NCBI GenBank assembly: GCA_002205965.3 | Contig: NADL03000451.1 | Span: 2,976,001-3,040,000 of the forward strand | DNA from: Kappaphycus alvarezii | Taxonomy: Eukaryota; Rhodophyta; Florideophyceae; Gigartinales; Solieriaceae | DNA length: 64,000 bases | Direction of reading: 5' to 3' | In this document: in pieces, positions 1 through 64,000 of the stretch | How positions within the stretch are numbered: the stretch's first letter is position 1 | How the letters are laid out: every line of letters begins with the position of its first letter | The notes under the pieces: model-generated | Database searches by the model: none | Told to the model about the DNA's origin: nothing | Seen by the model: only the letters and a program-made list of their open reading frames with translations | Position numbers and translations under genes: made by a program

Positions 1-1222
1 CAGTCCCGTCGAAAAACCTCTGCACGGAAAAGCTGGGGAGCATCTCCCTTATCTCCGGCGATAATTTATCGACTTCCCCCCTGACCGTCGCCGCTGCAAT
101 CTTGGCTGTCACAGGCGCAAGTAAGATGCCATTCCGGTGATAGCCCGTTGCGAGACTCGCATTCTTATATTCCATGTTCCCTAGCACAGGCATTAGATCT
201 GGAGTCGAGGGTCTCAAACCAGACCAAGTTTCCGCAATCTCATATTCCCCGAAACCTGGAACTAATCGCACGGCAGCCTGCAACAAGCTTGCAATTCCCG
301 CAGCCGTGTTCTGCAGCCCAAATTTTCCATCTTCCATGGTGGCGCCGACATAAAACTCCCCCCTCTGCTGTTTTGGTATGATATACAAATCATGCCTGAA
401 CAATGCGTGCGTTAATTCATTCTGGCGATTCGCAGTTTCATTTGGATATCGAAGAGACAGCATCTGGCCTTTTATGGGACGCACCGGGAGGTCAGGCAAC
501 AACCCTTTCGACCACGCACCCCCTGCAAACAGATAATGGCCAGCCCGAACCAGACCCTCGCCATCTACAATCAGGCCGTCAACATGAGCACCATCTGGGG
601 ATACCACGACGCGGTTCACTAGGCCGTCTTTTATTCGGACGCCCAACCGTAGGCATGCTTCTTTCAAGGCAGCAACCAAGCGGCGGTTGTCGATGTGAGC
701 GTCCTCCCGGACACGCTTCGCAGCGACCACTTCTTTACTCAAGGCAGCCTCCACCAATTGTACTCGATCACTGCCCTGCAAGTCTGCGTCGGTAAAATCC
801 TCATCTGTGTAATAGGGGACCATAAAATCACCCCGGGAGATGTATGAAACGTCGAGACTAGACACGGTGGAAAGGCGAGAGAGGAATTGAGGGTACATGG
901 CGTGCGATAGGAGAGCGAGGGATTGAAGTGGTTCAGGCATGGACTCGACATGGGGTGCAATCATACCGGCGGCAGCCAGGGCGGCTGGAGGACGGGTTGG
1001 TGTGTGGTAAAGGGTAACCGAAGTACCAGACTGGGACAGTTCAAAAGCAGTGGAGAGAGAAGCAATTCCCGCACCGACGATAATAATGTCAGAAAGTTGA
1101 GCAGTGGGGGCTCCAAACGGCTTTGGAGAAACGGACGGTGGTGGATGACGTTTGGCAAGGGGAGGGGGGAGTCGACTGCCCAGGAAAAGAGTCTGGGGGG
1201 CGGGGGGCAGAAAAGCTGGCAT
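1..1222 (-). CDS. thiO: FAD-dependent glycine oxidase ThiO-like protein (3' end beyond window)
   Basis: An open frame of at least 407 codons runs on the minus strand from an ATG at 1222 off the left edge, with no stop and no visible intron. ThiO oxidises glycine to iminoglycine for thiazole (thiamine) synthesis; the family is known from bacteria and plastid-bearing eukaryotes. Residues about 46-56 form the FAD-binding strand and loop (IIIVGAGIASL; the third Gly of the usual GxGxxG is Ser). Then come AAAGMIAPHVE, RGDFMVP, RPIKGQML, a VGATMEDG stretch, WSGLRPSTPDLMPVLG and a C-terminal RNGILLAPVTAKIA, all hallmarks of the DAO/ThiO fold. About 45 Pro- and Ser-rich residues precede the FAD motif and could be an organelle transit peptide. 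The frame stays open upstream of the chosen ATG to a TAG near 1425, so a spliced upstream start is possible. It is the only intact conserved gene in the window. Confidence 0.9.
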   Translation of the reverse strand, partial: MPAFLPPAPQTLFLGSRLPPPLAKRHPPPSVSPKPFGAPTAQLSDIIIVGAGIASLSTAFELSQSGTSVTLYHTPTRPPAALAAAGMIAPHVESMPEPLQSLALLSHAMYPQFLSRLSTVSSLDVSYISRGDFMVPYYTDEDFTDADLQGSDRVQLVEAALSKEVVAAKRVREDAHIDNRRLVAALKEACLRLGVRIKDGLVNRVVVSPDGAHVDGLIVDGEGLVRAGHYLFAGGAWSKGLLPDLPVRPIKGQMLSLRYPNETANRQNELTHALFRHDLYIIPKQQRGEFYVGATMEDGKFGLQNTAAGIASLLQAAVRLVPGFGEYEIAETWSGLRPSTPDLMPVLGNMEYKNASLATGYHRNGILLAPVTAKIAAATVRGEVDKLSPEIREMLPSFSVQRFFDGT

Positions 1223-1411
1223 GTTTGGAGTGGGAGGATGCTGGCGTGAATTGAGATGGCGGCCAGGAAAGGTGTGCTCGGTGGGATTCGTAGAATGGAA
1301 GTCGTATTTGATCTGGCTGGGATTGGGACGGGGAGCAAAAGTTGATCTAAGAACGGAGATTTCCACAGCATAATGTACTTTCGTAAAACACGGGTACAGT
1401 ATCTCAATACA

Positions 1412-1520
1412 GAATTTACGCTACACGAAATTCGTATTTACAGTAATTTTCGTATGTCAAGAAACGAATAAAAATACGAAGTCCACAAGTCGGTGGAATT
1501 TACGCGACAGGAAATTCGTG
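1412..1520. repeat. paired 25-bp direct repeats, candidate transposon end
   Basis: The motif GAATTTACGCTACACGAAAT starting at 1412 recurs with few changes at 1496-1520, and a diverged inverted relative lies at 4706-4730. The spacing flanks the two Harbinger genes, which suggests terminal or subterminal transposase-binding repeats. Confidence 0.35.
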
Positions 1521-1624
1521 GAATCAATGAGTACGAGCATGCATGAGCTGTGCAGTACAGTATTTATTAACCTAATTACCCTTGTGTCGCTACTTTCGCT
1601 GTTGTTCCACCTCAGTCCAGCAAC

Positions 1625-3349
1625 ATGCCGTACCGCGACTATCGATTAGGAATACAACGACAGAGAGCCCAACTAGCAGTCCAAACTGCTCAATTGATCA
1701 CAATCGCAGATGATGCAGATGAGGTAGCCGCTGCTGTACTCACTCAGGTTGAGGTTATCAGAGCCAAAATCCGTCGGATATCGACCAGAACCAAGAGGGT
1801 GTCATCTACGGTGTTCAACTTGAACGCCCTCAGTAATATGGAGTGCTACAGTCGCTATCGATTTCCGAGGAGACTCATCGGCCTACTCTCGAAGCATCTA
1901 TGCTTAGGATTCGCCTTTACAAAAAGAATCCGATACTACTGTGATGACTTTACTGATGGACAGAACGAGAGAGCGGGAGCGAGGGAGCCAGACAAGAGTG
2001 CGGGAGAGAGCATGAGAGCAGGAGAGAGAGAAAGAGAAGGGCAGTAAGACTGAGAGACTGAGATGGAGAGATGAGAGAGGAGAAGGTGGTGAGGAACGTT
2101 ACTCAGGTAGAAAATGGAGAGAGACCGGGGCTTATGTAGAATTCAAGGCGAGTCGGCTGATGCTTTCTGTTGATCGAAGGAAGTTTCCAGAAGACATGTA
2201 GACGACGGTGAGTGTCTAACCCTAAACTTGCTTGAGCTGATCTAAAGTAGATCAGCTCAAGCTTACAGCACTGTACAGTGCATAAACATAACGGTCAAGT
2301 TCTAGGTTGAACGGTAAATTACAGTCATAACTGTAAGCCTCTTTGCGAGGTGTCAGCTGTCAGAAAAAGGCAAAGAAGTGAAATTACACTTACATTTACT
2401 TCGTGCTGTATCGTTCTCCGCCATATGTCAATGCTTATTCGCCTTGTTAATATGGAAGAGGAATTTAGAATGTTTAGTTCTCGCATAAGTGAGTTTATCT
2501 GGGAAACAGTAGAGAAATTCCCAGCGGACACCATGGCCATCTTCTGGAGACTCGCCCGCTATTGATGGGATGTCGAGCATCTCTATACGCCAATGCTTTA
2601 GAAAATGCTGGTTGTCCCTTCGAAAGCTGTGTCGGATTTATTGACTGCACAAAGATACGTATGTCACGAACTGACAACCATGGAAGTTTTCAGCGAAGCT
2701 GATATTCTGACCATAAGAGAATGCATTTTCTAATATATCAAACGGTATCTACGCCCGACGGCTTCATGTTTTCAGCTTACGGTCCCGTAGAAGGTAGAAG
2801 GAATGATATCACTTTGCTTCTGATGTCTGGGCTTGAAGACGTATTGGCATCATGTATGAATGTGAACGAAAGACAGTTTCACATCTATGGTGACCTTGCG
2901 TACATCCTACGGCTATGCTTGCAAAGGGCGTTTCATGATGCTTGTGCGACAACATCTCAACGTACATTTAACTCTGTCATGATTGCGCTTCGCGTCGCAG
3001 TAGAATGGAAATATAAGGACTTAAAACAGCAATGGTCCCGGAACGACTATACACGGGGATTGAAAGTTCGCCAAGCCCCAAATGGCTTGATGTATAAGAC
3101 TTCAGTGTTGCTACATAACATGAGATCGTGTTTACGCAAAGAAGGCCAAACTAAAAAATTATTTCAACCTAGATCCACCCTCTCTAAGAAATTACTCAGA
3201 ATCAGCGTAAAATTGGGAATTCTCGAACCACTTATTACTGAGAAATGCCACTTTTTGCCCCCAATTTGCGCTGTTCGCTCCTCGTGGAGAGCTCGCAAGC
3301 TCGGGGCGCGGAATTATCTCCTCTGGACCCACCGCGAGGAGTCTAATTG
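1625..3349 (+). pseudogene. Harbinger DDE transposase (HARBI1-like), split by a solo LTR
   Basis: DDE_Tnp_4 family nuclease that would cut and join transposon ends. The reading starts MPYRDYRLGIQRQ at 1625 and is cut at 1953 by the LTR. It resumes after 2399 with the frame restored if the LTR and one target copy are removed (…CDDF then TSCCIVLRHMSM). Family landmarks follow: VGFIDCTKIRM near 2635 (first Asp), STPDGFMFSAYGPVEGRRND near 2750, YGDLAY near 2893 (second Asp) and VAVEWKYKDLKQQW near 3000 (Glu). The D-D-E triad is therefore still readable. Stops (for example TGA after WRLARY near 2563) and frameshifts near 2700 break the gene. The plus-strand reading from 2721 is the best preserved part. 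Confidence 0.85.
1954..2394 (-). mobile_element. solo LTR of the Ty1/copia element family
   Basis: This 441-bp sequence is the reverse complement of the LTRs at 53999-54441 and 60012-60456. It has TG...CA ends, the GA/CT-rich block, the conserved 33-nt hairpin (2230-2262) and the same U3 text. It is flanked by a perfect 5-bp target duplication, TTTAC at 1949-1953 and 2395-2399. The internal region has been lost by LTR-LTR recombination. The insertion lies inside the Harbinger transposase, so it is younger than that gene. Confidence 0.96.
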
Positions 3350-3396
3350 AGCTTCGTAAGCATCGCGCCCATCACCTCCATCATTTTCACCCTCTC

Positions 3397-4410
3397 TTAC
3401 CGCGCGTCGATTCTTTCTTTCCTCTCCAATTCAAACCTCCGCTCCTCAAGTTTGATCCGTTTCTCCATTATATCGTGAGACTTGTGGAAACGCTCTTCAT
3501 CGAACGATGCTCTCTCCTGCTCGAATTTCAGACGTGCTTCAGAGAGCAATAGCTTCCTTTGATCCAGTTCCCTCCTCCTCTTCACGTAATCTATTATAAT
3601 AGGGTTGACCTCTGAATCATCTTGCAAAACTGACTTCGTTCTTGCCGGAGACTTCCTTTACCTTTCAATCTTCTCGTCACCTGAAGCCCCTATTCCCAAC
3701 GATGATTCCCAGTGCCGCTCCAGAGCTGCCTTCCTGATCTCTTCTCCAGCTAAAACAAGGTTCTGTTTAGCGGTAGTTTATTCCTCCTTCGATTTCTTTG
3801 AGGTTTCATCATATTCATCAATTTCGAGGATCAAATCGTCAAGAAGCTGATCTTTCTCACTGATTTCCTCCGCAAGTCCGGAGATGGATGCATCCTTTTT
3901 GACTGTTGCTCGTCGCATTTCGATAAGTAATTTGAAATGGTGTGTGAGAGACTTTTGCTTGGGCTTGGCATGGTGTTTGAATACCATACTCGGGACCTTG
4001 GCGAGAAAAATATCCCGAGTAGCGGCAAACGCCTTGCCCTTCGAACCTCTACTTTAATGATGAGCGCCAGTAGCGCGAACAAATTTGAGTGAAGCGTAAT
4101 GCCAGTTGGAATAATTAAACCTTCCCAGTTTGCGAGCGTTTTCGTCTTGCGGTACTGTATCATATTCGTTACTATCAGTATCATTGAGTACTGATGCGCC
4201 AGCCGCTGCTGTTGTGGTTCCTTTGCTTGGCTCTTGGGAGAACACATCTATTTGTGCTAAATCAGATGAAGAAGGCGGTGTGGGAGGTAAGGGTTGCAGC
4301 GTTGGCAGCACAGAATGAAGAGAAAGTGCTGCATCCGTCGTAGTGGGGGGTGGCGCTTCTCGTGAGGAAATCTGGATAGGGGGGGAAACAGGACGAGGGG
4401 TCGGTGGCAT
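3397..4410 (-). pseudogene. Myb/SANT-like Harbinger accessory protein
   Basis: One minus-strand frame of 338 codons from an ATG at 4410 to a stop at 3397, broken only by three TAA codons and no frameshift. Order: Pro/Ser/Thr-rich N-terminus; the motif RFNYSNWHYASLKFVRATGA, which matches the start of the Myb/SANT-like DNA-binding domain seen beside Harbinger transposases; then KGKAFAATRDIF, KQKSLTHHFKLLIEMRR and a long charged coiled coil ending RFELERKERIDAR. In known systems this partner helps the transposase enter the nucleus and bind transposon ends. It is convergent with the transposase and 47 bp from its end. The family call is by motif only. Confidence 0.65.
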
Positions 4411-5639
4411 GGCTTGATGGAGGTTAGTAACGACGGGGCCAATAGCTGCGTTCGTGTTTGATTGTTATGGTGTAGGCATGGGGGAGCGGTTGCAAGTGGA
4501 TCGCACCCTTAAGATTTTTGTGTCCATGTTTATGGTTGCGGTAGTGCGGGGTTACTAAGACTTCGATCGAAAGCACCTCCCGCAAAAACCCAGGAGGTTT
4601 ACTTCGTAAAGTCAAAGGACTACACTGGTTTTTTTTGATGTCGTGTGAAAATTTCGTAGGAATCAGCAACGTGTTCAATTTGTCCTCGCTGTGGACGTTA
4701 AAGTTAACGAAATTCGTCCTGCAAAAATTCTCTAAAAGCGTGAATGTTCCTCCTTAGTCGGAGATGACCGGAATAATTTAAGTACATTACATACTAGTTA
4801 ATTATATTACATTGAATTTTTAAATTATCATTAAGAGCATCCCTAACGGTTGTGTGAAATCCAAATCCAACGGTATTTGGATTTGGATCCCGCAAATCTG
4901 TACATACCCATCGAAATCTAATTCGGAGTCAATCAGTTCTGATAGAAATTGGATCCCATTCCGGTGAATCGGTTTCTAAAAGACTACATCCTAGACTTCG
5001 ATTCTGCGGAATAGAATCCAAATACCACCCAATCGGAGGCGCTCTACCCTAAAGTAGCACACGCAGGACTGTTACTGAAAGGGACAATCAACTTGTCGAA
5101 CAGGTAGTCTCTATACAGTTTACTGCGATACCAATTCGTGATGTAGCGCGGGAAACAGATAAAATTATCCTACGGCAGTAAATGACTAGATCAGGAAGCA
5201 TGAATTTGGTCGACAGCGATATCAAGTCCCCACCTCTGGCTTCCTCTTTGATCAGTACCTCTCCCTCTCGCATCCCCTCTGTCAAATTCAATTCCCTTGT
5301 AAATACGAAACACTAGCATTTTTGTGCGTATTTCAAAGCAAAGGAAGCGGTATGCAAACGTTTTGGCCCCAATAATTGTTCGAAACTCAAGACGTTTCCT
5401 TTTGATCAAAAGAGAGCAAAATATCCTTCCGATTTCTTCAACAAGCTCTGACAAAATATTTCAAAACAAATTTCGACCTGCTGTAATCTTGGAAAGGGAA
5501 ATAGGCCCACGAAAGGGATAGAAAGCGAAGGAGAGAGTGACAACGTACGGGGCATACGTCGGTGCATCAGAGGATCCCTCTTTAGGCCCCCGGAAAAGAA
5601 GTAATTCTTTCTTTCTCAAGTTTCTCATGCTTACTACTC

Positions 5640-5960
5640 TTTCATGACGTATTTGAAGCGGTGAAATCCAGCCATTATGTACTCCGACAGGACGGAGGAA
5701 GACGCTGTATAGAGGCACCAGAAGGCATGGTGTGAAGCCGTTAAATTTGAGTTAATTACAGGAGCAATTAAGAAGAAGAACACGACTGGCTCACCTACGG
5801 AAGAGGATTTCATTCGCGCAGCAACTGCAGTATACAATGGTGATGCCAACATATCCAACACGTACAATTTTCTGCGAGACCCGGACATAGCCGTCGGCCC
5901 TGTATTTAATTTTGTAGACTTTCTGCACTTTTCAGAACTACGCATTCCTGGTCTTTGATA
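5640..5960 (+). pseudogene. possible NAM-associated-type accessory protein of transposon 2
   Basis: A stretch without frameshift reads WCEAVKFELITGAIKKKNTT, then SPTEEDFIRAATAVYNGDAN and GPVFNFVDFLHFSEL. The layout (a W near the start, S/T-G, an EED..A..Y helix, then xPF.F...W/F..L) resembles the accessory proteins linked to plant and algal PIF transposases. Stops flank it on both sides. The resemblance is by eye and weak. Confidence 0.35.
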
Positions 5961-6599
5961 CTAAGGTCCAAAGAGCAAGTGTAGTTATTAGATGAGGTTG
6001 ATGCAGTTGCTATTGTCAACAGCTCTATTACCACAGGCAATGGTAATGGCGGGAATAACATCTCCGATTCTCAATTAAACCAGGTCGGCAGTTTAATATT
6101 ACCGGAAGTATCTCCAGCAAAAGAGCGAAAGACTGGAACAAAGCGCTACGATGAGCTTTCAAAGCAGGTTAATGCTTTGAATGGAGCAGAAGGCATCGAA
6201 AAATTAGCAGAAACATCTGCGAAACGATCTGAAGCAACACAGAATCTTGTTCAAGTCGAACGAGATATATATATATGCTCAACTTGTTCTCTGTGACTGG
6301 CACAGGACGTTCTCTGAAACAGCGGTATATTAGTATTGCTTAAAATAAGGCATTTGAGTCCTTGGATGTAAATTATACTGCAGATGGTAGAACTGCTCTG
6401 TCCACTTCCCGCAACCCTGTTCTACTGTCTACAAGTCCTGCTTTTCATTCAACTCAGGATTTGCAGACAACTCGAGTGCTACCCAAGTAGTTGCGTAATT
6501 CAACCTTGAATCAACACCACCATTTCAATCAAGACAATAACAGAGAATTTAATCCTGTATTCAACGGTTTATCCACAATTCAGAACTAGCTCCGTATGA

Positions 6600-7233
6600 G
6601 TCGTTAAGATGTCAAAAATTAAACTTCTGCTTTTCTCAATGACCACAGGCATCAACTCTCGATTAAATGTAAACTATAGCTTCCAATGTACTTATAAGTG
6701 GCTTTACTTATACCTAGCTATTACCATTCTGGTTCCATTGGTGGTTGATTAATGCATTTGTAATTTTGCCTATGCAGTCCCGGTACCTAGACATCATCTG
6801 CGATTTCATTTTTGGTTTATACCTAGCACTGGTCAATAAAAAGATCAGTGTCTTCATCAAGTTCATTGGGGGAGGAGAATCACCCAGATCCGCCACTAGT
6901 ATAGTGATTCTTTGGTACTTCAACATTCAAATTGTGTAGTACAATGGCTGCTTTTGCATTCCTTGCCATTATCGTTACGTTCCACAGTTCACTTGAGATA
7001 AAGATCATTTTGAACCTGCGAAAAAAGAACACTGAAAACCCCAAAACCCGCTCAACACATTTCCGAGCCCCTTCCCGTCTTCTACAGAACGCATCGCTCT
7101 TTCTGTTCACAGGGTTACTCAAAGTTTTGAAAAAGATCTTCAAGGGGGGATAGATTACCTCTGTAAGGTAATAAAACCAAGTAAATCCCTTACCGTCCAC
7201 TGTTTGGTGTAATAAAAACTCACACAAAATCAC
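6600..7233 (-). pseudogene. Harbinger/ALP1-like transposase, C-terminal part
   Basis: The minus strand from 7233 reads TWFYYLTEVIYPPLKIFFKT, then REGARKCVERVLGF, a hydrophobic stretch, LWNVTIMARNAKAAIVLHNL and NVEV. This matches the end of plant and algal PIF/Harbinger transposases (xYYLxDGIYPxW, RKDVERAFG, CVILHNMIVE). The Glu of VER would be the third catalytic residue. Below 6880 the reading continues with stops (the segment ending near 6600). The N-terminal two thirds are missing; the minisatellite at 7260-7990 lies where they should be. Confidence 0.72.
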
Positions 7234-7259
7234 ATATTTTGTTATTCAACGGCGCTGTT

Positions 7260-7990
7260 CGACATTCAGGGGACGATTTTGTTAGCGCTTTTGTTTTGGA
7301 TTGCAGCTCTGGGCATGCTGCACAAACGATTTGGTGTTGATTCTGGACCCAGCGAGGAGGGTTGCAAACAACAGGAACTGATGGAACCCACACAGGGGGA
7401 AAGTGATCTCTTGTACACAGCAGAGGTGGTGCTGGTTGTACCATAGCAAGGTGGTTTTCGCTTGCACCAGCGGCAATTTGTGGTTGCACACGACAGGGGT
7501 GTGGTTTCACAAAGCAGGGAGGCGGTTGCACATGAAACTGGGGTGTGGTTGCACACGATGGGGGGTTTAGTTGCAAATGGCGGAGGGGTTAGTTTCACGC
7601 AGCGGGGGTAAATGACTGCAAACGGGGGGAGTGATTGAACAAAGCTGGGGAGGGACTGTACACAGCGAGGGGGGCTGATCGCTTGCACACTATGGTTATG
7701 GTTGCTATCAGCGGGGGTGCAGTTTGACACAGCAGGGGGGATGATTGCACACTGCGGGGGGTGTGGTTGCAATCGGCGGGGGTGTGGTTACAAACAGTGG
7801 GGAGGAATGATTGCAAGCAGCAGGGGGAGTGACCGCCCACAACTTGGAGCAGTGGTTACACGCGGCGTGGATGTGATCGCTTGCACACAGCGAGGAGTTA
7901 TGATTGCATAAAAAGCGAGGTTTTGGTTGGAAACAGTAGGGGGTGTGGTGGCACTTCCCGTGGGATGATTATGGTACAGCACACACAGGG
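7260..7990. repeat. degenerate G-rich minisatellite, unit about 22 bp
   Basis: About 30 imperfect units of the form GTGGTTGCACACAGCGGGGG run head to tail, G-rich on plus, with runs of five to seven G. The unit length drifts between about 18 and 27 bases. Long open readings across it on minus are Cys/His/Pro repeats created by the array and are not proposed as genes. The array sits inside transposon 2 next to the transposase remnant. Confidence 0.8.
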
Positions 7991-8544
7991 GGAAGGGAAC
8001 AATAAAATACACGAAACCGTGGATGTGCTTTGAAGACAAACTGGGCGGAAGCCAAAAGGTAGGGATGTACGCGAACTGTGCTAAAGGGGAAGGTTCTTCA
8101 GTAAAAGTTGTTGGGATCGATTTATGAATGGAGTTGTGAGGATTTATTTTCAGATGAATAGAGGCAACGCGCACCCCTCGGATGAAGAACAGATATGTGG
8201 GGATTTAATGGGGATGAGAACTCCCACGGGGGTATTGGGAAGACGCGGTAAGAATGGCTAAAGGGTAAGTGGGGATGCAGTCAGGACGGGTGCGCGGGTT
8301 GAAGAGGTGCAGTTACGATGAGAGGAGATCGTCCAGAGTTGGGTCGAGTGCAGGAGGGTTTTGCAAAGAGAGAAGTGACGTACCGATTCGTCCGACTCTG
8401 CATGAGTACGTCACCGGCGTTGTCCAAGCGAATATGCTTAACTCCAGCGTTCGATCGTGATGGAGTCTTTAAGACCCCCAATAAGATCACTACACTCTTT
8501 CCTCAATTGGATTTGGATCGCGCAATGGGTAAGGACGCTTTTAA

Positions 8545-9969
8545 GCCGTAAACCTTTTATGCAGTGGTGGCAAAAATAAATTTAATTCAGAGTGTCTTTG
8601 TGAACTTGAAAACCCTGTAGCAAACAGCTACTTTCAGACTTTTTTACTTTTCTGATACGTTGAGTTCATTTTAACAATCCTTTTTATAGCATCTTTATTT
8701 TTTGGCAAAATACGCTACTGCTTTTCGTACTGAGAACAAAATCATAAGCAATTTTCATTCACTGTAACATAGGCGCGAAAGCAGAAGCAAAAGAAACACT
8801 AATGCATCCTAAATATGACCCTTTGCGTTCCTTAAGCACTCCTAGCTTCGAACAGCAACCATTGAATGCCTCCTGTCCACACAACAATAGGTCATGGAAA
8901 GAGGATCATGGATGACAAAAAGGGAATATTCTAGCATTCGGACATGAAGAATGGCTCCCACAGGAAATATCAACAGTGCTAAAACAGGATCGAAAAATTT
9001 TTTTTCAACGGCACGATTCTCATACGTGGCTGTACTTCCCGGTGGTCTGATCGAATCAGATTCCTTGCTGTTGTACTCTGAAATTAATCGAATAAAAATT
9101 TTCTCCGAGGCTGAGCGAGGACAGATCGATTCTCTATACAGTCTAAAACTGCCAAATAGGGCGACTTATGAACGGATAATTCGCTCCGAAGACGTATCCC
9201 GTAACTATTCTCACCTCCCGGAGCGCTATAACGTGCGAAAGCAGTGTAAGGAAGGAAATGAATGATGAAGGGGCGATACCGAGTGCTCATAAGAAAATGC
9301 ATAGAACCAAGGTAAGTCCTGATTTGACCCCCGCAAAGCACTCAATCTTGCTATTTCATCTTGACAGTTTGGGCAGCGACTCAATGGCAGTGTTTTGATT
9401 CAATATAAGGGGATGAAACAAGCTCCAGTAATGAATTCAAGGAAAAAGAAAAAGCGGGTCCAGTTTTTATAAATTTATTTGATCCGGAAACACCAGCAGT
9501 GGCCAAGTGTTGTACTCAGAAATGAGATAAACGTTAATTTAGAAATCCGAGAAGGTTGGGCTTCGTGTTGCCACTGATTCAAAGAAGATTTGATTTTATC
9601 CAAAAGACACCACTGGCAGTTTGTCTGGCATAAAAAACCCAAAGGAATAGATAACCTGAAAGGATTTTTTTACGTTCAAATCATCACCACTCAGACTGGA
9701 TTATTTAGCCTATATTTAACTCATTCACAAATGGATATGGTAGGCCTTGCTTTACCCTCTTGCTCATACAAACCAGCCCCGCCCAATACCAAGAGTTCGG
9801 TAGGTAACAGTCTTATGTCCACTGATGTGCTTGGCCACCCAAGCTCGAGAACTGACTAAACAAGATGTAAATAGTTGCACCACAGTCTCTCAAGATGCAA
9901 CCCATCTGCTTCATTAAAATTGAAAAATACGAGCAGTTGTACTTCGGAAGGCAAAAATTTCTAAGAGTA
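8545..9969. other. no gene recognised
   Basis: Between transposon 2 and the LINE remnant I see no conserved protein, RNA gene or clear repeat. Short open readings at 8951-9265 (plus, 104 codons) and 9590-9859 (plus, 89 codons) have no motif I can name and may be chance. Confidence 0.5.
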
Positions 9970-11550
9970 GAGACTACCAGGAACTCGACGTGCAAATTCG
10001 CGAAGTGGTTAATATGCTTGGACGACGATGTAGTATCGATCTCCGCGGGTTATGTTGCTGAGAATGGAGAGGGAGCGGTATGTTGTGTACAAGGTCGTGC
10101 GGTGGCAGACAGGGACGGCATCCATAATATTTGCAGCAGCCGACCCGTGAAGGAAGGTTCCAAGAGCGAAAACCCCTAACCGCCAAGGCAAAGCGGGAGA
10201 CAGGCTCGGTTCCAAGCAGTATCCGTGCTGGCACAGTTTTGAAGTGCATCTTAATGTATTTCGTCGGCGACATCAACAGCATATGGTAGGTCGGCGAGAT
10301 TGAAAGTGTGTGTAGCCAGGCAAGCCGATCCAATCAAATGGTGCATGTGAAAACGGTTCCGCAAGTCGCAGCTATATTCGAGGAGGAAAAAGCTGTAGCG
10401 ATATCCATCAATCTTGCCGTGGCGATAGGCTTGCGTAGACACTGCATTGCAAATCGGGTCGCCGAGTAAGTCAAACCCGGCACCAAAGGACCCAGCGAGC
10501 GAGCGGGAAATCGGCGAGGAGAGCAGCTCGGTCCAATGCAACTGTGCGCTGCCGCAATATTTAGGTCTTCTGCGGGTATTCTGGAGGTCCTCTGCGGATT
10601 GGAAAAGAGTTCTAGATGCGGTCCGTGGGGACCGATCAAGCGGATGGCTCGGCATAGACCGTCCAGCATCTCCATGATGCTCCCACTACCTGCATACCAT
10701 TGATTCAGTATGATGCCTTCTTCTTCAGCGATCCATCGTACAAAGGGCTAGATCTTCGGTGATAAGAGCAGAATACCAGCTAGGTCACCCTGTTGGGTGT
10801 CCTGGGCGCTGGCAACAATTGTGCGTTTTCGATTCGAAATAATTAGTTACGTCAGAGTGCGATTGTAAAGCATATTGACGAATATGGAAAGCGTGAGGGC
10901 ACAGGAGAGGAGTTAGTCTAACATTGATTGCCGATCAGCGCGGTCGAAGGAATTGTGGGGGTTGATGAATACAGTGGCAATTTGAAAGTTAGAAGAGACT
11001 CCTCTAAGCATAATTCGCAATTCATAGGCATTGGAAACCATGCCGGCTGTGATACCGCCGGCCGATTGATATGGTGCTGTGAAACTACAGGAATCATCTG
11101 TCCCGGAAGTGAGTAACTGCTTGGTGACAATACGACAAAGCACAAGCCTAAAATATTCGGGATTATCTTTCCTGACTTTGGTAGGGGCGGGAGAAGGGTA
11201 GCGGCGGACAGAAGGAGGGCAGTAACTTCGATATTCTCTTTGGCTATTGGAGAGATCAGTTTAGTCAGCACACCGATTTCCGTGACTCCCGCTTCAGACC
11301 TAATCGGGGTCTTGTGCATTAGGGGAAACCATCGAGAGGGGGTGCAATCCGGGAACGACGTAATGTCGCAGGGGACCAGAAGAGCAGCCCGAGCGAAGGA
11401 ATATAAGTGATGCATGGGAAGGGGTGAGTACTGCCTTCATCAAGTAGGGAGACAGGCTGTGTTGGAGTCAGGCATAGGTCCCGAAGCTTTTGTATGGTTT
11501 TGGCTTCATTCCCATCTCCGCTTTGGGCGGTGTGTAGGGTGCGCATAGCT
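9970..11550 (-). pseudogene. non-LTR (LINE) reverse transcriptase remnant 1
   Basis: Read from high to low coordinates, the minus strand gives RT motifs in order across frameshifts. Near 11060-10920 are QSAGGITAG, an NAYELRIML stretch and VFINPHNSFDRADR (RT motif A; the usual Asp of the D-x-x-N-A-F motif is changed to Asn). Near 10800 is QDTQQGDLAGILLLS (motif B). Near 10720 is NQWYAGSGSI in place of the WYADDG active site. Then GPHGPHLELFSNPQRT and LPWRLGVFALGTFLHGSA near 10180. With the catalytic Asp pair read as Gly-Ser it cannot be active. It belongs to the same LINE type as remnant 2 at 48279-49870. Confidence 0.75.
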
Positions 11551-11669
11551 TTTTCATATCGAACATCAGAATAGAGAGCTTACGCAAGCCAGAAACTGTT
11601 GGCGTCATTGGAGGGGGACGGAGAGCCAGCCCTGTAGTAGTAGGTGTCAAAATAAAGGGATACATTCAT

Positions 11670-13682
11670 GTAAAATTTCAGTTGACAATGAAGAATTATA
11701 ACATTAGCAAGTTTCCGGAGCAGCTCTTTTGGATTTTTTCAGCTCTTATTCTTTATGGTATCAACACAGTAAGTGTTGCTTAAATTGACTGCAGAATTGA
11801 AACAAACACAAATTTATCAAAACAATTCGATGAAAAAACTAGTACCCCAGTAGATCCTATGTTGCCGCCACCTTGTGAAAAATGACAACGTGAAAATACA
11901 TTTATTCAAGTATAAATACAAATACGAGTGTATTCCACTTAACAAAGTCAGCCACTTCAGACCAAGTTGGGAAAATCCGTTGCGGATACCGATTGAACGT
12001 TATTTCCACAACAGTATGAAACTTAGGTTACCGTCGGTTAGTAAGGTACCGTGCCTTACAAAATTTCTTCTACAAACTCATGCTATTTCTTTGTGATTCT
12101 TTTCAGTATTTAAAAACACCAACAGCTGTGACGCAGGTTTAAGCTGTCATCTCCTTGCTTGATTTCCATCTTCAGAAGGTCTTTATCTTCGTCAAAACAT
12201 TATGTGTCAAATACTTTCCGGGAAACTTTTTAACTGTCATTTTCCAGTTTCAGGAGACCTTCGGAATTTTTTTCTAGACTCGAACCTCGGGTTCCATCAG
12301 AGTTTCCTTTCCCAATGCATACAACAATACATATAAAAACTGATGGGAACCCTTACCGTTTCGATTAATTGCCGTCTGTACTCATTCTGTTTTCCAGGCC
12401 GGTAGCGGGTAGCGTAAAATCTCTTGGAATTCTCAAGTTTTCCACGCTTTAGAATCTAGGTTGAGCATTGAGTTATTCCTAGAATACTTTAGGTAATTCT
12501 TTGAAGCGTACAAGGCTCTGTGGTACCTTTTGCACTGAACACGGTAGTCGCTCACCTCCAATCTGGCTTGCCGTATCTTTTTGTTGAATATTCTGTAATT
12601 TTGTCCCGCAATGGAAACTAAACATACTCAATTGGCCTCTATCAGCTTGAGAAGATACTAATACAGTCGTTATCTATGTCACTGACAACTAAAAGGTTTT
12701 TTGGGAGCGATTGGCTGGTTTTACTGATAAAAAACCATATCATCGTAATATTCCCTCTTCTGCCAAGTAGACTTGTTTTAGAAATTTCAAGTAAAAAAAT
12801 TCTGTATCGATGCGCTCTAGTTTCTGCTGCCCTGAGAAAAGGTACGGAGGTCAAGTGACATTGGATCGAGATTATGGAAATGCATATTCGAGGGAGAGTT
12901 GACTTTGTAACATGAATTAATCTGCAAGCAGAATAAATGCTAGAAATAACTGGAATACATAGCAAATAACCGAACTATGTGCTCATTATTGCAGATATAT
13001 TTTTTGAACGAAAATGTTCGGCAATATCTATAGGGAGGAAATCAAAGTGGATTAACAGCTTAAAATAATTGGAAAAGAATAGGTAATATTATATACATAC
13101 ATGTATGTACATACATGTAAAATCGAAAACCTGGAGGCAATGTTGACAATTCAGGACAATTTCATGCAAAAGACAAGATGAGGACGGGTTTTATGATTGC
13201 GCCACTCTAAGGCGAAGTTGCGCACCATTTTTTCGGCGAAAACATTTTTACACTGACAAAATGATATGTTACTTTCAATTTCTGGTGTTGTTCAACACAA
13301 TGAAGCTTTAATGTAATCTAGTTTCGAATTAGCACTCAGTTGAAGAAAAAGTAGTTCATCTTTATCGTTCTCATCAATCTTCACAAATTATTTGTATCTG
13401 CGGTGTGATGGAAGTTTGTGTATTGTTTCTTGGCGGAGAATTAATGATTCAGTTAACATTAAAATGAGCAAACACACCGAATGGATATTCAGATGAGTCT
13501 GGGGTGCTTTGCAAGCATATTCGCACATTTCGGTTAAGAGAAGAATGAGGACATTTCCATTTCAAACTAAGATGGAAAGTTCTGACGCAGAATGAACTTG
13601 CAGCGAGATTTTTTCATAGTCAATAAAAACATCTTTTAATAAAAGAAGTAAAGCGTTCCTCAATATTACAGTAGGTAATCTA
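11670..13682. other. AT-rich stretch, no gene recognised
   Basis: About 2 kb with no recognisable coding or RNA gene. A TACATACATGTA-type palindromic simple repeat lies at about 13092-13119. A few 60-100 codon readings (for example 12642-12965 minus) carry no motif. Confidence 0.5.
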
Positions 13683-13961
13683 TGGTATACTACCCATGGC
13701 CAACCTGGTTTTATGTTTTTCGGATACTTTTTTCAGGCATAGTCCACTGAGCTTTTTTTAGGCAATTTATATTCGCCGCTATACAAGGGCCGATCATACT
13801 GGGACGACAGTAAAATGACCCAGGAGGACTACCAGGACCCATCGGCCCAGTTTTGTCTCCCACTCCTGCAAGGCACACGCGTGTTAAGGTAACAACTATG
13901 ACATGTGTACTCGATCTAAACAACTTGCCAACTACGTCGATAATTTGGACGAATGAGCGCC
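13683..13961. repeat. dispersed repeat, copy 1 (pairs with 34684-34963)
   Basis: About 280 bp nearly identical to 34684-34963 in the same orientation. From TTTTTCGGA to GAGCGCC (about 243 bp) I count 11 differences, 8 of them transitions. Similarity ends abruptly after GAGCGCC. It has no TG...CA ends, so it is not an obvious LTR. Copy 1 lies directly upstream of the gypsy gag remnant and could be its leader. Confidence 0.85.
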
Positions 13962-14995
13962 GTTTAATTAACTTTCTCGTAGGAGATGCGAGACTTTTCT
14001 ATATTATCAAGTCGGGAATTGGATTCCGACAGTTGAACGTAGGTTTTCAAGTTTTTAGAGCCGGCGCGGCAACCATGGATTCGTGGCCTTACGTAGTGTG
14101 CTCTTTCTTAAGACGATACTGCACGGAAGAAGTACCCGCCAATGCATACGATAAGGTGACTAGGATGTCCCAAAAGGATGCAGAACCAGAGACAGAGTTC
14201 GCTGATTGTACCCGGGATGCTGCCTTAGTTTGTCCAGATGTTTTCACAGAAATGTCGCTGATCCACAATTTAGTGAAATAACTCAGTCCTGTTACTCGCT
14301 CTGCTGTAAACGAGTCTGTCTTACCGCTTAAGGACGACGGCAAGGACCCGTTGGACTTCTCCATAGTGCGGCGAATTGCCTCGTAGGCGGTCAAAACGCA
14401 CAGGGCATATGTAGCGTCCAAATGTAGATCGGCCATGAAAAGGCCGAGTGGTGTGATTGCCTAGTTAGAGTTACAAGAAGATGTCTCTGACTATGTGAGG
14501 TGATCAGGGATAGGGCCTCCATAATCTTCCGTTATGTAGATGCAAATTGATCGGAATGGAGCGAGAGGTGCTGGAACCCCGTTAAATCCAAAAGAGTTCC
14601 CACCTTCTACAGCATGGAATAAATCCTTCTAAGAAGATTAAGATGTCAAGGCGGTACAAGTTTTGTCCCCAGTTGAATTATAAAAAATCAGTGCTCATGC
14701 TTTGCGGTGAAAAAGCAAATTACAGATGTTGGGGCTATCGAGAACAAGGACATAACTTGCATACGTGCCCATATCTTCCGTTACCGGTCAGGTTGTTTTT
14801 TTGATTCGTCAATCATGAGTATCAGAAACACCTGCGCGTAAAACGACAGCAAAAAGAGGACCGACGTCGACGTAAACGAGTGACTATTTCCAAGCCACCT
14901 TTCCAATCGCCGAAAGAGTTGTATCGTCCAAGAAGTACTATGACACTTACCGCTGTGGAGCAAAGTGATGACGAACAGGAAAACTATCAGTGACT
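13962..14995 (+). pseudogene. gypsy-type gag remnant with damaged zinc knuckle
   Basis: Much of the region is too broken to read, but near 14710 the frame gives NYRCWGYREQGHNLHTCPYL. This is a retroviral CX2CX4HX4C zinc knuckle with the second Cys read as Tyr (TAT, one transition from TGT). A basic tail (KRQQKEDRRRRKRV) and an acidic end (EQSDDEQENYQ) follow, as expected for a nucleocapsid. It lies upstream of the protease and RT remnants on the same strand. Confidence 0.6.
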
Positions 14996-15289
14996 ATACC
15001 TCGCGAGGGCTCCGAAGTATCAGAAGTCGTGTCATTTGCACCTGAGTATTATCTTCCTACTGACAATCGTCATCCTCCTATGATTAATCGTTTTGTAAAC
15101 CTTCCGGAGGACATCTGTATCAGTAGGGAGAAGTTTTAGCATTTCATTTAGGATCAAATCGAGAAAATAAAGAAATATCTCAGCCAGCGTGCCAGAGAAG
15201 CGAGAAAATGTAAAAAAACACAATGCAAATAATGAATTAATATTTTCAAAAAAGGAATTTAGATATTTATACAGGATAAATGGGACCTT

Positions 15290-17690
15290 CCAACAGGTAT
15301 TGGCTTTAAGTTCGAGTATCTATGTTATTTCGGGCTCCACGGGACTTATGACACGTCATATGCGCTCAAATTGAAATGCGATTGACACATGTTCTCCGTG
15401 TAACATCAATCGAGAAAATGAAATACCAGCCGATTGGTATGACCACATCAAACCTTCGGAGATTGACCCAATCGTTGGGGATGCAAATGAAATACCCTTG
15501 TCCCTCATTGGGGTCATAAAAGTTACCATTAAGTTGGCCAACCGCCAGTGCCAGATTGATTCTCTTTTTACCAAGAAGAACTTTGCTGTCCCCGTATTAA
15601 CTGGAAGAGGCATCACAACCGCTCATGCTAGGAATATTCGATGTTGAGATCAACGACCTGATTTCCATGGTGGCGGAACGACTCCAATCATTGACCAATC
15701 AAAGGGTACACCACAGTCTCAGACCAGTGATAGGAGTCAACAGGATATCGGATATCGCTCATGAAGCCGCAGTAAGATTAAAAAAAGGGCTAGAAATGAC
15801 GGCAGAAAATCGAGTACTGGCCGAAGTTTATAGCACACCCATAGGCTTGTGTCTGATGGAGCCATGCTGGCCACTAAATGCACGAAATGTTTTGCCTCTG
15901 ATGAATGGCGTGGTTGATATTCTTCCATCTTTATATTTCAAAGTGATGGTGGCGGACTGGAAAAAAAATAAGGCTCCCGGCATCCGACACAGTGATTTTT
16001 TTGCCATCCGACATCCTTTAGTCATTACTTCCCCACTACGGAAATTTGGGGAGGGCGTGGAAAGAGTGTTTGGCATAATTATACCGTAACTCAAGGAATA
16101 ACGCCAGAGGCAGACGATAGAAAATATGGAAAAGAATCAACCGAAAGTCTCCAAGATGATTGGGAGTCCAAGATCGACTCATCTCATTGTGCCTCCCCAT
16201 CACGTAAATCGGCTATATAAGTCCTAAGGGAGCACTCGTCGATGTGGAGTTGGCATCTACGAGAAATAAAGGCCACAAAACACCATATTAATTTGGAATC
16301 AGGAACTCAGCCGATAAGATCTATTCCCCGCCATCAAGTTCCCACTAGAAGACAGATAGTAGAGGAGGAAATAAGACTACAGCTAGGGTCTGGATTGATT
16401 GAAGCAACCAGCGCAGAATGGGCTTTGCAGATCGTATTGGTCCCTTAGCCAGACAGTTCGAAACGTTTTTGCGTGGACTACCGCCTGCTCAATGCGAAAA
16501 ATATTGCAGATTTATACGATTTGCCTAGAATGGATGATTTCATTGATTCAGTAGGGGACTTCGCTGTATTTTAAACCCTGGATGTAAATAGTAGATGTTG
16601 GCAGATACTTGTTACTGAAAACGGTCGTGAAAAAACCGCCTTTACATCCCATTCAGAAATTTGTCTCTTCGTAAGGATGCCATTTTGGACTGAAAATGCA
16701 CTAACCACCTTTCAGAGAGCATTGGGTATCATATTGTACGGGTAAGATGTAAATTACGCCTCGTATATTTGGAGGACGTGATCGTATTTTCAAATAATAT
16801 GAAAGAGCATATTGGTCACCTGGATCAGGTTTTATCTTTGCTGGAGGTGTCCGGAATCTCTCAAAAGTGGAAGAAATGTTCATCCTTTCAGTCTTCTTGA
16901 GTTTATTGGTCATTTAATTCTCCTAAGAAAATTACGGGTAGCCGTAGGTACAATGAAAACTTCTTTCCTCGCAGTTTGACGGAAATACGTTCTTTCATCG
17001 GAGCCTGTAACGTATTACGAAGATTTTTCAAAGGATTACCTAGAGTAGTTCGACCACTGACCATGCAGTTACGAAAAGAAGCGGACCCTGAACATTTTCA
17101 TACATCTATTGAAGAATAAGTAGGGTTGTCTGAGAGTTTGAATAATGCTTTAACTCCTCCGCCTATATTTTTCGTGCCAAAATTCAGTCGTCATTATGTA
17201 CTAGATACCGATGATACCTTATACCAAGTGGGGTGCTCGTTTTTACAGGAACAGGAAGATGGGATAACTTCCCGTTTGCTATTTGTCACGGGTCCTGACC
17301 ACTGCTAAGTGTAATAACTTCGCCACAGAAAGCGAGTTCCTGGCCTTCTGGTCCATTACCACTCTTCGTCCATACATTAAAGAAGCAGAGCTACTTGTTC
17401 TAGCCTAAAGAGAATGCTTGGTCGTAGTTTGGTCCTGCATCACTCTTTCTCCATGAATTGAAGGAAAAAAGTTCCCTGTTCGAACGAAAGAAAAGAGTTC
17501 ACTGTTCAAAGCCAACACCATGCATTTAAGTTGCTCATGAGTTTGACAGATCCATACGCCCGATTGATTCGTTGGAGGCTGTGCGTATCAGAATTATAAT
17601 TTTCCATTGTCTATATGCCAGGAAGATTGCACCAAGTACCTGATGCTCTGTCTCGTTTGAAACACTATAAGGAGAATATCGATAGTAAAT
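15290..17690 (+). pseudogene. Ty3/gypsy pol remnant: protease, reverse transcriptase, RNase H
   Basis: A retropepsin-like start reads IYVISGSTGLM near 15330 (family DSGST; the catalytic Asp appears as Ile), followed by an IGVIKVTIKL strand and VPVLTGRG. RT starts with PIRSIPRHQVPTRRQIVEEE at 16300, then SGLIEATSAEWA, FCVDYRLLN, DLPRMDDFIDSVGDF and ENGREKTAFTSHSEICLF near 16640. RNase H gives HYVLDTDDTLYQVGCSFLQE near 17190 and ends with YMPGRLHQVPDALSRL near 17660. Many stops and frameshifts show an old, inactive copy. The matching integrase is not directly downstream; a plausible continuation starts at 27990. Confidence 0.85.
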
Positions 17691-17769
17691 CAATTAATGA
17701 CGCTATTTCTGTGTTAGTGCTCAAGCCGACAATAACCACGACTCGGTTACGGGGTGGAAGAAAATTCAC

Positions 17770-20100
17770 TACAAGATAATTTTTAGAAAAAATGTTAATT
17801 GGACCGCGTTTTTAATGGCTTTACAAAATTAAAACAAATCTTTTTGATTTTATTGTCAATGCTGACAAGTCACTGCGTGCAGCACTGCAAGGCATTCGCG
17901 AATGGAATAGATTACGCTGCAGACTTGGCTGCTGGCCCATTCATTTGTTCCGTACCGTCAGCACTTTGAATGAACGCAGTTTGCAAATCTAATACTGTAC
18001 AGTACTTGCATATCGACAGCAACAGACGTTATTATCTTTTGTTTGTTGATACCCCATAGTCGTCCATCGCCACCTTTTTGGTTATGTGCATTGAGAAGAC
18101 TGTACAGTCTTACAGCGTTATTACCGAAGTCTGTAGAATTATAACTTACTGAAGAATGTACGCAAAGTGCTCCACCACACGCGATCTTTTCAGTGCTGAC
18201 TGATAATGCAATTAAGTTGTAAATCAATTAAAAGCAAAGGGATTTACTATGAGCCTATGAGTTCTAGCACTACTCGAAACTAAAGCATAATAATATCAAT
18301 ACAAACGACTACTTCAAGCGTAACAGTGGTTCTTTTCAAAACCTAGTTCATGTTAAAATGTTTCTGGTTTTTGAATCAAAGCACCTCAAACCAGCTGTTT
18401 GCACACTAGCAAAACAGCAAGAAATATGAAACGGATGGTCAGTGCAAATGCCGCGGCATCAAAAGTATAGAGAGAGTTATTCCGGAAGGGAAAATTGAAA
18501 CAAAAAGTAGTTAAAATTGGATACTGACCTATAGTGATGTTGCGACACCGGAAGGTACCTCGTCTTGCACCCTGATTCTCTGCAGTACTGCAATAGATAG
18601 TTGAATGCAAAAATGTAAAAAGACGAGAGTTTGAGTACACAATAAGGAGATGGAAAGGGAACGTCCGGTGAATTTGAAACTTCAAGCCAGTCACAAGCTG
18701 TAATCCGGTTCTGACAACTCCATGAAATGCAGTACTGCATACTACCATCCAGAGAACTTGAAAACCAGCCTCGGACTGGCCAAAACCTGCAAAAAGATTC
18801 CGATTACCCTAAAACAAAGCAGTACTGCAAAATAAAATCCAGGGAACTTGATACTTCAGGCTGGACACATACTGCAGTAGGCTTCCCATGACTCCATGAA
18901 TGCAGTACTGCAGACTAAGGAGAATTATGCAGAAACTAATCACTTGTTTTTTGTGTAACCTTCGTGGATATACATGCACTGTTCAAAGCAGATGAAAGGA
19001 GAATGAAAGTGAGCAAGTATGCACTTCTTTGCCACTTGAGAAAGCAAAATCGAACGCAATTTTAATCATTTCGGTACGCTGAAGGCGGCTCTCAAGATAT
19101 ACTTCTGGCATAAAGCAATAGGTTGCGTGAACGATGAAACATATCCATCTGTGTTTTAAGTACTGCAAATTTACAAGGGATCACATTCTACACAAACGCT
19201 GGCTCTAAAAACGCGCGCGTGCGCTGTTGGTCAGCTCTTTGAATGCACATGGAGAGGTAAGGTGAAGCACTATCGCCATCATTTGACTCTTGCTGGTCGC
19301 GGTACTGCAAATCTTGAAGAAGCTGTTCACCCAGCAGCTAGGCTTCATCCGGAAGCCCAAAGTTTCGAGAGAAAGCACGATTGCTTGCCGCAAGAAGGCG
19401 CCGGTTGACTCAACTCGGGGGCGGAAACCCCACTCGCCGGCGTGCTTCTGTACAACGGCTTTTCAATTACGCGCCCATGCAGTACTGTATTTCCTTATAT
19501 ATTGAGCAGGTCGACTTGCAGAGTGCCACACAACTTACCTTGTAAAAAATAGATGGTCCAGAACGAATCGATATGATAGTGAGGTTCGAGGTAATGCAAC
19601 CTGAGCCAATAACGTTTTGCGAGATATGATCTGAGGCAGAGCTTTGAATGCTTCCACCACACGCGGAATAAATATTAAAAATTAAGGGTAGTACTTACGT
19701 TTCGTGTGTGTTTACTGAGGATGTACTGTAAAATACAGGTACAGGATGCATTGATCCCAAAGGATGAAGCTAGGACAGCTGCCTAAAAGTTTGGGATCAA
19801 TCAAAGTCGCAGAGGTAGCCTACACACTCTTAATATGAATAGTACCGAGCACGATAAAGTTTCCTTAAATGGAGTAGTCCCCGGCTGATTTAAAGGAATA
19901 ATTGTGGCACCTTAGGCAATACACGGAGGGTAAACATTTGGTCGTCTTTGCATGAACATAGATCCACCACTAAGTATAAATGATATGTGTTGATTTCGTA
20001 ACTTGAGGTCACGATGCAAGTACTTGTATCCTCCCCACTAAAAACGCATGAGTGGCATAAACCAATTCTTCGGACAAAGTCCGACATTTGCAGGATCTGC
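17770..20100. other. no gene; contains palindrome-bearing tandem repeats
   Basis: Between the RNase H remnant and the cassette I see no recognisable protein. The notable content is the repeat at 18581-18912. Scattered readings such as 18386-18748 minus have no motif. Confidence 0.5.
18581..18912. repeat. tandem units each ending in a TGCAGTACTGCA palindrome
   Basis: The perfect 12-bp palindrome TGCAGTACTGCA occurs at 18581, 18728 and 18901, and its 10-bp core at 18819. The three later copies close imperfect units of about 82-91 bp that also share an AACTTG(A/)...CAG...GGAC body and an ACTCCATGAA segment. Further palindrome copies lie at 20774 and 23328, and a partial one at 63632. Confidence 0.7.
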
Positions 20101-20160
20101 GGTTCAGTTTTCTTAGTCCTCCAGGAATTTGGATCATATTAACTGCTGTCTGTGCACATT

Positions 20161-21223
20161 TCAAGGTAACTGCGAACAATGGCATTTATTTATGCTGCAG
20201 GAAGGACAAAGTTGCAGAGAAGTATGGACTTGTAGAAATACTTCGAAAAGTCCTATTATTGTCGAAGATGGAAGACCGTGATTGCTCTCACTTAATTGAA
20301 CTTCAACAACACAATCACGATGAAGTGTTCTAATGCCGTATAGTATTTCTATTTGTCGCCATTCAGGAGTTTTGCGAAGCCTTTTTGCCAATTAATAGAA
20401 TGCCAGAAATGGCTTGTCATCTGAAATATGAGGAAAAAAACAATGATACGCTTCTGTCATGTACGTCACAATTTCGTGGAATGATACCACCCCAATTGAT
20501 TCACTGGTCTTGGTGCTGATGGTTTTGAGAAGTTTTCTTCTTACCCATTGACCGGAAGCGGGTAAATGGAACGAACCAGAGCGAACATCCTCGCTCCATC
20601 TCTTCAGCGGAGATTTCTTGAACTGTTTCTTCATGGCCTTATCTGCTTGTTTGATGAAGTTCTTGTGACCATCGCAGTCTTTATTAATTAGATCTCCATC
20701 GTAACCAAGCATTAGTCCTCTCAATGCCCTCCAATACAAACATTCATTTATCTGAGTCTTTAATGATAGATTATGCAGTACTGCAACTCTATACATCCAA
20801 TCATTACAAAAGGGAATGCTCTACAGCATAAACGTAAGCATCTGGATGGTTGCTGCGAGCAGTGCTTAGTTTTATAGGCCGGTAGGCCGACTCAAATACG
20901 AGCTCCATCACCTACCTGTAGTGTCCCAGAAGTGGCAGTGTTGTCTCGTAAAACTCAATTAACCTATGACGGTTCGGCTTTTACAAAAGATTTCGGGCGA
21001 CATCTGACTCTGTACGGAGTTTGTTGATTCCCTCGACGTATATTCTGGAAATCTTCTTGAGCTCTTTAATGTATTGTGGCTGCAGCTCTCTTCTAACGAG
21101 ACAAACAGATTCCGGATCATCTATTCCTTCCTCTGGCCTCCAGTAAGTGAATCCAATTAATGACTGCAGTTTCTGCAGTTCTGATAAACATATCGTGATG
21201 AGAGCACTCTCATCGGAGGTCAT
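20161..21223 (-). pseudogene. cassette gene Y (unrecognised; weakly transposase-like)
   Basis: A minus-strand gene broken by at least one frameshift. From 21223 it reads LITICLSELQKLQSLIGF and HRLIEFYETTLPLLGHYR, then an in-frame TAG and ELVFESAYRPIKLSTARSNH near 20870. After a frameshift it continues from 20796 with INECLYWRALRGLMLGYDG, KQFKKSPLKRW and VSFHEIVTYMTEAYHCFF. The FES(A)xxPxKxxxxRSNH segment reminds me of C-terminal parts of large fungal and algal transposases, but I cannot assign a family. It lies just upstream of and divergent from gene X copy A, so it may belong to the same element. Confidence 0.4.
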
Positions 21224-21578
21224 GGTAACACGTTTGAATGCTTACGATCTCGTCACCAGCGCAGCTCCGATGGAAGAAAGAGGTCTATGGACTACCGCAC
21301 AAGTATTTACACCATGCAGAACGACCAAAAAAGCCGCGGGAGGGGAAGGTACCGAACGAAATAGCACAATGATGCAGAGCACTACACCATTAAATACTGA
21401 ACCAAGTAGTGCTACTCCTTCGACTACCGCATCGTGTGGTACTTTAACGCCGAGTATTGCACAGTCCAGTTCTGTATAACCGAAAACTGCATAGCCGACT
21501 ACTGCAGAGGCGACAACTGAACAACCGTCCACTGCACAGCCGCTACCAATATTACATGATGCTATTCAATCGCGCCCA

Positions 21579-22960
21579 TTGCATCGTTTTGTATACAGAA
21601 GCCATCATTACTATGAACTCTACTGCAGGATAGAGCTCAGGATGGGTATTTTATCCACACAGTTCCATCCTGAGGTGATTAAATGCTCGACAACCTATTT
21701 ATGGGAGGATTGGCCCACGTACGTTGACAAAAACCGTGAGTCAACCGCCAGCACTGCCGGTTCCTATGCCGCCGTCTGTGCGCTTTCTCATGACGTCATT
21801 GCCTGCGCTGAAACACCATACGAGGAAATGAGTGATAGGGAGAAGTCAGAGGTGAATGCGCTCAAAATAGTGTTACGTCGCGAATACATGATTATCTTCC
21901 TGGTGACATGGAGTGTGTACTTGGGTCTCGCTATCGTCGTGGAGGAAGGTACTATCGCGCTGTTAGACAGTACATGCGGGCATCTATATTTGGATGTCAA
22001 GCATACTGTCCCAGATATCATTCGTTACATGAAGGACATCCTGACTCGAGACCACAGCCTGAGGTCTAGAATTGTGTTTAACTACAACTGGGGTAGACCT
22101 ACGTTTTACGTGTAAAACGAGAAAGCCCTATTGGAAGAGGATGTAAGAGATATATCACTGCATTCAAGAGCGAAGCATGCCGTATTGGGTGTTGATTTTG
22201 ACGCCCCCAGAGGCCAGATTTGGGAAACTAGCACCGGTAGAGAGCTATGGCGTTTGAAGGATAAACGGGTCGGGGGTTTTCGAAGAAAGAACGGTTCAGG
22301 ACCCATCCTTGGTAGGTGCTTCACCCAAGATGAATGGAACACCTATCCTTCTTAACACTCCTTGGCTAGCTCGCAAAATTGGCTCAATATGGAGGGAGTA
22401 TTACAGTACATGATCTCATCACTAACTTGTACGACATGCCCCGTGGCTATTTTAGAAACTGCGTCCATACTGCCGATTACTATCGAACCGTTCATACACA
22501 AGCAAATCAAATTGGTCACTTCGTGCGGGGCACACTGAATAGAAAAAATAAGTATAGCAGATCTGGAGGGCCCAAACGAGGTTTAAATACGGCAGGTATT
22601 ACTCGGTATCGAGGATTACTGGTAGTGGTTATGGCGGCTACAGTGACCCAAAACGCATTCGATCGATTGAAAAATATGGGCAAAGTACATGTAACAACCA
22701 TTGCAGATCGTATAGCAGTGACAGTAGCTCGCGGGACCCGTACAATCAAGATGTCTCTTATCGCAATGGAAGTAATCGATATGGAAACGAGCTTTCCTCC
22801 TCTGGAGCCAGGGGTTCGTACGGGTATGACCGTGGTAGCCATGAATACGAGCATGTGGGTCAGTCTTCAGCGGGGGACAGAATAAGGGTTAGCCCCTTGC
22901 GCGTGGAAGTGATGAGCGTGGAAACTGCACTACAACTATCGATTTGACACACGACCAAAA
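21579..22960 (+). pseudogene. cassette gene X, copy A (unrecognised, gag-like layout)
   Basis: One plus frame from 21579 to 22355 is broken by a single TAA at 22113, then the reading shifts frame. Landmarks: SEVNALKIVLRREY, IALLDSTCGHLYLDVKHTVP then DIIRYM near 21960, DFDAPRGQIWETSTGRELWR near 22195, and a C-terminal SYSSDSSSRDPYNQ...NRYGNELSSSGARGSYGYD region near 22700-22850 rich in Ser, Gly, Tyr and Arg. The TC...D...TV..I...M segment and the RxELWR motif align without gaps with gene X copy B (51092-52705), about 27% identity over 37 residues by eye. The Ser/Gly/Arg-rich tail suggests RNA or nucleic acid binding (inference). Confidence 0.5.
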
Positions 22961-23321
22961 AGGATATCAACGTGGAAATACTGGTACCAAAATCAACACA
23001 AAGGACCCGTATCGTGCAAAGTACAAGAACCATTACAACCAGTGATACTCTAATTGGTGTTGTCAGTAGAACCTAATATGTAGAATCCGCTTTCTAGTTT
23101 TGATCATTGCTTTGCGTGAATTCTTGCATACATGAGTTAAGTCATGAGTGTATGACTTGGTCTAGACACAGCTCTAGTTCCAAATAACTGTAGATGCATC
23201 TGTACTGACGATTTTAAAAGAGGCCTGTTCCGCCTGTAGTGGGTGCAAAGCCCCGACCTCATATGGAATATGAATGAAATTTACAGTGAACAAAGCTGAG
23301 GGCAGTCCAAAGCACTTGAAA

Positions 23322-25660
23322 TCATAGCAGTACTGCATTGTTCTGAATTTTAGGAACTATAGCATTCCTCTCACCCAAATTATTATCATCAGTGAGTGTT
23401 CCTGCGTTCCTGTGATTCTCTGGTTGATTTGGGATGTCATATACCTTATCATATACCGGCAAGCACTTCGTATTGAGTTGGGTGATGGTAGTGCGCTTCG
23501 CGGGCATGAATGTGGCTAGTGTATACATAACACATGTGACTTCTTCAGGATCTGGAATGACACCGTTCTCCATGTTTGAGGACCGTATGAACTCTTGCGT
23601 TAAGACACGGAACAATGCAGCTAACGCATAAATTGAGCGGAAGGAACCCTTGTGCAGACAAAGTACAATTTACATTGACGGTGCTTGTGCAAACTCCTTT
23701 ATGTAGTTGGCCGCAACCTCTAGAACATTGATTTATCTTCGCAACCTACGCACATGCCCAGAGCTCTTCCTCCGTAGTTTGGCGTCGCTTTGTACCATAG
23801 TGACTTTATGCTCCGCGACTAACACGAAATATTCATAAACGCTGCATAAATCCTCCAGTATGGCCTTGTTCTTCACATCACCTTCATTACTGTCACCGAC
23901 CGCACCGCCTTCACTAGCGTCGGCAGTTTTGTGATATGCAAGTCTCATTATTTTCTCATTCTGCCGGTCGGATGAGTACTCTTCCTTGAAATATATCTTG
24001 ACAGTTCTCTGATCAAGGTCAGAGTTGAACTGGGACCATTCGACGAATAGAAACCCTATGTAGCAGAAGAACACTTTTTTCACTTTATCTATAGATTGGT
24101 GGAGATGAGCAGCTACCAGCCTGTACAATGATCAAGCTCCATGAACATCGATATCGTGCTGCGACGGTTCACCCCTAAGATTGTCCGTTCTTCCTCCATC
24201 TCGCTTCGTCTCAACTACGCTCCGGCCAAAAAGAATATGTTCGGTGCCAACATATCCCTTCTCCAACCAAGCAGGACGTTTGATTCTGACCTTGGGTTGC
24301 ATATTTGGGATGTCATCAGTTTCACAAATATCATCACCGCGGAATGACTCCTCACAGTTTCCCGGTCGTGACCCCCTCCTTGTTCCTAGATAAAAGTGTC
24401 GAATTGGCTATGTTGCACTTTTAATAAGGCACCACTGATCACTGCATACCGAAAGTCGCAAGGAGCCAATCCTAATACCTCATAGTACATCTCCTTCGTC
24501 TTGTCCGTTGGGAAGCTGAAGATAATCACTCGAACCACCTCACAGACTGCTCCTGTCAGCTCAGAAGTACTTCTGTTGGCACACTTTTTCTCTATCAAAC
24601 TGTGGATGTTGAAACAAGATAGACACGACAGTACATCTGCACTGAGAACAACTTCACCGTAGGGGATATACTTGTCCAAGAAGTCTGCTCTTCTCGTCTT
24701 GAGCTTCGACTTGGAACATTTCCCTCATCAATTACCCTTCACAAAAATCACACTGTCAAGTTTGGCATCCAGATATCTGATCTGATTCGATTTTTTTTGT
24801 TTTGCCTCAGAATATCGCTTTGCATACCGTAAAACTCTCCTCTGAGTTTCTTGAGTACTTCACCCTGAAACGATTTGAGCAAAGCTATCATTGAATCAGC
24901 GTTCGTGTCCATGTCAAAGGGTGATTTGAAACCCGGCTCAGCCGATCTAGGCATTCTTTCCTCTTAATCGGCACCGATGGATTCCGCAAGCCTCCTATCT
25001 GGTAACCCCCCAAATTTTCTTCGTTCTTTTTTGAGCATTCCTCGTTGAAGGGGTGCCGGTGAGTTGTCAAGGCTCTGCGGCCTTATGTCATCATTTCTTT
25101 CTCTTCTCTCAACGCTGGTTCCTTCCATGGCCATGGTAGGTGTGTCATAACATAGGTCAGGGCTAGGAGACCGGTTCAGAACAGCACTGTTCGTTATTCT
25201 GGCAGGTGACCCAACGACTGCTGCATCAACGAGAATGCCCTTCTTGAAAAGACGCTTGCCTTCCGAGCAATCGCTTCCAGCCACTCCTTCGGACCCATCA
25301 GTGCGAATGCGCTTCCTGCCTCGAACAATTGTTATATCCTTCCGTGATTCTGCAGCAGCAATTGCTAAAATATTCAACCGGAACAAGGGTGACTAAGTAG
25401 CATCATCTTCCCTACTTTTGGCTCCATTCTCACTGTCCTAACTCTCAGTAGTGGAGTCCTTTTACTTGCTTACGGGTCTCGCTGCTTTCACTTTTTCTTT
25501 TTATCAGACGCTTTCTTGTAATCAGCCATTCTTTGACCTTTGTTACGGGCTCTTCGAGAGCGATTAGCTGGCATGGTGATACTTCAACTCGACTTGGGAG
25601 GTCACTGTATTCTCGGTTTCTTGGCATGCGTGAGCACTTCAACAGGCTTCCATAGGACAA
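23322..25660 (-). pseudogene. cassette gene N, copy A (unrecognised)
   Basis: Minus-strand gene with several frameshifts. From 25386 it reads AAAESRKDITIVRGRKRIRT, GKRLFKKGILVDAAV and, after one TAA, ADSMIALLKSFQGEVLKKLR. From 24679 it reads DKYIPYGEVVLSADVLSCLS; near 24290 KRPAWLEKGYVGTEHILFGR; from 24128 YRLVAAHLHQSIDKVKKVFF; from 23615 MFRVLTQEF...VIPDPEEV. Each block has a counterpart in the same order in copy B (45115-47510): KDEIDVRGAKRIKE, a DTLRQYLLKFEEE helix, a KRW...HVEIL block, CLVKAFLHERRKVAKTVLFE and VVFRGLAKNF...VKPVPESQ. The basic patch suggests a nuclear protein; the family is unknown. Its 5' end faces gene T copy A. Confidence 0.55.
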
Positions 25661-26037
25661 TAGAAAGGATGACTCAATACAGGCTGTGGTACCAGAGTTC
25701 CAATTGGGAACAAGTTGATTTTGCTCTATCTTTTATGAAAGTTTTTCAATGGAAGAAGAATGGCTTCATGCCTTGAAGATAACCTTTTTTAGATGTGCTT
25801 CTTCCATCCATGTATTACTTCATCATTTTAATTCAAAATTAAAGACCCTAACCCCTCCGCAGCACTCAACAACATGTTCTTCTCTGGAAGATATAATGAG
25901 AAGGCATAGATACACTTGTTTCGGTTTCGGTCCGATTACAGTCAAATAGACTCCGTATATCCCCCATGTGAACGTTTACCACTGTGACATCAGGTTGTTA
26001 TCCGGCATTGCTTATATCAATGAATAAAAGCAGTGAA

Positions 26038-27529
26038 GAAGTACTCCGCACCGTTTCCAATGTGCGATTCACGCTCAACCCCGCAGAAAAGTTCCATCCT
26101 TCCGTTATTGATAGTACGGTTCTTTCAAACCGTGGCGACCACATACATCTCCTTTGGACACTGGATGATTTGAGAGGCAAACCGGATGTGTGGTGCCTTG
26201 CAGATGTGCTTTAAATCAAGGAGCGCTCTTCAACTAACGTACTTGCGTATGGCGTTATTCTTTAACCGGCTGGTCAAAAAGCTGAGATTGAGGTACATGA
26301 GGCAGATTTTCTACGTGGTCGGCTATTGCGTAGACATGAATATGATGTTGAAATCGATGTCAACGACAACCCCATCCTTTCCTGGCGATTCAGTAGAAAT
26401 CAAATTTACATAGCTCTACAGGCAAAGGAGTCTAGTGGAGATCCAGATTGGATAGATTACGGGGATTGTCAAAGCACGAAAAGAAGACCGGCCACTTGCA
26501 GCAATGAATGTAGTCATGTTCCATTTGATGTTGACATCAGGAACTTGAGACGGGAATATGATAGTGTAGCTACAAATCTTGACATGGTGCGTACGGATAT
26601 CAAGGATCATGATTACAGGATATCGATATTAGTGTCGATATCGAATACAGGTCTGCTCAACATTGAAGAGGGTCGAAGAGTTGTCATGGATCTTCATCGC
26701 GCTTTGGCTCTCCGCTGCGAAAGCCACCCAAGCAAGGTAATCTGGAAACACGCGCAAGATTTTCGGATGCCGCTTTGTTCTTTGATGGATACATGCAGGG
26801 TACTTTGAAGGCAAAAGTTCCATGCAGCAATTCTCTGCGGTTGCTCGCATGATGAGAGGAATGGTACCATCTCTCTCAGAGCTACGATTCTACCAAAGCT
26901 TTTCTGAAACACAGTGCCCACCCAGTACCAGCTCTTTCTTTTCGATGTAGTTCCCCTCCTTTGCAGCTCTGTGCGACAGTACGAGCATACACTCAAAATC
27001 AGATATGTTCAATATGATGAAAAAATGTGGCAATGGGGGAGAGGCCGATATCTTAAGGCTTCTAGGAACTTTTTGCTATGGAGATAAGCATACAGATTCT
27101 TCCTTTGTTTAAATTGGTGCAAGCTCAAACCAAGATTACAGGCCGGTTTTCTTGGAGCGTGATAGTACTATCAACGGCAAAAAAGCCGATCAATTCTGGG
27201 CTTTGTGGTGGTCAAACAGATTGTATGATAAGAACGATGATACATACAAAACGAACATGCATCTTCGAGGAGTGGCTCAAATGTGGTCATCAGACCATTC
27301 TGAATGTGCCTCACAAGGCGTTTACAGTTTCTTCTTGGTAAGATGGAGGAGGCAACCGAAGTTATGGCGAGAATGGCCATCGGAACTACGTCAAGAAAAT
27401 CGCATCCAAGGTACCATGGAAGTAAATTTACCATTTGTTCAAACGCATGGTACTGCGCTCTGCACCGACCTAGGAGGGCTCGCTTATGATCAGTTCCTCA
27501 TGGTAAACATACTTGGAGGAGGCTTGTAG
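26038..27529 (+). pseudogene. cassette gene T, copy A (unrecognised)
   Basis: Plus frame with two TAA codons, then frameshifts. It reads HIHLLWTLDDLRGKPDVWCL near 26150, NVLAYGVIL, then EVHEADFLRGRLLRRHEYDV and NPILSWRF near 26390. A coiled segment follows (DIRNLRREYDSVATNLDM), then FFDGYMQGTLKAKV near 26780, ILRLLGTFCYGD near 27065, and FWALWWSNRLYDKNDDTYKT...YSFFLVRWRR near 27200-27345. The same series occurs in copy B (43510-44961): GELLWELDD, RVLASAVLQY, EVEFLPGHLLRVTEEEIYV, FLEWRT, FDG...AK, LLRVVGSYDYD and ALWRSTR...MMTWRR. The first block could be a Tudor- or PWWP-like barrel (a guess). It is divergent from gene N copy A. Confidence 0.6.
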
Positions 27530-27593
27530 ATTCAGAGCGTAACGAGCTTTTGATAAAGTTGGTCTTTGTTCTCACAAGTGTTTCAGAACCGTA

Positions 27594-27957
27594 CTACTCT
27601 CGCAGGCCAGGACTAGAATAAGTAGAATAACTCTCCACACTTAAACATTTACATGTGTTTATGCACAGAACTTGTGGAAGCTCTGGTGCGTAATGCGGTG
27701 TGCATGCATGCCACAGGTATGTACGTATGTTTGCTACGGGCCACATAGGGCGGCGTTTGGCACGATTCGAGCTAGTCCCAGAGGGACTAGGCCGTGGTGG
27801 GGCCCTCGCCGTGGCCAATTTTTCGAATTGTAAGTTTACATTTCTTTGGAATGTACGGTGGCCGTCCACAATCAATTCATCTCTTCGTGTCACTCACGCT
27901 TAATATATTTTAAAAATCTATGCGGGCACAGTCACTGGCGATTAAATTTAATGGGAT
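27594..27957. other. junction between cassette copy A and gypsy integrase remnant
   Basis: No gene recognised. If the cassette inserted into the gypsy element, one insertion boundary lies here and the other near 17690-17960. I could not find matching terminal repeats or a target duplication by eye. Confidence 0.4.
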
Positions 27958-27989
27958 TTTCAGAAATTTACCTTGTATTGCTGGCCATG

Positions 27990-30110
27990 GAGGTGATCGA
28001 GGAGGAGAATATGTTGGATCCGGAAGATTTGGATCGACTAATAACCCTAGAACATGATTATGCTGACCATATCCGTGCAGCAGCATATGAACAAGATCAA
28101 TCAGCGGGTCGATTGTTAGAAGAACTGCCGAGTCTCATCACATGCGATGAGATAATAGAAGAAAAAAGAATGATTAATTTTTTCTAGCAGTTCTGGCCAG
28201 GCAAACACGCCGCAGAAATCGGTCCACTTTCTTCGAAGGAAATGATAGAATACTTGAGAGGAGAATTCATAATGATGGACAGGTCTAGATATTCCTTTCG
28301 AAAACATTGCGAGGTAGGGTGCTAAATCTATCGCATAACTCTTTTTTCGCAGTAAATACAGGGAAGAAGAGGATGTGGGAGTCTCACCGCTTGACATGTC
28401 ACTTGCCTCACATGGTCGGGGATTGCTATGCGACGGTTAGAAGCTGTTTCCATTGCGCAAAAAATCGAAGAAGGTTGCCTCAGAAGACAAATTACTTGAA
28501 GCTGATCCTAGTGTCTATTGGACCGTTGTCCTCATATGAGGACATTTGTCCTCATATGAGGACTACTTTCAGCACTTCTTTTTCAATACAAAACTTTTTT
28601 ATCTCAGCGCATTTCTTGTCCCTCCGCATTAGTTCATGAGTGTAGATGGCCGATCAAAACAAACTTTTCAAGATTGTTGACCTCGGTGAAGGCTAGACCA
28701 ATTTTCCCTCACCAGCTTCCGCTCTTCGCAAGAAGTTGTGAAAACGACTTCATTTTGGAAGGTAAAATAGTTCGTATTATCGTGGGGGGTTTCAGAAACG
28801 AGGGCACATGTACAGTAAAAATTACTGTACTGTATCTAAACATAAAAAACCTTTTTTCCAGTAAAAATTTCGGGCTTCCAAAACATTTTCCTTTCCAAAA
28901 TGTAACGGAAATTGTCCTCATATGAGGACAAAGTGTGCCTCATATGAGGACAGTGCGTGGTCGGATAGACAATAGCCACCAAAACGTTTCAGAAAGTTGG
29001 TATGGACTTGTTAGGACCCCTTTCAGAGACACCATCACGCAATAAGTTTCTCTTGGTTATAACATGTCTCTTTCAAAATTAACCCACGTAGTGCCCTTGG
29101 GTGTCATCTCAGCTTACAAGGTAGCATTGTCATTTTGCAATCACTGCATATTTAAGTATGGTACACCAGAGACTGTCTCAACTGATAATGGAAAGCAGTT
29201 TCGGTCAAATAATTTAATGCTGTGTTTCGACACTTGCAAGTGGCCAATAATTTCACATCAACTTACCACCCACAAACCAAAGGTCAAGTTAAAAGGTACA
29301 ACAGAACTTTTGCTGCTTTTTTACGAGGACATGTGAGCAAAGCCCAATCCGAGTGGTATCCGAATGCAGCAGCATTCGAGTTTTCCAACAATTGCCAAGT
29401 TCATCGGCCAAAAAAGCACAACTTCTTTTGACCTTATACTCAGTCGACCACCGCTTGAACTTTCCTTCCATCATAGTGTTACAAATAGGGCACGTCCAGT
29501 TCGAGAACTAAAACAGACTTCACCTCGCGACTCGATACAGCCATCCAGTCTGCATGCAGTCGCCTGCAGAAAACCCAAGAGCGATACTGATGCGACTTTG
29601 ATGCAGGATTTCGCGTGACCAAAACAAAACTTCGCACAGGGGATTGGGTATACTTGGATAATCCAGAACATCGCCCTGGAAAACTGGAGTATCACGCGCA
29701 AGGACAGTACAAATTCATTCGAAACGAAGACCGAAACATGCCACTTTACGGCGATGGAGTCATAGAAAGAGTCAATTCGGATCGACTTACCCCGACACCC
29801 CGGACGTATCATGTACCTTTCTCAATATTTCGTTCAAACTTTTCATAGGCCTCAAGGAAAATGTCTGGCGTTGCTGATAAAATCGAAGGGAACCATGTGT
29901 GTGAGAATTTGAGGGATGAATATGTAGTAGATCGCATCCTTGGACATTATTAAAATGAGAATCCAACTGCACCTTCACGTGTAATGGAATGGGTACATTC
30001 ATTCTACTCTAGCAGAAGCGTGGAAAAGGACCGGATGAGCCAGTTTCCGCTTACCTTGCTCGCAGACGTCGAGCTAACAGACAATAGCGTTCACGGGCTA
30101 CGAACAAAGG
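27990..30110 (+). pseudogene. Ty3/gypsy pol remnant: integrase with chromodomain-like tail
   Basis: From 27990 it reads an acidic linker (EEENMLDPEDLDRLITLEHD). Next comes an integrase HHCC finger near 28310-28450 (RVLNLSHNS, then DCYATVRSCFHCA; the second His of the finger appears as Asn), and then, beyond a small insertion, VGMDLLGPLSETPSRNKFLL near 29000. FKYGTPETVSTDNGKQFRSN holds the second Asp. YHPQTKGQVKRYNRTFAAFL has Lys where the catalytic Glu should be. The tail LRTGDWVYLDNPEHRPGKLE and, near 29915, EYVVDRILGHY...VMEWVHSF look like a gypsy C-terminal barrel and chromodomain. Inactive. It may be the downstream half of the pol at 15290-17690. Confidence 0.82.
28525..28953. mobile_element. 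small TIR element (MITE-like) with doubled palindromic ends
   Basis: About 430 bp inside the gypsy integrase, between its zinc finger and catalytic core. Each end carries two 16-bp palindromes: GTCCTCATATGAGGAC at 28528 and 28548 on the left, and at 28914 plus a one-sided variant at 28936 on the right. Together they form terminal inverted repeats of about 38-40 bp. It has no coding capacity. An obvious target duplication was not found. Confidence 0.75.
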
Positions 30111-30119
30111 AAAAGGGAG

Positions 30120-33100
30120 GCTCTCGGTAAATATATGAAAGGCGTTGACCACAGTGGTCTATTTTAAGATGTGAGAAGAAAGAACACCCGACCTCAGAGG
30201 AGCTTAGCGTCCTCCATATGTTGCATATGATTCTATTCCCCTTTCCTCATGCCCGAAAATGGAATATTTGAGTCAAAAAGGACAAAACTTAAGACGTAAC
30301 GAGTAATGAAAATCTCGTGTTTACGCATAAAAAGAGACGTTGAACGTAGTAGAACACCTGAAGAGTGGAAATTTTGAGATAAGAAAGGTTCAGCAAACGA
30401 CAATGGGAAAAACCGGTTCATAAAATTACTAACCAATCGACGCTAATGGATAATATTTAGCCAAATGGCTTTCGAGTTATATTATCAAAAAATCAAGTTT
30501 TTTCGGCATTAAAGCAATTCAACCGGGGAATACAACTGTACGCTCTGTGGAACTTATTTATTGGGAAAGATGGAAATAGATTCATTTTTCGAATCAGATG
30601 TCGTACGCAACTGCTACAAGTTATATATTGGCCAGCTCGAAGTTAAGCTCCTTTAAATACAGGTCTCGAACTTATTCTTTGAAGTTTTCAGCCGCGTTAC
30701 CGATGTATTTTGTAATCGAAGCCATTGTAATAGGAGGCTCTAGTGGTGCCATACTCTCCCGGAATCGAAGCGGCCAAGGACGAAAATTCGTCTGTGAAAT
30801 ACCCGCCGCTATTGTAATGATGTGTTGATTCAACGTCTCAGCAGGAGGACGCGGGCTATGAGCCCAATCAAATGCTTCCGTGACAGCCATATTCATATGA
30901 ATTCATCATGGTACCCATGGCATGGATCGCCGCACGGGTATCCGTCTAATCCAGGTTCAATGGGGTCCGATTATGGATACATGGCAACGAAGGGCCATAT
31001 AGCGCACCCGGTATCAAGCGAGACAAATTTCCCTTACTTAAGAGAGATACGCGAGCCTCTACAAAAGCTGCATGGTCAATGTTTAGTAGAAACGTGCGAT
31101 CGGACATGAAGCTCGCGGTATCATGTGTAGAGTGCCAACATATTGCATATTCTTTCCAAGCGCTTTTCTCCATCGCCAACCCCATTGCTTATCAGCCGCC
31201 GAATATCAGCCTTTGAGTAACGCCATGAATGAGCCTGGTTGTACAGTACCCGCATAGGAATGGTATGACAGTTCCCCGGCAAATTGGTCGTTACTAGCTC
31301 TGGAAAGTGATATTACCTGATACCTGGTGGCTCAACAGGTTCCTTCCCGGAAATTAGCTCAAATGGTCGAGGACTTTCCCAATAATCAATGGGAGGAATT
31401 GGGAGCATGGTACTCAATTTCGGGGGGTAATTTGTTTTCGTAGTGATAGGGGTCCTATACACCCCTAATACAGTGAGAATGTCCCAAATGAAATGTATGG
31501 GAGAAGGATCGTGATCCTCAAATAGCGCTACCCTTACTTCTTTACCTATGACTGGAGAGGTTCTGGGGAGAACCATAGCTCAGGATGCTCCCATAGCGGA
31601 GCTCACAGTTGATATTCTAACTCCAATCGGCCAGTTATCATTTTGAATTGATTGAGGGAAGCTTAACGAGTGTTTAAATTTTCCCGAGGGAGAAATTGCG
31701 AAAGCCCTCGTTGGATCCGGTCGAATCGATCCATGCGCTCCAGGCAAAACTCTCAACTTGAATCGGAGGTTCTTAAATTAATAGTTTCCACTGGCCGAAC
31801 GGAGGTTAAAGGTTAGCCAGCTTGGTGATTTTTGGAGGTTCCTTTCTCATTTCTGCATAGGTTCGCACGAGCACCGAAGCCCTTCGAGGTTTTATCATCT
31901 GCAATTGTGCGCCTGTTCTTAAATTTATCATGCTCTCTGTGACAATGAGGTGTGTTCCTGAACTTCTCACCCTTTTTGATGAACGTCATGGAGGTTGTGA
32001 TGACATAATTTGGACGCCTGGTGATTCATTTCTTTCCAAATCCTAGATATGTCTCTCCAATCCATCTAAGTCGGAAGAAGATCCACTATCATCCGAGTTA
32101 ATATCAGTCTTTTGTTGGGCTAAAGAGTTCCTCACTGCTCTTGCTCATTATTGCTACGGATTTGTACCGCTAAGACTACAAGTGTAAGATAATTTTCAAA
32201 TAAGCCCGTTCAAAACAATGGAAAGATCAGCGAGGGGGTGTTCAACCGTGGTCTGAGAGTGAGGCCTTGTTATCCCAGAAACAGTTGCTATAATGTAACC
32301 CATCCAATGCGAGGTGCTATTGCCGCAAAACCCGATTTTCCCTAGATTAATATGGACTGACAGACCGAGAAAGAGAGCCCGGTTTCTTGAGACAACTTCC
32401 TCCCAAAAGCCTATTGGTCTCAGCTTTTGCTTGTATAGTCCGCGCCATCGGTCCAAGTCCCCACTGATCTCCCTTCACGGTAATGCTAGCCATATGGGAT
32501 AACAGAGGCCAAACCCTGAGCCTCTTCAAATTTTCAGCGAAAAGAAAGAACCAGCCTTTTGAGGAGCTGTCAAATGCTTTGGCCGGTACTCCTCGTATGA
32601 GAAACTCGGGCGGCTTTCTTAACTGTGAAACGATACTTTCCGCTGTTACCCAAAATAACCGAAAGACCGTGTTATCTGAGATGGTTTCAAAACGACCCTT
32701 TCGTTACCGGAAGCAGTGGAACGAGTCGTAACCCTTAGTAAACACTGTAGGCCTCATACATACTCTTCCTTATGTAGATGCCAAATGTACCTCAAACAAG
32801 GCTAGGCTTATGAAGTTATGAATAGGGGCGCCATAAATAAACTACTGTGTGGTTCTATTGATGTAAAATCCAAATAAAAATGACAGTACGGGCCTTCAGA
32901 GAAATAATCATGTACTGAAGGCTATATGAACTATGGGAACTCTATCTGGCCAAAAAGAGAATTTCATCCTTGCCTACGTTTTTTGACAGACAGAAATGAG
33001 AACAGACAAAAGAGTACTTCCGGCCCGCCCTTTACTATATCCTCTCTTATAGCATGGCCGAATTTGGAGACATGCAAATGGAAAACTCGTGGCTCCGTAT

Positions 33101-34683
33101 CTTGCTAACAAACATCCGTGTACTTTAATACCAACTCAGTACCAACAAGCTAAACGGGACTAGCTACAGCTTGGAAAATAATCTTCCTTCGGATCGGGCT
33201 CTACAATAGCAACTAAAGCTTCACAGGGGTAAAATAGACCTGCGATATACTTTCCTAGTTCAACACTTCACGACCTTGCAGAATTGATTGTTCGCTCTCT
33301 TATACTACTCTTAAACTCACGAATGCACATACTGCAACCATGTAGCGGTAATCAAAGTACTAATAGGATCATATTTCAACTTCATAGCAATTCGTTGTAT
33401 GCCTGCATAGCTTCATAACCATAAGACATTTTCACCTCATCCCCAGGTACCACTGAGCACTTGAAGAGGAACAATAGCACGGTCCACAGGGGAAACTCCT
33501 AACACCAGCAATGTCAATTCGTAGAATGGCATATGTGTACCATGATCTTGTGTTGTAAATGATTGACCACAAGTGTCGTAAATGGTTGACCATAATCTTA
33601 ATAAAAACATTACAAAGCCCACGTCTCGAATAAAAATCAGAGCCATCAATGCTGCGACATCATCTGTTGCCAAAACTCTAATGCATAAAACGAGAAAGAC
33701 ACAGGAAAGGTAATTCTTGCTGCCATGTCTCCAAAAGTGCTTGATGAAGTGCGACTTCATCAAATTCGAAATCACCTTCATTCCCGGATGGTTTACGACT
33801 GCTAATCACACTATCTTCTCAACTCTACTGACGAATAGACCAACCGACCGGAACCATTCGAACGAAGCCAATAATTGTTTTGCTTTATTCATCATTCATC
33901 ATTCTGAAGCCTCTCTTCAGGTATTCACACGAGATTTTCTTTGGCCAGAATTAGCAATACCTGGATCGTCTCAAGCTTTCGCTTAGTTACCAGGCTACGT
34001 GCATTACGCGAGCTCAAACCTGTGGAAATCTGGCTAGTTTGAGAGGCGGTATGTAGAATGAAATTCGTTCACGGTCCAGGGATCGGCCAAAGAATGCCAG
34101 TTTGATGTCATGGTCGGGTATTGGAGAATGGTGCCCCACGTGTATTCAGATGAACTTGTGGACCTTCTAAGCTCCTTTTTCGAGCCGACAGGGGTCATTT
34201 TGCGTTTCATACCTTCAGAAAGGGGAAGTTCGGTGACGATTGAACAAGTAGGAAGATGCTGGATTTGGAGTATGATTTTGGCAGCGTACTGATGGGGGTT
34301 CCGACATCGCCTTAAACCGTCGGATAGCTGTAGACTGCGAAAAAAATAATTCAAAATGTGTGAGAACAAAATAAGATGGGGGTTAGGGATTTACGGCAAG
34401 TGACTTGCCCCTGAAACTAAAAAAGTTCAGAGAAAAATGAAGAAGAAAGAGGGAGAGAAAGAAGTGAAAGGAAATGTCGAAGTAAAATCCAAACTGGAAT
34501 ATATTTTTGGTATGCATAAATAAAGTACCGGGCTGAAGTTCCCAGCCAATCACAAAATACAGGCGCCTGACGAGTGTCCCTCTGTACTTTCGCTATATTG
34601 ACCCTTCCCAAACTTTGGCCGTATCAGTAATTGATGAATTACTCTGTCAATCTCGGCGGAACGTCTCAGTTTTGAGGGGTCTG
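30120..34683. other. 4.5 kb with no gene recognised
   Basis: Several 60-115 codon readings occur (for example 31313-31576 minus, 33437-33781 minus, 34034-34369 minus), and parts of the minus strand at 30670-31580 read as plausible protein. None carries a motif I can name, and stops are frequent. This is likely old transposon debris. Confidence 0.45.
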
Positions 34684-34963
34684 TGTGGTAAATACCCGTG
34701 GCCGGCCTTTACTTCTGTTTTTCGGACACTTTTTTCAGGCATAGTCCACTGAGCTTTTTTTAGGCACTTTATATTCGCCGCTACACAAGGGCCGATCATA
34801 CTGGGACGACAGTAAAATGACCCGGCAGGACCACCAGGATCCATTGGCCCAGGTTTGTCCCCCACTCCTGCAAGGCACACGCGTGTTAAGGTAACAACTA
34901 TAACATGTGTACTCGATCTAAACAACTTGCCAACTACGTCGATAATTTGGACGAATGAGCGCC
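34684..34963. repeat. dispersed repeat, copy 2 (pairs with 13683-13961)
   Basis: Same orientation and about 95% identical to copy 1, ending at the same GAGCGCC. Here it is followed by unrelated sequence rather than gypsy gag, so the shared end is the real end of the repeat or of a deletion. Confidence 0.85.
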
Positions 34964-35639
34964 TTTACAGTACACTCTTACTGTCAAACAACTGCTACTC
35001 AACTACAGCTACTCAAGCATTATCGAGAATTTTTCTATCTACCCCGCTTGGCCAATAGCTATCCAACTAATAAAAATGCCACCTAGTCTCACTAACTCTC
35101 TGGCCAAGATCTCAGTATCATGATTGACTCGCAAAGCAGGGGCAGCGTATGACTTTGAACTCTCATAGGTGGCCATTTCTTTGGATTTTTTCCGTTCCTG
35201 ATCCATTTCTTTACGTTTACGTGTAGTTAGGAGTAGCACTAATACTTTTCGGCATCTACCAAACCCTTACTTTAACTTATTTCTGTTTTTGACCACAACT
35301 TCCGAACCCGACCATCACATATTTACAACCGTCACCCCCTACCAAAACTGTGACCACTCCCCATAAACTATGGTCGAGATCTGGCCTCCCCCCTGAAATA
35401 TCCCGACGATGTTTAAAACTGTAGGATGCCATGAAAGGGCTCCTTTGCATAGCCCCAATGGAATTACCTCCTCACAAATAGAGGAAATGCTCAAATGACG
35501 GATTGGGGCTGGGATTTAGCCAAAATCACTCAACCTGCAGGATATTCCGTGCCAAAGCCAACTGTATCTTTCTCCCTTCCTATGCAACTCATTGGAAAAT
35601 GTCAGAAGTTAAGCCACATTATGTCTACTGCTTTATGCG
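34964..35639. other. no gene recognised
   Basis: No conserved reading or RNA gene is visible. Short chance readings only (for example 35039-35239 minus and 35503-35787 plus). Confidence 0.5.
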
Positions 35640-35935
35640 CGCAGTAATGTTTTGTGTGTTGCAACTTGACCACTGTAACTCCTTACAGCGAAAAAATCAA
35701 AAGTTGCCAAATCCAATTCTGGGCACTTCCAAGTACGTATACCGCTTCGGTAGTATGCGTAGTCATGTTCTGCGTGTTTCAACTTGAACCACTACAAGCT
35801 GCTTACGGCGACAAAATCAAAAGTTCTTAATTGCAATTCTGCACACTCCCAAATACATATACCGCTTCGGTAGTATGCATAGTCATGTTCTACGTGTTTC
35901 AAATTGAATAAATGTAAGTTGCTTACACAAGTAAA
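35640..35935. repeat. tandem repeat, unit about 120 bp
   Basis: Units share the block TACCGCTTCGGTAGTATGC (35738 and 35859), followed by GTAGTCATGTTCT/ATAGTCATGTTCT and a GTGTTTCAA(C/A)TTGAA segment, with AAAATCAAAAGTT between them. Two and a half diverged copies are visible. Confidence 0.8.
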
Positions 35936-35939
35936 GGTA

Positions 35940-36235
35940 GATTCGAAGTTTCCAAAAATGTGCGAAATTACGTCTTTTTGTGGAGTAAAACTGAAAACAT
36001 GCGAAATTGGGCATTTTTTGTTGTAAAATTGACATTCTTTAACCAGCTTACAGAATGAATGACGAATCCAAAGTTTTCGAAAACATGGGAAACTACGTCA
36101 TTTTGTATAGAAAAACTGAAAACATTCGAAATTAGGCTATTCTGTGTTCTAAGATATTTTCTGTCAATGGGCGACCCCAAATTCGAAGTTTTCGAAAACA
36201 TGCGAAATTACATCATTTTGTATAGTAAAAACTCG
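35940..36235. repeat. tandem repeat, unit about 120 bp (AAGTTTTCGAAAACATG family)
   Basis: Three units start with GATTCGAAGTTTCCAAAAAT-like text at 35940, about 36063 and 36181. Each continues GCGAAATTAC and TCATTTTGTATAG, with a GAAAACAT(G/T)CGAAATT(G/A)GG half-copy between. It is distinct from the array just upstream. Confidence 0.8.
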
Positions 36236-36479
36236 TATATTGGGAAATAGGCGTTCTGGGTGATTTTCATAACTCCACGAATGAAGGGCAGGGTTTTGCC
36301 ATTTCGGGAGCGATAATATATGGGGTTTAAGGGGAAAAGTCGTTTTAAGGGTGTTTGAGGCCTCGAAGGTGGAATTTTTTTGGACAATGCGAATGAATAT
36401 ACGAAATAAGTCGCAGTTTTTTTCAAAATTTTTGGACCAATCAGAATCGAGTGCTTCTGACATTCGTACTAGAGGGGTG

Positions 36480-38024
36480 CGATGGTTATATGAGTGGGGG
36501 TGAGGTGAAACTACCCAGGGCGACCTGACTGAGCAGATGTAGTAATCTCCAATGCTAGCGTCCGCAGGGCGGGCCCCCCGTCGACATGTACCAGAAACGG
36601 GGGACAGGACTGCTCTCTTCGATAACCTTTTCTTGACAAGCCTTTGCTACTGTCCACGGGAGCGCGAGGCGAAACCACTCAGATGAGCACGGCAGTAAAA
36701 TCTGGTCCACCTGGAACCTGGGCAGCGGTAGTAGTCTCGCGAGCAGACAGCGGAGTTGAGCAAAATGGTTCCCATCCACTAAAGCATGTTTAGAAGACTC
36801 GAAGATACAACTGAGGCTGGCGGAGGGTGGTGATGTGTTTGAGCATAGCTACGCATCACGCTTAAACCTGGAGTAGGTGACGGAATTCTCTGAGAATGTG
36901 GGTGACCACAGTGCGGGGTGTCAGATGAAGACGGCCCCTGGCATGTGTTGAGACAACTGTAGAACACCTTTTGGGACAGAATATGATGGTTGCTAACGTT
37001 GATTGATGCAGGATGGTGGCGGGTAGCGAGTACCGCCGTGCGCCGTCTGGATGAGGAGGGGTGCAATGACTGACGTTATGAGAAAGTATGGCGTGCATTG
37101 TCGTTTCGGGACTGCTTTTTTTATCGGCGAAAAGTAGGCGGCAAGGTCACAAACTATTCAAGTGCGTGGTGTGCGGGAAAGGGTTGTTTTCGACATACTG
37201 AGAGTGTCCCAGTACTGCATGTCCTCACGTATAATAGAGGGATGGTCGATCTTTTCGAAAAAGTATTCTCGGACAGCGGCTGCCGGAATAATGTGGTTTC
37301 ATCAAATCCTTCTCTTTGAGATGCTGCCCGGAGATATGCTTCACAGTCTCCCGTACTTTCAAACTAGTAAACGGATCCATGTACAAGCAGTTTGCTGGGG
37401 CCAAAGTAGGCTAGATCGATCTGAAGGCTGATTGACTTGTAAGGTGTGTAGGAAATGATTCTGTTCAGGAGTTGGGGATGGCTGCGAGTACTAATCGCAT
37501 GTATGGTAGGTAGTTTGTGGGCTTCGAGTTCCGAAAAAGTAGTGCTTCAGAGGTGCTGTTTCCGGGGCGGTGGATGCGGATTGTTTTCTTTGTATCTCAT
37601 TTCTGGTATGCGAGAGCACTATGGCCCCGAGAGACTGTTCAGATGGTTAAAGGAACGCAGTTGGGCATGTTTGGAGCTATATTTTCTCTGGGAAACTGGA
37701 GAAGGATGCCTGGAAGAATATGTGGCGACTGTAAGGTTGATCAAAATGAAGACATTGGCTAGGATAAGCTATGAGTAGGAGACTTTTACTGTGCAAGTAC
37801 TGTCGCGTGGAGATGTTTTCTGATCGGAAGCAATGTTTTGGAGAGTGTGACTCTGGCGGGTAGAAGGGTGGTGAAGGATGGTTCCTCGAAACGTTTCTGT
37901 TTGCGCCGGAGGGAGCTCTGTGTAAGGTCGTATAAATGTTGAAAAAGCCCGAGATGGGAACCGCGGTGGTGTGAATGCGGCGACACCTTCTTGGTGACTG
38001 TGCGAAAGGGAGTAGTGAGTAGCC
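36480..38024. other. upstream flank of rDNA unit (intergenic/external spacer)
   Basis: No conserved coding sequence. The stretch runs up to the 18S start and is therefore spacer or external transcribed spacer. No Pol I promoter can be recognised by eye. Confidence 0.5.
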
Positions 38025-38845
38025 ACCTGGTTGATCCTGCCAGTGGTATATGCTTTCATCAAGGACTAAACTATGCAAGTGTAAGTATGAGTGATTTATA
38101 CAACGGAACTGCGAATGGCTCGGTAAAACAGCTATAGTTTCTTCAGTGGTAAATACTACTTTGATACCCGTAGTAATTCTAGAGCTAATATATGCCATAA
38201 AATCGGCGCTTTCGCCGTGGTATAAATTGGAGATACAAGCCAATATGGGGGGATTCACAATTTCTTTCTGATTGTACATGAGTGCGACGCACCGTTCAAG
38301 TTTCTGACCTATCAACTTTGGATGGTGAGGTGTTTTCTTACCCTGGTTGTGACAGGTAACGGACGGTGGGTGCGGGAATCCGAAGAGGGAGCCTGAGAAA
38401 CGGCTACCACATCCAATGAAGGCAAAAGGCGCGCAAATTACCCAATCCGGACACCGGAAGGTAGTGACAAGAAGCCATCTTTTAATTTGAGAATATTAGA
38501 GTGTTCAAAGCGGGCTTTTGCCATGAATGCATTAGCATGGGATAATAAAACAGGACTTGTTTCCCTTTTCGTTGGTTTGTGAAGAACGGGTAATGATTAA
38601 GAAGGACGGTTGGGGGCATTTGTATTCCGGCGTCAGAGGAGAAATTCTTGGATTGTTGGAAGACAAACGGCTGCGAAAGCGTCTGCCAAGGACGTTTTCA
38701 TTGATCAAGAACGGAAGTAAGGGGACCTACGACGATCAGATACCGTCGTAGTCTTTACTGTAAACGGTAAGGACTGAGGATGGGCAGAACTTGAAATTTG
38801 GCCCTCCAGCACCCTTCGGGAAACTAAAGTGTTTGCTTTGACGGA

Positions 38846-38892
<47 letters not shown>

Positions 38893-39533
38893 TCATCGGG
38901 TGTGGAGCGTGCGGCTAAATTTGACTCAACACGTGGAAACTTACCAGGTCCGGACATAGTGAGGATTGAAAGATTGGGAGCTCTTTCTTGATTCTATGGT
39001 TGGTGGTGCATGGCCATTCTTAGTTGGTGGAGTGATATTTCTGGTAAATTTCGGTAACCAGCGAGACCTGAGCGTGCTGGCTAGGCGCGACTACCGCTTT
39101 TTGGTAGTGAGACTGCCTTTCTAGACGGACTGCAGGCTTCTAGCCGGCGAAAGTTCCAGGCAATAACAGGTCTGAGATGCCCTTAGATGTTCTGGGCCGC
39201 ACGCGTGCTACACTGAGCGGGTCAACAGGTGAGGATGTGCGAAAGCGCTTTCCAATCTTTAGATACGCTCATGCTGGGGATCGAGGTTTGCAATTTTCCC
39301 TCTTCAACGAGGAATACCTTGTAAGCATGGGTCATCATACCGTGCTGAATACTGCCCTGCCCTTTGTACACACCGCCCCTCGCACTTACCGTTTGAGTGG
39401 TCTGGAAAGGCCTTAGGAGGGAAAGATGGACTGTGTTTCATGGACTGTTTGGCTCAAACTTGGTCACAGCTTATCACTTAGAGGAAAGAAAAGTCGTGAC
39501 AAGGTTTCCGTAGGTGAACTTGTCGACAAATAA
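38025..39533 (+). rRNA. 18S rRNA, internally deleted (probable pseudogene)
   Basis: It starts ACCTGGTTGATCCTGCCAG and ends near GTAGGTGAACTTGTCGAC. It is about 1.5 kb against the usual 1.75-1.8 kb. At about 38474-38490 the text jumps from the GGTAGTGACAAGAA site to GAATATTAGAGTG. This removes about 300 nt, including the universal 530-loop region (the GCCGCGGTAA site), which is absent from the unit. Other near-invariant sites are changed: CACACCGCCCCTCGC for CGCCCGTCGC, GTCGTGACAAGG for GTCGTAACAAGG, and GGCATCATCGGG for GGCACCACCAGG. AACAGCTATAGTTTCTTC and CGTGCTGGCTAGG resemble algal, especially red algal, 18S. It could not form a working small subunit. Confidence 0.93.
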
Positions 39534-39631
39534 TTCGACAGGTGTGCCTTCTTATTTTGGGAGGAGCATATTTTTGGTTCGCGAACCCAAACTTCCATAT
39601 TTATTATAAACCTAAAACAGAAAACTAAAAC
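39534..39631 (+). other. ITS1
   Basis: AT-rich spacer between the 18S end and the 5.8S start. It is unusually short, about 100 bp. Confidence 0.7.
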
Positions 39632-39795
39632 TAAAACCATAAAACCCATGATGATGGGTTTCCCGGCTCCAGCAAAGGTGAAGAACGTAGCAAACTGCGA
39701 AACGTAATGTGAATTGCAGAGCCAGTGGATTGTTTTGAACGCAAGTGGCGCTTGGGGGTAATCCTGCGAGCATGCATGTTTGAGTGTCCGCACAA
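39632..39795 (+). rRNA. 5.8S rRNA (diverged)
   Basis: The core GTGAAGAACGTAGCAAACTG and CGTAATGTGAATTGCAGAG matches the conserved 5.8S GATGAAGAACGCAGC...ACGTAATGTGAATTGCAGAA, and GCATGCATGTTTGAGTGTC near 39770 matches its 3' end. The 5' third is more diverged than usual, consistent with a decaying copy. The ends are approximate. Confidence 0.88.
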
Positions 39796-40137
39796 ATGTG
39801 AGTTTGCGTGTTGCAGAACAGAAATTTTCTGCCACGCTGCAGCTGATGGGTGTAGTCCATGGGGCGCGGAGGGTTGGCGCCCGCGCCCGCGGTCACCCAA
39901 AGTAGATAGTGTCTGAACACGACGCACGCCGTCACAGTAGTGTCTTGCCTCACCTTGGTTGCATTGCGGCGTGCTGCTGAGTAGGAAAATGCGAGTTTTA
40001 GGAAAGCGGTGTGCAAGCATTCGGTTGGCGGCGAGGGGAGGCGAACCGAACTATATTTATCCGTGTCCCGGTCAATGATTGCGTTGTGTAAGGAACTTAC
40101 AGTAGCGGTGGAGGCGAGACCTCACCAACACACTCGT
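39796..40137 (+). other. ITS2
   Basis: About 340 bp spacer between 5.8S and 28S. No other feature seen. Confidence 0.7.
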
Positions 40138-42304
40138 TTCGATCTCAAATCAGGCAAGGCAACCCGCTTAATCTAAGCATATTATTAAGCGTCGGAAAAG
40201 AAATCAACTAGGATTCCCCAGTAGCGGCGAGCGAGGCGGAGAGAGCCAAACATGAAAAGAATGCTTGCAGGCGTTGTATTGTGAGCGGCCTCTGGGGTGT
40301 CAGTGTGGGAAAATCGCATGGAAATGCGGGCCGTGGAGGGTGATAGTCCCGTCTGTCTCACCTAGGATTTACCGCATGAGGCTGTTTCAGTCCAGTCAGG
40401 TAGCTTGGGAATGCTGCTCTAATTGGTTGTAAATCTCATTGAAGGCTAAATAACGGCTGGAAACCGATAACGAACAAGTACTGTGAGGAAAAAATGCGAA
40501 GCACTTTGAAAAAAGGGTGAAAATAACCTGAAACCATCATTGGGGAAGCGAATTACTTTGGCATGAAAGGGCGCGGTGTGTGTACAGCCTGTTTGAGGTG
40601 CACTGGCACTAGTTCCTACCCGCCGTGGGCTGTCGGGGCCGATTTTGTGTCCCTGGCTGCTGAAGGCTCCCCCTAGCAGGGTTGAGGACGGCGGAGGGAC
40701 GACGCGATACGACCAGTCTCGAAACATGGACCAAGGAGTTTAGCGCGGATGCGAGTCAAACGGTTTGAAAGCCGGTGGGCGCAGTGAAAGCGACGTTGCA
40801 AAACGAGCAGTTTGAGGCAGTATGAGATCCTTTCATCTCCAGTCCGACATGGAGAATTTGCGCTGGGACCCGAAAGATGGTGTGCTAAGTCGGCGTAGGG
40901 AAAAAGCCAAAAGAAACTCTGGTGGGGGCTCGTAGCGGTGCTGACGTGCAAATTGCTCGTCAAACTTGGGTAGAGGGGCGAAAGAATAATCGAACCACGT
41001 AGTAGCTGGTTCATTACGAGGTTTCTCTCAGGATAGCGGGCCGACACGAGTTGTTCTGTGTGGCAAAGCGAATGATTAGCGCATTTGGGGACAGTACGTC
41101 TTCTGGAGATTCTCTAACTTTAAATTCGCAGGGGTGTCGCTGCTTGGTTGAGCGGCACCGGCAAAAACGTCGGCCCTGTGGGCCATTTTTAGTAAGCAGA
41201 ACCGGCGATACGGGATGAACCGTAAGCACGGTTAAGGCCCCAAGTTCCGGCTTATAGACCCTGCAAAAGGCGTTGATTCATAGAGACAGCGGTACGTTGG
41301 CTATGGAAGCCGTAATCCGCTATTAAGTGTGTGACAACTCACCTGTCGAATGAATTAGCCCCGAAAATGGATGGCGCTGAAGCAGGCGGCCGACAACTTG
41401 CCTTCTGGGTAAGAAAGGACCCATATGAGTGGGATGGCGTGGCGGCCATATCGATGCACGTGTGCAAACGCGTGTGGAACGGCCGACAGTGCGGATCTTG
41501 GTGGTAGTTGCATATATTCAAGCGAGATGCTTGAAGAGCGAAGCGGGGAAGGGTTCCACGCAAACATTGATTGTGAGTGGGTGAGTCGTTACTAAGCCGA
41601 GTAGAAATTGCTAAGTAGCGGCGAAATGGAAGCGGGTTGAAAGTCCTGCACACGGATGTGCACGCTAGACGCGACTGAAGGGGCGAAGACGCTGGCGACG
41701 GCGCTGGGCAGATTTTTATTTTCTATTTGACCAGTTTGCTCGCGCGGTGTGAAATCCGCTTGCCGGGAGAAACACGCGTGTAAGGGCAGAGCATCGGGGC
41801 TTTTCCGGCGTCCAGCTCACCATCGACGGCCCTGGAAATTTTGCCTTCTGAAAATCTCTGATTTGAACTCCACGCCGTGGCGTACCGATCTCCGTATGAG
41901 GTCCCCAAGGTGAACGGCCGCTGCTCAGTACAAATAATACAGGTAAGAAAGGGGGGCAAATTAGACCATTACTTCGGGGAAAGGGTTGGTTCTAGTGCTC
42001 CGTAGGAGTGGTTGCCGGATTCCGACGCGCACTGCTGTGTGGCGCTCGGCGCGGGAACTCGCGAGGGGACCTGTGCCGTGCCGCTGAGTCTCCGCGCCGC
42101 CACGCCTGGCGACACCCACGGCATGCATCAGAATGGAGTAGGAACCGGCAAAGGGGATCCGACTTTTTAACTAAAACAAAGCATTACAAGGGCCGTGGCC
42201 GGTGATCACGCAATGTGATTTCTGCTCAGTGCTCTGAATACCAAGGTGAATAGATTCAATCAAGCGCAAAGTAAACAACAGCTATACCTATGACTCTTTT
42301 AAGG
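40138..42304 (+). rRNA. 28S rRNA, 3'-truncated (pseudogene)
   Basis: It begins TTTCGATCTCAAATCAGGCA and continues with AAGCATATTATTAAGCG, CACGTAGTAGCTGGTTC near 40995, CCCGAAAATGGATGGCGCTG near 41361, GATCTTGGTGGTAG near 41495 and CAATGTGATTTCTGCTCAGT near 42210. Homology stops at TATGACTCTTTTAAGG (42289-42304). That motif in intact 28S (ATGACTCTCTTAAGGTAGCC) is the target of R2 retrotransposons and of the I-PpoI homing endonuclease. The remaining roughly 1 kb, including the peptidyl transferase centre and the sarcin-ricin loop, is not found in the window. Confidence 0.92.
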
Positions 42305-42829
42305 CAGCGTTGGAAAGGGGAATGCAAGCTCGCATTTATTTAAAGTGCCCACACTTACATCCATAAGGATCAACAGTGGACACTATGATCATTTAGTTCG
42401 TTCGGGTAATCGATCGAGCCTCTAAACCTAGGAAGCAATGGGGCAGAGCTAAGAGACTAGCTACAGGCGCTTACAGTGCATCCCGTAATAGTCTAATGCC
42501 ACGTTGGTGTGGTGTACCCTTACCAGCGATGGTACCCATTTCCTGTCGGTTTGCCGGGCCAAATCCTAAAAAATCTACTGATTTTGTCTCAGGACGAAAT
42601 GAGCGTTTGCACGCCATTCTGCTGGGCCAAATTCCAGAATATCATCTTCCAGCATGAGACAGTTGTAGTCCGAGCCGATCCCAGCAACAACATAAATAGA
42701 CGTTTGTCGCTTGTTGTCGTTGGAGGGCACCGCTTCTCCTCCAAGTCTCCACTCCAATCCGTTTTCCTTCTAATCGTTCCTTCTTCCCAAGTTTCCAATC
42801 TTCACTTCATCCCCCCTACCAATATCTAT
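42305..42829. other. post-28S breakpoint sequence
   Basis: It starts immediately after the 28S break. No R2 protein or 28S continuation is visible. A pyrimidine-rich leader (about 42770-42826) precedes the reading at 42830. Confidence 0.45.
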
Positions 42830-43099
42830 ATGGTTGGGGGCATCAAGCGCACGGTGAAGCAGGCCGCTGAGGAGGACCGTCACCGCCAGTTGGCCTTGGA
42901 GCGCATGGCCGCATTGCGCGCAGAGGAGGAGCGCGCGGCGGCGAGTCGCGCAAGTAACGAATCAGAGTCCAATTCCAAGAGTGGCGCGGAGGCTGGGCCG
43001 TCAGAATCGAGGTCTGGGAAGCATAACTTTGCCACACTTTTTAACTGTAAAACGTTTAAACCAAACGCAGTCTTCGTATTTTCAGGAGGCGTTAGCTGA
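42830..43099 (+). CDS. hypothetical Ala/Glu-rich coiled-coil protein (first exon?)
   Basis: The ATG at 42830 follows a long pyrimidine-rich leader and opens MVGGIKRTVKQAAEEDRHRQ, then a GC-rich Ala/Glu/Arg coiled coil and a Ser-rich end (SNESESNSKSGAEAGPSESR). Base composition jumps against its neighbours, which supports coding. The reading could splice: TTCGTATTTTCAG at about 43070-43083 is an intron-like acceptor, and the following frame gives EALADRRNHPSDLVSDL before a stop. Function unknown. It may be the edge gene of cassette copy B or of whatever inserted in the 28S. Confidence 0.4.
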   Translation: MVGGIKRTVKQAAEEDRHRQLALERMAALRAEEERAAASRASNESESNSKSGAEAGPSESRSGKHNFATLFNCKTFKPNAVFVFSGGVS

Positions 43100-43509
43100 T
43101 CGGAGAAACCATCCCTCAGACCTGGTTTCTGATCTGACTAGCGTGATTATGGCTTATTGAAAACCATATTTTCCGTAATGAAGTTGTTTTATGGGACGTA
43201 CGCCTCTAGATATGAGGCCTCTGGACAAGGTGACCCCGACGAGCTTGTGATATTCGCTCAAGGCAGGAACACTACGAGAGCAATCCCGAGAAAATCAATA
43301 AAATTTATTACGTGCACGCATTAAAAACAATATTTCAAAAAATTGTTGCCATTTTATTGGTACATCACTTAAATTGTAATGCGAACTATCCATGCCACAC
43401 TATTCCAACGAAAAAGTTTCAGTGGAAATCATATACCAATGCTGCAAACCCCTTCCCTAGTAATATTATTGGGTGCCACCCCATGAACTTCATTCAGGCA
43501 ACTTAAAAT
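43100..43509. other. no gene recognised
   Basis: Spacer between the coiled-coil reading and gene T copy B. It may contain the second exon noted above (about 43084-43160). Confidence 0.4.
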
Positions 43510-44961
43510 TCATTGAATTTGAGATAGGAGGTACTCTGAAGTTAGAGGATCTGCCACCTCTTCGCACAGTACGTCCCCTGCAGCTGCAACTGCAGGCATG
43601 GTCAAATCCAATTTCCCACTAATTCTACTGGGATTGCATATACTCCTTGACCATTTCTTTCGGTTCGGTTCCTCCCCTCTGCGCCATGTCATCATGAACT
43701 GACGGTAGTCTACATCTTCGTTTCCTTCAGCAAAAGGATCTATATGGCTTCCGGGTATCAAAGTCGAACGTTGCAGGGCTGCAGCGAACTTCTGTGAACC
43801 AGCCAACCACTCGCGAGTCGATCTCCAAAGAGCATTCCCGCGATGCGATTTAGAAAACTCCTCATCCAATTCATCTTCGTCCCTAACAACACGACCGCAA
43901 CTCCTTCCAGCAAAAAGGGTAGCAGGTTTCGCTTCATTCATCCTATCATAGTCGTAAGACCCGACTACTCTGAGCAGCTGTCCAGCGGGCCCTTTTTCTG
44001 TTCGCTGAATTATTTGGTTTCGATCGTAAACAGAGGTTAGTCCAACTTGATCACACAAAACACCCATGGAAGAGAAAGATATGCAGAACTATTCCACGCT
44101 GTCGGCAGGGTCCTGCGTGTAGTGAAATGCCGGGAAAAACTTCACCTGTCCTTCTCCCTTTGCGGTTTCCCAAGCGAAAATTTCCTCAGCAAAGAGACTG
44201 AAATGCTCCAGTATGCAGTCTACAGACAGTCTGACAACGTTTTGGAGTATTGCCTTAGCCGGTAAGTAGTCATTGGTACCGTCAAAGATCTTCTATTTAG
44301 CCGGAGTTCGCTAAGTACACTGAGCAAGAACACAGAGCTTGTGACGAAGCACAGCCTTCAAGCACTCAACCGTTTCACTTGAAGAGGGAGGACTCCCTCT
44401 TTTCAGTATTTTATAGTTCAATTCAACTCGCCTTTGCATTCCTACTACTTCCGCGCCCAATCGCGCATGGCTTTCACAAAGCCTCATTAGTGTCCTATCG
44501 ATCTCTATGTATGATTTCCGCAGACGCTTCTGACATATATTGACCTGTCGTCCTGTTCCATGCAATGAGCTACCTTCCCACTCGCTTTCTGATGAAATCA
44601 AAATCTTTTCTTCCGTCCTGCCGGCCTTATGCTCAGATACCGTTCGCCATTCCAAAAATGTGTTGTTGTTGACATATATTTCCTCCTCTGTAACCCTGAG
44701 CAAGTGACCTGGAAGAAACTCAACCTCATCCTCCGAGCCCTCGTACGTTTGATCACCATCCCTCAAGCAGCGATACTGCAGGACTGCAGATGCTAGTACT
44801 CTCTGTCCAGATTTCTCGGTGCAGTCTTGAAATCTCTGAATGCTTTTTAAATCCGCCTTCCACCACTTTGTCGACCCATCGTCGAGCTCCCACAATAACT
44901 CCCCAACATCAATGACACATGGAAGAAACGTCTCGTTTCTGCACGAGCGGGGCCTCTCCAT
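43510..44961 (-). pseudogene. cassette gene T, copy B (unrecognised)
   Basis: A single minus-strand frame of about 484 codons from the ATG at 44961 (MERPRSCRNETFL), with three in-frame stops (two near 44300, one near 44080), all TAG, and no frameshift. Blocks: VGELLWELDDGSTKWWKADL, RVLASAVLQYRCLRDGD, EVEFLPGHLLRVTEEEIYVN, FLEWRTVSEH, a helix (KRLRKSYIEIDRTLMRLCES), FDGTNDYLPAKAI near 44290, GQLLRVVGSYDYDRMNEAKP near 43975, NALWRSTREWLAGSQKFAAA near 43830 and RQFMMTWRRGEEPNRKKW near 43690. All align with copy A (26038-27529). The N-terminal part may be a chromatin-reader-like barrel (inference). Transcribed away from gene N copy B with only about 70-150 bp between starts. Confidence 0.6.
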
Positions 44962-45030
44962 ATATATGAAATATTGATGACGGCACGGGCTGCTTAACGA
45001 TAACGAACGTTGGAGGGCAGGGGTCAAGAC

Positions 45031-45038
45031 TATATAAA
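45031..45038 (+). promoter_or_regulatory. TATA box of gene N copy B
   Basis: TATATAAAA lies about 35-80 bp before the first codons of gene N copy B, inside the short divergent region shared with gene T copy B. On the minus strand TATATATG sits immediately at the T start. Confidence 0.5.
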
Positions 45039-45114
45039 ACGAGTTTCATTCCAATGAAAAGATTTTGCCATCGCTGACACATTGTCTAACTGAGTGTTTT
45101 TGGCAGCAAAGAAA

Positions 45115-47510
45115 TGGAAACGGTGAACAGGCCTATCCAGCAGGCGACAGCTGCAAGAAGATGACTCTTCAATCAATCCCTATTTTTTCATTGAAATACA
45201 AAATCCAGTGCCCACCGTCTTGCTATCCATTAGGCGTGTTTAGCTGTGAGCGATTGGAATCCCAGAAAGAGAAATTCAAGAGGATCCTTGAAGTACCAAA
45301 CAGTTGACCTACTTAGAAGAGATATCGCATCTGGAGTCGTCGCAGGTGTCAACCACAACTCAATGTCAAAAAGAGTTGTTGCGCATTCTTAGGAAAAGGA
45401 CGAAATTGACGTTCGTGGTGCAAAAAGGATTAAGGAGAATGAAGTACATCTTGACTTTGAAGACGAAGACATGGATCTCGGGGGAGTGGGGAGTGCAAAG
45501 AGTCGCAACGGAAGCCGGATTTCAGAGACTCTGCGATGCTATCTCCAGATGACCAGTCGGACGACGAACGGTACCGCAAGCCCTCACATGAACCAAAGAA
45601 ATCATTTCATAACTCAATCATGCGAATTGGGGAACAAGAAACATCAAAATTAGTGAAAAGGGTTGATGATTCGAAACTTCTGAGTATTTTTTCTGGTGAA
45701 GACGCTGGTAAAGAAGCAGGCCCCTCAAGTCCGAACATTTCAAAGCGTCATTCAGAGGAAGACTCGCAAGATCGAGACGAAAGAGAGGTTCCACGCGTGG
45801 ACACGCATGTCGAAAACGAGGAAGGTCCAGCAGCTGCTTGTCCATGAGTATCAGAGGACACTCTGCGGCAGTATCTACTTAAGTTCGAAGAGGAAAACAA
45901 GCATCAGATCGTCGATGCTGTCCCAGTAATCGACGAGAAGTTGGTAAAGCTCTCCCGCGACATTTCAATTGTAAAGAAGGACAAACGAGAACTACGGGCT
46001 TCTGGTATTGGCGACCTCCATCCTCTCTTCAAAGGTTCACCTTTGAATGATTTCATTGCCAAATCCAAAGATGAGACGAAACACGCCAAACAAATTTTCG
46101 ATAAACAGTCGCTCTCCTGTGTCCTTTGTTGTGTAGTTACGGATTTTTCAACCAAAACTTTGATTGAAGAGGATGGTACCCTAGAACAACGTAGGACAAA
46201 TTCCTTAAAGACCTTTCATATTTTCTCTGCTACCTGGTCAATCACGGTCAATATGGAAAGAGAGAAAACAAAGGCATAGCGCTTTTCATCGGCAACTCGT
46301 TGTCAACGCCATATTCAATGCGCAAATGAACTTTTTCGATATGTTTATACCACTTTCGGAACACATTGATCTCGAGACTGGTGCAGTGGAAGTAAATGAA
46401 GATAATGCATCCATCGAAAAAGACCGCAAAGCAAGTGGCAGAACAGTTTCTCACTCCACAACAGAGAGCAGAACAGCTGAAAAGCCAAAAGAAACGGAAT
46501 CTTCGAGTAAGATAGAGCATCCAAAGAGGTGGACGCCGAGATTCATTACGACTGAAGACATCGAAGCTGCGCAGCGTCGACACGTGGAAATATTGAATGT
46601 GAGAGATAAAGATAAGGGCGGCCCGGATTCGCGAGATTTGGGACCTTTAGAGGTAAGATACGAAGTGAAAGATGTTCCTAGTCGGTAAGACATCTCAAAG
46701 TCCGGAGTGTCGCGAGTATTCTGTCTTGTGAAAGCATTTCTACACGAACGAAGAAAGGTCGCAAAAACTGTGCTTTTCGAGGAATTTTTGTACCTCTTCA
46801 CTGCTTGAAATTCGCCATCTCATGCCTCAACGGAAGTCCTTCCTAATGAAGTCAAGATCAAATGGGCACTCACTGATTCAAATGACTTTTTAGACGTTGA
46901 CGAAGTCCCTTTGGCGACAGGCAAACAAGTAGGACCCATAAGTGTCGACCAACATAACGGTGATCTTATGTTGAAGAAGTTGCAAGTCTCGCCATCGATG
47001 TTGCTTCTTGTAATTCTCAAGGTCCAAGTCTTTTCAGCTTCTGGAACCCTCCAGAAGCACAGAGGAGGAGAACAGAGAGTGTTACGCCGCGCTATCAACC
47101 TCATTGATGTCTCCGGGCGGTTTCTGGTCGTGTTAACGCAATCTAATGATAAGCAGTGTAACATTCTTCCATTCCTGCGGTTGCATTCAATGATACTTCG
47201 CAGCATTGGCGCTGTTGCCGTTGTCTTCCGAGGTCTCGCGAAAAATTTCACAGACGCATTCGAAGAGGGCAGCAAAGTGAAACCCGTACCAGAATCGCAG
47301 TGGACAGAATTCATTTTCAATGATTTGACATTGGACACTCTAATGACCGGTGCTTGTGATCGGAGGATAAGCATAACCAGCCATTGTCGCAGAATGACAG
47401 ACGTGGAATATGCGAAACGAAACGTCAGAGTGCCGAGAGAGCATCTGAAAAGACTTCCTCAGAGAAAAGCAACGGTCGCAACCCCGAAAAGTATGACTTG
47501 CGCGTCATAG
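45115..47510 (+). pseudogene. cassette gene N, copy B (unrecognised)
   Basis: Plus-strand gene broken by stops (a TAG just before 45390, TGA at 45845, TAG at 46277) and several frameshifts. Start METVNRPIQQATAARR at 45115 (tentative). Blocks: SMSKRVVAHS then EKDEIDVRGAKRIKENEVHL near 45390; a charged region (EDAGKEAGPSSPNISKRHSE); DTLRQYLLKFEEENKHQIVD near 45860; FKGSPLNDFIAKSKDE; KRWTPRFITTEDIEAAQRRH near 46530; VFCLVKAFLHERRKVAKTVL near 46720; VLPNEVKIKWALTDSNDFLD; VVFRGLAKNFTDAFEEGSKV...VPESQW near 47220. The order matches copy A. No family recognised; the basic-acidic composition suggests a nuclear protein. Confidence 0.55.
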
Positions 47511-48278
47511 CAGGTGTATACTGAGTGTGAAAAGAGCAACTAGTATACTAGAGTTGCAAATCATGTTGCGAAAGAGGGCCCTCTTTCATCCCGGGATGAT
47601 AGGCGCGCGTTGTTCGGTAAATTTCATCCGAGCAGCATAAAATGTAGAATGCCAGTCGTCTCAATCAGAGTCATGATTCATACATGGGAGTGAGAAGTGC
47701 AGGAGAATTGCGGGTTCGTAGAGATGGGATGATGACTAGGAAATGGGGAACAGGAAAATGAGATTTTCTCGATACTCGACCGACAAGGCGGGTTGAATTT
47801 GATCAAAGGTGTGAACAAACTCAGCTATCCAGCCTGTATCGCCTTGTTGGTTGGCATCTTTCGTATTCAAAATTGCCAGTATTGAAACATATAAATAGTT
47901 CATATTTACGCACTGTAATAATTTGGGTTACAGTATTCCCCTTACCTAGTGAATAACCTTGCTTCCCACCCACATGTACAGAAGAATGCTTGCATTACTG
48001 TATGCGGAATATGTGAAAACACTTTTACTAGCTTGTTAGGGGAATGGTCGTCATACCATCTTACAAATCAATATTGCATTACAGTCTCGACGCCATGCAC
48101 TGGTAGTACGCCAGCAAAGATGGCAGCAGTTACACTAGACCGAACGACAAAACTAAACTGTTGCCTAAGGTTTCGCAGAATAGTTGCGGGGTGGAACTCG
48201 ATCTGTAGGAGATCCGGGTCGCATGTTTTTTCAGGACCTGAGCGGCTCGGGAAGAAATTGCGCCGAGGGTGTCAAACG
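47511..48278. other. spacer with small perfect palindromes
   Basis: No gene. CTAGTATACTAG inside a GCAACT...AGTTGC stem (about 47535-47557) and AAAGAGGGCCCTCTTT (about 47571-47586) are adjacent perfect palindromes just beyond the end of gene N, possibly transcript-end hairpins. Confidence 0.45.
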
Positions 48279-49870
48279 TTAGCGGACCAATTGCCACCCT
48301 AGAGGAGGAAGTGGCGCGAAAGACGGCAGGTTGAGGGCGTTGCGCATTTTTCGGCCGTGGGAGTTTAGCTCGTCGGAATCAGCGATGTCCGCTGCGGCGC
48401 TGAGGGCTCTTGTAGCGCGGCGTATAACGACCCATTGTACGGGCTCCGGAAAGTGACGCCATATGCAGTTGGGAGGCCTGGGCCATCCCCTGGATATGGT
48501 GTTGGGTGTTGGACATAAGGTCACCAGGTCGCACGGATGTGCCAGGTACAAGGAGCGGAGTCTGGATCTGGGTTGAGAGGCCTGTTGCGCGAAAAAGGAG
48601 GCGGGAGAGCATGTTGCGAACGTTATTGTACCTGTGCGTCATTCTATACCCGGATTTGCAGTTGGAGGCGTGGTCGCCATACGGATTCATCGCGGTATGG
48701 CATTGCGAGCAGCGCAGTGGTACAGAGTTGTCATACGCAGGGATTTGAAGGTGTCTCCCGAGCATGATAGACCGTAGAGAGGACGAAAAGTGCGAGGAAG
48801 CGGATGAGGGGGCACTAAGGAAAGCGTTTGCGCCTGTGGAAAGAAATGAATTCTACCAGCTGCGTCTCCTGATGGAGGCGGTACTGTGGGATGAGGGGCC
48901 AGGATAGGAAGACCAGCTACTTTCCTCTCGGAATCGGTCCGCGGCAGTTTTCTGGAGTACCTTAAATAGAAAATGGACGGGTTCCGGACGCTGCAGAAGT
49001 GCATCAGGCTCGAACGGGCCAAACTTGGAGTTAAGATTCAGAAATACTTGCTCTGCGGGCTGCATGTCCGGAAGCATGCGGCGGAGGACGGCAAGGAGCG
49101 GGGGTCGGGCGAAGCGGCGATACATGCCCACGTTTGGGTAGGACGGGCCACTGAGCCGTAGAGGAGCTGCTTGAATAATATTGGCGGCATAGCTGGCGTA
49201 GTAGGTCGTAGATACTGCCGTAAAACCGTGACCACCGGCGGACAATGGGGGCCTTATTTGTTGTCCCACTATTGGGTCACAGGGACGTTGTTGAGACGTG
49301 CGTATGTGTCCGTTTGTTGCCGTTCAAAACTGCCTGCAAAGGGCTGCGATATTATTGGAGGCCTCCCGGGAGAAATGGAAACAAATACTGCAAGCCGATG
49401 CGGATGTGCGGCGAAGGTGGAATTTGATGCGACTGTCCCGAATATCTTCCAGTCGGGTGCATAGGTTCTGGCATTCGGTCAATTTTGCCTCGATGCGTGT
49501 GCGAGTGTAGGACTCGGATCCGATTGGGATGCCGAGAATCTCGAGCCCGTCGTGACGGGTACGTGAACGAGATGGGAACGGCTTCGCTTATTGATGACAG
49601 CTTTTCAGCTGACATTCAGGGCCAGAATGCGCGCGTGTTCGATGGGGTCATGAAAAAATTGTACTTGGGTCCTTCTGAAACGAGTATGGACAGCGCCCTC
49701 TGGACTTCAGTGATAGTTCCGATCAGGGTGCCATCGTCGACATACCATTTGTTGAACACGAGGTCGCATTCTCTGGAGATCTTGCAGAGGGAAGGTTGAA
49801 TAGCGAGGGAAAAAAGCAGCATGCTGGCTGGGTCGCCTTGCTGTGAGTCCTCTTAGCTGCGAAGAGTTGA
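48279..49870 (-). pseudogene. non-LTR (LINE) reverse transcriptase remnant 2
   Basis: Minus-strand RT motifs in order: SQQGDPASMLLFSLAIQPSL near 49840 (motif B), NKWYVDDGTLIGTITE near 49740 (active site intact), a GPKYNFFMTPSNTRAFWP stretch, SAGGHGFTAVSTTYYASYAA near 49230, and the LINE C-terminal finger CSQCHTAMNPYGDHASNCKS near 48700, followed by THRYNNVRNMLSRLLFRATG. Frameshifts separate the blocks. The N-terminal endonuclease is not seen, so the element is 5'-truncated, as LINEs often are. It lies between cassette genes N and X, so it inserted into cassette copy B. Confidence 0.85.
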
Positions 49871-50129
49871 GACGTCAGGAGTTGGTGTGATGGGAGAATA
49901 CTCATGCATGGGCAGTTTGAACTATTTTTAAAGTGCATATTACAGTCTCAAGTGCTTATTACAGTGTCAATGTAATGCTCCATAAAGCGGACGTCGGCGT
50001 ATGGGATAGATTCCATCTCATGATCTGGCATAGGCTCTTTCATAGGAAGTTTCATGATGAAGTCATGCACCCCGCTGACTCCCACTGCACATTGATCACT
50101 CCTCCATCGCAGCCTTCCCTCTACCCATT

Positions 50130-51091
50130 ATGATACCCGTGCACCTCTACAGCCCCGAGTTCCACTGCAAAAAGATCCCTCCCTCACCACCGCGCGAGCT
50201 CCCACCACCCCGTTAGTATCGTGCCACAACCCTCAATCTCACAACGCAGCTGCGGCAAGAAAAGCTGGCGATTCTTGACGTTTCAAAGCCCTCAACCTCA
50301 AAACAATAGCGTTCCTTACCCCTCTGCAGCGCTCCAATTCTCCACCACAGACCTTAATTCAAGAATACTGTACAGTGATTCCACTCACTAACACAAAAAT
50401 ACCCTACACCATTGAAACCCTCGGAGCCGGTCTCATGACAATAGATACCCCTTTCACAACGCGACAGTTCCTCACACCCTCACAGTCCTCAATCTAAAAG
50501 CAACAGCGCCCGGGCGAGAGGCTCCGGCGAGTGTCCATCGCCACATAACCATTTCTTAAGGTTCCCCTGCTAGCGCTAAAGATCACCCCACCGCCTCAGC
50601 AACTATCGCTCTCACCGCCACAGACCGAGGTGCTCCCAACTGCCACCTCAGCCGTCGCCCTCACAGATCACACAACCTCCCCCACATCCTAAGCCCTCCC
50701 CCTCGCGGCCGCAGACCTCCACCGCACAAATTTTTGCCACTTTAAGCAACTATCAACCTACCTCATCACTACCGATCTTGCACAATCCTCTCCGATTCTA
50801 ACGTTACCCTCCCTCCATGGACCATAAGACTCTCAAACTCTACCCTCATCGAACCTATCACAGTCTCTCCGACACCACAGCAACCCTCTCCGGCATTAAC
50901 ACTACAGCCATCCGGTCACCGTTAATACCATCTCCCACTGTCATTTCAACCCTACGAAGGTCTCCATTGCTACCATCTAGACCGGGGCCGTCTCTGTTAA
51001 TCGGGATCCAGCTGCTTAAGCACAACACGACTTTAATGCATTTATGGTAACAAAACTGGCTACAGCCGAACAAGAGCTAAGCTGAGCTCAG
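50130..51091. other. C-rich low-complexity stretch
   Basis: Rich in CCCTCA/CTCACA-like short blocks with loose repetition. The plus reading at 50817-51050 is Ser/Thr/Pro low complexity. No gene supported. Confidence 0.5.
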
Positions 51092-52705
51092 CTAAGAGTT
51101 ACTGGCGACAGCCATTGAAAGGGAACTTTGGCGGCGGCATAGGGTTACCAGGGGAGCGGCCGGCCTGCCTCCAGCTCGATACCATCCCCTGTCACGGGAA
51201 CGATGCGATCTTGAATCGTCAAAGTGACTCATTTGGTGACCATGGTGGTAAAAGTAACGACCTTCCTTATTTCGCCGCCCAACAAATTTCCTCCAGTCAT
51301 GCCGAGACTCACAGAACACGTTGGAGTATTCGTGTGCAGCGTAGTTGCTCACCCCGAACTCGAAGCTTGTACGAGGTGGTTCGAATGCAGGACGGGAAGG
51401 ACTTCCATGCAGCTCACTACGCCAAGGAGGAGAAAGACGTAAATCTTGATAACGGGGAAACCGTCGAGGACGATTATATTGTCCGGGTAAGCTGGGCGAA
51501 GGACGTAATGGCGGCTGCACAGCTATCTCATCCCGCGAAGCAAGCATCAATTCTTTGTACATATTTCTTCCGTCGGTCACCGCTGCCAGTTCTCGTATTG
51601 CTATGTTCAGCTTGTACGTGGTATCCCTAACCATCCACAGCAGAAGATCTAAAAGTGTCTTGTTCTCAATGCTTTGGCCCTCCCCCTCAAGCCATTTCCT
51701 TTGGATCACGAAGTCAGCCAGGCCTGGTACACTCTCTAAGTCTTCCTTTGCGAGCTTGACCTTTATCGGAGTTGCTCGCCAAATCTCGTCACGACGGTTT
51801 TGACGGATTACACGACGCAGACGGCGGAACTTGGGATCAATGTAAGTCATTACGCCTCGCGCAGGATTATCAACAGGTTTCCCAGTGGACCCACCGACAA
51901 CCCAATACGAAGATTCAATCCCTTTAATTTCACTTTTATATGAATTGCGATATTCAGGTTCAACTGCCGTAGCCGATCTCATGCAATACAGTATCTTATC
52001 GACTGTGACACTCGCGTCGATGACCATAGCTAAGCAGGTATCACGGAGGGTGCGAATCGAGTGCTGAGTCATGATCCAAAACCGCTTCCCTTCTATAGCC
52101 TCATTCCACCAAACACCTAGAATCAGGGCATTCGTTTCCAACTTCACCAATTTTTGAGCACGCGTTTTTCTCGGATGGTCATCCGTAGAAGCCATTGTCT
52201 TGTGCAAGAAGAAGGCGGCAGGGGCAAGGGGTAAAGGAAATTGGAAAGGCAGCTTCAGATCTAGAAACCACTTCGGTCTTGCAGGAAACGTCTCCTTCAC
52301 CTGAACCATTGGCAAATTTGAGGCCTCGAAAGCGTCAAAGGGGTACAGGACTCCCAATTTCACACGACAGAAGTGCTCGAAATAAAAATTCTCCCTATCT
52401 ACAAACAGATTCCACCACCTCCCCAGAAGATTGTCCCTCAGCAACGGCATTTCATTCGGTATGGTGGGCTCGTCAGATTCCATGAGATCATCCAGAGCAT
52501 CCAAGAAGTAGGCCTCCTTTATAGTGCGGGAGAAAGAGCGATCGCACTACAGTGTAAACAAAATGAGAAAGTACTGACGCAGTTCTGCGAATTGACTCCA
52601 CGCGTCCTTCGCAGTCTGAAACATTTCTTCAGCATATTGCTGAAACATCTTCACATCCGCACGAACATCAACAGTCTTTTTAAGAGCGTACTGACGGGAT
52701 GACAT
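51092..52705 (-). CDS. cassette gene X, copy B (unrecognised, one in-frame TAG)
   Basis: One frame of 538 codons including the final stop, from ATG at 52705 (MSSRQYALKKTVDVRADVKM) to the stop at 51092. It is interrupted only by TAG at 52549-52547, codon 53. It is the longest non-retroelement frame in the window. Features: charged N-terminal helices; LLGRWWNLFVDRENFYFEHF; KLETNALILGVWWNEAIEGK; SIRTLRDTCLAMVIDASVTV then KILYCM; FRRLRRVIRQNRRDEIWRAT; a helix LLDLLLWMVRDTTYKLNIAI; and a basic, aromatic, Ser/Arg-rich tail (DDSRSHRSRDRGWYRAGGR). The layout (folded helical part plus basic RS/RG tail) recalls a gag or nucleic acid-binding protein, but no zinc knuckle is present. The TAG is either a nonsense mutation, a readthrough site or within a short intron. 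Homologous to copy A at 21579-22960. Confidence 0.55.
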
Positions 52706-52928
52706 CTCTGAAATGGGAGCGTGTTCCAGTAGTGTTTATTTCCCATGCGCTGTACATTGATCACCTCTTCGACTTCTCTTATAACCCGTGGGCTCCCTGT
52801 AGAGACCTTTTTTGCCTAAGGTCCTTGTTGCGAGCACCAGCCCAGGAGCTATAAAAGAGGGTAGCAAAACATTGCACCTACGTCCCCTCGCACAGATTAT
52901 CTTCTCGCTGTCGGCTGATGACAATAAC

Positions 52929-53246
52929 TCAAGCTCTTCCGAAGCTTATAAACGGCAAATCAAGTTTAAAATAGTACGTAAGAGGCGCCTGTATAGGTGC
53001 AATAACCTGCGTGGTCGGAACATTCAATGGTTGGGAGGTCCGAATGTCCCCATCATCCATCATCAGAGTCGTTCTTCTCGGCTTGTCAGGTGATATCACG
53101 GAGGTCACCCTTTTCCAGACGGGCTGCTCCTCCGACATATCCACCTCGCAAAACTTCCTCTTCAGAGTCCGTACTGACTCTGATTCAGTGGCGACGGCCG
53201 TCTCTTTAGAACTCACAGCAGGGGTTTTCTCATCTTCTAAATTCAT
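52929..53246 (-). CDS. hypothetical acidic/basic nuclear-type protein
   Basis: The frame is open from a TAA near 53412 to a stop at 52929; the first ATG is at 53246 (MNLEDEKTPAVSSKETAVAT). It contains VRTLKRKFCEVD and QPVWKRVTSVISPDKPRRTT, which look like nuclear localisation-type basic patches in a Ser/Thr/Glu background. It lies on the same strand as and upstream of gene X copy B, so it might be an earlier exon or a fourth cassette gene. Not recognised. Confidence 0.35.
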   Translation of the reverse strand: MNLEDEKTPAVSSKETAVATESESVRTLKRKFCEVDMSEEQPVWKRVTSVISPDKPRRTTLMMDDGDIRTSQPLNVPTTQVIAPIQAPLTYYFKLDLPFISFGRA

Positions 53247-53998
53247 GATCAAACCACCTACATCGTTAGCAGCACTGGCACTTACTCCAGAAACTCCAAG
53301 ACTATCACCGTCATTGGTCCCTGATCGCTGCCCATCTGGGACATAGCTCCTAACAACATTGACTACAGGGGTCGCTGCACATCCTTCAACATCGGTCTCA
53401 TTTGGGACTTCTTAAATCCCTGCTGGCACAGGGTTCTCCGCACTACGAGAAGTACCGTCACTGCAACTTGCCTTATAATTGAGACCAGTGGTCACTGGCG
53501 GCTGTGGGGATAGGATGGTTATTACAGGAGTGAGGTCGGCGGCTTCGCCAGGATGTCGGAGGTGGGCAGAGGTGGGCAGAGGTAGGCGATGAATGCCAGT
53601 AGAGGTGTTGGAGGAGGTCTTTGGTCGGAGAGGTGGACGTGCAACGGGCACTGCCCGATGTCATTGCTAGAATAATCACCCGGGTGAGTGGCGGATTGAA
53701 GTCAAAAACCTCACGAGTACCAAGTTCAAAGTACTTGGAACTTAGAACGTGTCTCATCACATGATCATGTGATGGAATGGAGATCATTATCTGTATGCAC
53801 ACAGTCCGCCAAGTATCATAAAAAGTACTACAATAGTAACTGTGAGGAGGCGTATTAAAAGGCTCGAGTGGTTCGACAGGATGATGGAGGACTGTGTTCG
53901 AAAATTGGCAGGGGGAATACTGGACTCGGAAGTTTTCCGAGAACTCCAGCTGCCGGTCAAACCCAATGACAAGAAAAAAGCATCTCTTGGGATCGGAC

Positions 53999-54441
53999 TG
54001 TTAGTGTAATTTCACTTCTTTACCTTTTTCTGACAACTGACAACTCGAAAAGAGGCTTATAGTTATTACTGTAATTTACCGTTCAACCCAGAACTTGACC
54101 GTTATGTTTATCCACTTTACAGTGCTGCGAGCTTGAGCTGATCTACTTTAGATCAGCTCAAGCAAGCTTAGGGTTAGACACTCACCGTCGTCGTCATTTC
54201 TTCTGGAAACTTCCTTCAATCAACAGAAAGCATCAGACGACTCGCCTTGAAGTCTATGTAAGCCCCGGTCTCTCTCCATCTTCTACCTGAGTAAGGTTCC
54301 TCACCACCTTCTCCTCTCTCATCTCTCCATCTCGGTCCCTCACTCTTACTGCCCTTCTCTATCTCTCTCTCTCCTGCTCTCTCGCTCTCTCCCTCACTCC
54401 TGTCTGGCTCCCTCGCTCCCTCCCTCTCGTTCTGTCCATCA
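53999..54441 (+). repeat. 5' LTR of copia element
   Basis: Starts TGTTAGTGTAATTTC and ends CTGTCCATCA. Contains the 33-nt hairpin at 54131-54163, a TCTATGTAAGCC segment where the 3' LTR has TATATAA, and a CT-rich R/U5 block. Confidence 0.95.
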
Positions 54442-54457
54442 GGTTATGGGCCCAGGC
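54442..54457 (+). promoter_or_regulatory. primer binding site, half-tRNA(iMet) type
   Basis: GGTTATGGGCCCAGG directly follows the LTR. It is complementary to the anticodon arm of initiator tRNA-Met (CUGGGCCCAUAACC), not to the tRNA 3' CCA end. This is the arrangement known from Drosophila copia, where a tRNA cleaved in the anticodon loop primes minus-strand synthesis. Confidence 0.8.
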
Positions 54458-54913
54458 CGCTAGCGCTGCAGATCGACTTATCTCTATCGCGCTTCCTGGT
54501 CGACGCGAACCACCCGAGGCTACCCTACACTCCGTATAGGGAAGAAAATGCAGAAGCTACAAAAAAAGAAGAAAAAGCACCAAAGGTTTGATCTGACTTC
54601 TTTTTCGTCTCTGCACTATCTACTGACCTTCTGTCTTGTTGCCTGTCTAAAGCCCGCCGTCTCTGCACTACCTACCTTGGTTGGTTTTGCGGGCCGTCGT
54701 CGTTCTTCATCCCCGCACTACAGGACAAAGTCCATTTTGCAGCCCGACTCTTCGTTGCTACTCGCCCCGTCTCTTTGTTACATACCTCGGTGTGTTTCAC
54801 AGCCCGTGTCTAGTTTCAACAGTAAGTTCAAATCTCCTCGAAACCTCTTGCTCCCTTATATCTTTCACGCTTCTTCCTCAGCCTTCGCCTAACCTCGCAA
54901 CGACCTGCCTCCA

Positions 54914-55801
54914 GTGGTCATCTGCCGCTCCGTCTTCCTTCGATTAATCAAGATATCTCCAGACAACCCCGTTGTCCGCCGTATCAATTTCACTCCCGAC
55001 GAAGATTCATTAGACCCTGTTCAAGCCCCATCTCAATCCGGGGAACCGCAGCTTCGCCCGAAGTGCCGTTTTACCGATGACTCCGCTATTGAGTCTGACG
55101 GTGAAGGCGGTGATATAAACTCCACTGCAACCACTCCGGACGTCATTTTACTCCCTCCTCACTCTAACAAGAAGATTATCTCTCCCAAGAAGAAGGGTTT
55201 TCTTCAACACATCTTGGCATTGGGTGCAAAGAAAAGGGCGAGCAATCGGTAACAACTCCAATAATCCAGTCAAGCTCCGCTCAAAGCCTCTCCCCTTCTC
55301 TGCAAGCCGTGTGGCGAAACCAAATGGTCATAAAAAAACAGTTACAAACGCAGCTGGCCAGTTCAAGTTACTCACTTGATCTCTCCTACTCCAGCACCTC
55401 CGATACCTCCAGCTCGTGCTCTAGTCACTCTCATCCAGTCTCCTTTATCGCCTGCAGTGCCGCCTCTTCCTGCTGACCCTCCAGCGTTAAGAATCCCGAC
55501 TCTGCTTACTGTCGAACACCTCTCTCCGGCTCCACTTCCTTCGTCCGCTGTACCTTCTCCTCCGCATCCAGGGGCACCTATAATACCCTTTTTTTCGGAA
55601 CACAAGTCTTCTTTCCTCACCTGTGATCTTTGTCAGCTCAAAGTATCGGGTCCGAAGCAACTTGCTGAGCACAGAGGTGGTAGGAAGTGCCGCAACAGAT
55701 CTGAGCGGAAGTCGGCTATTACTCCTTGTGCCCACTGTAACCGTGTCTTCCAAACTAGACACGACCGTAACAAACCCATTGACCACAAACACAAAAATTA
55801 A
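54914..55801 (+). CDS. extra zinc-finger ORF (ORF0) upstream of copia gag
   Basis: Two open blocks in the same frame, 54914-55252 (acidic, ends KKGFLQHILALGAKKRASNR) and about 55370-55801 (Pro-rich, then two fingers), are separated by about 120 bp with TAA stops. A good donor (CGGTAACA near 55248) and several AG acceptors would allow an in-frame intron. Finger 1 reads LTCDLCQLKVSGPKQLAEHR with a later C; finger 2 reads TPCAHCNRVFQTRHDRNKPI then DHKHK, both C2H2-like. The start of the first block is unclear (an ATG at 54914 or an upstream exon). Ty1/copia elements normally have no such ORF before gag. Function unknown; nucleic acid binding is likely. Confidence 0.5.
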
Positions 55802-55833
55802 ACTTTGATTCACTTCGTCCAAATATACTCATC

Positions 55834-56871
55834 ATGGAATCCTCTGCCGGCCCTCGTATTGATAATCTCCAGAAGCTCCGTGATGACAACTTTCACATTT
55901 GGAAAGCTCGAATTCAACTCATCCTATCTCTCACGGAGGTTGACAATCATCTTACACTCGATCCACCGGAAGCATCTTCGTCAACTCACTCCGCATGGCA
56001 AAAGTCAGATGCCAAGGAACGAACCATCATTGGACTCACACTTTCAGATGCCCACCTTGAGCAGGTTCAACATGCCACCACGGGCAAGAAAATGTGGAAA
56101 ATCATTTGTGATATTTTTGAAAAGCATACTCTGCTAAACAAGCTCGCCGCAAGACGTCGCTTCTATACCGCAAAGATGCACCCAAATGAGAAAGTTCTAC
56201 AATTTGCTGCCCGTATTCGCCAACTTGCGGCCACTCTAAAATCCATGCCTGTGTGTGTCGAGGACAGCGAAATGGCCATGGCCTTCCTCAATGGCTTGCC
56301 CAATCGCTTTGAAAGCCTCATTTCAGCCCTTTATGCTTCCAATATCGAAGATGGCAAGCTTTCGTTCGAATTTGTACAGAGTAGATGTCTCCAAGAAGAG
56401 CAGTGCCATGCTCAACGAAATCAAGACGCACTCAAAGTCGCTGAGACGACTGCACTCCTGGGGACCCAGTCGTCCAAGCCTCGAACAGGAACTTCCGCAG
56501 AAATGTGCATACACTGCGGCAGGCATCGTGATAGCAACCGATGCTACAAGAAGTTCCCTCATCTGGCTCCCAGAGATCATACAGCTAGAGCTCATCTTGA
56601 TAAGGCTAGAGGAAGTAGAGGAAAATCCCTCAATGCCACGGAGGTTGCTGAAACTACCGAACACCCAGATGTCGTTTGTCTCTTGGCGTCGACTTCCCCT
56701 GCACAACAAGTAGCACTTCAATCTACTGGAGGCCCTCCTCTCTCATTATGCAATGGATCATCGGTTCAGGATGTACCTCGCATGTCACTTACGACCGCTC
56801 ACCTTTCACAAGTTATCACCTTCTCGCGTCCCTTTCACCTCTCGACCTTGGGGCAGATTCTAAGGCTTTGA
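55834..56871 (+). pseudogene. copia gag (UBN2-type)
   Basis: ATG at 55834 (MESSAGPRIDNLQKLRDDNF). The retrotransposon capsid domain is recognisable: FHIWKARIQLILSLTEVDNH, KMWKIICDIFEKHTLLNKLA, LQFAARIRQLAATLKSMPVC and MAFLNGLPNRFESLISALYA. A zinc-knuckle-like CIHCGRHRDSNRCYKK near 56505 lacks the usual GH spacing. The frame then shifts; sequence after about 56680 in this frame is not gag. It packages element RNA in particles when intact. Confidence 0.85.
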
Positions 56872-59800
56872 TTATTGGCTCCGGTGACGTTGCTCTCACG
56901 TTACGACGGAAGAGAGAAACTGTCAAGTGTGTAATGAAAAACGTATTACACGTTCCAGACCTTCGCTACCAACTGCTCTCCGTATCTGTTATGGCAAAGC
57001 TTGGAATTGAGACGTGCTTTAATAACGATACAGTCACCCTTGTTGGTCACTTGGACTCTACTCTTGTGGCGACTGGTACGCTCACTAATGGCCTATACTC
57101 CTTGGATGTCACCAAGCCTGCACTAAAGCCACAGACGGGATCTCAAGTTTCCTTGATATGCCCAATTTCAATATGGCATCAGAGATTGGCGCACATACAT
57201 GCTCCCGGAATCAAGTCAATGATCAGAAGCTGTGTTGTGAAAGGTGTAAAACTTTCACAAGGAAACGAGGAAGATGAAGTTTGCGTCGGCTGCATACTTG
57301 GTAAGTCCCACCGCACCCCAAACCCGAAGAAAAGACAAAGCCGTTATGCAAAACGTCTAGAACTGGTTCATTTTGATGTCTTGGGACCGGTCGAAACTCC
57401 TTCTCTGGGAGGGCTAGGTATTTTGTATCATTCATCGACGACTACTCCAAGTGGACGGTTGTGTATCCTATGAGCCACAGTCAGAGATGATAGATTGCTT
57501 TGAAAACTACAAAGAATTTGCGGAGAAACACACAAACCAGTCTATGAAACATCTCCAAGTACATGCGTTTCCTGAAATTAAAACTCCATTGGATGACGGT
57601 AAGCTTCTCATTAAGGCTTTACGGTCTGAAATGGTGGAGAGTAACTCTCAACCGAGTTCAAGAACTTCCTAATGGAGAACGGCATACAACATCAGCTCAC
57701 TGTGGCTCACACCCCCAGCAAAACTGGACTGCAGAACGGATGAATCGAACCCTTCTCAATCTGGTTCGTTCGATGTTACACCACAAGGGTCTTCCAAAGC
57801 ATTTCTGGGCTGAAGCACTTTCCACGGCTGTCTATGTTCTGAATCGCGTTAATTCAAGCTCTTTGCTAGAGAGCACCACTCCTTACCACCGCTGGAACGG
57901 CATTGCCCCTGACATATCTCACATGCAGGTATTTGTTGCACAGTGCTGGTATGTCGTGCCAAAGAACAAACTAAAGAAGTTGGATCCCAGATCTTGTGAA
58001 GCCCTTTTGATGGGGTACTCCTCTCAGAGCAAGGGATACAAGCTGTGGGATATTGGCTCAGAAAGAATGGTAATATCCAGATATATAATTTTCAATGAAA
58101 CCGCAACTTGTACACAGGCTGAAGTCACTTGTGAGCTACCGAATGGAGATCACTGCCAAAACATTTCCTCCGATGAAGATAAATCTCCTTCTGAAGAGTT
58201 TTTCGAAGTACAGAATTCCGCTGACGAAAACGAAGATTCTGAAGAGTCCACTGCCGGTGAAGAAAATTTATTCTCATCTGAAGAAGCCCGTTCAGTAGCT
58301 ACTCGTCGTTCCTCTCGGATTTCAAAGAAGACCATCCGCTGTTGTCCTTCTAGCTCTTCCTCAAATGTGTCACTTGTCGCAGAAATTGCACTGCGCTCAA
58401 CAGGTGTTCCTGCAACATACGAAGAAGCTACTTCTGCAGAAAACATTGCTTTGTGGATGCCAGGGATCATAAAGGAAGAAGACCCTATCCGTGAGAATAG
58501 AGCCTTCGATGCAGTTCCAAGAAAACCAGGAATGCACGTGATTCCACGTCGCTACGTTTTTCGTATCAAACCCGACGTCGGTCCTAAGGTTCGTATCATC
58601 GCTAAAGGATTCAGAAAAGTTCCAGGAGTATAGTACACAGACACGTATTCTCCTGTCGTTTCTGTTGCTGTTGTACGAATGTTCCTCTGCTTGACAAATC
58701 TGTTAGATCTGGAATGCGATCAGATGGACGTGGTAACCGCGTTTCTGAACGGTGACTTGGACGAAGAAATATTCATGGAGACTATAGCTGGTTTCCGAGA
58801 TCCAAACAAGCCCAACCTCGTCTGTCGACTTCTGAAGGCCCGTATGGATTGAAGCAGGCTCCTCGCCAATGGTATGCAAAAATAGATGCATTTCTGACTT
58901 TGCAACTCAACTTTGTCAGCAACCCGCACGAGCCATATATTTATGTCTATCGGAAGGAGACTATGTTCTGCATGAGAATACTATATTTGATGATCTCCTC
59001 ATTTCAGGCAGCAGTCGAAATATGCTCAACAATATCAAGGCAGAACTGAAGAAGAGATTCAAGATGAAAGACTTAGGTCCTTTCCAGTAATTCCTTGTTA
59101 TTCAAGTGCAGCGAAACCGCTCTGAGAAAACGCTGCATCTTTCGTCATCGATGTACACAGAAAAGATCTTGGAAAGGTTCCAAATGGCGACTCAAAACCT
59201 GTCGATACTCCAATGGTCCAAAGCAATTCCAACAAGGACGTAACTAATGATCAATAACTTCCTTCATCAGTACCATATCGTTCTGCAATAGGCATTCTCA
59301 TGTACTTGATGGTCTGTAATCGTCCAGACATTGTAATCGCTGTAGGTGCGCTGTCGCAGTTCTGCGAAAAGTCGATGTTCACTCACTGGAGGGCTGTCAA
59401 ACGTGTGTATTGCTACTTGAACGGATCTAAAACTCTTAAAATTCGTTACAGTCCGTCTTCATCTCACACCATCACTGGATTCAGTGACTCTGACTGGGCT
59501 GGCTGCCACTCTACTCGCAAGTCTACCGAAAGCTTCGTGTTCATGATCTCTCGTGGACCTATCTCATGGCGCTTCAAGAAGCAAGGATGTGTCGCGCTGT
59601 CGTCCTGCGAAGCAGAGTACATATCTCTGTGCACTCCCTCTAATGAAGAAATTTGGTTGTCAAACCTGCTCTGCAGTTTGATGAATGAGAAATGCGCTAC
59701 TGCTATTAGGATATCAGTTGACAACTCAGGCGCAATTAGCTCGTCTCAGAACGAATCAATCAATGAACGGAACAAGCACCTTGATATTAGGTATCATTCC

Positions 59801-59953
59801 GTTCGTGAAGCTGTGTCGTCCAAACATATCTCTTTTACTCACTGTCGAACCGAAGACCAAGTCTCTAACCTTCTAACAAAACCTTTGCTGGGCGTCAAGT
59901 TTGTGAAGTTTCGAAGTGAGTTGGGCATTCTTACTCCTGGTATTTCAAGTTAA
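56676..59953 (+). pseudogene. copia pol: protease, integrase, RT, RNase H
   Basis: The protease motif reads WIIGSGCTSHVTYD near 56750; the catalytic Asp of DSG is Gly (GGT). Integrase: WHQRLAHIHAPGIKSM near 57180, CVGCILGKSH, LELVHFDVLGPVETPSLGGL, then after two frameshifts [16 protein letters not shown] near 57740. [22 protein letters not shown] near 58540, a TAG at 58631, TYSPVVSVAVVRMFLCL, CDQMDVVTAFLNGDLDEEIF near 58720, and FDDLLISGS near 59000 in place of YVDDL. RNase H: YRSAIGILMYLMVCNRPDIV, FSDSDWAGCHSTRKSTESF near 59480, VALSSCEAEYISL and the end at 59953. Several stops and frameshifts; inactive. Confidence 0.93.
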
Positions 59954-60001
59954 TTTTTTATTGTTTTCAGATCGAGGGGCACTGCTGAGGTCAGTTCTAG
60001 T

Positions 60002-60011
60002 TTGAGGGGGG
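60002..60011 (+). other. polypurine tract
   Basis: TTGAGGGGGG immediately precedes the right LTR and would prime plus-strand synthesis. Confidence 0.75.
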
Positions 60012-60456
60012 TGTTAGTGTAATTTCAATTCTTTGCCTTTTTCTGACAGCTGACGACTCGAAATGAGGCCTATAGTTATTACTGTAATTTACCGTTCAAC
60101 CTAGAACTTGACCGTTATGTTTATCCACTGTACAGTACTGTAAGCTTGAGCTGATCTACTTTAGATCAGCTCAAGCAAGTCTAGGGTTAGACACTCACCG
60201 TCGTCTTCATTTCTTCTGGAAGCTTCCTTCAATCAACAGAAAGCATCAGTCGACTCGACTTGAAGTCTATATAAGCCCCGGTCTCTTTCCATCTTCTACC
60301 TGAGTAAAGTTCCTCACCACCTTCTCCTCTCTCCTCTCTCCATCTCGGTCCCTCACTCTTACTGTCCTTCTCTTTCTCTCTCTCTCTCCTGCTCTCCCGC
60401 TCTCTCCCTCACTCCTGTCTGGCTCCCTCGCTCCCGCTCTGTCGTTCTGTCCATCA
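60012..60456 (+). repeat. 3' LTR of copia element
   Basis: TGTTAGTGTAATTTC...CCATCA, differing from the 5' LTR by scattered substitutions and small indels. Carries the hairpin at 60144-60176 and a TATA box at 60267-60274. Confidence 0.95.
60267..60274 (+). promoter_or_regulatory. LTR TATA box
   Basis: CTATATAAGCC within the LTR, upstream of the CT-rich block. It is preserved here; the 5' LTR has CTATGTAAGCC. Confidence 0.55.
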
Positions 60457-63400
60457 AATTAATCATATCGCCATTGTTTCACTCTGTAATGAAGCTCGAT
60501 CCTGCTTCATCCTCCACCGGCTCCAAAGGCGACAGTCCTTCCCTCTCTCCGCACGCTCTTCTCGCTCAAGATTCACTCTGTGATACGGTTTGTAAAGCGT
60601 CCTCGCTCAAACCACAGTACCCCTGCATCGTCTCTGTCTAAATGGGAGTACTCCCATTTAGACACCACACGTGGTGGTGTGGAAATTGAACGTCTGTTGG
60701 GCGCAGGGAAGGTGGAACAAAAAGTAACTTCTATAGGTTGTGGGGGGGAATGAGTTGGTTTACTGCGAGTGGTGCATAGGTTGGGAGTCCTATAAACTTT
60801 CATTCACTTCGATAGGTTGTTGGAGTGGGTATTTTAACAGCATTACAACCACTCGATAGAATAAAGAGTGATTGTAATGCTTTTCGGGTATATCCCCGAA
60901 AACATCACAACGTTTTAACCAATCATCCCCGAAAACACTTGTAGAGAGAACGGAGGGAATTGGTGGACTCAGTTTCTAGGATTGCGGCTTTGAGATCTTC
61001 TTGGTTCTGTTGAGTTACTTTACCTTTTCTAGAGTAGCTATTATGGCCCATCCAAGCCATCCGCATCAATTTCATACCGACTTTCTGTAGCAGTGCCAGC
61101 TCTTGAATTGTCCCAGTGCAAATATCCGCAATTGAAGGATGGCACGCTGACGCATTTGCGGCTGTGACTCACTATCGCAGTCGTACTGACGGGGCCAGGA
61201 ACGTGGCTTTGAGAGCCATGGTCGTTTCCGTCATTTCCTACACTTAAAGAAGTCTTCACGGGGCGTCTTCACGTGCTTTACACTCTCTGCCATCCTAATA
61301 GTGTTTTGACTATAATATAGGCCTATGAGACATCCACTAAGTTCCGGTGAATGGCTTTCGACAATTATTTGCAACAACCTTCTTCTGCTTTGAGAGACTG
61401 GGTAATACCTTTTCAGTATGCTTATATATCAGATTTCTCAGTCTCTAGACAGTCCATCAGATCACCGCTAAGCTTAGTGGTGATATGATCGATGGACTTT
61501 TCAAGAGTGTATTGAGTAAGCCGGCCCACTCAATACACCTTCGACAATTGCATCATAAGTTGAGACCTTTACAACATCACCTTCGTCATCGGAGTTCAAA
61601 AATTGAGGTTAACTGATTCTTTCATTAGGCGGAACTGGTTTTGAAGTAGCAGCTGAGATACTATCCATGTCACTTTCATTAACCAACGCTGCGTGTCCGA
61701 ACTTCTACCAGAATGTCAACTAGAGTCCAAGTACTGGATGCAAATTTGGGTTACCCCATGGGTAATGAATGACAATTGTCATGTACTACATTACATGTTG
61801 CAGTGTTGTGAATTTAAATCAGAGATCTCTTGCACAGGCTGATACCCCCCAGCAGGACTTCTGAAATAAGATAGGGATTCAAACCCGCTCTTGAAAGAAC
61901 TAGACTATCCCAAGGTAGAGAAATACTATGGACTGAAAAGACTGCAGGCTTTTCTGCCCTAAGAGCTCCCACATACTCCAGTACACCTTTACTAATTTGC
62001 TGCCATAGCTGTAGGAGTGTTAAGCCCTCAAGCCCATGTGCTTGAGGGCTGCAGGCTTTCGTCAAGAGGCGAGTAAAAAGAAGAGGCCAATTCAAATGAA
62101 GTTCAGGAAAAGACGATCGAAGGCATCCTGTTGACCAAGTTTAGCGGTGCTTTCCATGAATACACGTGTTTAACAATCAAAACTCGAAGACCAAAGACCG
62201 AATTTCCTGGGGTCCTACCTGCAGATCAGGGATTGAGGCCTTGGATAGTTTTTTAACCGACCCAGTTGTCTGCTCGTAAACTAATGTTGCAATGGTCTTC
62301 TGTGGCATGCGTTGTTGTCCTGATCCTTCATCACAACCCACAAACATTTTACTTAATCGGGTGAGCCCAAGTTTCACCGAGATTCAACCAATCCCGGGTC
62401 AACCAACCAACACCGAGCCCCGCATTTCTCCCCTTTCATTGAATATCGATATTATGGAAGCAGCTTTGGATTTCAGTATTCTGGTACGTTTCCAGAAAAT
62501 GGCAATTGTTTCCACGGTAATTTCACCTTAGAATTTTTGAGCCAAGTCATTGCCGCTAACTGATCCGGCTTGTAATCATCGAAGGGATCCATGACACGCT
62601 GGATTTGGTTACTTTTACAGTACTAAAGTGCTTCTCCAATAGATGCATTACGCATTCTATGGTAGAACTTTAGTTCTATAATGCACGGGAAAAAGCCGAT
62701 TACTGTATTAGAAAAACTAAAGCACCCAAACGTTTTCTCCCTTTTGCAACATCTGGTAGCTATTTTATTGACCAAAGCTACCGTCCTTTCTTCCTCCGCC
62801 TCTGCTTTATAAGCCCATTAACGGTCATGGTTGCCGGCTGAATTAATGAAGAATGCAGACTTTTCATTGCAAAATTCATGCTTCATACTCTACATTATAT
62901 CAATTGTATACAATGCAGTTCGCCTCGCCAAAGAGATCTACGGAGAGTAGTCGCTTTCTATCAGCAGCATTGCTTGTATTTCGCATTGGCAATGCCGCCC
63001 TTGTTAAGATCTGCTCCAGATTACATTCACAAGCATGGGGAAGATGGGATGAAAGCTTGACTGCGGGACAGCATGTCCTTCATCGACTTGAGTTAGGAAT
63101 TATCATAGCTTTTTTGTTTCATAAATCTAATTTTATAGTAGACCAGATTTTAAGCTGTGCATATGAAATGCGGGAAAACGTCAGTGTTTCATATATGGCC
63201 CAGTTTCGCAGCTTTTGCATTCCGTGGACGCATAACGCATGCAATAATGCGGTTTAGTCGCACAAAGGGCAGATACCGTGTGTGTGCATATCTTCAGTGA
63301 TTCCAGGTTAAAGGCTTATCTTTTAAACCGGGAACCACTACAGTATTGGCCATAATACCATACTGCGGATGAGTCACTCATCTGCTCAACTAAACGCCTC

Positions 63401-63811
63401 TATTACCAAAAGCGAATAAAAATGAAATGTCTTGTGCTGACCAGCAAGGCGCCGTCTTCCATGTTGTCCGTGTTGGAAGTCGAACTTTCCCAAGATGGTG
63501 TGAAAGGTGAAATACGGTAATTTTAAGAACTGGGGCAGCTATCCATGACGATGAATCTGGCAAATTGAAAGGTCTGTTTCTGTTGCAACAAGTATAGCAA
63601 CTGAAATGACATTAAAATTTGTTGAAATAGAGCAGTACTGCTTCGTAATTGAAGGCGGTGTTTTTTCTAACGTTGTTGTCCAGGTTGGTTATTACTACGC
63701 CAACGGAACCTTGGCCAAGGGTTTCATGGTCAGAGATAGAAGTATCATCCTTCTATGAGCTTGGCACTGGGTTCTTCAAAATTGCTACAAGCTCCTCTTG
63801 ACTTATTTCAG
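60457..63811. other. no recognised gene between copia element and right edge
   Basis: Apart from the hairpin cluster, only unassigned readings occur: 61041-61259 minus (72 codons, GYLHWDNSRAGTATES), 62177-62377 minus and 62853-63257 plus (134 codons). None has a motif I can name. Confidence 0.45.
60636..62060. repeat. cluster of strong inverted repeats (hairpins)
   Basis: At least five near-perfect inverted repeats: a 28-bp perfect palindrome at 60636-60663 (centre GGGAGTACTCCC); a 14-bp stem with one mismatch at about 60839-60877 (CATTACAACCACTC arm); TTTTCGGG/CCCCGAAAA at about 60881-60903; a long imperfect one at about 61454-61500 (GTCCATCAGATCACCGCTAA arm); GTGTATTGAGT/ACTCAATACAC at about 61507-61539; and AGCCCTCAAGC/GCTTGAGGGCT at about 62023-62052. 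No coding gene is recognisable among them. Confidence 0.7.
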
Positions 63812-64000
63812 GGCAATTTCAGCAGGCCCACGCCTTCCTCGAGGTCGAAAACCTAGAAGGAAAACCTACGGTTCGGCGTGGCCAGATATGGTTAATGAGG
63901 CGTATAATCTCTCGAGTTTATTCGAGAGAGATGAAGATAAGGACTTCAAAGAAGGAACCGGATCCAGTAATGATGAACGGAGGTCTCTGGAAGATATAAT
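63812..64000 (+). CDS. possible exon running off the right edge
   Basis: After an acceptor-like GACTTATTTCAG the frame stays open to the edge. It reads a basic GPRLPRGRKPRRKTYGSAWP followed by an acidic DMVNEAYNLSSLFERDEDKD segment. Composition looks coding; no family recognised. Confidence 0.3.

Follow-up and report, generated by a model that had tools for sequence, protein, structure and literature searches.

Two decayed copies of a four-gene unit

The window, the whole stretch of 64,000 nucleotides that we analysed (C447:2976001-3040000; the genome has 336 Mb in 884 contigs), contains two decayed elements with the genes D, X, N and T. The features and the evidence for their placement are listed below.

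17767..27980, plus strand: element 1, decayed, very probably a D-X-N-T transposon (aligned ends of C782 and C649; end motif)
17767..17783, plus strand: left terminal inverted repeat CACTACAAGATAATTTT (copy ends and end motif)
20290..21280, minus strand: D1, C-terminal fragment of the predicted transposase, with stops (tblastn with pieces from L036, E 7.6e-23 to 2.9e-14)
21495..22960, plus strand: X1, broken (matches X2, E 2.3e-5; end from the original prediction and open reading frames)
23325..25660, minus strand: N1, broken (matches to N of L037 and to N2; outer limits from the original prediction and open reading frames)
26038..27529, plus strand: T1, broken (two stretches match T2)
27964..27980, minus strand: right terminal inverted repeat CAATACAAGGTAAATTT, minus-strand reading (copy ends and end motif)
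43513..64000, no single strand: element 2, in-window part of T2(-) N2(+) X2(-) D2(+); right end about 68003, outside the window
43513..45045, minus strand: T2, broken, pieces 44314-45045 and 43513-44088 (matches to T1)
45115..47510, plus strand: N2, broken, best piece 46809-47507 (genome search; outer limits from the original prediction)
48133..49852, minus strand: LINE-like remnant inside element 2 (reverse transcriptase supports 49619-49852 only; the rest by eye)
51092..52705, minus strand: X2, a 484-aa open frame (51095-52546) and an N-terminal part past an in-frame stop
53944..60461, plus strand: Copia-type LTR retrotransposon between X2 and D2, outer limits approximate
64310..67840 in window numbering, plus strand: D2, nearly complete but broken, just beyond the right window edge

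The original prediction described three unrecognised genes, T, N and X, as a cassette present twice. When the window was compared with itself, the T and X genes of the two copies matched. T2 aligned with T1 in two stretches, 43513-44088 with 26963-27511 (E 4.8e-8, 21% identity) and 44314-45045 with 26086-26388 (E 1.3e-6, 38% identity), and X1 aligned with X2 over 21495-22112 and 52346-52477 (E 2.3e-5, 33% identity). The N genes did not match in this comparison (E cut-off 1e-4); they were connected by a search of the whole 336-Mb genome, in which N2 (46809-47507) found N1 with E 6.0e-4, and by a third locus, L037, whose N matched N1 over 23550-24257 (E 1.4e-7). The T of L037 was assigned by position and by eye only, and neither tblastn nor blastp supported it. 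Gene order and strands were as predicted, and the same arrangement recurs across the genome. The expectation of a large mobile element, decayed, multi-copy and represented twice in the window, was also right. The three genes stood as a cassette, but a fourth gene, D, is present in each element, and the unit differs from the range first given: element 1 runs from about 17767 to 27980 and element 2 leaves the window on the right and ends at about 68003.

Elements 1 and 2 are diverged subfamilies, not recent copies of one. Most of D is gone from element 1 and its genes lie in short broken frames. In element 2, D is interrupted by stops, and so is the N-terminal part of X, which the in-frame stop at 52547-52549 separates from the 484-aa frame. 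Its candidate left end, CACTACGAG, lies at 43270, and D2 is followed by CACTACTAGG on the minus strand at 67994-68003. Element 2 is interrupted by the copia element, with an LTR pair at 53999-54398 and 60012-60384 and gag, integrase-side and SH3 domains (E 2.8e-28 to 5.7e-11), and by the LINE-like remnant, whose RVT_1 match (E 0.0048) is under the curated cut-off and which also matches window 10586-10804 (E 1.7e-11).

Elsewhere in the window, a solo LTR-like copy at 1995-2394 is inverted and 90% complementary to the copia LTR at 53999-54398. A DDE_Tnp_4 (PIF/Harbinger-type) transposase fragment lies at 2703-3347 on the plus strand (E 7.6e-10), and an FAD-dependent oxidoreductase (DAO, E 2.4e-52), likely a host gene, runs off the left edge at 2-1420 on the minus strand. 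A 274-base dispersed repeat occurs at 13691-13964 and 34693-34966 (93% identical), and 35639-36274 is occupied by degenerate tandem repeats whose units are about 115-125 bases long.

Ends and copies of element 1

With X1 as DNA query, we obtained 14 matches in the genome, which, the query excepted, are 77-87% identical to it. The 30 kb around five of them was aligned to the window to find the limits of the repeat, which proved larger than T-N-X. In C649 and C782 it extends from window position 17764/17767 to 27980/27981 (81-88% identity across copies), and right ends at 27976-27980 were also found in C510 and C768. Seven of the eight ends examined have at most three mismatches to CA[CA]TACAAGGTAAGTTT, counted from the printed sequences. 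A looser scripted pattern gave at most two mismatches in the same seven ends and five in C510, a poor fit that counts against the transposon reading. As a random control, 5 of 2000 100-bp pieces of the window reached four or fewer mismatches to the end motif. The initial CA is present in seven of the eight ends and also at the right end of element 2. The search for terminal repeats that had been proposed was answered by inverted repeats at both ends of element 1. Intron-like ends and TA duplications were our first ideas for the borders; the end comparison favours CA[C/A]TACAAGG termini. Among the three copies with both ends, C782 is flanked by CCC/CCC as a candidate target-site duplication, C649 only by TT/TT and the window copy by none; CMCT transposons make duplications of 2-5 bp, and this mixed picture counts against the transposon reading.

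D-X-N-T is mobile: its dispersed copies have sharp ends in common and their flanks differ. The K2P distance between element 1 and the five copies is 0.138-0.179, so its spread is old. The region of about 20.3-21.2 kb that holds D1 did not align in any of the five compared copies, and C649 retains a different D piece at the D1 junction. That most of D is missing from this subfamily also counts against the transposon reading.

Some rearrangements were seen around these copies. About 3 kb beyond the right element end is common to C649:351005-354115 and C768:81988-85080 (about 82%), and in part to C509, and has no match in the window; a simple insertion fails to explain this common DNA, a further point against the transposon reading. 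At breakpoints inside element-1 copies (L009, L019, L023) we found a repeat about 1.4 kb long, in many cases as an inverted pair, and in C768 the segment between two such repeats is inverted. The positions of the repeat are:

C782:677619-680902
C768:87860-89219 and 91368-92049
C649:373983-375380

The D gene and its protein

D1 was also matched by the D of L044, an open frame of 814 aa, and by database relatives. L036 and L038 have open pieces with LLYSDDFNP, CxxC and PDHLL motifs, divergent to X. By tblastn, D adjoins X in divergent orientation in the window (20290-21280), C1, C768 and C649, while C508 and C509 carry D pieces on X's own strand, which speaks against the transposon reading. A 271-aa piece of D had at least 146 matches in the genome (best 142 of 486 candidates scored).

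The D family has a DDE/DDD catalytic triad, with D141 in 19 of 19, D222 in 19 of 20 and E535 in 20 of 20 relatives; the residues were paired with those of RAG1 by range offsets. C248 and C251 form a C(2)C between the second D and the E in all 20 relatives. The H(3-4)H between the same residues is absent, and an invariant D509-x4-H514 stands at the corresponding place. Residues 124-582 have the predicted fold of a RAG1/Transib-type catalytic core, as taken solely from the VIA-align list. These motifs and the modelled fold identify D as the predicted transposase of the unit. The C-terminal part tentatively resembles a BAH domain in the model. The match scores under the tool's own limit for a safe assignment, and none of the 20 members matched a BAH family profile at E <= 1.

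The best Pfam match of the family was the Plavaka transposase PF18759 (E 7.3e-5 in P0005, below the cut-off). P0008, the uncharacterised BWQ96_08694 of Gracilariopsis chorda, is a family member (E 4.1e-131) but, unlike D, has 725 aa and starts inside the DDE core. The D alignment gave pattern matches in IMG/VR viral contigs and in prokaryote contigs, none confirmed as relatives. A PDB sequence search with D, X, T and N returned nothing credible.

The X, N and T proteins

About 300 aa of X form a conserved core, and its tail is rich in Arg. Against 5.8 billion proteins, with the best 8000 candidates scored, X alone found nothing at E <= 0.001 and a 7-row alignment of X nothing at E <= 0.01. Pieces of X, N and T found nothing credible in Pfam. 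DciA for N of L037 (E 0.092), Asp2 for a proline-rich X piece of L036 (E 0.0089) and Pea-VEAacid for T2 (E 0.26) were judged to be chance matches. T, N and X showed no relationship to D at E < 0.3. Our impression from the sequences is that T may resemble a small reader-type beta barrel and that the first part of N appears acidic and of low complexity. A structure model of X2 made without an alignment was meaningless (pLDDT 30.7).

Relationship to known elements

The CMCT transposons comprise EnSpm/CACTA, Mirage, Chapaev, Transib, Plavaka, ESTA and Lanisha, according to PMC12730594. D-X-N-T is like them in its DDE triad, C(2)C, CA..TG-like ends and RAG1-type predicted core, and the 5'-CA..TG-3' termini that serve as a CMCT criterion are present. 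It differs in that D has D(4)H where they have H(3-4)H, and possibly a BAH-like C-terminus, and in its three accessory genes without a match. The modelled core suggests that D works like the CMCT enzymes, and we place it in none of these groups. Plavaka ends are described as TGT..ACA or CATCA..TGATG (PMC12730594), whereas D-X-N-T ends in CA[C/A]TAC... and has neither form. The predicted fold of residues 124-582 is like that of RAG1, ProtoRAG (BbRAGL) and HzTransib, but D has only about 9-12% identity to them, different ends and a different zinc site. No RAG2 partner was seen with D.

Some CACTA elements are known to encode a second protein that binds DNA, and D-X-N-T might be an EnSpm/CACTA element proper in which X, N or T is the counterpart of the plant accessory protein. 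The CACTA-like ends and a weak tnp2 match point that way. The tnp2 match (PF02992) reaches at best 21.6 bits, under the curated cut-off of 28.6, about half of the eight ends start with CAA rather than CAC and one with CTT, and neither 600-bp end of element 1 showed a subterminal repeat array. With H(3-4)H lacking in D and three accessory genes without a match, we consider this reading unlikely.

The original prediction also allowed for a virus-like element. A decayed integrated virus, with T, N and X as structural or replication genes, would fit a 10-kb unit holding several genes of no recognisable family. That the D alignment has no relatives among IMG/VR contigs speaks neither for it nor against it. 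Among the scanned pieces we recognised no viral hallmark gene, neither capsid nor viral polymerase, and found instead short inverted ends and a predicted DDE transposase with a RAG1-type core and many genomic copies, which makes a viral origin very improbable.

Linkage of the genes across the genome

After merging of neighbouring matches, and with the two elements of the window included, there were at least 50 X loci (best 88 of 156 candidates scored), 134 D loci (best 142 of 486), 77 T loci (130 of 130) and 83 N loci (best 150 of 156). Within 20 kb, X had a D neighbour at 13 of at least 50 loci, 12 of them divergent. For T, with at least 77 loci, X was a neighbour at 31 (29 in the predicted arrangement) and D at 24 (22 as predicted). 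For N, with at least 83 loci, T was a neighbour at 50, all as predicted, X at 36 (35 as predicted) and D at 25 (21 as predicted). Seven of these N loci had T, X and D together, and 25 had both T and X as predicted, which are T-N-X clusters of the kind that had been sought. Uniform placement predicts 0.46-1.32 loci per comparison, a rough figure because repeats cluster.

Since order and strand are kept with D, X, N and T are genes of the element, and this linkage is observed directly. That they are independent repeats or host genes joined by chance or a common insertion preference is almost certainly wrong: the genome is repeat-rich and many loci hold a single gene (18 of at least 83 N loci had no T, X or D within 20 kb), but order and strand are kept in 50/50, 35/36 and 29/31 neighbouring pairs, which refutes it for most of them, and the genes are enclosed by ends common to the copies.

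Proposed mechanism and meaning

We conclude that D-X-N-T is very probably a family of cut-and-paste DNA transposons from an alga (probably a red one), represented here by two dead copies of two subfamilies. The element had been called one of a kind that could not be named. This holds for T, N and X, which match no known family, but a likely mechanism can be named because D, which lies at the border of the range first noted or beyond it, has a RAG1/Transib-type predicted core. From this fold, D would cut at the CA[C/A]TACAAGG ends and rejoin them elsewhere. Its BAH-like part may, tentatively, bind nucleosomes and steer insertion or excision. X, with its conserved core and Arg-rich tail, could act as D's partner in binding DNA at the element ends, and T and N may be partners that handle chromatin or silencing.

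Red algae may further harbour, in this family, a lineage of RAG1-fold transposons distinct at superfamily level, with a D(4)H zinc site, a built-in BAH-type reader guiding integration and three proteins found nowhere else, a proposal we regard as somewhat doubtful. The term 'BAH' is absent from the main text of PMC12730594. The parts consulted of the literature on BAH and transposases, CACTA/EnSpm or RAG1/Transib in red algae describe no such element, which is weak evidence of absence because it covers open-licence papers only.

The V(D)J recombination of vertebrates is derived from RAG1-type transposases (PMC4411706). If red algae have a branch in which the zinc site is altered, a domain for reading chromatin may be present and three accessory genes are linked, the RAG1 fold would be more diverse than was known. 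In D-X-N-T, nature would also supply a way to see whether a reader domain directs where a cut-and-paste transposase inserts. For annotation, the orphan gene families X, N and T, each with dozens of loci in this genome, can be recorded as components of a single element.
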